From Entrophospora sp. SA101 (taxonomy: Eukaryota > Glomeromycota > Glomeromycetes > Entrophosporales > Entrophosporaceae): DNA of 64,000 nucleotides. The stretch covers positions 37,932 through 101,931 of the forward strand of contig CAUDNR010001890.1 of NCBI GenBank assembly GCA_958430865.1, written 5' to 3'. Below the pieces are notes generated by a model. The model saw nothing but the letters and a program-made list of their open reading frames with translations. It made no database searches and had not been told where the DNA came from. Of this stretch, positions 1-64,000 are shown piece by piece (the stretch's first letter is position 1; the number at the start of each line of letters is the position of its first letter). The position numbers were made by a program, and so were the translations under genes.

Positions 1-74
1 TAGTATTTTATTAATGGCAATGGACCAGCTCAAAGTCCATCAGTTCTCAATGGACCAGTCAATTTGCCAACCCT
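1..74. mobile_element. End of a hAT-like transposon, cut by the window edge
   Basis: Read on the minus strand inward from base 74, the sequence starts CAGGGTTGGCAAATTGAC and continues into GGACTGGTCC motifs. This resembles the terminal inverted repeat of the element at 3475-4707 (CAGTGTTTGCAACTGGACT). The body would lie to the left, outside the window. Only one end is visible, so the assignment to hAT is by similarity of the terminus. Confidence 0.35.
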
Positions 75-365
75 GTTTTAAATACAGTAATACTAAAATA
101 ACTATCCATTGTAGTTCGTTTTGGTGAATTTACTTTTTTTATATTGATATATCTTTCAATTTTATTTGTTTGTAGTGTTATTTTCTTGCTGTAATAAAAA
201 TGAATGCACGGTTTCAAGACCTCTAATGCTTCCTCAAGGCTTAATGTCATCTTCTCAAAATTGTCAGCAGGTACATTCATTTTATTTTTTTATATTTCTG
301 CAAGTTCTTTGATTATTTTATCATCATCTGGAACCTCATAGACAATATTTTCTTCAGGGATATTC
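59..365 (-). pseudogene. Tigger/pogo-like transposase C-terminus, remnant
   Basis: A minus-strand frame reads an acidic stretch (IVYEVPDDDKIIKELAEI, roughly 294-348), then a TAA stop, then an open frame from an ATG at 280. That frame contains SLEEALEVLK and IERYINIKKVNS. This acidic segment followed by a helical tail with a K-rich end is typical of the C-terminus of DDE1 (Tigger/CENP-B-like) transposases that are abundant in arbuscular mycorrhizal fungi. No catalytic part is present. It is a fragment with at least one internal stop, not a working gene. The family call rests on recognition of the tail only. Confidence 0.4.
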
Positions 366-529
366 AAAAAAATCCATCAACTTGTATTTTATGAAAGCAT
401 TTAGTGACACAAAGTCATGAAATTGGATTGCATTACATATTGGAAATTATCCAATCAAATCAAAATTTTTGCAGATGATTTCTAAATATATCCTAGTTAC
501 ACGATGAATTTTATACATTAGTCACGTGG

Positions 530-665
530 GTGCATTTATGGAGGGAGTTTTCATATGAGTGGGACTGAAAAAATACCGTGCAGTGCAGAATATGGAGGGT
601 GTGCATTTATCATTAAGTCCTGAGGTTGGGACCAAGACATAGTGTGCATTTATGGAGGTCTGACT
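530..665. repeat. Subterminal GTGCATTTATGGAGG repeats of a Tigger-like element
   Basis: The motif GTGCATTTATGGAGG or a close variant occurs three times, the last followed by TCTGACTATATA. Repeated short motifs next to a terminus are usual for pogo/Tigger elements. Together with the transposase tail at 59-365 this suggests an internally deleted element spanning about 75-665. Confidence 0.35.
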
Positions 666-1478
666 ATATATATATATATATGGTGGTACAAAATATTAGA
701 AATAGTCAATTAAGTTAAAACGACCGATTTCTATTGGATATAAGGAGAAATTTTTTTTTAAATAAATTATATAGTGGTAATGAGGAATTTTTTTGGTCCG
801 ATATTCTCCGATAAAATTTTCCTAAACTGGGCGAAATTTTTTAACTCTGACGTTGAATTAATTAACATGTTTTTAATAAAATTTTCAAGGTTCAATAAAT
901 TAAGATGTCTTTAAAATTTATTCGATTTATGAAACTTATTCAAATATTTTTTTATTTCAAAAATTAATATTATAAATTTTTCGGATAATTAAATTTGGTG
1001 ATATTAATATGTCACTAACATGTTTCGCTGATCGATTGTAATTGTTCAATGAAAAATCATGCGCTCAAAACTTTAATTTATTATATATACAATACAATCA
1101 TTTTTTGGAATGAGTGTAATGAACACCATTAATTGCATTTAGTTTATAAAACTTATATATATCAAATATGAAAAAATAAATCCTTCAAAAAAAATTTTAA
1201 TGACACAAGTTTGGTCAATGACCTCGGAAGTGGGTTTTAATTTTTTCAATTTTATACTTGCGAAAATTATTTTAAAAAGGTATTCCTCATTTTTTATTAA
1301 ACAAACGGAGATGATTTTTACTGGTCTCATTTTTATATTGAAAAAGATTCTTACCTTCATAAACAACAATAGTTTATACTCTTTTATTTATTTTTCCTAT
1401 TTCTAATAGTTACGATTATACTTAATTCGTGATACGTGAAACAACTGCAATAATTGCATAATAGAATTTGGCACAAAT
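666..1478. other. AT-rich intergenic DNA with a dispersed repeat copy
   Basis: No gene is supported here. Bases about 1195-1375 match 22030-22212 (both contain TTGGTCAATGACCTCGGAAG-like sequence, then a TACTTGCGAA-like segment, then AAAGATTCT..CTTCATAA). A shorter related stretch lies at 13560-13645. This is a dispersed non-coding repeat family of unknown type. Confidence 0.45.
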
Positions 1479-1627
1479 TTTCGCAGATCACTAATTGAAA
1501 TTTTCCGGAACCCATACTTCATTCCTAAAAAACTACTATTTATACGAATTTATAAATTGTATTTGCAAATGTAATAAATAGTAAGAAACCCAAAGTTTTA
1601 ATATACAAATTTTCAAATGGACTTTCT

Positions 1628-2597
1628 TATAAAATATTTTATCTTTATATGGAGGGACCGCTGGATTCTTGCCTAAAATTGCTATATAAAACTTAAGATT
1701 CAAGTATAATATTTAATTATTTATTCAAGAAAAAAAAATATAAATAAGCGTTTGTAATTAGTTTTATTCAAAAAAAAAAGAAATATAAATAGATGTTTGG
1801 TTACTTTGAAAAGTTTAAATTTCACGTGAGGGACGGTTATATTCCAAAAATTCTAAAAATTATTATTATTAATATTGTTTATTATCGCCACAAAATTATA
1901 CTAGCGATCGGCAAAATTTTGCAGTAAACAAATAGAATTATTGAAATTTAAATTTGATGCTAGTTATATGTAATTAATGTCATAAATAAATACAATTCAT
2001 TTTCACTTTAACACATCTTTCCTTCTAAAAAAAATTAATACCAAAACAATCAAAATAATTGTTAGTTTTCTGATTTTTTTGTTTTTTTCCGTTTTAAGGT
2101 TAGTATTGATGCGGTGCGAACGTAAAATTTTTCCGCGTTGCCCAGCCTACACTGTGCAAGGTGTGATGAAGATTTTTATTTATACGGTCTACTTTAATTT
2201 ACGCAAGCAAAATTCTGCTGAATCATATACACTGACTATATTAATATTTAATTAGTAAATTTATAAAATCAAGTTTATTCGGATCTTTATTTTTTTCTCC
2301 TTATCATAATTATATAAACATCCTCAAATTCTCTTTTTTTTTAAAAAAAAATCAAATATGAAAAAATAATTCCTTCTAAAAAAATTCTAAAAAATTAATC
2401 CTTTAAATATAAACAATACACTTTGATTAAGTTGAATGGAAATTAAAATAATACGAAAATTAGCTACTAAATCATGATGGTGAGCAGAAAAGACTCTGAA
2501 AACATTGATTTAATAAAAAATCAAAGAAAAATCGCTAATTTTTCGCTCATATAATTACAATTGCTTTTTTTCGATAATAAATAAAAATCAGTCTCTT
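1628..2597. other. AT-rich intergenic DNA, no gene seen
   Basis: There are no supported coding frames. Around 2340-2410 is a short repeat (AAATATGAAAAAATAATTCC) also found near 12950 and 21915. A short frame from the ATG at 2477 ends after about 25 codons just before the HMG-like relic and may be a remnant of its original N-terminus. Confidence 0.4.
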
Positions 2598-2897
2598 TCC
2601 ACCACTGCGAAATTATCTAGTGGCAAAATTATTACTATTTGCGTACCTGAACTTAAAAATGCACAATTACTTCTTGAAAATAACACAAATTCAGGGCTAC
2701 CAGGTCCTCAATTACTTTTCTATCTTGCCTTGTTAAATGAGCTCACACAACAAATTCCTGATTTTAAGATTAGTAATGCAGAATTGGCAAAAGTTTTTAC
2801 TAATTCTTGGAGGAATTCCAGCATTGAATACACAAACGAATTTATTATCCTAGCAGACTTAACTAAATATCCAACTCGAAAGTTGGAAATTAGTTAA
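2598..2897 (+). pseudogene. HMG-box-like protein, decayed copy (module A)
   Basis: The frame reads from STTAKLSSGK through GPQLLFYLALLNEL and ISNAELAKVFTNSWRNSS to IEYTNEFIILAD. It is the same protein as the intact copy at 7180-7509. The N-terminus with its ATG is missing, being replaced by unrelated AT-rich sequence. A deletion of about 10 bases near the end removes the codons for KLGL and shifts the frame, so translation runs through the 3' hairpin to a TAA at 2895. It is therefore read as a pseudogene. Its HMG character (helix with FYxxLLNEL, then SNAELxKxFxxSWRNSS, then a final helix) is inferred from similarity to the MATA-HMG proteins of these fungi. Confidence 0.6.
2870..2887 (+). other. 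Conserved stop-proximal hairpin (module A)
   Basis: TCCAACT-CGAA-AGTTGGA is a perfect 7-bp stem with a four-base loop. The same hairpin follows each of the better HMG-like copies in the window. In this decayed copy the frameshifted reading frame runs through it. Confidence 0.75.
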
Positions 2898-3039
2898 GTA
2901 ATCAATTTATAATTTTTTTGATTAGATAACACAACCAACAAATAACCAATAATATCTGAAACACACAATCAAAAAAACAACATTTCGAAAAATAAGATTC
3001 AGATTTACAGCTCCTAAATTACTTTTTTATCATTAATAA

Positions 3040-3152
3040 TGTGGAATTTTTACCAATCCTTGGAGGAATTCCAGCACTGAATATACAAATGAATTTATTA
3101 TTCTGACAGACAACGTGAACTTGATTAAATATCCAACTCAAAGTTGGATATT
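3040..3152 (+). pseudogene. HMG-like C-terminal fragment with its hairpin
   Basis: The sequence TTGGAGGAATTCCAGC...GAATATACAAATGAATTTATT repeats the 3' part of the HMG-like gene (WRNSS..EYTNEFI). It is followed by AACTTGATTAA and then by an 11-bp perfect hairpin with a CAA loop (3128-3152). It lies about 240 bases after module A and looks like a tandem, 5'-truncated second copy. Confidence 0.6.
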
Positions 3153-3474
3153 GGTTATGAATTAATTTTGCAAAATATATTTACAATTTTTTTTGGGAAT
3201 CGTTATTATTAAAATCAGTTACAATGTAAATTTATTTCGGAAAATAAATTTTTTATCAAGACTATTATTTTAAATTGATAATATCGTAACATATTTTTTT
3301 ATTAATTCAACATTTTTTGTTAGTTATTTTTTATAATATTTTAATAAGTTTCATTTATAGACTTATAGATTAGATTTACTTTATTTATAATATAATAAAA
3401 CAAAAGATTGGCATCCTTCAAAAAAAATAATGTCTCCAATATATTGTTGGCAAATGATCATGTAATTTAATAAC

Positions 3475-4707
3475 CAGTGTTTGCAACTGGACTAAGTCCT
3501 GTTTTTTTATTCATTGGACCAACTGGACTGGTCCAATCCAGTCCAATCCAGCCCAATCAATTACAATCAAAAATACTTATGATATTAAAATTATTTATTT
3601 TTTATAGCAATGAAATTTTCATGAAAATTAAAATACATTACTGTAATATGGTAGTTGTAAATCTACAATGAACAAATTGCACAGTTCCCATTTTGCATTA
3701 TTATCCCTTTGTGGGTGTATATTATTGGAAGCATCAGTAATTAAATTTTTATTGATTCTATCATTTGTAATTGCTTCATTTTCATGAAAAGCCATATTTT
3801 CAGCTTCTAACATTTTGTTTCATAAAGACAATATTGATTCAAAATTACAACCTTTACTATTATTAGATTTTCATCTTAATCTCAAAGTCTTCAAAATCAC
3901 ATTCATTGTGATTCAAATTTTCTTCATCAGTTTCAGTTGAATTAACTTCATTTTGGTCTAAATTTTGAGCATTATTAGAATGATTAATAATCTCAAGTTT
4001 TTATTTCTGTATACTTGGCTCAAATTTAAGCCATTGTAATATAGCCTTATTATATTATAATAAAAAAATTATTGATTAAAATTTTACTTTTTAAAAATGT
4101 TACTATAATATCAAGAAAGACATGAAATATATTTCTATGCGGAGAATACAAAAATCCAAAGCTTTTCTATTGATGCTGAATTAATACATGTGCTAAAAAT
4201 TCTTTAGCAACATAACCTAACTCGGTTGTTTTAATTGAGCACCAATTCCAAGGTTCCAAATTTTGTAGAAAAATTTACACAAGAAGAAAGAGACTGAAAG
4301 GAGATTGAGAAGTATCAGTTGAAAGATAAATCATCATTATAATATTGCAATCCTTCATTAACATCTTGATTAACATCTTTGTTTGAAATTATTAGTGGAA
4401 ATGCTTTTATAATTAATTTTAAAAAATTGTACAAAAAACATATTGTTCTGTTTTCTTTTTTTGTTTAAATTTTTTGTTTGCCAGGCTTTTGTAGTTTCGT
4501 TATCCATTTCATTTAAAACCAATATGTATTTTGTTAATCAATTCTTTCCCGTTTTTAACAAAACAATAATGGATATAATTTAATAATAGTAAAAAGTCAA
4601 TTGAGACCAAAACAAGTAATTTTAATGATGATGATAATACAAAATTTTTTTGAATCAGTGGTGATTGGACCTGGGACTAGACTGTTCCAGTCCAATTACC
4701 AACACTG
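3475..4707 (-). mobile_element. Decayed hAT element
   Basis: The left end CAGTGTTTGCAACTGGACT and the inverted right end CAGTGTTGGTAATTGGACTG form terminal inverted repeats, with further TCCAGTCCAAT motifs just inside. On the minus strand, about 4130-4290, one frame reads ELGYVAKEFLAHV and a neighbouring frame reads SASIEKLWIFVFSA. These resemble the hAT C-terminal dimerisation block ending in a SERLFS-like motif. An acidic, Asn-rich frame lies at 3860-4000. Stops and frame changes show the transposase is dead. I could not find a matching 8-bp target duplication at the flanks. Confidence 0.55.
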
Positions 4708-6228
4708 CGAGTTAACATAGTAAATTTGTTAAACTTGTACTGATTTACAGACAGTATTAGTATCGTCACCAATTATTATTTGGGAGAGTGTAATAATTAA
4801 CAATAACAATAATTATTATGTGAATCGGTTATTACTAACTACGAGTTTCATTGATGGATAATTTTATTTAGTTATTTATAAAGAAATTTTTTATTGAGTC
4901 GAAACTAATTTGTTGTTGATTTATCTCTAAGCCAATATAGTTGTTAAACCTCATTACAAATTTAAATCACATCGAATTTGAACTGCTTATATATCATTAA
5001 TTCAATTATAGGTGCTCTTGTCACACACTTGCGTCTCCAATACTATTCCGTGCTTGTATAATCGCGCTTTTGTGATAAATAAAGTTAATTCGCAATTCAC
5101 CAAAAACGGAAAGAATTAAATAATGCAGATCGATGCAAAATTACAATCAAATACAAAAACCTCATTCACATTTATGCATAATAAAAGACATTTATGCTAA
5201 TTTTTTACCAGTAAAGTATGAATTTAAAACCGGCTCGGGATTATAGGTAAAATTGCAATATTCGAAACATTCAACTAAAAAATTCACTTGGAGAAATGTA
5301 ATTAAAGATTTTTATTCGTTACTAGAATACCTACTAATCCAATTTTCAATAGTTTTCAACTTTGAGATATCATTTACTTCCAACTCACCTGTTTTACATT
5401 AATTTGGAGATCTTTATATCGTTCATATTTATTTATGTCACCACTATTATCAGAACAACCGTCGAGTGCTTGGAAACTCTTAACACGTTGTTTACCGTGT
5501 CATAATATCATTGAAGTTAACTCTCTAAAGACATCGTCGTTTCTACAAAGTGTAGTTCTGCTGATTGTTCCCTCGGTGGAAGTTATTTGTTTAATAATTG
5601 AAACAAAAATAGAACACATATTTTTTTAATTATTATTTTTAATTATTAATTATTATTCGTTTTTTATTGATTTACGATTTATCACCACTTTACCGCTGTT
5701 TTTTATATTTCAAAAAGGCATGTTTGTTTACAATTTTAAAATAAATGAATCACTTTTTCGAATTATTACTATTACATTTTCAAAAACATGCATGCCATGG
5801 TCGTTTTTAATTAATTGATTAATTTAACATGTTTATATTACCAATATTTTCTAAAATGATAATAAAATAAAAAATTTATTAAATGCAATAACAATATAAC
5901 AACAACAATGTCATCAGTTCAATACCATTTTTTTCTTTATCCTTTTTTTATGTAAGAGATAATTTTTTATCTGACTTTTTTTTCTTGCATGATAATCAAC
6001 TTTTATAAACCTTTTCATATTTTTAGAATATTCACTCTCATATATCGAAGAAAAATCGCAAATCACTTATTGTAACCGTTGGTTGTCAAATGTTTAGATG
6101 TTCTAAATTCGGATTTTTTCATCCTTTCTTGTTTCAAATTTTTCTCTTCTCATAATCTTCAACTTTATTTCATCAACAATTGGTGATGATGATATATTTG
6201 AATCTATTAAATATAAATAAATTATATA
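4708..6228. other. Intergenic DNA, no gene seen
   Basis: This stretch is AT-rich, with somewhat higher GC around 5430-5600. The open frames present have no recognisable domain and no homologue elsewhere in the window. I see no RNA gene or element end. Confidence 0.4.
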
Positions 6229-6360
6229 TACACACCCTAGACAAAAGTTTTCGGGCACCTGTTTTTACCGATTGTGCAAAACTACACATAATAACTATTC
6301 ATAAAATTTTATTAAATTGTAACTTAGGTTTTGGTGAATATATGTGTAAAGTTTGGTATT
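6229..6360. mobile_element. Solo terminal repeat of a Tc1-like element
   Basis: CACACCCTAGACAAAAGTTTTCGGGCACC, then TTGTGCAAAACTACACATAATAACTATTCATAAAATTT and a GGTTTTGGTGAATAT segment, parallels the long terminal repeats of the Tc1 element at 31790-32679 and the termini at 26724 and 43445. No transposase or partner terminus was found nearby. Confidence 0.45.
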
Positions 6361-6423
6361 CTTAAAAGAGAATTGAGCATCAAAAAAATGTTATTTAAAT
6401 ATACCATAATTGCAACATTTTCT

Positions 6424-6666
6424 TAATTAATTGTGACAGTGTTTCAATTAATTATAACGCTTGCTTCATTAATTGTGACCAGGGCTGGAAATATGGTCTG
6501 AAAAAAAACGGAAGTTTCTCCTGAATGCTAAAAATTTTCCGGAAGTTAAAAATTTTAAAAGGAAAATCGGATTTTTAAACTACTAGTCATTAGTACTGTT
6601 TCCAGCCCTGATTGTGACATTTGCTTCGATTAATTATGACGTTTGCTTTACTAATTGTGACATAAA
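6424..6666. repeat. Short tandem repeat (TTAATTGTGAC units) split by a MITE
   Basis: About five degenerate units of roughly 22 bases, each TTAATT(G/A)T(G/A)AC followed by a GTTTGCTTCA-like tail, run from 6424 to 6666. The array is interrupted at 6480-6610 by the hAT MITE listed separately. Confidence 0.55.
6480..6610. mobile_element. hAT-type MITE with perfect 8-bp target duplication
   Basis: The element starts CAGGGCTGGAAATA and ends TGTTTCCAGCCCTG, giving terminal inverted repeats, and is 131 bases long with no coding capacity. ATTGTGAC at 6472-6479 and again at 6611-6618 is an exact 8-bp target-site duplication, the length hAT transposases make. The intact duplication suggests a fairly recent insertion. 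Confidence 0.85.
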
Positions 6667-7179
6667 ATTGTGGCGTAACACAATTTTGCTTTAAAATATT
6701 GTAGTAACATTTACTTAACCTTTTCAAGGCAATAATAGTAATAAATATATAATTTTAATCCTCCCTCTTATTACAAATCTATGATATCATAAATATTATA
6801 ACTTATTTAATCTCATTAGGAAACTGATAAATCCCAATGACATTACTAAATCAAAAAAAAAAAATCCCCAATGTTAAACTATATATTGTTTTACTGTTAA
6901 TTATTGTCTAACGTGATTGGTTTTGAAAGAAAAATGATTACGGGCAACGTTAATATGTCATTGGATTTGTCAGTTTCCTACCTCGGTTAATATAAATTAT
7001 TGCACGTGACCAAACCTCATTCATAATTATAACAACATTTTTTAGATTATGCACTTGAAAAAAAGAGCTAGTAAACTTTTTTATTCCGGTAATTAATATA
7101 AAAGGCTCATTTTTTTTTTCTTCTAAATATTTTTTTTAAAAATCCATCAAAAAACAATACAAAAAATAAACTATAAAAA

Positions 7180-7509
7180 ATGTTAATAGAAAATAAAATA
7201 GTCATTAATTCTCCGCTCACATTTAATTATTATACCACTGCCAATTTATCTAATGGCAAAGTCATTACAATCCGCATACCTAATCTTGAAAATGCAAAAT
7301 TACTTCTTGAAAACAACACAAATTCAGGGTTACCAGGCCCTCAATTAATATTCTATCTTGCCTTATTAAATGAACTCGCACAACAAACTCCTGATTTTAA
7401 GATTAGTAATGCGGAATTGGCAAAAATTTTTACTAATTCCTGGAGGAATTCCAGTATTGAATACACAAACGAATTTATTATCCTAGCGGATAAACTTGGA
7501 CTTAACTAA
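7180..7509 (+). CDS. Short HMG-box-like protein (module B)
   Basis: The protein has 109 residues from an ATG preceded by an A-rich leader, with no introns needed. Residues about 23-60 form a conserved front (TANLSNGKVITI, LENAKLLLENN). Residues 60-109 look like a compact HMG box: a PGPQLIFYLALLNEL helix, ISNAELAKIFTNSWRNSS for helix 2, and EYTNEFIILADKLGL for helix 3, then the stop. In MATA-HMG proteins of arbuscular mycorrhizal fungi a similar box binds DNA; here the basic tail is missing and the first loop is altered, so DNA binding is uncertain. The frame is intact, unlike copies at 2598 and 23356. An HMG-like regulator or a domesticated repeat product are both possible. Confidence 0.6.
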   Translation: MLIENKIVINSPLTFNYYTTANLSNGKVITIRIPNLENAKLLLENNTNSGLPGPQLIFYLALLNELAQQTPDFKISNAELAKIFTNSWRNSSIEYTNEFIILADKLGLN

Positions 7510-7512
7510 ATA

Positions 7513-7530
7513 TCCAACTCGAAAGTTGGA
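7513..7530 (+). other. Conserved stop-proximal hairpin (module B)
   Basis: TCCAACT-CGAA-AGTTGGA is a perfect 7-bp stem that starts four bases after the TAA of the HMG-like gene. The sequence around it is more conserved between modules than other non-coding DNA nearby, which suggests a role in the transcript 3' end, or common descent as part of a mobile unit. Confidence 0.75.
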
Positions 7531-7693
7531 AATTAGTTAAGCAATTAAGTTTTTGGCAATCGTTTAAGTTCGCAAACACAAACATTTTTTTAACCATTTA
7601 ATTGCGACTTTAATTTTAAAATTTTTAATTATGAACAATTTTATAATTCTTTCTTTATTAAAACCATTATTTTTAATCGCACAATAAATTCAT

Positions 7694-7810
7694 AGTTTTG
7701 GTTTTAATAATGAGGAATTGGCAAAAGTTTTTACAAACACTCGGAGGGATCCCAGCCTTGAATACACTGACGAATTTATTATTTTGGCAGATAAACTTGG
7801 ACTCAATTAA
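7694..7810 (+). pseudogene. HMG-like C-terminal fragment
   Basis: The frame NNEELAKVFTN, then RRDPSLEYTDEF, then IILADKLGLN to a TAA at 7808-7810 repeats the last 37 or so residues of the HMG-like protein. It lacks the front half and has TGG changed to CGG (W to R). A further 37-base scrap of the same region (TTTTGGAGGAATTATACACAAACGAATTTATT) lies at 7929-7965. Confidence 0.6.
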
Positions 7811-8240
7811 CTACAACTCGAAGTCAAGTAATTATTTAGCAAAGTGGATGATAAATATATAATGTTTTAAACATACACGAACAAGATTTCGAGCTCTTCA
7901 ATTATTTTTCTTGTTAGGTGCTCCTAATTTTGGAGGAATTATACACAAACGAATTTATTATTTATCCGAGTTCGGTTAAGCAATTATTTTTTTTGGCAAA
8001 AAAATTTTTTTTTCCTCGGTAATCGTTAAATTCGCAAACACAAACTCTCTTACTCTAATTTTAAGATATTTAACTATGAATAGCTTTTTTATTAAAATTA
8101 TTATAATGATATAACAATAATATTTTTTATTAATTTAATCTTTTATTAATTATTTTTTTTATTAAACATTTTATTTTAATGTAAACATTGTTTTAGTTTA
8201 TTTATAATAATAACAATAATGGTCTTAAATATAGACAATG

Positions 8241-8267
8241 TTGGTAAATGACCACGTAATTTGCCAA
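8241..8267. repeat. Module-end palindrome with CACGTA core (module B)
   Basis: TTGGTAAAT-GACCACGTA-ATTTGCCAA is an inverted repeat of 9-bp arms (one mismatch) around a 9-base core. The same block, with perfect arms, ends the module at 19343-19369, and half of it is seen at 24121-24143. The flanking ACATTGCTTGAATA is also shared. Confidence 0.65.
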
Positions 8268-8281
8268 CATTGCTTGAATAA

Positions 8282-8998
8282 ACAAAATGGAATGAATGAA
8301 TAAATTTTTGTATATTTTTTATGCAATTTGTTCATTGCATTCTACAGTTTCTTCATCTGCTCCTACCTATCATCATTATCATTTTCCGACTTCTCTATTT
8401 TTTTTCCTACTTTTCTTTCTACTTTTCTTTCTAATCCTTCTTTTTCACCAACATAATCTTTCACTTCCTCAACTTTTCCATTTCTCCTCCAACTTTACTT
8501 TCACCTCTTTGTGCTCTCATTTGCTTTTTTTAATTGTTCCAATTGTTGACATTTTTTGAAGTATAAAAAATTTATTTGTTTATTTTAATATTTTATATCT
8601 TTAATTACATCCTGATTGTGTTGAAATGGTTATTATAAAACAAAACATGAAATTTGACGTTTTTAAATGTAATTAAAATATTAATATCCATATGCCAATT
8701 GCTATTGTTGCTAATTGACAGGATTATAATAAGTCTATGATAATAAAACATCGTGTAATAACACATCCCTCTCTCTCTGTCTGTGTGTGTGTGTTTAAGT
8801 AATACATCTATGTTTATCCCAAATATCATACACTTCATATACTGTGTACACTTCTTACTTTTTTATCATTTAAATGGTTGTTTAAATTACCAGTTCATAA
8901 TGGAAATTCAGTCAAAATGAATAGTCATGTTGTAATTCATTATTAGTTTGATCAATTACCTTCAATAATGTCAGTCATATCTACGTTGTACTAATCCT
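8282..8998. other. Pyrimidine-rich and simple-repeat DNA
   Basis: A pyrimidine-rich plus strand spans 8390-8530, and a CT/GT microsatellite lies at about 8767-8793. The open frame over the pyrimidine tract is a hydrophobic low-complexity reading with no sign of being a gene. Confidence 0.45.
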
Positions 8999-10370
8999 TT
9001 AAATATCATTAGCTTGCATTGAGAATGAAGGTTCTGTTGAATTTAATAAACCATCACCTTGTGGTTCATTATTGGTTTGATCTATTAGATTATCGACATC
9101 TTCAATGGTGTTGGTTATATTGTCCAAATCTTGCATAACTTGATGAATATGAAGAAAAGAGATCTGGCTTTCCTTGTCAGTATGCTTTATAAAAATAAAA
9201 TTTAATTAATTTTAATATTGGTATAATTTATTAAGCAGTGTTGCTATTTAAAAAAACATTACTTGAGATTGTCCATTGAAAAGATCATAGGAAATGGTTA
9301 TATAATTCTTTTTATTATTACCTATATATATTTCTGCATATTTTCTTGGAGTTTTGATTATTGTTTCATGTTTTTCCTGATATTATCCCATGCATAATAT
9401 CATTGAATTTGATTGACTTATCTTCAAATGGGGTATGAATGAACACTTGAAATTCCCCATAAAAGCATTCCAATATTGATTTTTCATTGCAGCTATAATT
9501 TTCAGCATTATCCAAATATTTAGGATCTGAGGGTCATATTATTATTGTATCTAATCTTTTAAAAGCTTCTATTTGACAACTTAATAAGGATTTTGAGATT
9601 CCAAAATCACAATTTTAATATTCCATTATGAATGGGAATATTTTAGAAATATTAATGTTGGTTATTACTATTAAAATGTAAAAATAATCAAACATAAATA
9701 AGTAATGTTTATACATACCAGATCTCTATGTGCTATTTTATTTTGATGCAAATGACTTACAGCACTTACAAATTTAATTTAGTATTCCAACCCATTGTAT
9801 TAAGTTTGATTTTAAATGTTCACATAAATTACCGTTATTTGGATACTCTAATACAAACATGTAACTTTTTTTATGTTCTTCATTAATGATATGTAAAAAA
9901 AAAAAATAATAAGTATAATAAATATATTTAATTTAATAATGAAAGGTCAACAACATATTTTCTTTTGTTATGCCATGAAATCCTAATATATTACTGTGAA
10001 GTTTTGCTTTACAATGTTGTTTTGCCTTTATAGAAAATCAATTATAAAAGTTTTTGTTAGTATATAATAAACTTATTAGATAAAAAAAAGTTATTTACCT
10101 CATTTAGAGGTTGTTCAAAAGTATATTTTTGGTCAATATTAATCCCATAAATCCTTGAAAATTTTTTAAAGGTGCATGAGAAGTTGTGCCAAATGATCTA
10201 ACATTAATAAATTCAATATTTGAAGGAATTATAACCATAAAATAATACATTCCCTTTTAAGTTGATTTTTCCTTTCTAAAATGGCAATTCTAATGATTTT
10301 AATGATAATTTGAAGCTTATTGTTCTTTTTGGTTTTTTTCTTTTGTTGTAATCTCTTCTACCTCCTCCAT
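8999..10370 (-). pseudogene. TKL protein kinase, decayed
   Basis: Read on the minus strand, the relics appear in kinase order: a start MEEVEEITTKEKNQ at 10370; an N-terminal segment containing DQKYTFEQPLNE (about 10090-10230); YMFVLEYPNNGNLCEHLKSN; a catalytic-loop stretch SAVSHLHQNKIAHRDL ending near 9720; DFGISKSLLS; DPKYLDN..NYSCNEKSI; PFEDKSIKFNDIMHGIISGK; and an acidic tail with SMQANDI to a TAA at 8999. Introns remain between the segments. Stops and frame changes occur throughout (for example before the catalytic loop and after GIISGK), and the substrate-binding part is scrambled. It belongs to the kinase class expanded in these fungi but is not the paralogue of 27120-28997. Confidence 0.6.
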
Positions 10371-10477
10371 TTTGCCTTATCATTTGAACGACTGTGTAAA
10401 ATAGTCTTTCAATAAGTATCGGCTGCAGCTTTTATAAATAATTTATTATTAACAAATATAACGACATATAAAATTTA

Positions 10478-10555
10478 ACATGTAAGCCCATTAAGTCGGA
10501 TGCAACGATCAATTGTTTAAAATAAATAAGTGACCGACCTATCAAGTTTACATGT
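10478..10555. mobile_element. Small MITE of the ACATGTAAG family
   Basis: ACATGTAAGCCCATTAAGTCGG at the left and the inverse of CCGACCTATCAAGTTTACATGT at the right form imperfect inverted repeats. The centre shares ATCAATTGTTTAAA with the better preserved element at 25308-25403. It has no coding capacity. Confidence 0.55.
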
Positions 10556-10570
10556 GCGTAGGGTTTGAAA

Positions 10571-10737
10571 TAGTGTTGGTTTCCAAAACTAGAGAGTTTC
10601 GAAAACCAAAAGGTTTCACCATAAGTTGAAACTAGCCTTGATTTTTGACTATTGACTTTTGATTTAGTTTTGACATGTAATTTTTAATTTTAGTTTTGAC
10701 TTTCATCTCTTCAAAATAGTTTTGGCGACCAACACTA
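10571..10737. mobile_element. MITE with perfect 8-bp target duplication
   Basis: The termini TAGTGTTGGTTTCCAAAACTA and (inverted) TAGTGTTGGTCGCCAAAACTA enclose 167 bases. GTTTGAAA at 10563-10570 is repeated exactly at 10738-10745. The 8-bp duplication fits a hAT-driven MITE, although the terminus differs from that at 6480. The interior holds TTTTGACT-rich repeats. Confidence 0.85.
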
Positions 10738-11049
10738 GTTTGAAAGAAGGGCCAAAAAAACAAAATCGGCTGATATGGTAATTACATATTTTCCCATCAC
10801 TATCCTTGTCCAAAGTTGGTGCATGATGTTAATATATTGCCTGAAATGTTTGACTATATAAAAACAATCAATATATGTATAGGAAATCAATCATCCGTCA
10901 CGTCACTAAAATTTATTATTTGGTGATCAGCAAGTATCACAAGTACCTGATTTGATTGGCTAAATTAATTTCGTCAAAAAGATCCTTGACGATAAATATG
11001 AATTTCGTCATGTACAATTTCGTCAATTGAATAAATTCAGCAATTTAGT

Positions 11050-11115
11050 CAACCATTATTAATGCCCATAGAGCACATGATGCAAAGTCATGGGTCATAG
11101 TTCGATTGTAAATAT
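11050..11115. repeat. tRNA-like (possible SINE) segment, copy 1
   Basis: ATGCCCATAGAGCACATGATGCAAAGTCATGGGTC, then AGTTCGATTGTAA, resembles the 3' half of a tRNA with a B-box-like GTTCGATT. It is paralogous to 14576-14650, where an A-box-like part is also visible. It may be a decayed tRNA-derived element; no cloverleaf can be drawn with confidence. Confidence 0.3.
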
Positions 11116-11263
11116 CCTTTCATGGGGTTATATCAGTTTAACATCCCACATCATTTTATTATTTTTAAAAATTCGAAGTTAAAAAATAAGAAATTATGTT
11201 TAAAAAAGATAAAAATTTAGATTTTTTATCTATTATATATTAATATTAAAATAGTTATAATAA

Positions 11264-11850
11264 TTAAAAAAAAAAATAATAAAAAATAAAAGAATGAAGA
11301 AGTATTTTCGGAGGGTGGTTAGGAAATGTGTGAATTGTCGTCGAGTTTGTTGTTGTTGTTGTAAATGTCGGATTTGTAGTTGGTGTAATGGTGTTGTAAC
11401 CTGTTCCAATGTAGATATTAACCAATAAAATTCGTGTGTATGACACTATAATTGAATTTCATTGGTTAAATTTATTGGAACCACATTTGGAATGTTCCGA
11501 TTCCAATTGGAATTTATTAGAATGCTCCAATGAAATTTTATTGGAACCATAAATGGCACAACACCGCCTGTAATGACCGTATTTGATTTTGTTGAAAATT
11601 ACTTGATCTCGAAGTGGTGATTGTCGTGGTTGTCGTGATCTCCTAGCTACAGTTGTAGGACTAGGAGTTGGGTCGGAATAGAAGTAGAAGTAGAAGTAGG
11701 ATTAGGAGGTGTAAGAGTATTAGGAGTAGGAGGAGGAGTATGTGTAGGTGTAGGTGTCGGTAAAGGAATGTACGGTTGATGCATTAAAAATGCCAACGAA
11801 TTGTAATTGTTGTTATTAATGTTGTTATTGTTGTTGTTATTATTATTCAT
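11264..11850 (-). pseudogene. Low-complexity Asn/Gln/Pro protein, decayed copy 1
   Basis: From the ATG at 11850 the frame reads a poly-Asn tract, then YNSLAFLMHQPYIPL, then Thr-Pro repeats. A frame change follows, after which the sequence aligned with the second copy reads SNFQQNQIRSLQ. A roughly 170-base insertion at 11392-11565, bounded by GGTGTTGT and ACAACACC, breaks the gene here. The copy at 14870-15178 keeps the same order with a poly-Gln tract instead. The function is unknown. Conservation of YNSLAFLMHQ between copies shows it was once coding. Confidence 0.4.
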
Positions 11851-12860
11851 TTTGTTAAATATTATAAATTTTAATAACTTTTTATCTTTTAAAATTTTTT
11901 TTAAATTTTGATAAAATGTTAATATTAGATTAAAAAATTTACAAGTTTAAATATTAAATTAAAATGAACTTTCCCTAAAAAAAAAAACCTGAAAAAACTG
12001 TTTAATGATTGAATTTTACTACTAAAATCCACTAATTACTGTTTTCTTTGTGACAGATATGGTAAAAGACTCATTTTTAAATAATTTGTTTAACAGAATA
12101 AATTACGTTTTATTATTATGTCGAGTGAGATTTTTCTATTACCAAATAAAGATATATTAAACAATTTAAATTTTACATTATTATTATTTTGATTGTTTAT
12201 AGTGTTTATTTCAAGATTAATTAAACATTTTTTTTATCTAGTCCAATAACACGAGTGACAAAGATTTTGTTACTGTTGGTAATTAGTATTAATGTATTTT
12301 GCTTAAATATATAGAATATTTTAATACTAACTAAACGATATCTCCAATAATAAATTAATAAATAATAATCAATGCATTTTTACATATAATCAATAAATAA
12401 TTATACTTCTACAACATCCATACGAACAAGTTGTTAGTTATAATTACCATCTTCTCAAATATTTGTGAACGTTGATTATATATAAGTTAATTGACATTCA
12501 CGAACTCCTATCTAAAAAAAATTTTCCTTCTGCCCTCTGCAAAATTTCATTTTCCTCAAACAAAGAATATAGTCAGTTATTATCTTTATTATTATCAATA
12601 TATGTTATATGAATTCAATATTACCCATATTAATAAAGATTGAATTACACAATACGTAATAATGACACGAATCATTTTTACGATCAGATCTATTTAATAT
12701 TAATTCGGTTAATGAATTTAATTATATGAATTAATAAATAATAAATAATATTGCCATATTAATCTAAGATTGAGTTACACAATGCATAGTATTCGGGTTA
12801 ATAGTAAACCTAATTTTATAAACTACAGTAAATATAATTAAAATTAATAAATAATCAAAA

Positions 12861-13969
12861 GATGTAATTCAAATATCAATATATTATTATATGTAGTGTT
12901 TGTGATGGAATAATTGATTAATTAATCGTTTTGATCTTTTATGTAGAAATATGAAAAAATAATTCATTCTAAAAAAAAATTAAACCCTTTTGATTATAGT
13001 GAAAACAAAGACTGATTGCGCAGTATTTATTACTATTGCACAATAAATAAATAAGCAATGATATTAATTATTAAAATTTATTTCCAAACCATCCGATATC
13101 TCTATTATGTTAAAAACATTTTATCTTTACAAAATAATTACGTTGACTAGATGACTCGCCATTCGTTATCGCATAATGGATATTAATTATTAAAATCTAT
13201 CTCCAAATCATGCCTTAGAATAGCTACACACTATCTATTACTATTATAATAAATAACAACCACATAGATATTTCGTCATGAAACAATTGATCATATATAA
13301 TTTTATTTTTATTTTTAGTTTTTTTTTTTTTTTTTGCGAAAGATTGTTTGTTAGTTTTATTTATTTAGAATTTATTTTATACATATTTTTAAAATACATA
13401 GTAATAGATAAATAATGTATAAATATCGTGATCAATCCAATCTTTGCCCAACATAGTGGAAATTTGAAATGTTACATTAATTTTTTATATTGTGCAATGT
13501 AACTTTACAATACACGGCAAACATTCTAATATCTAGCCTTATGTTATAGATTATATAGATTAGATTAATATCATGTAAATTACACAAGCTTGGTCAAATT
13601 ACCTCAGGTAATAATAATTGTGGTGAACTTTTTAATCACGAAAGATTTTGAATGGATTAATTAATAAATAATGATAATTTTTTTATTACCAAAATATGCT
13701 AATCAACTATTGATCTATTTCATCTGATTTTTGGATAAACTAATTTGCATTCAATTTCTGTTCAAGTAATGTTAGTTGACATGCAGAATTCTAAACCACT
13801 TGTTTGGCAATTTTCATATGCCACGATTAGTAATTACGATTTTAATGATGCTCTCAGTAAATCTCTTCATAGCAAAAAATAGAAGAATGGAAGTAAATGT
13901 TAATAATATCGAAATTATACACTGAAAAATATTGCTTATAAATTTGGCCAGGCGTTAACATATTAATAT
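12861..13969. other. AT-rich spacer with a dispersed repeat
   Basis: Bases 12898-12992 (GTTTGTGATGGAATAATTGA onward) match 21863-21958 closely. A 17-T run occurs near 13319-13335. No gene is seen. Confidence 0.5.
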
Positions 13970-14575
13970 CAGTATTACTTAATTTAATACTAATATGTTA
14001 CTGTGAAATTTTACTTTACAATATTGTTTTGTCTTTATAAAAAATCAATTATAAATGTTTTGTTAGTGTATAATAAACTTGTTAGATAAAAAAATTATTT
14101 GCTTTATTGAGAAATATATTTTTGGTCGATATTAATCCTACAAATCCTTAAGAATTTTTTAAAGATGTGTGAGAAATTGTGCCAAATGATTCATCATCAA
14201 AAAATTCAATATTCCGAAAAAATTATAATCATAATCATGGAATAAATACATTCACTTTAAGTTAATTTTTCCTTCTCTAAAATAGATTCTGCATTTATTT
14301 TTTTAATGGTAATTCTAATGATTTTAACGGTAATTTGAAACTTATTATTCTTTTTTGTTTTTTTCTTTGTTGTAATCTCTTCCCCTTCTCCACTTTGCCT
14401 TATCATTTGAACAACTATGTAAAGTGGTCTTTCTACATTTATGAATGTTTTTGTTGACCTTCAATAAATTTCTGCTGCAGCTTTTATAAATAATTTAATA
14501 TTAACAAATATAATAACACATTATAAAATTTGAAAAATAATCGGGAAAATAGTATTCGTGTTATTACTCGTGCAA

Positions 14576-14650
14576 TAGTGAATTGGTAGCGAGTTCGATG
14601 TCCATTGGGCACACGATGCGAAGACATGGGTCCAGGTCGATCGTAAAGAT
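14576..14650. repeat. tRNA-like (possible SINE) segment, copy 2
   Basis: TAGTGAATTGGTAGCGAG looks like a tRNA A-box region, and CAGGTCGATCGTAA about 45 bases later like a B box. The downstream sequence is shared with copy 1 at 11050. The arms do not form a clean tRNA, so I read it as a decayed tRNA-derived repeat at best. Confidence 0.35.
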
Positions 14651-14869
14651 CCTTTCATGAGTTGTGCGAGTCTAACTTAACTAAGTCCCCCCACAATCAT
14701 GCATGATTATTTTTAAAAAATTCGATGTATATATAATACACTCATGGTGAATCTCAATTTAGTGTAATGAAGTAAAAAATAAGAAATTATGTTGTTTAAA
14801 AGCGAGAGAAAAAACTTGGATTTTTTATTTATTTGTTATTATTATATATTATAATTATAAAAATTAAAA

Positions 14870-14925
14870 TTAAAAAAAAAACAAGAGAATGAAAAAATAG
14901 GTCATAAATTGAGTGGATTGTCGTA

Positions 14926-14960
<35 letters not shown>

Positions 14961-15178
14961 AGGTGGTGTAATTGTAGTTGTTGTAGTTGGCTTAATTGCT
15001 GTAAAGACCGAATTTCATATTGGTGTAAATTAAGTTGTCTTCTAATTGGTGGTTGTCATGGTCGTCTAACTACAGTTGTGGGAGTAGGAGTTGGGAAAAG
15101 TTGAGGTGGTTGTGATAAAGGAATGAATTGTTGATGCATTAAAAATGCTAACGAATTGTAGTTGTTGTTATTATTCAT
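14870..15178 (-). pseudogene. Low-complexity poly-Gln protein, decayed copy 2
   Basis: From the ATG at 15178 the frame reads MNNNNNYNSLAFLMHQQFIPL, a Pro-rich part, TTVVRRP, then a TGA at 15058-15056, then QPPIRRQLNLHQYEIRSLQQ, a long CAA-encoded poly-Gln tract and a hydrophobic end to a TAA at 14872-14870. The first copy has CGA where this one has TGA, so the stop is a CpG-to-TpG change. The plus-strand reading of the same tract as poly-Cys is a shadow. Confidence 0.45.
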
Positions 15179-15922
15179 TTTTGTTGATATTTTGCAAATT
15201 TAATTAATTATTTTATAAACTTTTTATCTTTTAAATTTTTTTTTTTTGATTTTTGACAAAATGTTAGTATTAGATTAAAAAAATTACAAGTTTAAATATT
15301 AAATTAAAATGAACTTTAAAAAAATCCTGAAAATTACAAAAACTGTTTAAGGATCAAATTTTTATTACTAAAATCTATCAATTACTTTTTTAATTTGTAA
15401 CTATACGTGAAAAAAAACTTGTAAACAGACAGATATGTTAAAAAGACTCATTTTAAATAATTTGTTTAACAAATAAATTACTTTTTATGTCGAATGAGAT
15501 TTTTCCATTACCAAATAAAGATATATTATACAATTTAAATTTGGCATTATTATTTGTTTGTTTAATTGCTTTATATTGTAATGTTTAGATTTTGTTACTA
15601 TTGGTATTAAATATATACTGATATGTCAAATGATATCATTATAATATAATTAATAAATAATTTATTTATTTACCTACAACATCCATACGAACAAGTTGTT
15701 AGTTATCATAGTCACAAAGTAATTACCTCTTCTCCAATATTTGTGAACGTTAATTATATTTAAGTTAATTAACATTCACGATTCCTATCTAAAAAAAAAT
15801 TTCCTTCTGCCCTCTGCAGAATTTTCGGGACCATGCATTTTTCGCGAAGATGCTTTAAAAAAGTAGATTAATTATTATCATCTCTTTTTTTTTTATAATT
15901 GGTGTATTATTGTTTTAGGATT

Positions 15923-16105
15923 ATGTTATCTAATTCTTTAATATATATCTTTATTTACCATTGTAAAAATCAAATGTTTTATTTCTCACGGCCAAATTTA
16001 GATATGATTTTAGAAGATCGTAATGATCCTAGTGGCCAAATTCGTGAACATAGTAAAATACATGTTCTAAAAAAGAATAGAACTCTACAACAAATAATTT
16101 TTTAA
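15923..16105 (+). pseudogene. Unrecognised coding fragment
   Basis: The frame ends with FSRPNLDMILEDRNDPSGQI followed by a basic tail to a TAA. A TGTTTTAG acceptor-like site lies just before, so it may be a last exon. It lies in the 700-base segment that is present in block beta but absent from block alpha, so it arrived with an insertion. The second half has the look of real protein sequence (mixed charged residues, no low complexity). I do not recognise the family. Confidence 0.25.
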
Positions 16106-16109
16106 CAAA

Positions 16110-17260
16110 ATCTTTTTATTACATTGAAACTAAAGACTATTCTATCGCTATTTTTTAAAAGGTAGGTCAGAAAGTGACTTCTATACTTTTTAAAATTTGC
16201 GCAAGATTTAGGATGTCTTTAGACCGAGCCAACTATGCTTCGTATGATGCTTTTGGTAGATAAAAACGGACGGTCTTTTTTTTAATGGTTAATATTAGTA
16301 TTGGTCGCTTATCCCCCCCCCCGTTGTATGTGAAATTGAATCTATAAAATTTGGAATGGGGTATTAGATATGAAATTCTGATTGGCTGAATTCACATAAA
16401 TTTTCATTTTCCCCAAAAATTTTTTTTTTACCTTTTATTTTTCTAAACATAAAAAATATAAAATTTTATTTGAAAAATACTTTTTTAAACAATGAATTTA
16501 GCTTGGTTTTAAATTTAAACAATAAATATGCCAGTCATTATTTTTTTATGTTATAGAATCAATATTACCCATATTAATATAAGATTGAATTACACAATAC
16601 ATAATAATGACACGAAATCATTTTTACGAATTCGGATCTATTTAATATTAATTCGGTTAATAGTGAATCCAATATGAATTAATAAATAATAAATTTTAAT
16701 AAATAATATGGCCCATATTAATTTAAGATTAATTACACAATGCAATAGTATTCGGGTTAATAGTAAATCTAATTTTATAGGCTATAATAAATATAATTGA
16801 ATTAATAAATAATCAAATTTCTATTTAGTTTTAAAGTTGATGTGTTAGTGTAACCCACACTATACAACAATGTCATGAGCATAACTTGTGGCCACGTGAT
16901 CAAATTAAACCCAGCTGAAGAAATAATTTTTTTTTAACAAAGAAATGTTATTATCTTTTCTAGAGATAAACTGTAGAATCACGATTGGTCAATTAATTAA
17001 TTTATTCCATCAATATTATATGTATATGCATTATAATATAATATTTATATGTTTTAATCACGCTCCAATAATAAATATGATAAATATATAATAATAATAA
17101 CCTTTTCCAGCAAAAACAGTCTTCGAGGTCATCTGACCAAATTTGATGTTTTTTTTTATAATATGAAATAAAGATTTAATTTATAATATAAGGCTAGATA
17201 TTTTAATATTAAGTACATATTTTTATATAACTATTCCATATATATTTATATGAATCTTAT
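16110..17260. other. Intergenic DNA, no gene seen
   Basis: It holds a C-run (about 16313-16321) and the end of block beta. No coding frame, RNA gene or transposon end was recognised. Confidence 0.4.
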
Positions 17261-17269
17261 TGATATTTA

Positions 17270-18010
17270 AAGTTGAAAATGATCGACATAATATAAAAGG
17301 AATGTTTTGTTTAGAAAAGTCACTCAGCCCTGATCATTCCTTAAATATCGTCATAAAGGTTTTTTACGCTCTTTTTGAGCAATTTTGTAATTCTTTATTT
17401 TTATCAAGTGTTGTATTTAATCCCTCTTTTTTTTTTGCCTTTTTAGTTCTTCAATTATTTGCTCATATTCGATAATGCCAATGTAATATATCCTCTGTCT
17501 TCTGATTTTATTTGTGTATCTGACAACTCTCTATAAGCTGTGTTTCTGGATCTGGTAAAGGAGTTTGGGTTTGTTGTGTCTTAGTCTTTTTGTTTTGACT
17601 ATTTTTCTTCAGTTTCTTCTAAAGAAATCAAATTATCTCTTTTTTTTGCAAATCTCCGCATTAGATTCTTTTTTGTTCCACGTAATGAATATTTTGTGGT
17701 GTGGGACTCAAATAAACAATGCAATTCACTAGTAGCTAGTCTTGATTTTCCAAATTGGAAAGAGGATTGATTTGGAAGAATTCGTTGTTGATGTCGCAAT
17801 TGTAGCTGACGTTGTTATTGTTATAATTGGTTTAGTACAATATTTAGTTGGGGAGAATAATGCGTTTTAATTTTTTGAAAAAAAATTTTAGAAGCAGAAA
17901 AAAAATATCTCTCATCATTAGCTCGGACTTCCTGGTCTGGAATTCCACAATTCAAATGTTGCCGTATGTACTGTATCATGCGCACAAATTTATTACGAAA
18001 AATATTCTGA
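17270..18010 (-). pseudogene. Decayed gene of unknown family
   Basis: After a plausible acceptor (TAACTAATTTCAG) near 18011, the minus frame reads NIFRNKFVRMIQYIRQHLN, then GIPDQEVRANDERYFFSAS and SPQLNIVLNQL. Two TAA codons alternate with CAA at 17823-17815 where a Gln run is expected. It continues RQLQLRHQQRILPNQSSF and ends in a Lys-rich stretch before a TAG. Further coding-like frames with stops and a frame change continue to about 17270, including EYEQIIEELKRQKKKRD. No family is recognised. Confidence 0.35.
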
Positions 18011-18019
18011 AATTAGTTA

Positions 18020-18705
18020 AATTCTAAATATCTTTTAGCCTCTAAAAAATTATTTATTTTAGTCTTGTGATACTGTTGTGGGGAAAAGAAACAATAAATT
18101 AATAATTCTATATTTGTTATATACACCTAAGCCACTAAGCATGATATACTTTCCTTTTAACAAATTAGATCGAAACCTTGAACGTTCTTTTCATAAAATT
18201 AGTTAGCTACTATTATACACGTATATGTACTGTATCATCTGTCCTAGTTTCCCTTTTTGGACTTAAACTAATTTGGAAAATTTGATTATCCGTCAAACCT
18301 ATTACTCATACTTGCCGCCCAAGGTCAAATTCCAAAATTCGAATCTATAAATTGATCTAGTATGAATTGGTAAGTTAATTAGCTTTTTTAAATAATTCCT
18401 TCTTCTAATCCCTTTAAGTTATATGGCAAATAGTTTAAGACTGAATTGGATTATAAAAAAGGCTTTGATTAAGGAATAATACGAAAAATGAACGCCTAGA
18501 CATTCTTCCTCATATTTTTGAAATCATATGGTAAATACGACAATAGCATCATATGTTAGCTGATTTCTGGACGCTAGAATTAATTAAGGTAAAAAATTAC
18601 ATATAAATAATATTATGGCTCCTAAAAAATAAAATTTTAATCACAAAATCGATTTCAAAAATTTTTATTTTGAAATTTGGTCTTAAAATTTTATCAAAAC
18701 GATCA
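18020..18705. other. Upstream region of module E
   Basis: No gene is seen. The last 250 bases (AATACGAAAAATGAACGCC, then AAAATCGATTTC, then AATTTGGTCTTAAAATTTT) are shared with the region upstream of module F at 23120-23350, so the duplicated module includes a promoter-length leader. Confidence 0.5.
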
Positions 18706-19011
18706 ATGAAAAATACAATGATGGGATCTCTTTTTACCATTGCAAACTTGTCAAATGGCAAAAAAATTACGATTTATGCGCCTGATCTTGAAAAAGCACA
18801 AATACTTGTTGAAAATAACGCAAATTCGGATTTGCCACCTGCACAACTAATTTTTTATCTTACCTTGTTAAACGAGATTGCAAAGCAAATTCCTAATTTT
18901 GATATTAGTAATGTGGAATTGACAAAGATTTTCACTAATTCTTGGAGGAACTCCAGCCTTGAATACACAGACGAGTTTGTTATTTTGGCGAATAAACTTG
19001 GACTTAATTAA
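18706..19011 (+). CDS. Short HMG-box-like protein (module E)
   Basis: The protein has 101 residues from the first ATG in frame (two more ATGs follow within six codons). The order is GSLFTIANLSNGKKITIY, LEKAQILVENNANSDLP, then an HMG-like box: PAQLIFYLTLLNEIAKQ, ISNVELTKIFTNSWRNSS and EYTDEFVILANKLGLN. It differs from module B at many positions while keeping the same frame, length and box, which suggests past selection on the protein. No introns are needed. The leader is shared with module F. DNA binding is inferred from the HMG resemblance only. The lack of the usual basic C-terminal extension argues for a reduced or dominant-negative type protein. Confidence 0.6.
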   Translation: MKNTMMGSLFTIANLSNGKKITIYAPDLEKAQILVENNANSDLPPAQLIFYLTLLNEIAKQIPNFDISNVELTKIFTNSWRNSSLEYTDEFVILANKLGLN

Positions 19012-19035
19012 ATATCCAACTCGAAAGTTGGATAT
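19012..19035 (+). other. Conserved stop-proximal hairpin (module E)
   Basis: ATATCCAACT-CGAA-AGTTGGATAT is a perfect 10-bp stem with a CGAA loop, beginning at the base after the TAA. The stem is longer than in module B because flanking bases also pair. Confidence 0.8.
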
Positions 19036-19342
19036 CGGTTATATATTATATCGGCAATCAGCAATAATATTTTAATATTAAACACACACAAACAATATTT
19101 CGAATCCCTCGATTACTTTTCTTGTTATATGCAATAAACTCCTAATTTTGGAGGAATTATACACAAACAAATTTATTACTCGATTATTTTAATTGACATT
19201 TTTTTAATTAATTATGGACAACTTTTTTTATTACAATAATATTTTTTTTTATTAATTTAATCTTCTATTAATTATTTTTTTGTTAAACATTGTTTTCGTT
19301 TATTCATAATAATAAAAACAATAGTCTCGAAATACAGACAGT

Positions 19343-19369
19343 TTGGCAAATGACCACGTAATTTGCCAA
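19343..19369. repeat. Module-end palindrome with CACGTA core (module E)
   Basis: TTGGCAAAT-GACCACGTA-ATTTGCCAA has perfect 9-bp arms around a 9-base core. It is conserved with 8241-8267. It may mark the end of the duplicated unit or be a binding site; the sequence alone does not tell. Confidence 0.7.
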
Positions 19370-19385
19370 CATTACTTGAATATAC

Positions 19386-20104
19386 CAATTGCGGTATCTA
19401 TATCTTAGTCAGAAGAAGCTAGATCATGGTATATGACACAAATATTCCATTGAAATGCAATGTTTTTTTAACAAACTGGTCACTTTGCTCCAAAAAAAAT
19501 AAAAAAGCTACATATTAAAGGCATGATAAAAAATTGTGCCTTTCCACCAAACTAATTGAAAAATCACCAAAAATACCAAATAAACTTATATATAGTCTCT
19601 AATAACAAAGTTTATTTAAAAATTCTTTTTTTAAAATAGAGCTTGATCAATTAATCAACGAATCCAATGATTTTTTTGCTCGATGGTTTTCACACACATA
19701 CCTTCTTTCTTTATATATCTATTTTTTATTATCTCTGACATCAACTAATCTTTTAATAAACCATCTAGGTAAATAAAAATAACACACCAGAAAAAACACT
19801 TGTAATATTTTCACCACTCCGAATTCAAAAGTATAATAAATCCAAGGTTTTGGCTTTTCCCTTCTGGCTTGTTTTTACTTTTGTTGGCGAGAATCTGTTT
19901 CTTTGATTTTCATTAAAACAACAGTTTTTTCGACGTTATAACATTTACCCTCGCAGCATTAATCATATAAATACATTTGTTTATTTTTTCCATCAATTTC
20001 CAATTAAAGCTTAATTTTTAAAATTCCATGAGTCTATTTGAATAATATTTTTATATTTTTTAATTAATATATAATAGATATAATATATACAATATATACA
20101 ATAT
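19386..20104. other. Intergenic DNA, no gene seen
   Basis: The first 120 bases (GAAGAAGCTAGATCATG..GCAATGTTTTTTTAACAA) are shared with 24170-24250 downstream of module F, extending that duplication. The rest is AT-rich without features. Confidence 0.45.
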
Positions 20105-21412
20105 ACACTGGCCTACAGTAATTTACCGGGTTTTTTTTACTATTTATGGAATTATGTTTTTTGTGTATATGTAAAAAAATTTTTATATTTATTATTTGAC
20201 AAAAACAAGTTTTCAAAATAAAATCCTAAATGTGATGTTTAATGTTTAAAATTTTTAAATGAACAGGCTAATATTTAGTATGTCCACCTTTAGCCTTAAT
20301 TACTGCTTTGGCACGATCTGGTAAGCTTAAAATTAAACAATCTAGCGTTTCTATGCTGATTTTCCCCCATTCCTCTTGTATTACATTTATTAATTCCTGT
20401 TTAGATTTAGGCAGAGGTTTTCTTTTACATACTTGATGATCCAGATAGTTCCACAAGTTCTCAATCGGATTAAGATCTGGACTTTGCACCACCAAATCTA
20501 AAATCGGAATGTCATGTGTTTTCATCCACCAAACACTATAATTTGATGTATGACATGGAGCTTTGTCTTGCTGAAAAATAGAATTAGGGTAATTATTAAC
20601 CCATGGTATAAAGTGTCCAGCAAGGATGTTACTATAATCATTTGAATCCATGTTTCCCTCCACCACAATCAAGGGTCCAACACCATGCCAACCAAAACAC
20701 CCCCAAAACATCACAGATTCTCCGCCAAATTTAACTGTAGGTTGAATACAATCCTCTTTATAAGCTCCCCTGGTTTTCTCCATATTCTTACTCAGCCATC
20801 TGATTCAAAAAGAGCAAACTTTGACTCATCCGACCATACCACATTTTTCCATTCTTCTTCCCAGTTTTGTTTTTCTCTGCTCCATCTTAGTCGATCTTTT
20901 CGCTGTTTCTCCGTTAAAAGAGGGTTTTTTTTGTAGCATAATTACCTAGACCCTCATCACGAAGATATTTTCTAACTGTATTATAATGTAAATTTGTGTT
21001 AAGATGAAAATTAAATTTATTTGTTATATCACCAAGAGGGGAAAAACGGTTATCATGGACGATACGTTGTAAAGTGCGTGTATCACGTTGAGTGAGCAGT
21101 TTTGGACGACCGGGATATTTTTCAGGTGTTGCGTAACCTGTTTCTTTATACAGTTTGATAGTATCATTTATTGTACTGGTAGGAATATCGAGCTGAGCAG
21201 AAATAACTTTTTGTCTAACACCACTAATATATGCACCAATAATTTGCTCGCGTTGAGCAACTGACAGCTCCTTTCTACGCATTTTAAACTAGAAAAGTAT
21301 AAAATTAATTCGTTTTGTTATTTTCTTTATTTATATGTAAAATAAGGAGAAATTCGCGATTGTGAAATTGGCGCACAGAATAATGTGACAAAATCCGGTA
21401 AATTATTGTTAT
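20105..21412 (-). mobile_element. Tc1/mariner element with inverted repeats
   Basis: Near the left end is ACAGTAATTTACCGGG, and near the right end the inverse ACAATAATTTACCGG. They enclose one transposase gene on the minus strand. The exact outer limits are uncertain by about ten bases. The copy at 63489 is cut by the window end. Confidence 0.75.
20268..21282 (-). pseudogene. Tc1-like DD34E transposase, recently disabled
   Basis: The N-terminal frame from the ATG at 21282 gives a helix-turn-helix pair (LSVAQREQIIGAYISGV; DIPTSTINDTIKLYKETG; PGRPKLLTQRD). At a run of eight T (20925-20932) the frame slips by one. The second frame carries VVWSDESKF with the first Asp, then meets a TGA at 20794-20792, probably from CGA. 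After another one-base slip, the last part has MFWGCFGWHG, IFQQDKAPCHTS with the second Asp, and [11 protein letters not shown] with the Glu 34 residues later. All three catalytic residues survive, so few changes disabled it. Confidence 0.8.
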
Positions 21413-22579
21413 TTTTTTTTAATTTTATTGTTTAAAAGTTTCTATCTGTAATATATACGATTCAATCTTAAATTTATTGTTTATTCAAATTACTTATTTT
21501 ATTCATTTTATTCAAATAGAAGAAATCCAATTGTATGATAACACACTGTAAATGCTGGATATAAATATCAACCCGGTCCAACCCTCATTCATTAATTATA
21601 CCCAGCCAGCAACGTGGGTTTGGTCCTGGTTAGATCCTATTGCAGGCATCTACTTAGTAGCTTTACATTACAAATCATTCAAGGTAGTTAATAATCAATT
21701 ATTAATTATAAAGAAATGCCAGCAATAAATATATAATATATCATAAATAAAATATACAAAGATGATGATAATAAAATTAATACTTCCATGATATATATAT
21801 TAATAGTTATTTGTTTAGAAATAGTAAAATTTCATCAGTGATCTAATTAAATATTATGGAACGTTTGTGATGGAATAATTGATTAATTAATCGTTTTAAT
21901 CATTTATATGAAAATATGAAAAAATAATTCCTTCTAAAAAAAAATTAAACCCTTTTGACTATTTTCAAATTAAATTAAATTGAAATATTATTACTTAATA
22001 TTAAATATCTAACCTTATGTTATAAATTCGATTAATATGATGTAAATAACGCAAGATTGGTCGAATGACCTGGAAGCAGTTTTCTCAATTTTAGACTTGC
22101 GAATATTCTCGTCGATTATATTCTTTATGTTATAGATTAATATCATGTCTTCGGAGACGGTTCTTACTGATCTCTTTTTGTATCGAAAAGATTCTCATCT
22201 TCATAATAATAATGATAATAACAATAACTAATAAATAATTTATTATTAATATTGTGTTAGGATTATTTTTTTTTTTTTTATTTTTTTTTGTATAAAGTTA
22301 AACAGGATCTACAAAAATTTCGTGGGAAAAATCATAATGCATACCCATTAGGTGATCATGTGCTCGTGTAGCTTATCAAAAAAATTAAAAATAAACTTTT
22401 TCATATATATATAAAAAAAATAATCCTTTTCTTTCTTTATTATTATTATAATTGAATAGTTAGTTATACCACCAAGCTTACACTCATTTAATGTTAATTT
22501 CACTGATAATTTGAACCTAGAATAAGGTCTTACTCTCATTTAGTGGGAACACCATAATGTCCATTCTCAAAAAAATAGA
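21413..22579. other. AT-rich spacer with dispersed repeats
   Basis: Bases 21863-21958 match 12898-12992, and 22030-22212 match 1195-1375. No gene is seen. Confidence 0.5.
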
Positions 22580-22756
22580 ATGTCCATGGCATATTTTCCA
22601 AAATCAAGTCATAATCATTCTTTGAATACAACGATAGGTGAAATGGCATCTCAATTTCGGAAACTTCCCACCTCCATGCTAAAGGATATTGAAAAATATC
22701 TAATTAAGGATACGGCTTCAATCTATCCATTGTTAATATTAAGAGATCCAAAGTGA
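22580..22756 (+). pseudogene. Possible MULE/FAR1-type transposase fragment
   Basis: A 58-residue frame contains SHNHSLNTTIGEMASQFRKL, then PTSMLKDIEKYLIKDTASI and YPLL. This resembles the stretch after the DNA-binding part of MULE/FAR1-like transposases in these fungi, where a YRxL..M..DIxFW..x.GA..IYPLL pattern is common. It has no neighbours of the same element, so it is read as a stranded fragment. The assignment is tentative. Confidence 0.3.
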
Positions 22757-23355
22757 TAAATGTAGAATTGTTTGGTTATCAAAGTATTGGTTGTGCAATA
22801 AAAGCCATTATGCGCAATTAAGTAACAATTAATTTTCTTTCAGATGTAGACAGTTTGGTCATCATGCAGGCATGTGTACAAATCAAATAGCTTTTATTTA
22901 TTGATGCAGATATGCACTGTAACAATAAAAATTTTCCTTTTTAAAATTAACAGCCACATGGCTCAAACGGTCCAATAGTTTTTTTTTTTCGATTATGTTA
23001 TTGAAAATAAGGTTATAATTATGTAAACACAAGATCGAATAGATGTATGTACTCTTAAATGAAACAATGGAGAATAATCTAGCTTTAAATAAATAAAATT
23101 AAAAATAGAGTTAATAGATTATAAAAAGACTAAGAACAACGCGAAAGATGAACGCAAAGACCTTTTTCCCTTAAAAAAAGTTTTTTATATAAATATGTGT
23201 GTTGAAATGAAACTTAAAATTTTTTATTTTCTTAATATTATTTTACATATATATATATAAATAAGTTTTACGTAAAAATATACTGCAAAATCGATTTTTA
23301 TTTTAAATTTGGTCTTAATTTTTAAAAATCTATCAAACGATCAATTAAAAGTACG

Positions 23356-23652
23356 ATGTTGGGATCTCTTTTCACCATTGCAAAATTGTCTAATGGAGAA
23401 ACCATAGCGATTTATGTACCTAGTCTTGGAAAAGCACAAATTGTACTTGTTGAAAATAACGCAAATTCGGATTTGCCACCTGCACAACTAATTTTTTATC
23501 TTACCTTGTTAAACGAGATTGCAAAGCAAATTCCTAATTTTGGTATTAGTAATGTGGAATTGGCAAAGGTTTTTACTAATCCTTGAAGGAATTCCAGCCT
23601 TGAATACACAGACGAGTTTGTCATTTTGGCAAATAAACTTGGACTTAATTAA
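23356..23652 (+). pseudogene. HMG-box-like protein with a nonsense change (module F)
   Basis: From the ATG the frame matches module E closely (GSLFTIAKLSNG; ENNANSDLPPAQLIFYLTLL; GISNVELAKVFTN). At 23584-23586 the conserved Trp codon TGG is TGA, after which the same frame continues RNSSLEYTDEF..LANKLGLN to the original TAA at 23650-23652. There is also one extra codon in the AQILVENN region. The rest of the box is intact, so the stop is recent. A truncated protein would end before helix 3. Confidence 0.7.
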
Positions 23653-23677
23653 ATATCCAACTCGAAAGTTGGATATT
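23652..23677 (+). other. Conserved stop-proximal hairpin (module F)
   Basis: AATATCCAACT-CGAA-AGTTGGATATT is a perfect 11-bp stem. Its first base is the last base of the ancestral TAA, so stop codon and hairpin are fused. Confidence 0.8.
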
Positions 23678-24120
23678 GGTTATATATTATATCGGCAATC
23701 GGCAATAATATTTTAAACACACACAAAAAATATTTCGAATCCCTCGATTACTTTTCTTGTTATATATAATAAACACCTAATTTTAGAGGAATTATACACA
23801 CAAACGAACATATTACTCGATTAAATACCCAACTCTAAAGAAATCGGTCGCCAATTATTTTTTGGTGATTTTTTCTTGATCGTTAAATTCGCAAAAACAA
23901 ACAATTTCGTTGAAAAATAATTTTATTTTATTTTATTTTATTTTTGATTTTAAGATTTTAAATTACAACTTTTTTTACTTTTTTTATTAAAACTATTATA
24001 ATAATATTTTTTATTAATTTAATCTTTTATTAATTATTTTTTTCATTAAACATTTATTTTAATGCAAACATTGTTTCGTCTATTCATAATAATAAAAATA
24101 ATGGTCTTGAAATACAGACA

Positions 24121-24143
24121 GTTTGGCAAATGACCACGTAATT
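24121..24143. repeat. Half of the module-end palindrome (module F)
   Basis: GTTTGGCAAATGACCACGTAATT is present, but the right arm (TTGCCAA) has been lost and replaced by GTTCGAATATACC. Confidence 0.55.
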
Positions 24144-24256
24144 GTTCGAATATACCAACTGTAGTATCCATATCTTACTCGGAAGAAGCTAGATCACGAT
24201 ATATGACGCAAATAATGCAATGTTTTTTTAACAACGGGTTACTTTTCTCCAAAAAA

Positions 24257-24323
24257 TAGAGGTTGTAATCGACTAAAATAGTCGACTAAACTTTTTTTTG
24301 AACAACTAATAGTCGACTATCTT
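24257..24323. repeat. TAGAGGTTG..AGTCGACTAA repeat, copy 1
   Basis: It begins TAGAGGTTGTAATCGACTAA and carries the palindrome TAGTCGACTA more than once. The same start occurs at 29181. It is probably the end of a transposon family; only one terminus is visible. Confidence 0.45.
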
Positions 24324-24838
24324 AGTAGGGTTTCTATTCGAATAAGGAAATTAATATTAATATTAATATTAATTTAAATAAAGCAAATAATTCGAAAAAA
24401 ATTAATTCGGATAAAACAAATAATTAAGGACCAGTTTAAATTCAAGCTCACTGGAAAGATTGCTATTTATTAAAAGAAACATGAATCTTGTTTCAGTCTT
24501 TCCTTATTAGTTTCATTTTTAATTTCAATTTTTATAATAATAAAATCAATATTAAACCTTGTTGTATATATAGTTTGAATATTTAAGTAATTGAACAACC
24601 CATGATTCCAAATAATCTAATAAAATGAATGAACAAACCCAAGATTCCGATAATGAATAAAACAAATAAATTGAATAAAGCGAATTAAAATTTTAATTCG
24701 AATCAACTTTTAGATTCGAATAAACTTTTTAATATTAATATTGATTCGAATGAATTTTTTAATTCAGATAAATTTTTTTAATTCGAATTAAAGGTCAACT
24801 GTATTACGAATAATTTGATTACGAATAGAAGCCCTACT
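24324..24838. mobile_element. Non-coding inverted-repeat element rich in ATTCGAA
   Basis: The termini AGTAGGGTTTCTATTCG and (inverted) AGTAGGGCTTCTATTCG enclose 515 bases of TTAATATTAATAT and ATTCGAAT-type repeats with no coding frame. No clear target duplication was seen. Confidence 0.6.
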
Positions 24839-25307
24839 CATAACTCAATGATGTAATATTATTTCTGAAAACCAAATGGTGGTTTCTTGTTTATATTTTA
24901 TTGAAATTACAAGTCAAATAATTTGTTGTAACGTGATTAAGAATTGAAGGTATAACTTTCAACGAGTAATTTTTTAGTAAACCGTAGCTAAAATTTTGCA
25001 AGGAAATAAAATAAGCCTCACGTTTCTCTTCGATTTTAATAGTAAAAATTGACACGTTGCATAGAATTTCTACATATATAGTTACTACAGTAGACATGTT
25101 GATCGCGTGAAAAGTCGTCCCGACTGTTAATATTAAGTGAAAAACCTTTCCCGTATTAAGATAATTTAATAACCAATTTGAAAAAAAATGAAACAATTGA
25201 AATATTGTTGATCGGAGAAACACGGAAGATAATAATAATAGATTATTTTTTAAAAAAATTAGAGTTAGAAGAATTCAAAGATTATAAAGATCACGAAAAA
25301 AATGGTT

Positions 25308-25403
25308 TACACATCTAAACTCGATAAGTCGGACGCAGCAATCAATTGTTTAAAGTACTTTATAATATAAATAAATGTCCGATTTATCGAGTTTAGATGT
25401 GTA
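25308..25403. mobile_element. Small MITE with near-perfect 26-bp inverted repeats
   Basis: ACACATCTAAACTCGATAAG and then TCGGAC at the left matches the inverse of the right end with one mismatch. The element is bounded by TA at both ends, as expected for Tc1/mariner-type integration. The centre shares ATCAATTGTTTAAA with 10478-10555. A lone terminus (ACATGTAAACTCGATAA) lies at about 25704-25720. Confidence 0.75.
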
Positions 25404-26560
25404 GTAATTAATGCAATTGATGGTTTAAATCATTTTTCCAAAGTTTTCCTTGTGGATGTGAAAAAACAATAAAGATTCATGTGGCTGCCTTGAAAATAGG
25501 GTTCAAAAACTTTTTTGAAAGGTATTTTGAATTTTTGACGACAGGAAGATATTAATAAATATTGTTGTTGGACAACAACAATTAAACAAACATGCGTATG
25601 TTTTAACTTAAAGTAGTTGTCCGCCTACTAATAATAAAAAAAATTTTAAAAAAGATGGGCAAAGATGGGTCACGATGTTTGTACCATGTGGGTAAACATA
25701 TACATGTAAACTCGATAATAAAGAAATATAAATAAATAATAAATAAATAAATAAAATAAATAAATAAATAAATTACAACCTTTTGCAAAAAAAAAAAAAC
25801 AAATAAATAATAAATAATATGATTTTGATTTTATTTATATATTTAATTTTTAATAACAAGATTGTATTTTTGTATTAATAAAGCTACAAAAAATTTCGTG
25901 GGAAAAATCATTCAAATATTAATTTTAAAATAATCATTTGTTTATTAAACTATAATACAGTTAGGTATTTTACCCAATATTAATATGGAAATCGATTCTG
26001 GACCCCCTCGTCGATCAATTCATATATGTTGCAAATGAGTTTACGTGATGCTTCCATAATACGTAAACAAAAAAAAATTTTAAAAAAATCCAAATTATAA
26101 TAATCGAAATAAATACTATTCAATTTTCTCTTTCATAATCACTCAATAATCACTAATAATCGGTCAAATTGCTCAAAGTATGTTGTTTTTAAAATCAAAG
26201 AAAGTTATGCACTAGGAATTTGTTTTTTTAAAAATATTAAACACAAAAACCAATGGTTAACACCTTATACTGTTTATTTACCACACTTACTCAGCAATAT
26301 TCTAAAAGCTGGGTCACTGGGTCCAGGATTTCAAAAAATAAAATGAGTTAAAAAAGGGGAATTTCGTTAAAAGCCTTGTAACTTTATACAAAAATTCTTT
26401 TTAATAATAATAGATAAATAAAACCTCTAGTTTCAGATTAACCAAGATATTTCACAGTAAGTTCTGGATCTCAAATATGTTGATTTAAAAAAGAGTAATT
26501 TAAAAAGAGTGATTTGTTAACCAACTTTACAAAATTTCTTATTATAGTAACCATAGGAAT
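25404..26560. other. AT-rich spacer with AAAT microsatellite
   Basis: An (AAAT)n tract runs at about 25728-25770. No gene is supported. Confidence 0.45.
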
Positions 26561-26574
26561 ATATAAGGCTCCGA

Positions 26575-26880
26575 ACGAATCAATGAAATTCGAACCAATT
26601 TGAACCGAATCGAATTCGTATTGAATCGAATCACTTAATTTTTGATTTGTTTTATTCAAATCGAATTTGAATCGAATCGAATTGTACTTTGATTCGATTC
26701 GATTCGATTCGAACAGATTCGAATATACACTCACTAGACAAAAGTCGGGCGCATTTTTAAACAAAAATTGCGCAAAAACATACTTAATAATAATTAAATA
26801 AAAAACATTTTATTGCAACTCAGGTTCACCAAATTATGTATGCAAAATTTCACATCTTTAATGTTTTTATTAAACCAATG
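26575..26880. repeat. ATTCG-rich repeat and a Tc1-like terminus
   Basis: Bases 26575-26715 consist of GAATCGAATCGAAT-like units on both strands. From about 26724, CACTCACTAGACAAAAGTCGGGCGC and then AAAAATTGCGCAAAAAC is the same terminus as at 43448, identical over some 60 bases, and resembles 6229. This is a stranded transposon end. Confidence 0.5.
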
Positions 26881-27119
26881 GTTAAGTTTTTTGGAACAGG
26901 AAGAGCCATAATTGCTAAATTATTTGTATTATCTAGATTCAATAACACTGATATCATCAACATCTATTAACTGTTCATTGGAAATTTCAAGATCATTATC
27001 AATTTCAATTCCATCATCATTTATAAATCATCTGTAAAGATTTCTTTGTTTGGAATTTATTTGAGCAAGGCCTGTAGATTCTAAGTTTGATAAATTAACA
27101 ATGAATATAAAAAAATAAA

Positions 27120-28997
27120 TTATAAAAACATTTTAAAGATATTTTTTAATTTATTTGATTGCTTTCTTTTATCATTACCACTACCAGTAATAATGCCTCC
27201 ACTACCACTACAACTCCCAATATCATTGTCACCATTAAAATTCCTAACATAATTAACATTACTGCCATTATCATTTATATTATGCATTGGCATAAATACT
27301 GAAGCATCACTTTCTAAATTATATCCAATTAAAGAATTTGGTTGAATTTTTTTGCTTGATGAATCATCATCATAATCTATTGATATAGTAGATTGTTGAC
27401 TCAATTTGTTTTGTAAATTTGCCTGCTCAATTAATTTATTAAGTGGGCGACTTGTATAAAATGCATCTAAATGGTGTTTATAATTTTTTGCTCCTGAAAG
27501 ATATTTTTCTGATTTAATGATCTCTTGACGTTTTGATTCAGCTAGCTCAATGATTTTCTTACTTTCTTCAGAAGGCCTAATAGAATAGTTACAGAAACAA
27601 TCATAAATTTCCTGTGCAGTCGGTCTATTTTCTGGATTTGAATCCCAACATTTTTTCATCAATTCAGCATAGAATTCAGGAGTGTCTTTGGTGATTTTAG
27701 GTCTTGCTCCTCCAAGAATATCCATCATTAGATGATGATCATGTGGCACATTATGAAAAGGTTTTTTACCAGTGGTGAATTCCCACATAATCATCCCAAA
27801 GCTATAAATGTCTGATTGTTTTGTATATTTTTTGCTTGATAATACCTCAGGTGCCAGGTATGGAATGACTCCAAATATCTCATTTGGATTCTCATTTTTA
27901 TTCATTAATTGTTGACATAATCCTAAATCTCCTATTTTGCTAATAATTTGATAAGAAAAAATATTGCCACTGTGCAAGTCATGATGGATGTGATTATTTG
28001 CATGAATTATCTTTAATCTAATTTATTTAATAATAAATGTATAAAGTTAATTTTATAAAAAGAAAATTTAATTTAATAATAAAATTTATAAACCTTACCC
28101 AGATGAAATCCAATAAAGTGAATAAATTTTATTTTCCCAAGTAATTTCCTTGAAATTTTTTGATAAATTATTATGTAAATCTCCATTTTTAGCATATTCA
28201 AATACTAACATATATTCATTTGTGCCTGGATCTTTTGTAATTCCAAAACATTCATTGACATAATCACCCATTTTACTATTTGCTTTTAACTAAAAATTAC
28301 AAGTATAATTAATATTTTTTATTATATAATATTATATTACAATAATTAATATTACCTCTCTTAAAATATCCATGATTTTATCATTTGAGTTATATAATCT
28401 TTTTAATACCACCTTTATTTCAGAACTTGAACAATAATTGCTCCATATTGCTTTATGAACTTCACTAAAACCACCTTTAGCTAAATATTCAATATCCTTG
28501 AATTCATTAAAAGGAATCCATTCAATATAACTATCCATAAATCTATTTATTTTACATTCATAAAAAAACTTGGCTATCTCTTTATTTCCATATTCAACCT
28601 TCAAGTTCTCAATTGCCTTTTCTTTAGAACTATTGCATAATATAACTTTATTCAATTCAACATCTGTGAGAAATAAATTTATATATGACTCTCTAATTAA
28701 CTTTTCACTTTCTTTTTCATTCTTTTTTTCTAATCTATTTGAAAGTTCTTTTAATGCATCAATTGATTCATTCAATAAATAAATAATATAAGCCTTATTT
28801 TTTTTTATTATTTCTTTATTACAATTGGCACAATTTTCTATTAATATTAATGTTCCAAGTAATTCACTTAATATATTATTAATTCTAATTAGTTTATTAC
28901 CAAACTCAGGTGAAATTGGTTTACATAATAAATCATATCTTGGATATATTGATTCAATCAACAGCTTTAATTTATTTAATAATTCAGTTTTTTTCAT
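27120..28997 (-). CDS. TKL-type protein kinase with helical N-terminus
   Basis: I join exons 28997-28356, 28289-28099 and 28017-27120 (GT-AG), giving 576 residues. Residues 1-150 are a helical region (WIPF motif at 160-163 leads into the kinase). The kinase domain spans about 165-425: glycine loop LAKGGFSEVHKAIW (172-185), VVLK with Lys199, catalytic loop HHDLHSGN with Asp291, DLG in place of DFG (Asp308), PYLAPEVL (330-337), and CWDSNPENRPTAQEI. All residues needed for catalysis are present, and DLG is common in this fungal kinase class. The tail is Ser/Gly/Asn-rich with a basic end. It probably phosphorylates Ser/Thr in an unknown pathway. The helical front may be an adaptor bundle as in MLKL-like kinases, which is inference. 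Confidence 0.85.
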
Positions 28998-29180
28998 CTT
29001 TGAATTTTTTAAATTATTTTACGAAATAAAAAAGAGAAGTATATTAACAACTTTGAGAAAAATTTTTTATGTATTAATATTAATGTCGATTATTTTTTAA
29101 TATGTTTATTAATTTGAATCGATTAAATATTTATAAGAATACTTTGATTAAAAATATCACAAATTATAATTAATTTAAAA

Positions 29181-29296
29181 TAGAGGTTGGAAATCGACTA
29201 AAATAGTCGGCTAATTTAGTCAACTAATACTAGTATTAAAAAAATTTAGTCGACTAAATAGTCAACTAAAAATAATCGACTAAATAGTCGACAAAG
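29181..29296. repeat. TAGAGGTTG..AGTCGACTAA repeat, copy 2
   Basis: It starts TAGAGGTTGGAAATCGACTAA and has four or five degenerate AGTCGACTAA units up to GTCGAC near 29292. It matches the start of 24257. Confidence 0.45.
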
Positions 29297-29562
29297 AAAT
29301 TTATTTCGTTGGATATTAAAAACGAACTGCGGTAATTATTATTATATCCTATGATCAATTTAACAAATAAATTAAATCTGCACAAATAATTTAATACTAT
29401 ACTATGTTAACCAAATTTGAACCCTGTAACTTCTTTATTACAAATAATTTGACATTAACTATGATGCAAGTATACCCACTAAAATAATACAACAATAATA
29501 ATAAGGGAAAATAAATAAATGGATGAAAATCTTGGCAATAATTAATTTTTCTAATAATAAAA

Positions 29563-31677
29563 ATGTTTAAATCTTTGAAATCATCAATAACTTCGACGTT
29601 ATCACCTGATACTCAAAATAATGGCAATGATTCCAAGACTAACAATAATAATGGTGATGATTCATCGACATTAGAATTGAATCAAGAGAAAAGAGAAGAA
29701 ATTGTTAAAAATTTTAGAAAGATATTGGGAGCAGGGAACGAAAAATATGATAACGCTGTGAGTAAAGAAGATAATCACATTTTATGATAATAATTTTTAA
29801 AAATTAATTGAATCATTCTTGTATAATAGACATTGATCCGATTTGCAGTGGCTAAAAGTTTTAACTTGGTAAGAATTAAATTTTCAATTAATAATATAAT
29901 AATATAAAATAAAATAATGAACTCTTCTCTCAAAAAAAAATATACATGTATAATATATATTATTTTTTAATCTTTAGGAAAAGGCAAAACAACAACTTGA
30001 AGAGGCTATGAAGTGGAGAGAGAAACAAAAAATAGACTCAATCCCTTTACCAGTTCTAAACCCCGGTACACCGTTACTTTATCCTATACGTGGACTTGCT
30101 CCTTTCATAAATGATACAAATGTAGAAATTGTTAAAGGTGTTCCTGACTATCTTCCTAGAATTTATAAATATTTTGGTGGGAATGCTATTCATAAAATTG
30201 ATAAAGATGGAAGAAGCGTTTATATCGAAAGATTGGTAATTTATTATTTAGATTAGGTTTATTTAAAATATACGATCATAATAACGCTTGACCGTGTTAA
30301 AATGACATCTCTTAATCAATTAAAGGGTTATCAGTTTATATCGAAAGATTGGTAATTTATTATTTAGATTAGGTTTATTTAAAATATACGATCATAATAA
30401 CGCTTGACCGTGTTAAAATGACATCTCTTAATCAATTAAAGGGTTATCATGATGCTAAAGGATTAGCCAAGTATATTAAATCAGAAGAATTAGTTGACTG
30501 GCATATCAGATGTCAAGAATTTTCACATAAAGTTCTTATGCCAGAATTAAGTAGAAGAATTGGAAGGTTGATTGATAAGGAAACAGTGATATTTGACTGT
30601 GAGGGGATGGGATTTCATCGTAAGTTATAAATATATATTTACATATGTTTACATGTATATATTAAAATAAAGATTTCCATTGACATTTGTACTCGCGATT
30701 GTATATATTGTAGAACTACATATGCCAGCGTTATATTTGTATAGAACAATAGCAGAGATAGATCAAAGTTATTATCCGGAAAGATTGGGCAGATTATTTG
30801 TTGTCAATGCACCTTTTATGTTTGTAAAAATTTGGGCATTGGTAAAAAAATGGTTGGATCCTGGAATGCTGAAAAAAGTTCATATATGTGGAAAAGATTT
30901 CAAAAATATTTTGCTTGAACATATCGATGAAAAAAATTTACCTGCATTCCTAGGTGGAAAATGTACTTGTTCACATTTAGCAGGTTATTATTTTTTTCTT
31001 TCTTTTCTCAAATTTTACAAATACAAAATTATAAAATAATCATTATTATTGTCGTTATTGTTTAGGCGGATGCGTTCCATCAGTAGTTTTGGGAAATATT
31101 CCATCACTTACAAAAGATCAAAATTCATTACAACAAACACTTCCATCAACATCAGCTCCACCTTCACTTATACCCCTTGAATCCAGGAGAGATGGCTACA
31201 ATTATAGAATCCAGATTCTGAAAGGCGATTCTAAAACTTATGAAGTTATTATTACACCGTCAACAGAAGACAAGGATCAAATTAATGTAGAAATTGCTTT
31301 TAGAAAAGTTGAAGGCAAGGGCAAACTTAAATTTCAAGTAAAATTTATTAAATTTGGTGATGATGACGGTGACCGTTCTGATGAGTCTAATGGAAATACG
31401 TAAGTATTATTAGAAGGGGAAATAAATACATGTATTATTATGTAAATACTTATATAAATGTATTTTGTTGTATAGAATTATGGAACCCGTTACCTTGAAG
31501 GAAGAAGATACTGAGAAACACATATTTGATTTCAAAGTTAAACATAATGAAACTGGAGAATTTCTATTAACATGGTCATTTGACGAATACAGTAATTCCG
31601 ATAATTGTATCATCGAATATTTTGTAAAAGTTGATGGTGACTTATATGGAAATGATGACAATGATTACAAAAAATGA
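29563..31677 (+). CDS. CRAL-TRIO (Sec14) plus GOLD lipid-transfer protein
   Basis: Exons 29563-29757, 29830-29868, 29978-30235, 30442-30619, 30714-30983, 31066-31399 and 31476-31677 (all GT-AG) join to 491 residues. An Asn-rich start is followed by the CRAL-TRIO N-terminal helix region (TLIRFAVAKSFNLEKAKQQL, about 66-85, then EEAMKWREKQ), and the lipid-binding domain (PRIYKYFGGNAIHKIDKDGR; VIFDCEGMGF; LPAFLGGKCTC, about 140-330). The C-terminal GOLD domain (YNYRIQILKGDSKTYEV to FLLTWSFDEYS..EYFVKVDGDL) ends the protein. SEC14L-type proteins of this build move or present phosphoinositides and other lipids at Golgi and endosomal membranes. An exact 116-bp tandem duplication lies across the third intron; using the outer splice sites restores the frame. 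Confidence 0.85.
30218..30449 (+). repeat. Exact 116-bp tandem duplication over a splice junction
   Basis: Bases 30218-30333 and 30334-30449 appear identical. Each unit holds the end of exon 3, the whole intron and the first bases of exon 4. The donor at 30236 can join the acceptor before 30442, which skips the extra copy. Use of the inner acceptor would add a 26-base exon and shift the frame. Confidence 0.9.
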
Positions 31678-31789
31678 TGATGGCATTGATGATGAAACAA
31701 AGATAATGAATGATTTAGAAGGAAATAGAATGTATTTATTTAATAAATTATTCAAATATATAATAATTGTTATTATTTATTAGATCATA

Positions 31790-32679
31790 TACATTGCCGG
31801 GAAGAATTATCGGAACATCGTTTTTATTAATTACACAAAAACCTACATAATAACTATAAATAAAATTTATATCATCATGTAGCTTAAGTCTTGGAGAATA
31901 TTTATATAAAATCCCACGCTTCTATCATTTTTTTGGTTTTAAAAAAACAAACTTCAATCAAATTCGCGATTTTCATTTTTGGATATTTTTTGAATTTGTA
32001 TTTTTACATAATAAAAAAAAAAACTAGAAATGTTATTTTGTAGTTTAAGTTCTAAAGAATGATTGGTCGAAATTTTGTCTTTTCTATTAGTAAAGAGTTT
32101 GCTATTAAAAATAATTAATTTGTTGCCTTTTAATAAGAACAAAATTTGGTGGTAGAGCATACAAATTTCAGGATGATAATGCACCAGTGCATACTGCAAA
32201 AAAAATGTACAACATAAACATTTTGTCTAATTGGCTATCGCAATCCCCTGATCTCAATCCAATTGAGCATCTTTGGGATGAGTTGGAAAGAAGATTAAAA
32301 TAACGTGAAAATTATCCCAAAAATGCTCAAGAATTGGAGATTGCCTTGCAAGAGGAATGGTCTAACACTCCTGAAGAAGTTTATAACAAATTAATCGAAA
32401 GCATGCCAAGAAGAATCGAGGCATGCATATCCAATAATGGATAGCCAACTAAATACTAACTTTTGTTTCTATTTTCTATTTTTTAAAATTTGATGATCCA
32501 TTATTATTTTTTTTTTAACCAAAAAATAAATATGAATGATAGAAGCGCGGGATTTTATATAAATATTCTTCAAGACCTAAACTACATGATGATATAAAAA
32601 ATTTTATTTATAGTTATTATGTAGGTTTTTGTGTGATTAATAAAAAATGAGATTCCGATACTTTCTTCCAGGCAGTGTA
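31790..32679 (+). mobile_element. Internally deleted Tc1 element with long inverted repeats
   Basis: The left end TACATTGCCGGGAAG and the right end (inverted) TACACTGCCTGGAAG lead into about 150 bases of matching sequence on each side, and TA flanks both ends. Inside, only the C-terminal third of a transposase remains. The two terminal repeats differ at scattered positions, so it is not a fresh insertion. Confidence 0.8.
32139..32444 (+). pseudogene. Tc1 transposase C-terminal remnant
   Basis: The frame reads [20 protein letters not shown], then [20 protein letters not shown], a TAA at 32301-32303, then AQELEIALQEEWSNTPEE and a final PRRIEACISNNG to a TAG. It has the second catalytic Asp (DNAPVH) and the Glu, but only 29 residues lie between them instead of 34, so about five codons were lost. 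The first Asp and the DNA-binding part are absent. It is related in type to, but not a copy of, the transposase at 20268. Confidence 0.75.
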
Positions 32680-32905
32680 TATATTATTCTTCCTCAAAAT
32701 CAACTCATCGTATAAAATTAATTACAAAATTAACTATTGATTTTCAAACATTTCCCCATAGTTTTTTTTTCGACTTTAAAATTCTTCTCGTCAGCTACTA
32801 TTTTAAATTTTGTTTTATAATGTGTAAAAAATGCTAATATTTTATCCATTAATAGTTTCAAACATTTTTACATGATTCAATAAATATTTATATTCTGAAT
32901 GAATT

Positions 32906-33191
32906 GTTAACAAATCCGATAATAATGTCAAGTCATATTTTCTTTTATTATTAATGTAAAATGTAATGTTGTGTGTCTGCCGCAAATTAACTTTAGAAAA
33001 TTTAATTTCTTAGCACCAAGGTTTGTTACATTCATCATCATATAAACAGTTAACAAATCCGATAATAATGTCAAGTCATATTTTCTTTTATTATTAATGT
33101 AAAATGTAATGTTGTGTGTCTGCCGCAAATTAACTTTAGAAAATTTAATTTCTTAGCACCAAGGTTTGTTACATTCATCATCATATAAACA
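32906..33191. repeat. Tandem duplication of 143 bp
   Basis: GTTAACAAATCCGATAATAA to the end of TCATCATATAAACA occurs at 32906-33048 and again directly at 33049-33191, without differences in the bases I compared. It lies at the 3' edge of the decayed gene at 33153-35072. Confidence 0.85.
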
Positions 33192-35072
33192 TGCAGTTAT
33201 TAGTCGACAAGTAGCAAAACTAATTGTCAACCACTTTTTTAAATCTCTCTCTGACTTAGGATAGACTTCCATTGGGTCTTTTCGATATTGAAAATGTCTT
33301 AAAGGAGTGTTTTTCAGTATATATCGACTGGTGTTGATGGTTTGTGTAGGTGTATGGGCTCTTGAGAAGAAGGGTGGTAAAGTGGGATGAGAAGTTGAGA
33401 GCGGTCTCAATAGCCACAGCAGTTGCTGAATGAGGATCCCAAGGCTTTGTGGTGAAGCAACATTTAAACGAAATACATGATGGATTGATGCACTCAACAG
33501 CACCATGTACTTTGACACTAGTGATCTTGTCATTGATAATTCCACAGGATTGTGCAAGCCTAGTCTGTTGGAAACACCATATACAAGTTTTTGAGGATCA
33601 GTATTCATTAATCATTCCAACAGTACAATATCTTCTATGCCATTCCTCACCTTACCACCACCTCTATGAGCATGCACCTTTTATATGAGAATTAACTCAG
33701 CTGTACCAATTAACATAACCGGCAGGATAAACGATTGTGATTTTTGGACATTCAAGGGGATGAGAATATAAAGATTGGAGAGACAAGAGATATGATGGTT
33801 GTCATACTTAGTACGATATCCATCAAGTTGTGGGACAGCTGACGACGATTGAGGTTGTGATTGTGATGATGATGATGATGGCAATTGTGAAGAGGATGTT
33901 GACGATTGAGGTTGTGATTTATTTCGAGCTTATTTTCTGGAATGCTCTTTCACGTAATTCCTTTCTGCATCACCAAGCTTTGCACATGTTCTTTTTGTGC
34001 AGAGCTATTGATTATGTTGATTCTTCAACTGAGAATATTCAATCATGACCAAGCCCTTGGTAGGTTTTTATGAGCTGCGTCAATTTCTGTCATGGCCTGA
34101 CCTGTTTTAAGGGTGTTCTCCTTTTGTGCAAAAGTAACCTTCCAATGCCTTCTTATTATCCAATTTTTTGAGAGAATTCTCTTGGCACTTATTAATTTTT
34201 GAGTATGCGAAACCTAGTTGATATAAGGAGTTGTGATTTTGAAAGAATGTGGAGTGTATTTCATTAATATGAGATGAGGAAATGGAAGTAGAGGAAGAAG
34301 ACGACTATCTTCATCAACACCCATGTGTTATCGCAACTGTTGTCTTTAATCCCAAAGAACATGTTATCTTGATTAACATCCGATGATGTCGAAGTGGTGG
34401 ATTTTTGGTTTGTGATTTCTCTATTGATTTTTTTTTTCTTCGACATTGTTGATTTCTTCTTTCTCCTTAGTATTTGACACCTTTGTGAGTATCATATTAT
34501 TCCAATAATATTATCGTTTATGTAGTTGCCTAAGAAGTGCTTCTTTTGATATAAGATTCTCTCGCATTTCTCTTACTTCTTTGTGAGTAGCTTGCAAACC
34601 CTGGTATGCTTATTGTTTAGTTGTGTGTAATTTGGCTTGCGTTGACAGATTTTTTTCTTTCTTCTTGAGATCTTTTCCCAATGTTTTGACAGCATTAGCA
34701 ACTTTAATCTTTTTTTCAACTTCATCTTTAGTCTTCTCTGATACTTTTGTCCAATTCAAGGAATAATTAAAAAAGATTTTTTTGCTATCATTACGTTGGC
34801 TTGAAATTGGATGACCAGTCCAACAAGATCCATTTGGGATAACTTTACCAGTGATATGGAGTGTATATTTATCAATATATGTGATTCAGTTAGCAAAACT
34901 GAGGCCACAATACCGGTAGATATTCTCCATTTGTTTCCAAATCAAAAAATGCACCAAAAACTCTCTTATTTTCTTTTTGTATTGTGGCCTTTTGTTTGTA
35001 GGTAAGTGATTTTCGATTTATATCTGTGCTGTCAAATTGATTTATTTCTTTGGAATAAAAAACCTCGCACAC
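33153..35072 (-). pseudogene. Decayed gene of unknown family, Ser/Gln tract and coiled coil
   Basis: The minus strand gives long coding-like frames in order. First is CEVFYSKEINQFDSTDINRK and GAFFDLETNGEYLPVLW (35072-34890). Next is a charged helical stretch TKDEVEKKIKVANAVKTLG, then KKKEKNLSTQAKLHTTKQ, with stops where Gln is expected (TAA after TTKQ, TAG after EEKKNQ). Then come LRERAFQKISSK and a Ser/Gln-rich tract (SQPQSSTSSSQLPSSSSSQS), followed by DGYRTKYDNH, KVHAHRGGGKVRNGIEDIV, MNTDPQKLVYGVSNRLGL and SERDLKKWL to a TAG near 33153. At least two frame changes and several stops show it is dead. GC is higher than in the surroundings. I do not recognise the family; a captured gene of a mobile element is possible. 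Confidence 0.4.
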
Positions 35073-35135
35073 ATCTCTGAAGGACTGAGTAAGAGACTAT
35101 AAAGGGATGAGGATGATGTTTGAGGAGATATTAAT

Positions 35136-35631
35136 TTTATGGAATTGCGATATCCAATTGCTCAAAGTACAACATGGGAAATAAAGACAATTGGTGCTCA
35201 AAGTGCAATGTGAGCAATCGAACCTTTTAATGTCGTTAGACGCTTTGGAATGTACGGCCAAAAAAAGATTGTTATATTTGCAACTTGATATAATAATTTT
35301 TTTAATTTGAGCAGCAAATAATTTGTAAAAAAAACAATCGTCATCACCAAACAAAAGACAACAGACACCAAGTGATCGGGAAGAAGTAACAAACAAAAAA
35401 CCACGCTCTAACGACCCATCAGATAAATCGAGAGCAAGATCAGAAAAATTAATTGGTATGATGAACAAATATTGGACCTTCAACGTAGAGTGTGCATAGC
35501 ACAATGATATAGTTTGATTGTTCTTTCCGTTTTAACATAACAGATTTACTTGTTAGATACATAAGAGGTTTCTCTCGAGGTACTATTGGTGGATTATTGA
35601 AGAAACTAGGTTACAATGAATCGCAAGTTTA
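35136..35631 (+). pseudogene. Decayed plus-strand gene end, unknown family
   Basis: The frame from about 35139 reads MELRYPIAQSTTWEIKTIGA, then a TGA, then AIEPFNVVRRFGMYGQKKIV and a second TGA. Further on, SDREEVTNKKPRSNDPSDK leads to a GT donor after KLI (35454), an intron ending TTTTAACATAACAG, and a last exon DLLVRYIRGFSRGTIGGLLK to a TAA near 35631. The clean final intron and exon show that this was a spliced gene. Stops upstream show decay. The family is not recognised. Confidence 0.4.
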
Positions 35632-35780
35632 ATAAATTAAAAAAAGGATTTTAATTTTCTATTTTTTATTTATCTAGAAAATAATTTTAACTCTGATTCT
35701 TAAATAATTTTTATCACATTATCATATATGTACGCATATATAAATATTATTATCTATTTGTTAATTGTTGTTATTTGTTG

Positions 35781-37024
35781 TTACTCATTGTTCCATGAAA
35801 TTGGATTGTTACCATACAATGATTTCTTAAAATTTTCTTTATGATTATTTATAATTTCACGTTTTCTTTCTGCATATAATTCATTTGGAATTGTTGAATG
35901 TTCAGCTGCTGTGACTGATAAAAATTTATTTTTATCTGATTTTGAAGTATTGCTGCCACTACCACTGTCACTATTATAATCAGAGGAAATATAAGAGTGA
36001 CGATTTGAAGTGAGAGATCTTGTATATCTATGTCCAACAATTCTTTCATTTTCCACAACGACACTATTTTTATCTATTCTACCACAATCACTCATAGATC
36101 TATTATGTTGCATCCTACTACGTGTATTTGGCCTTTTATCAAATCTATTATTATTTGAATCTACAAAAAATTAAAAAAAATCAATTTTTTAAATTTGTAT
36201 TTTTTTATAAAATATATATAGATCAACAATGTAAATCAAACCTGATAATCCATATTGATCAAAGACTACAAAACTATTGGGTTGTGGAATAAAATTAATT
36301 AAATTATAATGTTTTTTAAGAAATGAGCGAAATTTTTCTGATGGCCTATCATACGCTAATTTACTTGGTGAGACGTCCTCACTCTTTAACATGAATTCAA
36401 ATATTTGTTTACCATATCCTGATCTTTGATAACTCTCGTGTATATAGAAATCAAGGACACATAATGGCTCTATCTCATGCTGATTTCCTACTTTATCCTT
36501 TACGAAATTAAAAAAATTTAACACACATATACAAGATAATTAAGATGATTATACTCGGATAATAATTATATGTGTTAATTAAATTTATCTACCACAATAA
36601 ATAATTTTTTAACTCCAACTTTTAGAATTCCGACTATATGAGTATTATTTGGGTTTTTCATTATGTAAAGATTATGCAAATGTTCTTTCATTTTATTAGT
36701 AGTAGTTATAACAATTTTAAGATCTTGTGCCTACAAAATAAAATTATTTTTATATCAAAACTAACAATTATAATTTATAGTGATAACAACTAATTAATTA
36801 CCTTTGCTGATGCTTTACCCATTGTATCAATGATCTTGCAGAGACCTTCTTGTTTGCTTTTAATCAAATTAATCAATTTCAATTGATTCGATATATCAAT
36901 ACCAAATACCAATATTATCAAGATTATTTTTATACCTGGTTTCTCTAAAGACGTTTAAATCCTCTGATGAAATTATAGAAATATTATCAGGAAGTATAGC
37001 TAAAACCTCGTTTGAAAATTCCAT
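35781..37024 (-). CDS. Alpha-tubulin N-acetyltransferase (MEC-17/ATAT1 family)
   Basis: Exons 37024-36936, 36856-36802, 36730-36593, 36497-36242 and 36160-35781 (GT-AG) join to 305 residues. The enzyme transfers acetyl from acetyl-CoA to Lys40 of alpha-tubulin inside microtubules. The start MEFSNEVLAILPDNI matches the family start. Then come IIDTMGKASAKAQDLKI, VGILKVGVKKLFIV, EIEPLCVLDFYIHESYQRSG (102-121), and LAYDRPSEKFRSFLKKHYNL. The acetyl-CoA loop is QRSGYG (118-123). Cys107 and Asp144 sit where the animal enzymes have their catalytic Cys and Asp. PQPNSFVVFDQY closes the domain. The remaining 115 or so residues are a Ser/Asn-rich tail, as in relatives. The gene family is usually tied to organisms with cilia, which makes a fungal copy notable. 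Confidence 0.85.
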
Positions 37025-37340
37025 CGAGAAATTCCTAAGTATTATATGTGTCTTTGATATAAATTAAAGAAATTCTGCATTTATTTAGAGAATAAAAAAT
37101 TGAAAAAGAAAAACGAGTCATTTATTTAAAAAAAATATTTTTTTTTTATGTGTTATTAATTAATATTGCAGATTAATATAAACGAAACTGCATTCATTAT
37201 TTGATTACTATTATTTTTTATTTTTTGTAACACCAGATAATCATTTGAAAAAAAACCTTCCGATATTAAAATTAATGTTAGACTTCAATGTTTATATATA
37301 CCTTAACCTAGAGTCAGAGGCATTTTAAGTGAACAATGTT
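37025..37340. other. Intergenic region upstream of the acetyltransferase gene
   Basis: AT-rich and without coding frames; it should hold the acetyltransferase promoter on the minus strand. No clear element was recognised. Confidence 0.4.
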
Positions 37341-37455
37341 TTATTGAATAAATCCAAATGAATGAACGTCAGACATTATCAATATTCAGAAATCGGTTTA
37401 TTAGAAAAAACTTATTAATTTAATCAGGAGTCAGAATGATCAAGCGAAGGAAATA

Positions 37456-38106
37456 TTGAAGAGAATAAGCAACAATTGCAAGAAAAAACAATCAAGAATC
37501 TCCAATTACATTTACAACAATGACAATAATACCCAAAAGAAACGTATTAAAGAAGTCATTAATTTCATAAGTCCAACTAATCGTGAAAATATTTAGACGT
37601 TATCTTGTCTTATGTAAATGTTCAAGATGGCACGATAATGAGAGTTAGCAATAATCAATATTGCCGATATGACTCGTGGCTATCACCACAAATTTATGAT
37701 TCAATTGAAGATAGGTATTAATAATAATTAGTAGATTAGTTTTACCTAGCAACCTAATTTTTGTGTCAAATAATAGGAGCGTCGAAGATGTTTGGCTTCA
37801 GTCTATACAAATGATCTTAACGGTTTTATTACAAACAACCTCAACATCACGAGAGAAGATCACAAAATTATCTTAACGGTAAGTTTATTATAACAATGGA
37901 AAGCTTAATATAGTACTTTTGAGTTAATCAATTTACATATTTACAAATAAGGCTTTATTTGTTATTCATGCGTCCAGCGAACTGCGTACATGTTTTATCA
38001 TTGATTCAGTGATTAATTCTTATTAGATTTGTGGATTTGGAATTCTTTTTTACATTGTTGAAAATGATGATGTCACATTGAATTTTAGTGGGAGGCAGAT
38101 ACACTA
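37456..38106 (+). pseudogene. Decayed spliced gene, unknown family
   Basis: Plus-strand frames read AKEILKRISNNCKKKQSRIS, then after a frame change DVILSYVNVQDGTIMRVSNN, YCRYDSW and PQIYDSIEDR, ending at a GT donor (37717). An exon SVEDVWLQSIQMILTVLLQT follows after an acceptor, with a TAA near its end. The next exon reads ALFVIHASSELRTCFIIDSV with a TAG, then ICGFGILFYIVENDDVTLNF to a TAA at 38106. Retained splice sites with scattered stops mark a recently dead gene. The family is not recognised. Confidence 0.4.
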
Positions 38107-38113
38107 ATACATA

Positions 38114-38530
38114 TTAATAAAATCTAATCATCCATTTCTTCAAATTAATCATATTCTTTTCTTCGTCATCTTGTTGTTTTCTCCATTTTTCTTCTTTTAT
38201 CAGGCTACAAGTATTTAAATGAAATGAAATTATTTTGTTTGTGCTTGCAAAATTTTCATTTTCACACTTGTCAACAACTTCAAATTCAGGAAATCGATTC
38301 TTACAATAGAATACCAATTATAACTTTATTAAAAACAAATGGATCATAAGTTTCCACCTACTTTGATAAACTTTCCATTATTACATATTAAACCATTTTT
38401 AATCGAATGAGAAGCTTCTACTGATTTATTAAAAAATTCTCAAACATTAGCGCTTCTAATTAATGTTACATCAACTAAAGCAGATTTTCCGTTTCCTCTT
38501 CTATTATTTTTATACTGCCACTACTGGGTT
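38114..38530 (-). pseudogene. Unrecognised coding fragment
   Basis: The minus frame near 38500 reads NGKSALVDVTLIRSANV, a stop, then EFFNKSVEASHSIKNGLICN and GKFIKVGGNL (to about 38345). A second frame from the ATG at 38317 reads FYCKNRFPEFEVVDKCENE, then NKIISFHLNTCSLIKEEKW and a charged end (QQDDEEKN, then INLKKWMIR) to a TAA. The two may be exons of one gene. I do not recognise it. A stop in the first part suggests decay. Confidence 0.35.
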
Positions 38531-38699
38531 CTAGATTAATATCAATTACTATTTTTATTTATTATAAATCTAATGATAGCGAATTTATTAAACTCAATAA
38601 TATTAATAAGTTATTTAAGGTATACGCTACTTTTGATCATATCTTAAAGCATTTTTGAACTAAAGTTTTTTATCTTCGAGAATTTGGCAATGAAAAAAT

Positions 38700-40313
38700 T
38701 TATAAATAAATAATAAAATCCATTTTTTTAAATATATTTTTTAATTTTTTTAATTGCCTCTTTTTGTCATTACTACTAATAATGCCTCTACCACCACCAC
38801 ATCTTCCAATATCATCATCCTTAACATTATCACAACCACCATTATTTTTTAAATGTATTGGCATAAATACTGAAGCATCACTTTCTAAATTATATTTAAT
38901 TAAAGTATTTGATTGAATTTTTACACTTGATGATACAGTAAATTGTTGACTCAATTTAGTTTCTTCAGAAGGCCTTATAGAATAGTAGAAACAATAATAA
39001 ATATTATCAGCAGATGGTTTATTTCCTGGATTTGAGTCCCAACATTTTTTCATCAATTCAGCATAGAATTCGTGAGTGTCTTTGGTGATTTTAGGTCTTG
39101 TTCCTCCCAAAATATCCATTATTAGATGATGATCATGTGGCACATTATAAAAAGGTTTTTTACCTGTAGTAGTTCCCACATAATCCCCAAAACCATAAAT
39201 GTCTGATTCTTTTGTATATTGTTTACCTGATAATACTTCAGGTGCCAGGTATGGAATGACCCAAAAATCTCATTTGGATTCTCATTTTTATTCATTAATT
39301 GTTGACATTATCCTAAATCTCCTATTTTGCTAGAACAATTAGAATATGAAAAGATATTCCCACTGTGCAAGTCATGATGAATATAATTCATTTCATGAAT
39401 TCTCCTTAAACTAATTTATAATAATAATAATAATAATAATAAAATGTATAAAGTTATTTTATTTTTCCAAGTAATTTCCGTGAAATTTTTTTATAAATTA
39501 TTATGCAAGTCTCCATTTTTAGCGTAACTAAATACCAACATATACTCATTTATGCTGGATTTTTTGTAATTCCAAAGCATTCATTTACACAAATATCCAT
39601 TTTATTATTTGCTTTTAACTAAAATCGTCAATAGTTATAAATATACTAGAATATATTATTTATTATATATTACCTCTTTTAAAATATTTGTAATTTTATC
39701 ACTTGAGTTATATAATCTTTTTAATACCACATTTACTTCAGATTGATCATATGAATGAGAATGATAACTGATCCACATTGCTTTATGAACTTCAAAACCA
39801 CCTTTAGCTAAATATTCAATATCTTTGAATTCATCAAAGGGAATCCATTCAATATAACTATAACTATTATCATATCTATTTTTTTTTATATTCATAAAGA
39901 AATGTGGCTATTTCTTTATTTCCATAATCAGCTGCTAAGTTTTCGATTACCTTGTCTTTGCACCTGTTGCATAATACAACTCTATCCAATTTAACATCCG
40001 TGTCAATTAAGTTTTGATATGATTGAATTAATTTTTTACTTTCTTCTTCCTAATTTTTTTTAATCTATATAAAAGTTGTTCTAATGCATCAATTAATTTA
40101 TTCAATAATCAATAAGATCATTATTATTTCTTTATTACAATCAGCACAATTTTTTATTAATTTTAAAGCTTCAAATAATTCATTTAAAATATTATTAATT
40201 CTAATTGATTTATAACCAAATACAGGTGAGATTGGTTTGTATAATAAATCATATCTTGGATAGATTGATTCAATCAACAGTTTTAATTTGTTTAATAATT
40301 CAATTTCTTCCAT
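38700..40313 (-). pseudogene. Dead paralogue of the TKL kinase
   Basis: This is the same gene as 27120-28997 by order and sequence (start ELLNKLKLLIESIYPRYDLL; YIEWIPFDEFKDIEYLAKGG; HDLHSGNIFS; GKKPFYNVPHDHHLIMDILG; CWDSNPGNKPS; LESDASVFMPIH). It is disabled in many ways. The glycine loop lost one residue (GGFEVHK). The DLG is followed by TAA at 39310-39308 where the intact gene has TTA. One-base losses occur near 39262 and around 39170-39190. A segment of about 50 residues after RPSEE is missing. The second intron and neighbouring codons are deleted. It lies about 11 kb from its parent in the same orientation. Confidence 0.85.
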
Positions 40314-40319
40314 CTTTAA

Positions 40320-40813
40320 AAGTTTTTTTCAAATAATTTACGAAATTATATAAAGATATTTTTTATTTCCGCATTTTCCAATTGATTTTTCTTTCTTTGC
40401 AACATAAATATTTTCTTTTTTATTTCTTCATAAATAATAAGCTTATCACCTAATACTAACTAATACTAATACACATTCCTCTTCGATTCCTTTTTCTAAA
40501 AATTAAATTTTTTTTACAAGTCGTACAATTCTCTTATAACAACTATGAGTTGAACGGTTCATTTAATTCATAAATTTTTTTTACATTATTACAATTATGA
40601 TAGGTCCTTTGTTGTTTGTATTACAAGGTAGTGTCACTAATAATAATAAATTTACACTACACGTTAATAAAAAATTTTAAAATTATTTTCTTTTGATTTA
40701 TTAGTTATTCTTTTTTGTTTTTGATAAAAAACTCAGTTATTCAATTGAAACATTATTCCCTTCTGACTTGTTATATATATAAAGTTTTTTCTCAATTTAA
40801 TATATAAGTAAAG
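40320..40813. other. Intergenic region upstream of the septin gene
   Basis: AT-rich, with TTATATATATAAAG about 45 bases before the septin ATG as a possible TATA-type element. No gene is seen. Confidence 0.35.
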
Positions 40814-42491
40814 ATGGCACACGTAAGTATAAAATCAAAAAAGAATTAATCAAATAAAAATTTTTATAAAGAAAAAAAAACAGAGAATAAATACCGATCT
40901 ATTTATTAAATTAATAAATTTAGAGAATGGGTGGACGTAAAAAGAATAATAAAAAAGGATTTCAATTCACTCTTATGGTGGTTGGTAAGCATTAATGAAA
41001 AGTTAATAATAAATAAAACACATCCTATATATGATTGTATATTTAATTTGACAATTAGATCTAGATAAAAATAAATAATCAAGTTAAATATTTTTCAACA
41101 TAGGTGCATCTGGTACTGGCCGTACAACTTTTGTCAATACGCTTTGTGGTAGTGAAGTGTTAAAAGCAAAATTATGTGATTCACCCGAAACCGCTCACGT
41201 TGAAGAAGGAATTCGTATTAAACCTGTTACAGTTGGTAATGGATATTTTATTATTATTATTATCATCATTATCATTATTATATTATTAAAGGGAGAATAT
41301 TGATGATTGCTTTAACTTTATATATATCTTTATCATTGTATTCATGTGTATAGAATTAGAAGAAGATGGCATAAGAATTGCTTTAACAATCGTAGATACA
41401 CCTGGGTTTGGAGACAACATTGATAATGAATTTTGGTGAGAATGCACACACATATATATATATTGATATATATATTATTAATGTAGGCGTTAAAAGTAAT
41501 AATAATATATATATATATCCACATAAATATTAGTTTTCAAGAAATTATGGGTTACTTGGAAAGACAATATGATGATATTCTTGCTGAAGAATCTAGAATT
41601 AAACGTAATCCAAGATTCAGAGATAACAGAGTTCATGCACTTCTTTATTTCATAACACCAACAGGTCATTCGTAAGTAATTTTTATACATTATCTCCTTG
41701 AGTTTATAATTTAATTATATGATAATAATAAATTTTTTTTTATTAAATAAAAGTCTTCGAGAAATTGATATTGAACTCATGAAAAGACTTAGTCCACGTG
41801 TAAATGTGATCCCAGTTATTGGTAAAGCTGATACTTGTACACCGGATGAATTGTCAGATTTTAAAAAAAGGGTATAAAAAATAAACATATTATTATTATT
41901 GTTATTAGCAAAAAAAAATTTTTTATGTTACTAACTTTATTATTTTTTAATTAATAGATAATGGAAGATATTGATCATTATAACATTCCTATTTATAATT
42001 TTCCTTATGATATCGAGGAAGATGATGAAGATACTGTTGAAGAAAATAGTGAATTAAGAGTATGAATTTTTTAATATTGCAATTAACACGTAAAGTTTTT
42101 TTTTTGATTATTAGCAAGCATTCACATAATTAATTATATATGTGTGTGTACACTTTAATGCATTAAAGGCACTTTTACCATTTGCTATTATTGGAAGTGA
42201 GGAGGATATTATTGTTAATGGAAAACCTGTTCGTGGAAGACAATATCCTTGGGGTGTTGTTGAAGGTAATTAATTATTCACAAGTAATAACAAATATTCC
42301 TTATTTAATAACATGAATAAAAGCTTACAAATTTCCATTAAATAAAATTTTTTCCTCTAAAAAATAAAAGTTGATAATCCACAACATTCAGATTTTGCAA
42401 GATTGAGATCAGCATTATTAAGGTAAATATTTTATTTTATTTTCCTATTATAATTATTACAATTATTATATTTACTTTATATTAAAACTCC

Positions 42492-42523
<32 letters not shown>

Positions 42524-43026
42524 TTATATTAAATAGTTCTCATTTACAAGATTTGAAAGAAATCACGCACGACTTTTTATATGAAAATTATCGTACTGAA
42601 AAACTTAGTCGAAGCGAAGACAACTCTGATAATGAGTAAGTTAAATCAAAATAATTTCTAATTTTGTTGAATAAAAAAAATTTCCTGAATAAAAATTCTA
42701 AATTTATTTTATTTTAATTTTATTTCTAAAAATGATAGAGAACAAAGTAGTAATTTGCCTGATGATCTTGCCACCCAAAGCGTACGTTTGAAGGAAGAAC
42801 AATTGAAACGTGAAGAAGAGAAGGTAATATTATAAAAAGCTGATTTTTACAATTTCTTTTGCAGTATTTATTAATTTTTATAATTTTGCATTTTAAAAAT
42901 TAGTTGAGAGAAATTGAATTAAAAGTACAACGTGAAATCACTGAAAAGAGACAAGAGTTGTTGGCAAAAGAAGAAGCATTAAGAAGTTTGGAAGCACGTT
43001 TAGCTCAATCTAATAATCAAAATTAA
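40814..43026 (+). CDS. CDC11: Septin, Cdc11/AspA type
   Basis: Twelve exons (40814-40822, 40924-40984, 41104-41235, 41354-41435, 41534-41671, 41754-41871, 41958-42059, 42169-42265, 42371-42422, 42537-42635, 42739-42823, 42904-43026) join to 365 residues with every junction GT-AG. Septins are GTP-binding proteins that assemble into filaments at septa, hyphal branches and infection structures. G1 is [10 protein letters not shown] (24-33), with Arg30 where most septins have the P-loop Lys; that substitution marks the Cdc11 group, which occupies filament ends in yeast. G3 is DTPG (82-85), G4 is GKAD (164-167), and the septin element includes [18 protein letters not shown]. The last 60 residues are a charged coiled coil. 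A second possible start is the ATG at 40927. Intron 9 holds an AT microsatellite. Confidence 0.95.
42492..42520. repeat. AT microsatellite in a septin intron
   Basis: About 14 AT units lie between exons 9 and 10; likely length-variable between strains. Confidence 0.7.
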
Positions 43027-43073
43027 TTTATTTCACATATTAAAAAATAACAATATTTATAAGATAATTAAAA

Positions 43074-43097
43074 TACATACATACATACATACATATA
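43074..43097. repeat. CATA microsatellite after the septin gene
   Basis: Five or more CATA units (ACATACATACATACATACAT) lie about 50 bases after the septin stop. Confidence 0.7.
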
Positions 43098-43444
43098 CAG
43101 TAGATTATAGATTATTTATACAAATTATTTACATTTTCATTCTTTTTAATAATGTTTGCCGGAGACGAAGTTTAAAATTATGTTTATTTGTAATGATTTG
43201 TTTTCAATATCTTTGTTTATTTATAATACATTATATATATATATACTTTATTAATATTAATTGTTTGTTTCGTTAATTTGTTAATTAATTAATTAATTTC
43301 TTTATTTTCTCAATTTGATTAATAAATAATATCTTAAAAAAACATTAAAATGTGTGGAAAAAATTGATGATTAATCAATTGGGCTAATTAATATATATAC
43401 GTGGGGGGAAGAGTGTTCATAATTAAAAATCTTAAAAAAAATAT

Positions 43445-43524
43445 AATATACACTCACTAGACAAAAGTCGGGCGCATTTTTAAACAAAAATTGCGCAAAA
43501 ACGCACACAATAAAAACACAAATA
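43445..43524. mobile_element. Tc1-like terminus running into the assembly gap
   Basis: CACTCACTAGACAAAAGTCGGGCGC and then AAAAATTGCGCAAAAACG is the same terminus as at 26724. The element body is lost in, or beyond, the run of N that follows. Confidence 0.6.
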
Positions 43525-43534
43525 NNNNNNNNNN
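43525..43534. other. Assembly gap of ten N
   Basis: Ten N bases lie inside a repeated transposon terminus. A fixed short run of N usually marks a scaffold join of unknown true length. The sequence after it should not be assumed to be contiguous with that before. Confidence 0.95.
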
Positions 43535-43641
43535 AAGAAAACCCCATTGTACAAGGTTTTATTAAGTTAACACCCTCTGAAACTTTAATCATTTATAATC
43601 CTTGTGTAATACATTGAATTGCATCAAAAATATCCATTTTG

Positions 43642-43899
43642 GTTTTGGGACCTCGAAGCTTGATTTTCCTAGTACAAACCCCAAATACAAACAATAACAC
43701 TGGTGTGGCTGTTGTAATTGTTTCTTATAATGCTGATGAAATTCAATCTTTAAATTGCTTGCTAATTGAAAAAGTTAGAAACCCAGTTGTAAGAAAAGGC
43801 AAAGGTGCTCCATCAAGAAAAGAGAAAAGGAAAAGCTCTATTGAAACATCACAAAAATCACAGACTAAAAAATCAAAAGGTAGATATTGGGAGATGTAA
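43642..43899 (+). pseudogene. MULE-type transposase C-terminal fragment
   Basis: The open frame has no ATG near its start. It reads NTGVAVVIVSYNADEIQSL, then LIEKVRNPVVRKGKGAPSRK and a Lys/Ser-rich end with TKKSKGRY. The pattern NPVVRKGKGxPSxK followed by a basic segment and GRY is usual after the SWIM part of MULE/FAR1-like transposases in these fungi, just before a zinc knuckle. The knuckle is absent here, as the frame stops after WEM. It is a fragment bounded upstream by the assembly gap. The family call is tentative. Confidence 0.4.
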
Positions 43900-44148
43900 T
43901 CATAAATCAATTTAACTTGGAAAATAATGAAAAATTAGGAAATACAACAAATTTATATAAGACTTGTAATATTTAATTTTGATTACATTTAAATGATGAT
44001 GAATATTAATCATTACCATATTGCATTAATGCTGAAATAGATCCTTTAATATTCAATTTAATGTTATTTAAACAATTTGATTGTTGATCATAAGAAAATT
44101 AATTAATACTCAATCGTTTTTTAAAGCCACATTTATAATATGGACTAG

Positions 44149-44475
44149 ATGCAAGCGCGCTCTAAGAACTCTGTTTTTTTTGTTCAACACCATTCCGAGG
44201 AGCAAATCAGGTTGGCAATACAAAAAAGAAAAGACCAAGCATGGAGAAGGTTAGCCACGAAAAACAAGGTTGCCCAGACAGCTGGCTATAATTTGCCAAC
44301 CCATAAAGAAAAGAGAAGCATTGAGGAGTTATTGAAAAAGCATGGAAAGTTTGCTTATTTGACCAGCAAACCTTTGGGTAGATATTACCTGTCTACTTTG
44401 GATTTAGATTTGCGAAAGGTTGAATTTCCAGAGAAGTTGGTGCAAAAAACCACCAAAATTGATTTTTTTGGATAA
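44149..44475 (+). CDS. Hypothetical protein of 108 residues
   Basis: The frame starts at an ATG preceded directly by TAG and ends at a TAA. It is basic and mostly helical in look: HHSEEQIRLAIQKRKDQAW, then KVAQTAGYNLPTHKEKRSIE, ELLKKHGKFAYLTSKPLGRY, and VEFPEKLVQKTTKIDFFG. Composition and codon mix are protein-like, without low complexity, and GC is above the surroundings. It has no signal peptide, membrane segment or known motif that I recognise. It could be a last exon of a gene that starts before it. It sits between the scaffold gap and the duplication edge, in a 1.3 kb stretch with no counterpart in copy 1. Confidence 0.4.
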   Translation: MQARSKNSVFFVQHHSEEQIRLAIQKRKDQAWRRLATKNKVAQTAGYNLPTHKEKRSIEELLKKHGKFAYLTSKPLGRYYLSTLDLDLRKVEFPEKLVQKTTKIDFFG

Positions 44476-44862
44476 TAATAAATTATAACAATACTCGTTG
44501 AAACAAGGTTTGAATTAGTAATTGAATATAAACAGATAATTGTGTCATAATGGAAATAGGTTTGGTGTTGAATGCCAATGAAGTGAAAAGAAAACCTTCC
44601 CCAGTTCTGCTGTTTTCATAACATAACCTTTATACATGCTGCCCAAATCCCAAACTACTTTGTACACACATAGCATTCTGTCTCCCAACCAATAAGTGCT
44701 TAAAGTAATCGACAACCCTTTGTTGCACTATATGCTTCTTTTATTAATGTTAATGGAAAAACTTAAAAATCAGGATGTTGGTTGTATTTCATACAAATAC
44801 AGCTATTGAAAAAATTATTGCACAATGTTGTATATATAAATTTAGAACTATATTTTATAAGG
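44476..44862. other. Intergenic DNA before the duplication edge
   Basis: No gene or element end was recognised. The sequence changes abruptly to the repeated block at 44863. Confidence 0.5.
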
Positions 44863-45981
44863 TTTCGCAGATCACTAATTGAAATTTTCCGAAACCCATA
44901 CTTCATTCCTAAAAAACTACTATTTATACGAATTTATAAATTACATTTGCAAATGTAATAAATAGTAAGAAACCCAAAGTTCTAATATACAAATTTTCAA
45001 ATGGACTTTCCTATAAAATATTTTATCTTTATATGGAGGGACCGCTGGATTCTTGCCTAAAATTGCTATATAAAACTTAAGATTCAAGTATAATATTTAA
45101 TTATTTATTCAAGAAAAAAAAATATAAATAAGCGTTTGTAATTAGTTTTATTCAAAAAAAAAAGAAATATAAATAGATGTTTGGTTACTTTGAAAAGTTT
45201 AAATTTCACGTGAGGGACGGTTATATTCCAAAAATTCTAAAAATTATTATTATTAATATTGTTTATTATCGCCACAAAATTATACTAGCGATCGGCAAAA
45301 TTTTGCAGTAAACAAATAGAATTATTGAAATTTAAATTTGATGCTAGTTATATGTAATTAATGTCATAAATAAATACAATTCATTTTCACTTTAACACAT
45401 CTTTCCTTCTAAAAAAAATTAATACCAAAACAATCAAAATAATTGTTAGTTTTCTGATTTTTTTGTTTTTTTCCGTTTTAAGGTTAGTATTGATGCGGTG
45501 CGAACGTAAAATTTTTCCGCGTTGCCCAGCCTACACTGTGCAAGGTGTGATGAAGATTTTTATTTATACGGTCTACTTTAATTTACGCAAGCAAAATTCT
45601 GCTGAATCATATACACTGACTATATTAATATTTAATTAGTAAATTTATAAAATCAAGTTTATTCGGATCTTTATTTTTTTCTCCTTATCATAATTATATA
45701 AACATCCTCAAATTCTCTTTTTTTTTAAAAAAAAATCAAATATGAAAAAATAATTCCTTCTAAAAAAATTCTAAAAAATTAATCCTTTAAATATAAACAA
45801 TACACTTTGATTAAGTTGAATGGAAATTAAAATAATACGAAAATTAGCTACTAAATCATGATGGTGAGCAGAAAAGACTCTGAAAACATTGATTTAATAA
45901 AAAATCAAAGAAAAATCGCTAATTTTTCGCTCATATAATTACAATTGCTTTTTTTCGATAATAAATAAAAATCAGTCTCTT

Positions 45982-46281
45982 TCCACCACTGCGAAATTAT
46001 CTAGTGGCAAAATTATTACTATTTGCGTACCTGAACTTAAAAATGCACAATTACTTCTTGAAAATAACACAAATTCAGGGCTACCAGGTCCTCAATTACT
46101 TTTCTATCTTGCCTTGTTAAATGAGCTCACACAACAAATTCCTGATTTTAAGATTAGTAATGCAGAATTGGCAAAAGTTTTTACTAATTCTTGGAGGAAT
46201 TCCAGCATTGAATACACAAACGAATTTATTATCCTAGCAGACTTAACTAAATATCCAACTCGAAAGTTGGAAATTAGTTAA
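45982..46281 (+). pseudogene. HMG-box-like protein, decayed (module A, copy 2)
   Basis: This is the counterpart of 2598-2897, with the same missing start and the same 10-base loss before the hairpin (46254-46271). The truncated fragment and its 11-bp hairpin follow at 46424-46536. Confidence 0.6.
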
Positions 46282-46858
46282 GTAATCAATTTATAATTTT
46301 TTTGATTAGATAACACAACCAACAAATAACCAATAATATCTGAAACACACAATCAAAAAAACAACATTTCGAAAAATAAGATTCAGATTTACAGCTCCTA
46401 AATTACTTTTTTATCATTAATAATGTGGAATTTTTACCAATCCTTGGAGGAATTCCAGCACTGAATATACAAATGAATTTATTATTCTGACAGACAACGT
46501 GAACTTGATTAAATATCCAACTCAAAGTTGGATATTGGTTATGAATTAATTTTGCAAAATATATTTACAATTTTTTTTGGGAATCGTTATTATTAAAATC
46601 AGTTACAATGTAAATTTATTTCGGAAAATAAATTTTTTATCAAGACTATTATTTTAAATTGATAATATCGTAACATATTTTTTTATTAATTCAACATTTT
46701 TTGTTAGTTATTTTTTATAATATTTTAATAAGTTTCATTTATAGACTTATAGATTAGATTTACTTTATTTATAATATAATAAAACAAAAGATTGGCATCC
46801 TTCAAAAAAAATAATGTCTCCAATATATTGTTGGCAAATGATCATGTAATTTAATAAC

Positions 46859-48091
46859 CAGTGTTTGCAACTGGACTAAGTCCTGTTTTTTTATTCATTG
46901 GACCAACTGGACTGGTCCAATCCAGTCCAATCCAGCCCAATCAATTACAATCAAAAATACTTATGATATTAAAATTATTTATTTTTTATAGCAATGAAAT
47001 TTTCATGAAAATTAAAATACATTACTGTAATATGGTAGTTGTAAATCTACAATGAACAAATTGCACAGTTCCCATTTTGCATTATTATCCCTTTGTGGGT
47101 GTATATTATTGGAAGCATCAGTAATTAAATTTTTATTGATTCTATCATTTGTAATTGCTTCATTTTCATGAAAAGCCATATTTTCAGCTTCTAACATTTT
47201 GTTTCATAAAGACAATATTGATTCAAAATTACAACCTTTACTATTATTAGATTTTCATCTTAATCTCAAAGTCTTCAAAATCACATTCATTGTGATTCAA
47301 ATTTTCTTCATCAGTTTCAGTTGAATTAACTTCATTTTGGTCTAAATTTTGAGCATTATTAGAATGATTAATAATCTCAAGTTTTTATTTCTGTATACTT
47401 GGCTCAAATTTAAGCCATTGTAATATAGCCTTATTATATTATAATAAAAAAATTATTGATTAAAATTTTACTTTTTAAAAATGTTACTATAATATCAAGA
47501 AAGACATGAAATATATTTCTATGCGGAGAATACAAAAATCCAAAGCTTTTCTATTGATGCTGAATTAATACATGTGCTAAAAATTCTTTAGCAACATAAC
47601 CTAACTCGGTTGTTTTAATTGAGCACCAATTCCAAGGTTCCAAATTTTGTAGAAAAATTTACACAAGAAGAAAGAGACTGAAAGGAGATTGAGAAGTATC
47701 AGTTGAAAGATAAATCATCATTATAATATTGCAATCCTTCATTAACATCTTGATTAACATCTTTGTTTGAAATTATTAGTGGAAATGCTTTTATAATTAA
47801 TTTTAAAAAATTGTACAAAAAACATATTGTTCTGTTTTCTTTTTTTGTTTAAATTTTTTGTTTGCCAGGCTTTTGTAGTTTCGTTATCCATTTCATTTAA
47901 AACCAATATGTATTTTGTTAATCAATTCTTTCCCGTTTTTAACAAAACAATAATGGATATAATTTAATAATAGTAAAAAGTCAATTGAGACCAAAACAAG
48001 TAATTTTAATGATGATGATAATACAAAATTTTTTTGAATCAGTGGTGATTGGACCTGGGACTAGACTGTTCCAGTCCAATTACCAACACTG
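46859..48091 (-). mobile_element. Decayed hAT element, copy 2
   Basis: Counterpart of 3475-4707 with the same inverted termini and the same dead transposase remnants. Confidence 0.55.
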
Positions 48092-49612
48092 CGAGTTAAC
48101 ATAGTAAATTTGTTAAACTTGTACTGATTTACAGACAGTATTAGTATCGTCACCAATTATTATTTGGGAGAGTGTAATAATTAACAATAACAATAATTAT
48201 TATGTGAATCGGTTATTACTAACTACGAGTTTCATTGATGGATAATTTTATTTAGTTATTTATAAAGAAATTTTTTATTGAGTCGAAACTAATTTGTTGT
48301 TGATTTATCTCTAAGCCAATATAGTTGTTAAACCTCATTACAAATTTAAATCACATCGAATTTGAACTGCTTATATATCATTAATTCAATTATAGGTGCT
48401 CTTGTCACACACTTGCGTCTCCAATACTATTCCGTGCTTGTATAATCGCGCTTTTGTGATAAATAAAGTTAATTCGCAATTCACCAAAAACGGAAAGAAT
48501 TAAATAATGCAGATCGATGCAAAATTACAATCAAATACAAAAACCTCATTCACATTTATGCATAATAAAAGACATTTATGCTAATTTTTTACCAGTAAAG
48601 TATGAATTTAAAACCGGCTCGGGATTATAGGTAAAATTGCAATATTCGAAACATTCAACTAAAAAATTCACTTGGAGAAATGTAATTAAAGATTTTTATT
48701 CGTTACTAGAATACCTACTAATCCAATTTTCAATAGTTTTCAACTTTGAGATATCATTTACTTCCAACTCACCTGTTTTACATTAATTTGGAGATCTTTA
48801 TATCGTTCATATTTATTTATGTCACCACTATTATCAGAACAACCGTCGAGTGCTTGGAAACTCTTAACACGTTGTTTACCGTGTCATAATATCATTGAAG
48901 TTAACTCTCTAAAGACATCGTCGTTTCTACAAAGTGTAGTTCTGCTGATTGTTCCCTCGGTGGAAGTTATTTGTTTAATAATTGAAACAAAAATAGAACA
49001 CATATTTTTTTAATTATTATTTTTAATTATTAATTATTATTCGTTTTTTATTGATTTACGATTTATCACCACTTTACCGCTGTTTTTTATATTTCAAAAA
49101 GGCATGTTTGTTTACAATTTTAAAATAAATGAATCACTTTTTCGAATTATTACTATTACATTTTCAAAAACATGCATGCCATGGTCGTTTTTAATTAATT
49201 GATTAATTTAACATGTTTATATTACCAATATTTTCTAAAATGATAATAAAATAAAAAATTTATTAAATGCAATAACAATATAACAACAACAATGTCATCA
49301 GTTCAATACCATTTTTTTCTTTATCCTTTTTTTATGTAAGAGATAATTTTTTATCTGACTTTTTTTTCTTGCATGATAATCAACTTTTATAAACCTTTTC
49401 ATATTTTTAGAATATTCACTCTCATATATCGAAGAAAAATCGCAAATCACTTATTGTAACCGTTGGTTGTCAAATGTTTAGATGTTCTAAATTCGGATTT
49501 TTTCATCCTTTCTTGTTTCAAATTTTTCTCTTCTCATAATCTTCAACTTTATTTCATCAACAATTGGTGATGATGATATATTTGAATCTATTAAATATAA
49601 ATAAATTATATA

Positions 49613-49744
49613 TACACACCCTAGACAAAAGTTTTCGGGCACCTGTTTTTACCGATTGTGCAAAACTACACATAATAACTATTCATAAAATTTTATTAAA
49701 TTGTAACTTAGGTTTTGGTGAATATATGTGTAAAGTTTGGTATT
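49613..49744. mobile_element. Solo Tc1-like terminus, copy 2
   Basis: Counterpart of 6229-6360. Confidence 0.45.
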
Positions 49745-49863
49745 CTTAAAAGAGAATTGAGCATCAAAAAAATGTTATTTAAATATACCATAATTGCAAC
49801 ATTTTCTTAATTAATTGTGACAGTGTTTCAATTAATTATAACGCTTGCTTCATTAATTGTGAC

Positions 49864-49994
49864 CAGGGCTGGAAATATGGTCTGAAAAAAAACGGAAGTT
49901 TCTCCTGAATGCTAAAAATTTTCCGGAAGTTAAAAATTTTAAAAGGAAAATCGGATTTTTAAACTACTAGTCATTAGTACTGTTTCCAGCCCTG
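49864..49994. mobile_element. hAT-type MITE with 8-bp duplication, copy 2
   Basis: Counterpart of 6480-6610. The ATTGTGAC target duplication is also present here (49856-49863 and 49995-50002), so the MITE was in place before the large duplication. The split tandem repeat surrounds it at 49808-50050. Confidence 0.85.
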
Positions 49995-50563
49995 ATTGTG
50001 ACATTTGCTTCGATTAATTATGACGTTTGCTTTACTAATTGTGACATAAAATTGTGGCGTAACACAATTTTGCTTTAAAATATTGTAGTAACATTTACTT
50101 AACCTTTTCAAGGCAATAATAGTAATAAATATATAATTTTAATCCTCCCTCTTATTACAAATCTATGATATCATAAATATTATAACTTATTTAATCTCAT
50201 TAGGAAACTGATAAATCCCAATGACATTACTAAATCAAAAAAAAAAAATCCCCAATGTTAAACTATATATTGTTTTACTGTTAATTATTGTCTAACGTGA
50301 TTGGTTTTGAAAGAAAAATGATTACGGGCAACGTTAATATGTCATTGGATTTGTCAGTTTCCTACCTCGGTTAATATAAATTATTGCACGTGACCAAACC
50401 TCATTCATAATTATAACAACATTTTTTAGATTATGCACTTGAAAAAAAGAGCTAGTAAACTTTTTTATTCCGGTAATTAATATAAAAGGCTCATTTTTTT
50501 TTTCTTCTAAATATTTTTTTTAAAAATCCATCAAAAAACAATACAAAAAATAAACTATAAAAA

Positions 50564-50893
50564 ATGTTAATAGAAAATAAAATAGTCATTAATTCTCCGC
50601 TCACATTTAATTATTATACCACTGCCAATTTATCTAATGGCAAAGTCATTACAATCCGCATACCTAATCTTGAAAATGCAAAATTACTTCTTGAAAACAA
50701 CACAAATTCAGGGTTACCAGGCCCTCAATTAATATTCTATCTTGCCTTATTAAATGAACTCGCACAACAAACTCCTGATTTTAAGATTAGTAATGCGGAA
50801 TTGGCAAAAATTTTTACTAATTCCTGGAGGAATTCCAGTATTGAATACACAAACGAATTTATTATCCTAGCGGATAAACTTGGACTTAACTAA
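50564..50893 (+). CDS. Short HMG-box-like protein (module B, copy 2)
   Basis: The 109-residue product is identical to that of 7180-7509, with the same A-rich leader and the same stop-proximal hairpin at 50897-50914. The C-terminal fragment at 51078-51194 and the palindrome at 51625-51651 follow as in copy 1. If both copies are real, the gene has two identical loci 43 kb apart. Confidence 0.6.
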   Translation: MLIENKIVINSPLTFNYYTTANLSNGKVITIRIPNLENAKLLLENNTNSGLPGPQLIFYLALLNELAQQTPDFKISNAELAKIFTNSWRNSSIEYTNEFIILADKLGLN

Positions 50894-52382
50894 ATATCCA
50901 ACTCGAAAGTTGGAAATTAGTTAAGCAATTAAGTTTTTGGCAATCGTTTAAGTTCGCAAACACAAACATTTTTTTAACCATTTAATTGCGACTTTAATTT
51001 TAAAATTTTTAATTATGAACAATTTTATAATTCTTTCTTTATTAAAACCATTATTTTTAATCGCACAATAAATTCATAGTTTTGGTTTTAATAATGAGGA
51101 ATTGGCAAAAGTTTTTACAAACACTCGGAGGGATCCCAGCCTTGAATACACTGACGAATTTATTATTTTGGCAGATAAACTTGGACTCAATTAACTACAA
51201 CTCGAAGTCAAGTAATTATTTAGCAAAGTGGATGATAAATATATAATGTTTTAAACATACACGAACAAGATTTCGAGCTCTTCAATTATTTTTCTTGTTA
51301 GGTGCTCCTAATTTTGGAGGAATTATACACAAACGAATTTATTATTTATCCGAGTTCGGTTAAGCAATTATTTTTTTTGGCAAAAAAATTTTTTTTTCCT
51401 CGGTAATCGTTAAATTCGCAAACACAAACTCTCTTACTCTAATTTTAAGATATTTAACTATGAATAGCTTTTTTATTAAAATTATTATAATGATATAACA
51501 ATAATATTTTTTATTAATTTAATCTTTTATTAATTATTTTTTTTATTAAACATTTTATTTTAATGTAAACATTGTTTTAGTTTATTTATAATAATAACAA
51601 TAATGGTCTTAAATATAGACAATGTTGGTAAATGACCACGTAATTTGCCAACATTGCTTGAATAAACAAAATGGAATGAATGAATAAATTTTTGTATATT
51701 TTTTATGCAATTTGTTCATTGCATTCTACAGTTTCTTCATCTGCTCCTACCTATCATCATTATCATTTTCCGACTTCTCTATTTTTTTTCCTACTTTTCT
51801 TTCTACTTTTCTTTCTAATCCTTCTTTTTCACCAACATAATCTTTCACTTCCTCAACTTTTCCATTTCTCCTCCAACTTTACTTTCACCTCTTTGTGCTC
51901 TCATTTGCTTTTTTTAATTGTTCCAATTGTTGACATTTTTTGAAGTATAAAAAATTTATTTGTTTATTTTAATATTTTATATCTTTAATTACATCCTGAT
52001 TGTGTTGAAATGGTTATTATAAAACAAAACATGAAATTTGACGTTTTTAAATGTAATTAAAATATTAATATCCATATGCCAATTGCTATTGTTGCTAATT
52101 GACAGGATTATAATAAGTCTATGATAATAAAACATCGTGTAATAACACATCCCTCTCTCTCTGTCTGTGTGTGTGTGTTTAAGTAATACATCTATGTTTA
52201 TCCCAAATATCATACACTTCATATACTGTGTACACTTCTTACTTTTTTATCATTTAAATGGTTGTTTAAATTACCAGTTCATAATGGAAATTCAGTCAAA
52301 ATGAATAGTCATGTTGTAATTCATTATTAGTTTGATCAATTACCTTCAATAATGTCAGTCATATCTACGTTGTACTAATCCT

Positions 52383-53754
52383 TTAAATATCATTAGCTTG
52401 CATTGAGAATGAAGGTTCTGTTGAATTTAATAAACCATCACCTTGTGGTTCATTATTGGTTTGATCTATTAGATTATCGACATCTTCAATGGTGTTGGTT
52501 ATATTGTCCAAATCTTGCATAACTTGATGAATATGAAGAAAAGAGATCTGGCTTTCCTTGTCAGTATGCTTTATAAAAATAAAATTTAATTAATTTTAAT
52601 ATTGGTATAATTTATTAAGCAGTGTTGCTATTTAAAAAAACATTACTTGAGATTGTCCATTGAAAAGATCATAGGAAATGGTTATATAATTCTTTTTATT
52701 ATTACCTATATATATTTCTGCATATTTTCTTGGAGTTTTGATTATTGTTTCATGTTTTTCCTGATATTATCCCATGCATAATATCATTGAATTTGATTGA
52801 CTTATCTTCAAATGGGGTATGAATGAACACTTGAAATTCCCCATAAAAGCATTCCAATATTGATTTTTCATTGCAGCTATAATTTTCAGCATTATCCAAA
52901 TATTTAGGATCTGAGGGTCATATTATTATTGTATCTAATCTTTTAAAAGCTTCTATTTGACAACTTAATAAGGATTTTGAGATTCCAAAATCACAATTTT
53001 AATATTCCATTATGAATGGGAATATTTTAGAAATATTAATGTTGGTTATTACTATTAAAATGTAAAAATAATCAAACATAAATAAGTAATGTTTATACAT
53101 ACCAGATCTCTATGTGCTATTTTATTTTGATGCAAATGACTTACAGCACTTACAAATTTAATTTAGTATTCCAACCCATTGTATTAAGTTTGATTTTAAA
53201 TGTTCACATAAATTACCGTTATTTGGATACTCTAATACAAACATGTAACTTTTTTTATGTTCTTCATTAATGATATGTAAAAAAAAAAAATAATAAGTAT
53301 AATAAATATATTTAATTTAATAATGAAAGGTCAACAACATATTTTCTTTTGTTATGCCATGAAATCCTAATATATTACTGTGAAGTTTTGCTTTACAATG
53401 TTGTTTTGCCTTTATAGAAAATCAATTATAAAAGTTTTTGTTAGTATATAATAAACTTATTAGATAAAAAAAAGTTATTTACCTCATTTAGAGGTTGTTC
53501 AAAAGTATATTTTTGGTCAATATTAATCCCATAAATCCTTGAAAATTTTTTAAAGGTGCATGAGAAGTTGTGCCAAATGATCTAACATTAATAAATTCAA
53601 TATTTGAAGGAATTATAACCATAAAATAATACATTCCCTTTTAAGTTGATTTTTCCTTTCTAAAATGGCAATTCTAATGATTTTAATGATAATTTGAAGC
53701 TTATTGTTCTTTTTGGTTTTTTTCTTTTGTTGTAATCTCTTCTACCTCCTCCAT
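52383..53754 (-). pseudogene. TKL protein kinase, decayed, copy 2
   Basis: Counterpart of 8999-10370, carrying the same stops and frame changes, so the gene was already dead when duplicated. Confidence 0.6.
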
Positions 53755-53954
53755 TTTGCCTTATCATTTGAACGACTGTGTAAAATAGTCTTTCAATAAG
53801 TATCGGCTGCAGCTTTTATAAATAATTTATTATTAACAAATATAACGACATATAAAATTTAACATGTAAGCCCATTAAGTCGGATGCAACGATCAATTGT
53901 TTAAAATAAATAAGTGACCGACCTATCAAGTTTACATGTGCGTAGGGTTTGAAA

Positions 53955-54121
53955 TAGTGTTGGTTTCCAAAACTAGAGAGTTTCGAAAACCAAAAGGTTT
54001 CACCATAAGTTGAAACTAGCCTTGATTTTTGACTATTGACTTTTGATTTAGTTTTGACATGTAATTTTTAATTTTAGTTTTGACTTTCATCTCTTCAAAA
54101 TAGTTTTGGCGACCAACACTA
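53955..54121. mobile_element. MITE with GTTTGAAA target duplication, copy 2
   Basis: Counterpart of 10571-10737. The smaller ACATGTAAG-family MITE lies just before at 53862-53939. Confidence 0.85.
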
Positions 54122-54647
54122 GTTTGAAAGAAGGGCCAAAAAAACAAAATCGGCTGATATGGTAATTACATATTTTCCCATCACTATCCTTGTCCAAAGT
54201 TGGTGCATGATGTTAATATATTGCCTGAAATGTTTGACTATATAAAAACAATCAATATATGTATAGGAAATCAATCATCCGTCACGTCACTAAAATTTAT
54301 TATTTGGTGATCAGCAAGTATCACAAGTACCTGATTTGATTGGCTAAATTAATTTCGTCAAAAAGATCCTTGACGATAAATATGAATTTCGTCATGTACA
54401 ATTTCGTCAATTGAATAAATTCAGCAATTTAGTCAACCATTATTAATGCCCATAGAGCACATGATGCAAAGTCATGGGTCATAGTTCGATTGTAAATATC
54501 CTTTCATGGGGTTATATCAGTTTAACATCCCACATCATTTTATTATTTTTAAAAATTCGAAGTTAAAAAATAAGAAATTATGTTTAAAAAAGATAAAAAT
54601 TTAGATTTTTTATCTATTATATATTAATATTAAAATAGTTATAATAA

Positions 54648-55234
54648 TTAAAAAAAAAAATAATAAAAAATAAAAGAATGAAGAAGTATTTTCGGAGGGT
54701 GGTTAGGAAATGTGTGAATTGTCGTCGAGTTTGTTGTTGTTGTTGTAAATGTCGGATTTGTAGTTGGTGTAATGGTGTTGTAACCTGTTCCAATGTAGAT
54801 ATTAACCAATAAAATTCGTGTGTATGACACTATAATTGAATTTCATTGGTTAAATTTATTGGAACCACATTTGGAATGTTCCGATTCCAATTGGAATTTA
54901 TTAGAATGCTCCAATGAAATTTTATTGGAACCATAAATGGCACAACACCGCCTGTAATGACCGTATTTGATTTTGTTGAAAATTACTTGATCTCGAAGTG
55001 GTGATTGTCGTGGTTGTCGTGATCTCCTAGCTACAGTTGTAGGACTAGGAGTTGGGTCGGAATAGAAGTAGAAGTAGAAGTAGGATTAGGAGGTGTAAGA
55101 GTATTAGGAGTAGGAGGAGGAGTATGTGTAGGTGTAGGTGTCGGTAAAGGAATGTACGGTTGATGCATTAAAAATGCCAACGAATTGTAATTGTTGTTAT
55201 TAATGTTGTTATTGTTGTTGTTATTATTATTCAT
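54648..55234 (-). pseudogene. Low-complexity Asn/Pro protein, decayed, copy 2
   Basis: Counterpart of 11264-11850, with the same insertion. Confidence 0.4.
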
Positions 55235-58200
55235 TTTGTTAAATATTATAAATTTTAATAACTTTTTATCTTTTAAAATTTTTTTTAAATTTTGATAAAA
55301 TGTTAATATTAGATTAAAAAATTTACAAGTTTAAATATTAAATTAAAATGAACTTTCCCTAAAAAAAAAAACCTGAAAAAACTGTTTAATGATTGAATTT
55401 TACTACTAAAATCCACTAATTACTGTTTTCTTTGTGACAGATATGGTAAAAGACTCATTTTTAAATAATTTGTTTAACAGAATAAATTACGTTTTATTAT
55501 TATGTCGAGTGAGATTTTTCTATTACCAAATAAAGATATATTAAACAATTTAAATTTTACATTATTATTATTTTGATTGTTTATAGTGTTTATTTCAAGA
55601 TTAATTAAACATTTTTTTTATCTAGTCCAATAACACGAGTGACAAAGATTTTGTTACTGTTGGTAATTAGTATTAATGTATTTTGCTTAAATATATAGAA
55701 TATTTTAATACTAACTAAACGATATCTCCAATAATAAATTAATAAATAATAATCAATGCATTTTTACATATAATCAATAAATAATTATACTTCTACAACA
55801 TCCATACGAACAAGTTGTTAGTTATAATTACCATCTTCTCAAATATTTGTGAACGTTGATTATATATAAGTTAATTGACATTCACGAACTCCTATCTAAA
55901 AAAAATTTTCCTTCTGCCCTCTGCAAAATTTCATTTTCCTCAAACAAAGAATATAGTCAGTTATTATCTTTATTATTATCAATATATGTTATATGAATTC
56001 AATATTACCCATATTAATAAAGATTGAATTACACAATACGTAATAATGACACGAATCATTTTTACGATCAGATCTATTTAATATTAATTCGGTTAATGAA
56101 TTTAATTATATGAATTAATAAATAATAAATAATATTGCCATATTAATCTAAGATTGAGTTACACAATGCATAGTATTCGGGTTAATAGTAAACCTAATTT
56201 TATAAACTACAGTAAATATAATTAAAATTAATAAATAATCAAAAGATGTAATTCAAATATCAATATATTATTATATGTAGTGTTTGTGATGGAATAATTG
56301 ATTAATTAATCGTTTTGATCTTTTATGTAGAAATATGAAAAAATAATTCATTCTAAAAAAAAATTAAACCCTTTTGATTATAGTGAAAACAAAGACTGAT
56401 TGCGCAGTATTTATTACTATTGCACAATAAATAAATAAGCAATGATATTAATTATTAAAATTTATTTCCAAACCATCCGATATCTCTATTATGTTAAAAA
56501 CATTTTATCTTTACAAAATAATTACGTTGACTAGATGACTCGCCATTCGTTATCGCATAATGGATATTAATTATTAAAATCTATCTCCAAATCATGCCTT
56601 AGAATAGCTACACACTATCTATTACTATTATAATAAATAACAACCACATAGATATTTCGTCATGAAACAATTGATCATATATAATTTTATTTTTATTTTT
56701 AGTTTTTTTTTTTTTTTTTGCGAAAGATTGTTTGTTAGTTTTATTTATTTAGAATTTATTTTATACATATTTTTAAAATACATAGTAATAGATAAATAAT
56801 GTATAAATATCGTGATCAATCCAATCTTTGCCCAACATAGTGGAAATTTGAAATGTTACATTAATTTTTTATATTGTGCAATGTAACTTTACAATACACG
56901 GCAAACATTCTAATATCTAGCCTTATGTTATAGATTATATAGATTAGATTAATATCATGTAAATTACACAAGCTTGGTCAAATTACCTCAGGTAATAATA
57001 ATTGTGGTGAACTTTTTAATCACGAAAGATTTTGAATGGATTAATTAATAAATAATGATAATTTTTTTATTACCAAAATATGCTAATCAACTATTGATCT
57101 ATTTCATCTGATTTTTGGATAAACTAATTTGCATTCAATTTCTGTTCAAGTAATGTTAGTTGACATGCAGAATTCTAAACCACTTGTTTGGCAATTTTCA
57201 TATGCCACGATTAGTAATTACGATTTTAATGATGCTCTCAGTAAATCTCTTCATAGCAAAAAATAGAAGAATGGAAGTAAATGTTAATAATATCGAAATT
57301 ATACACTGAAAAATATTGCTTATAAATTTGGCCAGGCGTTAACATATTAATATCAGTATTACTTAATTTAATACTAATATGTTACTGTGAAATTTTACTT
57401 TACAATATTGTTTTGTCTTTATAAAAAATCAATTATAAATGTTTTGTTAGTGTATAATAAACTTGTTAGATAAAAAAATTATTTGCTTTATTGAGAAATA
57501 TATTTTTGGTCGATATTAATCCTACAAATCCTTAAGAATTTTTTAAAGATGTGTGAGAAATTGTGCCAAATGATTCATCATCAAAAAATTCAATATTCCG
57601 AAAAAATTATAATCATAATCATGGAATAAATACATTCACTTTAAGTTAATTTTTCCTTCTCTAAAATAGATTCTGCATTTATTTTTTTAATGGTAATTCT
57701 AATGATTTTAACGGTAATTTGAAACTTATTATTCTTTTTTGTTTTTTTCTTTGTTGTAATCTCTTCCCCTTCTCCACTTTGCCTTATCATTTGAACAACT
57801 ATGTAAAGTGGTCTTTCTACATTTATGAATGTTTTTGTTGACCTTCAATAAATTTCTGCTGCAGCTTTTATAAATAATTTAATATTAACAAATATAATAA
57901 CACATTATAAAATTTGAAAAATAATCGGGAAAATAGTATTCGTGTTATTACTCGTGCAATAGTGAATTGGTAGCGAGTTCGATGTCCATTGGGCACACGA
58001 TGCGAAGACATGGGTCCAGGTCGATCGTAAAGATCCTTTCATGAGTTGTGCGAGTCTAACTTAACTAAGTCCCCCCACAATCATGCATGATTATTTTTAA
58101 AAAATTCGATGTATATATAATACACTCATGGTGAATCTCAATTTAGTGTAATGAAGTAAAAAATAAGAAATTATGTTGTTTAAAAGCGAGAGAAAAAACT

Positions 58201-58253
58201 TGGATTTTTTATTTATTTGTTATTATTATATATTATAATTATAAAAATTAAAA

Positions 58254-58309
58254 TTAAAAAAAAAACAAGAGAATGAAAAAATAGGTCATAAATTGAGTGG
58301 ATTGTCGTA

Positions 58310-58344
<35 letters not shown>

Positions 58345-58562
58345 AGGTGGTGTAATTGTAGTTGTTGTAGTTGGCTTAATTGCTGTAAAGACCGAATTTC
58401 ATATTGGTGTAAATTAAGTTGTCTTCTAATTGGTGGTTGTCATGGTCGTCTAACTACAGTTGTGGGAGTAGGAGTTGGGAAAAGTTGAGGTGGTTGTGAT
58501 AAAGGAATGAATTGTTGATGCATTAAAAATGCTAACGAATTGTAGTTGTTGTTATTATTCAT
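58254..58562 (-). pseudogene. Low-complexity poly-Gln protein, decayed, copy 2
   Basis: Counterpart of 14870-15178, with the same TGA. The tRNA-like segment that precedes it lies at 57960-58034. Confidence 0.45.
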
Positions 58563-59306
58563 TTTTGTTGATATTTTGCAAATTTAATTAATTATTTTAT
58601 AAACTTTTTATCTTTTAAATTTTTTTTTTTTGATTTTTGACAAAATGTTAGTATTAGATTAAAAAAATTACAAGTTTAAATATTAAATTAAAATGAACTT
58701 TAAAAAAATCCTGAAAATTACAAAAACTGTTTAAGGATCAAATTTTTATTACTAAAATCTATCAATTACTTTTTTAATTTGTAACTATACGTGAAAAAAA
58801 ACTTGTAAACAGACAGATATGTTAAAAAGACTCATTTTAAATAATTTGTTTAACAAATAAATTACTTTTTATGTCGAATGAGATTTTTCCATTACCAAAT
58901 AAAGATATATTATACAATTTAAATTTGGCATTATTATTTGTTTGTTTAATTGCTTTATATTGTAATGTTTAGATTTTGTTACTATTGGTATTAAATATAT
59001 ACTGATATGTCAAATGATATCATTATAATATAATTAATAAATAATTTATTTATTTACCTACAACATCCATACGAACAAGTTGTTAGTTATCATAGTCACA
59101 AAGTAATTACCTCTTCTCCAATATTTGTGAACGTTAATTATATTTAAGTTAATTAACATTCACGATTCCTATCTAAAAAAAAATTTCCTTCTGCCCTCTG
59201 CAGAATTTTCGGGACCATGCATTTTTCGCGAAGATGCTTTAAAAAAGTAGATTAATTATTATCATCTCTTTTTTTTTTATAATTGGTGTATTATTGTTTT
59301 AGGATT

Positions 59307-59489
59307 ATGTTATCTAATTCTTTAATATATATCTTTATTTACCATTGTAAAAATCAAATGTTTTATTTCTCACGGCCAAATTTAGATATGATTTTAGAAG
59401 ATCGTAATGATCCTAGTGGCCAAATTCGTGAACATAGTAAAATACATGTTCTAAAAAAGAATAGAACTCTACAACAAATAATTTTTTAA
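59307..59489 (+). pseudogene. Unrecognised coding fragment, copy 2
   Basis: Counterpart of 15923-16105. Confidence 0.25.
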
Positions 59490-60653
59490 CAAAATCTTTT
59501 TATTACATTGAAACTAAAGACTATTCTATCGCTATTTTTTAAAAGGTAGGTCAGAAAGTGACTTCTATACTTTTTAAAATTTGCGCAAGATTTAGGATGT
59601 CTTTAGACCGAGCCAACTATGCTTCGTATGATGCTTTTGGTAGATAAAAACGGACGGTCTTTTTTTTAATGGTTAATATTAGTATTGGTCGCTTATCCCC
59701 CCCCCCGTTGTATGTGAAATTGAATCTATAAAATTTGGAATGGGGTATTAGATATGAAATTCTGATTGGCTGAATTCACATAAATTTTCATTTTCCCCAA
59801 AAATTTTTTTTTTACCTTTTATTTTTCTAAACATAAAAAATATAAAATTTTATTTGAAAAATACTTTTTTAAACAATGAATTTAGCTTGGTTTTAAATTT
59901 AAACAATAAATATGCCAGTCATTATTTTTTTATGTTATAGAATCAATATTACCCATATTAATATAAGATTGAATTACACAATACATAATAATGACACGAA
60001 ATCATTTTTACGAATTCGGATCTATTTAATATTAATTCGGTTAATAGTGAATCCAATATGAATTAATAAATAATAAATTTTAATAAATAATATGGCCCAT
60101 ATTAATTTAAGATTAATTACACAATGCAATAGTATTCGGGTTAATAGTAAATCTAATTTTATAGGCTATAATAAATATAATTGAATTAATAAATAATCAA
60201 ATTTCTATTTAGTTTTAAAGTTGATGTGTTAGTGTAACCCACACTATACAACAATGTCATGAGCATAACTTGTGGCCACGTGATCAAATTAAACCCAGCT
60301 GAAGAAATAATTTTTTTTTAACAAAGAAATGTTATTATCTTTTCTAGAGATAAACTGTAGAATCACGATTGGTCAATTAATTAATTTATTCCATCAATAT
60401 TATATGTATATGCATTATAATATAATATTTATATGTTTTAATCACGCTCCAATAATAAATATGATAAATATATAATAATAATAACCTTTTCCAGCAAAAA
60501 CAGTCTTCGAGGTCATCTGACCAAATTTGATGTTTTTTTTTATAATATGAAATAAAGATTTAATTTATAATATAAGGCTAGATATTTTAATATTAAGTAC
60601 ATATTTTTATATAACTATTCCATATATATTTATATGAATCTTATTGATATTTA

Positions 60654-61394
60654 AAGTTGAAAATGATCGACATAATATAAAAGGAATGTTTTGTTTAGAA
60701 AAGTCACTCAGCCCTGATCATTCCTTAAATATCGTCATAAAGGTTTTTTACGCTCTTTTTGAGCAATTTTGTAATTCTTTATTTTTATCAAGTGTTGTAT
60801 TTAATCCCTCTTTTTTTTTTGCCTTTTTAGTTCTTCAATTATTTGCTCATATTCGATAATGCCAATGTAATATATCCTCTGTCTTCTGATTTTATTTGTG
60901 TATCTGACAACTCTCTATAAGCTGTGTTTCTGGATCTGGTAAAGGAGTTTGGGTTTGTTGTGTCTTAGTCTTTTTGTTTTGACTATTTTTCTTCAGTTTC
61001 TTCTAAAGAAATCAAATTATCTCTTTTTTTTGCAAATCTCCGCATTAGATTCTTTTTTGTTCCACGTAATGAATATTTTGTGGTGTGGGACTCAAATAAA
61101 CAATGCAATTCACTAGTAGCTAGTCTTGATTTTCCAAATTGGAAAGAGGATTGATTTGGAAGAATTCGTTGTTGATGTCGCAATTGTAGCTGACGTTGTT
61201 ATTGTTATAATTGGTTTAGTACAATATTTAGTTGGGGAGAATAATGCGTTTTAATTTTTTGAAAAAAAATTTTAGAAGCAGAAAAAAAATATCTCTCATC
61301 ATTAGCTCGGACTTCCTGGTCTGGAATTCCACAATTCAAATGTTGCCGTATGTACTGTATCATGCGCACAAATTTATTACGAAAAATATTCTGA
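60654..61394 (-). pseudogene. Decayed gene of unknown family, copy 2
   Basis: Counterpart of 17270-18010, with the same interrupted frames. Confidence 0.35.
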
Positions 61395-62089
61395 AATTAG
61401 TTAAATTCTAAATATCTTTTAGCCTCTAAAAAATTATTTATTTTAGTCTTGTGATACTGTTGTGGGGAAAAGAAACAATAAATTAATAATTCTATATTTG
61501 TTATATACACCTAAGCCACTAAGCATGATATACTTTCCTTTTAACAAATTAGATCGAAACCTTGAACGTTCTTTTCATAAAATTAGTTAGCTACTATTAT
61601 ACACGTATATGTACTGTATCATCTGTCCTAGTTTCCCTTTTTGGACTTAAACTAATTTGGAAAATTTGATTATCCGTCAAACCTATTACTCATACTTGCC
61701 GCCCAAGGTCAAATTCCAAAATTCGAATCTATAAATTGATCTAGTATGAATTGGTAAGTTAATTAGCTTTTTTAAATAATTCCTTCTTCTAATCCCTTTA
61801 AGTTATATGGCAAATAGTTTAAGACTGAATTGGATTATAAAAAAGGCTTTGATTAAGGAATAATACGAAAAATGAACGCCTAGACATTCTTCCTCATATT
61901 TTTGAAATCATATGGTAAATACGACAATAGCATCATATGTTAGCTGATTTCTGGACGCTAGAATTAATTAAGGTAAAAAATTACATATAAATAATATTAT
62001 GGCTCCTAAAAAATAAAATTTTAATCACAAAATCGATTTCAAAAATTTTTATTTTGAAATTTGGTCTTAAAATTTTATCAAAACGATCA

Positions 62090-62395
62090 ATGAAAAATAC
62101 AATGATGGGATCTCTTTTTACCATTGCAAACTTGTCAAATGGCAAAAAAATTACGATTTATGCGCCTGATCTTGAAAAAGCACAAATACTTGTTGAAAAT
62201 AACGCAAATTCGGATTTGCCACCTGCACAACTAATTTTTTATCTTACCTTGTTAAACGAGATTGCAAAGCAAATTCCTAATTTTGATATTAGTAATGTGG
62301 AATTGACAAAGATTTTCACTAATTCTTGGAGGAACTCCAGCCTTGAATACACAGACGAGTTTGTTATTTTGGCGAATAAACTTGGACTTAATTAA
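62090..62395 (+). CDS. Short HMG-box-like protein (module E, copy 2)
   Basis: The 101-residue product is identical to that of 18706-19011, followed by the same 10-bp hairpin (62396-62419) and palindrome (62727-62753). Confidence 0.6.
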   Translation: MKNTMMGSLFTIANLSNGKKITIYAPDLEKAQILVENNANSDLPPAQLIFYLTLLNEIAKQIPNFDISNVELTKIFTNSWRNSSLEYTDEFVILANKLGLN

Positions 62396-63488
62396 ATATC
62401 CAACTCGAAAGTTGGATATCGGTTATATATTATATCGGCAATCAGCAATAATATTTTAATATTAAACACACACAAACAATATTTCGAATCCCTCGATTAC
62501 TTTTCTTGTTATATGCAATAAACTCCTAATTTTGGAGGAATTATACACAAACAAATTTATTACTCGATTATTTTAATTGACATTTTTTTAATTAATTATG
62601 GACAACTTTTTTTATTACAATAATATTTTTTTTTATTAATTTAATCTTCTATTAATTATTTTTTTGTTAAACATTGTTTTCGTTTATTCATAATAATAAA
62701 AACAATAGTCTCGAAATACAGACAGTTTGGCAAATGACCACGTAATTTGCCAACATTACTTGAATATACCAATTGCGGTATCTATATCTTAGTCAGAAGA
62801 AGCTAGATCATGGTATATGACACAAATATTCCATTGAAATGCAATGTTTTTTTAACAAACTGGTCACTTTGCTCCAAAAAAAATAAAAAAGCTACATATT
62901 AAAGGCATGATAAAAAATTGTGCCTTTCCACCAAACTAATTGAAAAATCACCAAAAATACCAAATAAACTTATATATAGTCTCTAATAACAAAGTTTATT
63001 TAAAAATTCTTTTTTTAAAATAGAGCTTGATCAATTAATCAACGAATCCAATGATTTTTTTGCTCGATGGTTTTCACACACATACCTTCTTTCTTTATAT
63101 ATCTATTTTTTATTATCTCTGACATCAACTAATCTTTTAATAAACCATCTAGGTAAATAAAAATAACACACCAGAAAAAACACTTGTAATATTTTCACCA
63201 CTCCGAATTCAAAAGTATAATAAATCCAAGGTTTTGGCTTTTCCCTTCTGGCTTGTTTTTACTTTTGTTGGCGAGAATCTGTTTCTTTGATTTTCATTAA
63301 AACAACAGTTTTTTCGACGTTATAACATTTACCCTCGCAGCATTAATCATATAAATACATTTGTTTATTTTTTCCATCAATTTCCAATTAAAGCTTAATT
63401 TTTAAAATTCCATGAGTCTATTTGAATAATATTTTTATATTTTTTAATTAATATATAATAGATATAATATATACAATATATACAATAT

Positions 63489-64000
63489 ACACTGGCCTAC
63501 AGTAATTTACCGGGTTTTTTTTACTATTTATGGAATTATGTTTTTTGTGTATATGTAAAAAAATTTTTATATTTATTATTTGACAAAAACAAGTTTTCAA
63601 AATAAAATCCTAAATGTGATGTTTAATGTTTAAAATTTTTAAATGAACAGGCTAATATTTAGTATGTCCACCTTTAGCCTTAATTACTGCTTTGGCACGA
63701 TCTGGTAAGCTTAAAATTAAACAATCTAGCGTTTCTATGCTGATTTTCCCCCATTCCTCTTGTATTACATTTATTAATTCCTGTTTAGATTTAGGCAGAG
63801 GTTTTCTTTTACATACTTGATGATCCAGATAGTTCCACAAGTTCTCAATCGGATTAAGATCTGGACTTTGCACCACCAAATCTAAAATCGGAATGTCATG
63901 TGTTTTCATCCACCAAACACTATAATTTGATGTATGACATGGAGCTTTGTCTTGCTGAAAAATAGAATTAGGGTAATTATTAACCCATGGTATAAAGTGT
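63489..64000 (-). mobile_element. Tc1/mariner element, copy 2, cut by the window end
   Basis: Counterpart of 20105-20616. It holds the left inverted repeat and the transposase C-terminus with [11 protein letters not shown] on the minus strand from 63652. The rest lies beyond the window. Confidence 0.75.

Follow-up and report, generated by a model that had tools for sequence, protein, structure and literature searches.

Near-identical 19 kb blocks in an Entrophospora sp. SA101 scaffold: very probably one genomic locus placed several times by a redundant assembly

A block of about 19 kb occurs twice, almost letter for letter, in a single stretch of DNA from Entrophospora sp. SA101 (contig CAUDNR010001890.1 of assembly GCA_958430865.1, positions 37,932 to 101,931). 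Does this repeat record a recent duplication in the fungus, or has one locus been placed more than once by the assembly? The whole 64,000-base stretch that was analysed is called here the window, and the coordinates below refer to it unless the scaffold is named.

1479..20616, forward strand: copy 1 of the block, in piece B, which has no gaps, spans scaffold 35387-81455 and has window 1-43524 as its right part
44863..64000, forward strand: copy 2 of the block, in piece C, which has no gaps and spans scaffold 81466-101931 (window 43535-64000); on the right the copy stops where the piece ends
43525..43534, no strand: 10-N gap separating piece B from piece C (scaffold 81456-81465), all 10 counted in the window

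In a pairwise comparison the two copies show 99.974% identity across 19,138 bp, in direct orientation and at an offset of 43,384, which is far above chance expectation. There are five mismatches (1508, 1559, 1560, 1598 and 1627) and no indels. All five are confined to the first 149 bases and the remaining 18,989 are identical, so that homopolymers are identical between the copies as well. The initial annotation had described a 19 kb repeat at this offset with zero net length change, homopolymers included, and this description holds. Searches of the window with Rfam (gathering threshold) and for tRNA gave no match.

The window sits in a scaffold of 203,543 bases, built of six gap-separated pieces (A to F), with N runs at 35377-35386, 81456-81465, 101932-114423, 138778-139853 and 160873-172824. 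Piece C, with 20,466 bases, is entered behind the 10-N gap, and a run of 12,492 N begins directly after the last base of the window. On the right, copy 2 therefore stops where a gap-free piece ends, and not at a biological boundary. A real segmental duplication would be expected to be contiguous through both edges of both copies; here N alone connects the two copies, and copy 2 ends on N. It might be that the large N runs stand for sequence that was withheld and not for assembly gaps, which is a point against an assembly origin.

Outside the window, the scaffold contains four further partial copies of the locus, in pieces A, D, E and F. Parts of it are thus present in all six pieces, in both orientations, with near-zero difference away from the joints. 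It had been proposed to follow copy 2 past 64000 and see whether it keeps matching 20617 onward. Directly this leads into N, yet in pieces F and D the match to B continues past 20616, up to 24507 and about 26162, respectively. Piece D measures 24,354 bases and encodes a large part of a public Entrophospora sp. SA101 protein; the contig given for that protein has exactly the same length.

Regarding the edges of these copies, the right edge in C and one end in E lie at a gap, and one end in F is the scaffold end. Piece A stops at a gap 69 bases past its last joint, and both edges of the copy in D are dispersed repeats, with no gap. Counting A, 69 bases short of its N run, all five pieces other than B have at least one copy edge at an N run, a scaffold end or a dispersed repeat. 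The joints and flanks were as follows.

1420..1900, forward strand: left edge of copy 1, a dispersed repeat with 49 matches, mostly on other contigs; contains the switch between B and C and all five mismatches
43535..44862, forward strand: left flank of copy 2, also found on contigs C161 and C1061 at 100% (rounded)
44863..45206, forward strand: part of the same dispersed repeat in piece C, over which the alignment of C161 and C1061 with C continues (97.5-97.6% across the full alignment; the first 63 bases exact)
4509..4523, forward strand: three different joints, of pieces A, E and F, which exit the locus within 15 bases
4518..5828, forward strand: segment absent from piece A
11414..11473, forward strand: left joint of piece D, 12 differences clustered in a short dispersed repeat
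14905..14910, forward strand: joint of piece F, which carries 4509-6479 inverted and then continues from this point, with a 3-base overlap
17694..17701, forward strand: joint at the end of piece A, a jump to the opposite strand at 20661-20668, with an 8-base overlap
26162..26266, forward strand: right joint of piece D, marked by a cluster of 14 differing columns, after which D exits the locus

The left flanks of the two copies in the window differ. Flanks of other pieces recur on other contigs: the left flank of D on C1725 at 100%, the left flank of F on C1551 and C77 at 100%, and most of the right flank of D on C1443 at 99%. Pieces switch to these other flanks within dispersed repeats or at overlaps of 1-8 bases.

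Differences from B follow the joints. In C all five lie at most 149 bases from its left edge. F has none across its 9,598 bp main segment and two close to the outer end of its inverted segment, and E has one indel within 13.5 kb. Of the 29 differing columns of D, 12 fall within its first 62 bp and 14 within its last 113 bp; the other three are single-base indels in the part between. As for A, there is one indel in 5.9 kb, followed by five differences in 11.9 kb, of which four are substitutions inside 11 bases. Beyond the joints, independent divergence between copies is limited to the few single-base indels and these four substitutions. The 1.3 kb segment missing from A is a further difference and counts against an assembly origin. 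A transposon was considered as its cause and rejected: parts of the segment match other contigs at 70-90%, and the search gave no full-length copy beyond this scaffold.

We then considered loci elsewhere in the assembly (101.35 Mb, 2123 contigs), with searches for three housekeeping families: RNA polymerase, MCM and chaperonin genes. Genes of these families are normally single-copy. Among the 34 places found, 19 have an exact score twin in every matched stretch, forming 9 sets; the other 15 have no exact twin, which weighs against an assembly origin. Two of the 9 sets were compared at the DNA level. C1455 has a chaperonin gene within a segment of 16,064 bp that recurs in direct orientation with 3 mismatches and no gap in the alignment; 10,541 N separate the copies on this one scaffold. 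On C1359, also within one scaffold, an RNA polymerase gene lies in three stretches, two direct and one inverted, identical over 9,973-10,000 bp. These 10 kb stretches are free of N, so multiplied copies are not always adjacent to gaps, within the stretches examined. Normally single-copy genes are therefore multiplied elsewhere in the assembly, as expected of redundant placement.

Taken together, the gap-bounded pieces, the concentration of differences at the joints, the identical extra copies of housekeeping genes and a published method that is prone to duplication indicate that one genomic locus was very probably placed several times by a redundant assembly (we give this a probability of roughly 0.94). 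The repeat is almost certainly a product of assembly, and should not be taken as a real gene duplication. The initial annotation had left three readings, tandem duplication, dispersed duplication and assembler, leaning to the last or a very young event. Its leaning to the assembler is supported by the gap-bounded pieces and the clustering of differences at joints; a 43.4 kb tandem unit is not.

Strain SA101, an arbuscular mycorrhizal fungus, was assembled from 24 singly MDA-amplified nuclei (PMC6987183). For Claroideoglomus claroideum/C. luteum SA101, workflow 2 in that report gave more duplicated genes, blamed on contigs that Lingon assembled improperly, and its authors warn that such consensus (merged single-nucleus) assemblies are prone to duplication. 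The strain name is shared, though the present assembly may be other than that of workflow 2, and that report gives gene counts, without this locus. Its per-nucleus Illumina reads and pooled Nanopore reads belong to BioProject PRJNA528883, and in its workflow 3 the reads were pooled ahead of assembly. Under an assembly origin, singly amplified nuclei would have been assembled separately, and some contigs would have turned chimeric. The merging step (Lingon) may then have left equivalent contigs uncollapsed, and the scaffolder (Chromosemble) would have strung the remaining contigs together with N gaps. The 43,384 offset would then simply measure how much sequence happens to separate one placement from the next.

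Chimeras formed in MDA are described with inverted joins, skipped sequence and short complementary overlaps of 2-21 nt (Lasken and Stockwell 2007, PMC1855051), and the joints at the end of piece A and in the interior of piece F may be of this kind. At the four joints within the locus, to which the count refers (joints in dispersed repeats, being another kind, were left out), the overlaps are 8, 4, 3 and 1 bases, most of them within that range. Two joints are inverted, those at the end of A and in F; E changes strand too, with a partner that matches A at only 98.8%, and the skip in A is direct. Unlike the published chimeras, these are known from assembled sequence and not from reads, they are four joints only, and at one of them sequence is skipped in direct orientation, the overlap being a single base.

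Real rearrangements, too, can have joints that lie in repeats or at microhomology. An extremely recent amplification, with the locus copied to several places in direct and inverted orientation, would account for several copies with distinct flanks and for breakpoints inside dispersed repeats. It would also account for the overlaps of 3, 4 or 8 bases at three of the four joints, given that only 9.2% of random joints reach at least 3 bases. The long direct repeat and its very high identity are likewise those of a real segmental duplication. This is nevertheless very improbable: divergence is near zero away from the joints, copies are gap-bounded, with at least one edge at or near an N run, at the scaffold end or in a dispersed repeat in each of the five pieces other than B, and flanks switch inside dispersed repeats. 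Moreover, the pattern recurs elsewhere in the assembly, and the like multiplication of RNA polymerase, MCM and chaperonin genes would call for many simultaneous young duplications. Very unlikely, too, is a reading in which the locus has been genuinely amplified in individual nuclei, extremely recently, in direct and inverted orientation and with a structure that varies among nuclei; the scaffold would then record true structural variation from nucleus to nucleus, and not just laboratory and software error.

The fixed offset and direct orientation within the window fit a 43.4 kb tandem duplication; this would duplicate the kinase, CRAL-TRIO, acetyltransferase and septin genes as well. We consider it extremely improbable, as only an N gap connects the two copies, their flanks on the left are different, and other copies are inverted (one) or differently spaced. 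In addition, a search of the genome with a 3.6 kb probe taken from the intervening sequence (30000-33600) gave a single full-length match. Uncollapsed nuclear haplotypes of a dikaryotic fungus, also with hardly any chance of being correct, would explain genes found at two places on different contigs, and a chaperonin pair (C1902/C1572) with slightly different scores. However, parts of the locus lie in six pieces rather than two, all on one scaffold, and substitutions are near zero, while haplotypes should show scattered ones.

The main value of a redundant assembly as the explanation is a warning: gene-family sizes, claims of recent duplication and synteny taken from this assembly are likely inflated, some housekeeping genes included. 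The signature, of identical blocks at a fixed offset, edges at N gaps or dispersed repeats and differences only at joints, is a simple artefact test for other merged single-nucleus assemblies.

Finally, two smaller duplications were found between the copies.

29542..31674, forward strand: CRAL-TRIO (Sec14-like) gene, with CRAL_TRIO in the exon at 30671-31036; outside the repeated block
30218..30449, forward strand: perfect 116-base tandem duplication, spanning an exon-intron boundary of the CRAL-TRIO gene
32906..33191, forward strand: perfect 143-base tandem duplication

The spliced CRAL-TRIO query (512 aa) has 100% identity over 97% to an Entrophospora sp. SA101 protein, and 59% to Rhizophagus clarus. 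R. clarus HR1 had been the first candidate for the source of the DNA, given its low GC and a hybrid assembly that used MDA-amplified PacBio reads, and repeat placement by OPERA-LG had been considered as a mechanism; both were dropped after this match. Comparison with the R. clarus protein suggests that 23 consecutive residues, shared by the query and the public protein, derive from intronic sequence mistaken for an exon. The 116-base duplication is possibly an unmerged overlap. It was rejected as proof of error through a frame shift in the CRAL-TRIO gene: it contains a donor and an acceptor site, hence splicing could skip it, and we count it as suggestive only. The 143-base duplication may likewise be an unmerged overlap.

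The initial annotation had described a near-identical 19 kb repeat at a fixed offset, and this was borne out letter by letter: window positions 1479-20616 (copy 1) and 44863-64000 (copy 2), at an offset of 43,384, align without indels over 19,138 bp and differ at 5 sites. The mismatches, at copy 1 positions 1508, 1559, 1560, 1598 and 1627, all lie at most 149 bases from the left edge, and the other 18,989 bases are without any difference. Five random differences would be so clustered with a chance of about 3 in 10^11, a value for which the 149-base span was picked after seeing the mismatches. As such clustering is improbable under random placement, the five mismatches mark an edge, not an age.

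We also examined the remainder of the scaffold, C1318 (203,543 bases, in an assembly of 101.3 Mb and 2123 contigs), of which the window spans 37932-101931. It is divided by runs of N into six pieces, here A to F, of which B (46,069 bases) contains copy 1 and C (20,466 bases) contains copy 2. The large N runs could stand for gaps or for sequence that was withheld. Parts of the locus, meaning the stretch of B whose parts recur elsewhere, are also carried by A, D, E and F.

N runs of the scaffold and parts of B found in the other pieces (scaffold coordinates)
35377-35386, N run
81456-81465, N run (window 43525-43534)
101932-114423, N run, beginning one base past the window end
138778-139853, N run
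160873-172824, N run
Piece A: B 35387-42448 (overlapping at two tandem duplications) and B 43750-55632
Piece D: B 49338-64197
Piece E: B 42454-55998, opposite strand
Piece F: B 42433-44410, inverted, and B 52836-62438

Two perfect tandem duplications are present, at scaffold 16474-17241 (384 bases) and 36425-36667 (121 bases). Each is found in one locus copy (A or B) and missing from the other, as expected for unmerged contig overlaps.

In the genome search, a 2 kb probe from the block (window 10000-12000) matched this scaffold four times over its full length at 100% and once in part at 95%, with the rest of the matches listed, there and elsewhere, being partial only (71-98%). A 3.6 kb probe from the region between the copies (window 30000-33600) had one full-length match. 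D, and likewise B and F, encode most of P0211, a short public protein of SA101.

With B as reference, the pieces differ very little. C has its 5 differences at the left edge only, F has 2 close to the outer end of its inverted segment but none in the main one (9,598 bp), and E has 1 indel in 13.5 kb. For A, the first compared segment (5.9 kb) has 1 indel and the second has 5 differences, of which 4 are substitutions inside 11 bases and the other sits at the joint. D differs in 29 columns: its opening 62 bases account for 12 and its final 113 for 14, and the other 3 are single-base indels in the stretch between. Secondary matches (about 530 bases, 59 differing columns each), which align two related repeats inside the locus with each other, are excluded from the counts for D and F.

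The joints, where a piece leaves the order of the locus, fall either in dispersed repeats or inside the locus. Among the former is the edge of C, whose left flank (window 43535-44862) has matches of 100% (rounded) on both C161 and C1061. Past the edge of copy 2, both contigs match C exactly for 63 bases and then with gaps and mismatches up to scaffold 83137, giving 97.5-97.6% over the whole alignment. The repeat at this edge has 49 genome matches, the majority on other contigs. The left flank of D matches C1725 at 100%, and most of its right flank matches a repeat-rich region of C1443 at 99%. Contigs C1551 (in two full places and a partial one) and C77 carry the left flank of F at 100%, with a 69-base overlap with the B match.

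Joints inside the locus
A, skip joint: overlap of 1 base
A, end joint: overlap of 8 bases, jump of about 3 kb to the opposite strand
E joint: overlap of 4 bases, leading to sequence 98.8% like A 9750-11970
F joint: overlap of 3 bases

Three of these four exit B within 15 bases of one another (window 4509-4523). Overlaps of at least 3 bases arise at 9.2% of random joints in the same sequence (200,000 trials). The end joint of A lands, on the opposite strand, in a Tc1/mariner-type transposase. This gene (window 20271-21288, minus strand) lies in two frames and matches DDE_3, HTH_23 and, below threshold, a Sleeping Beauty HTH. PMC1855051 reports inverted joins and short complementary overlaps for chimeras of multiple displacement amplification (MDA); the joints here may be of this kind, with four being too few for proof.

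PMC6987183 describes Claroideoglomus claroideum/C. luteum SA101, with 24 nuclei each amplified alone by MDA. Workflows 1 and 2 assembled nuclei singly (MaSuRCA or SPAdes) and merged them by Lingon, and in workflow 3 pooling precedes assembly. Scaffolding was by Chromosemble against a Nanopore assembly, a program that we assume would write 10-N gaps. In Table 1 of that paper, assembly 2n measures 130.41 Mb and its longest contig 338 kb. We equate this strain with Entrophospora sp. SA101 by the strain name and by the equation of Claroideoglomeraceae with Entrophosporaceae in PMC9835108. The spliced CRAL-TRIO protein from the window matches a protein of Entrophospora sp. SA101 (order Entrophosporales) with 100% identity and 97% coverage. 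For a kinase fragment of the window, the top match among the best 120 of 1262 is from Funneliformis geosporum.

The authors of PMC6987183 document in general terms how the method leads to artefacts. We infer this link for the locus of the block from its gaps and joints and from how little its copies diverge. The block is very probably (roughly 0.94) one locus, placed repeatedly by a redundant assembly.

Multiplied loci are also found elsewhere. The genome was searched with three housekeeping families, a place having an exact twin when it shares its score with another place in every matched stretch. This applies to 4 of 6 places for MCM (2 sets), 10 of 19 for chaperonin Cpn60/TCP1 (5 sets) and 5 of 9 for the RNA polymerase second subunit (2 sets: C1359 three times, C459 twice, inverted), or 19 of 34 in total (9 sets), with 15 lacking a twin. 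Equal profile scores mean equal protein, not equal DNA, and therefore the DNA of two cases was compared. On C1455, 5001-21064 and 35383-51446 align without a gap over 16,064 bp (3 mismatches) and have 10,541 N between them, the same pattern as the block. On C1359, three 10 kb stretches were compared, two in direct orientation at offset 19,290 and the third inverted; identity is complete over 9,973 to 10,000 bp, with no N inside these stretches.

RNA polymerase beta-subunit matches covering almost the entire domain, with in-frame TGA codons, are present on C2074, C555 and C1799. Such codons are expected of Mollicutes-related endobacteria, and these are possible symbiont contigs within the assembly.

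Other genes and elements (window coordinates)
2517-2894, 7177-7506, 18607-19008 and 23326-23583, plus strand, four related short open frames
27123-29018 and 38703-40328, minus strand, two related kinase genes
31787-32682, inverted repeat (arms about 145 bases long, 89% identity)

The short frames share 79.7-89.2% DNA identity in the pairs seen and gave no Pfam match above the curated cut-off. By eye, they may resemble divergent HMG-box proteins. One has 10 homologs, including Entrophospora candida and Entrophospora sp. SA101, and one homolog bears a precomputed TPMT label. The kinase genes are 77-88% identical in blocks of DNA, the one at 38703-40328 being broken across several frames, like a decayed copy. 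The element bounded by the inverted repeat has matches on many contigs.
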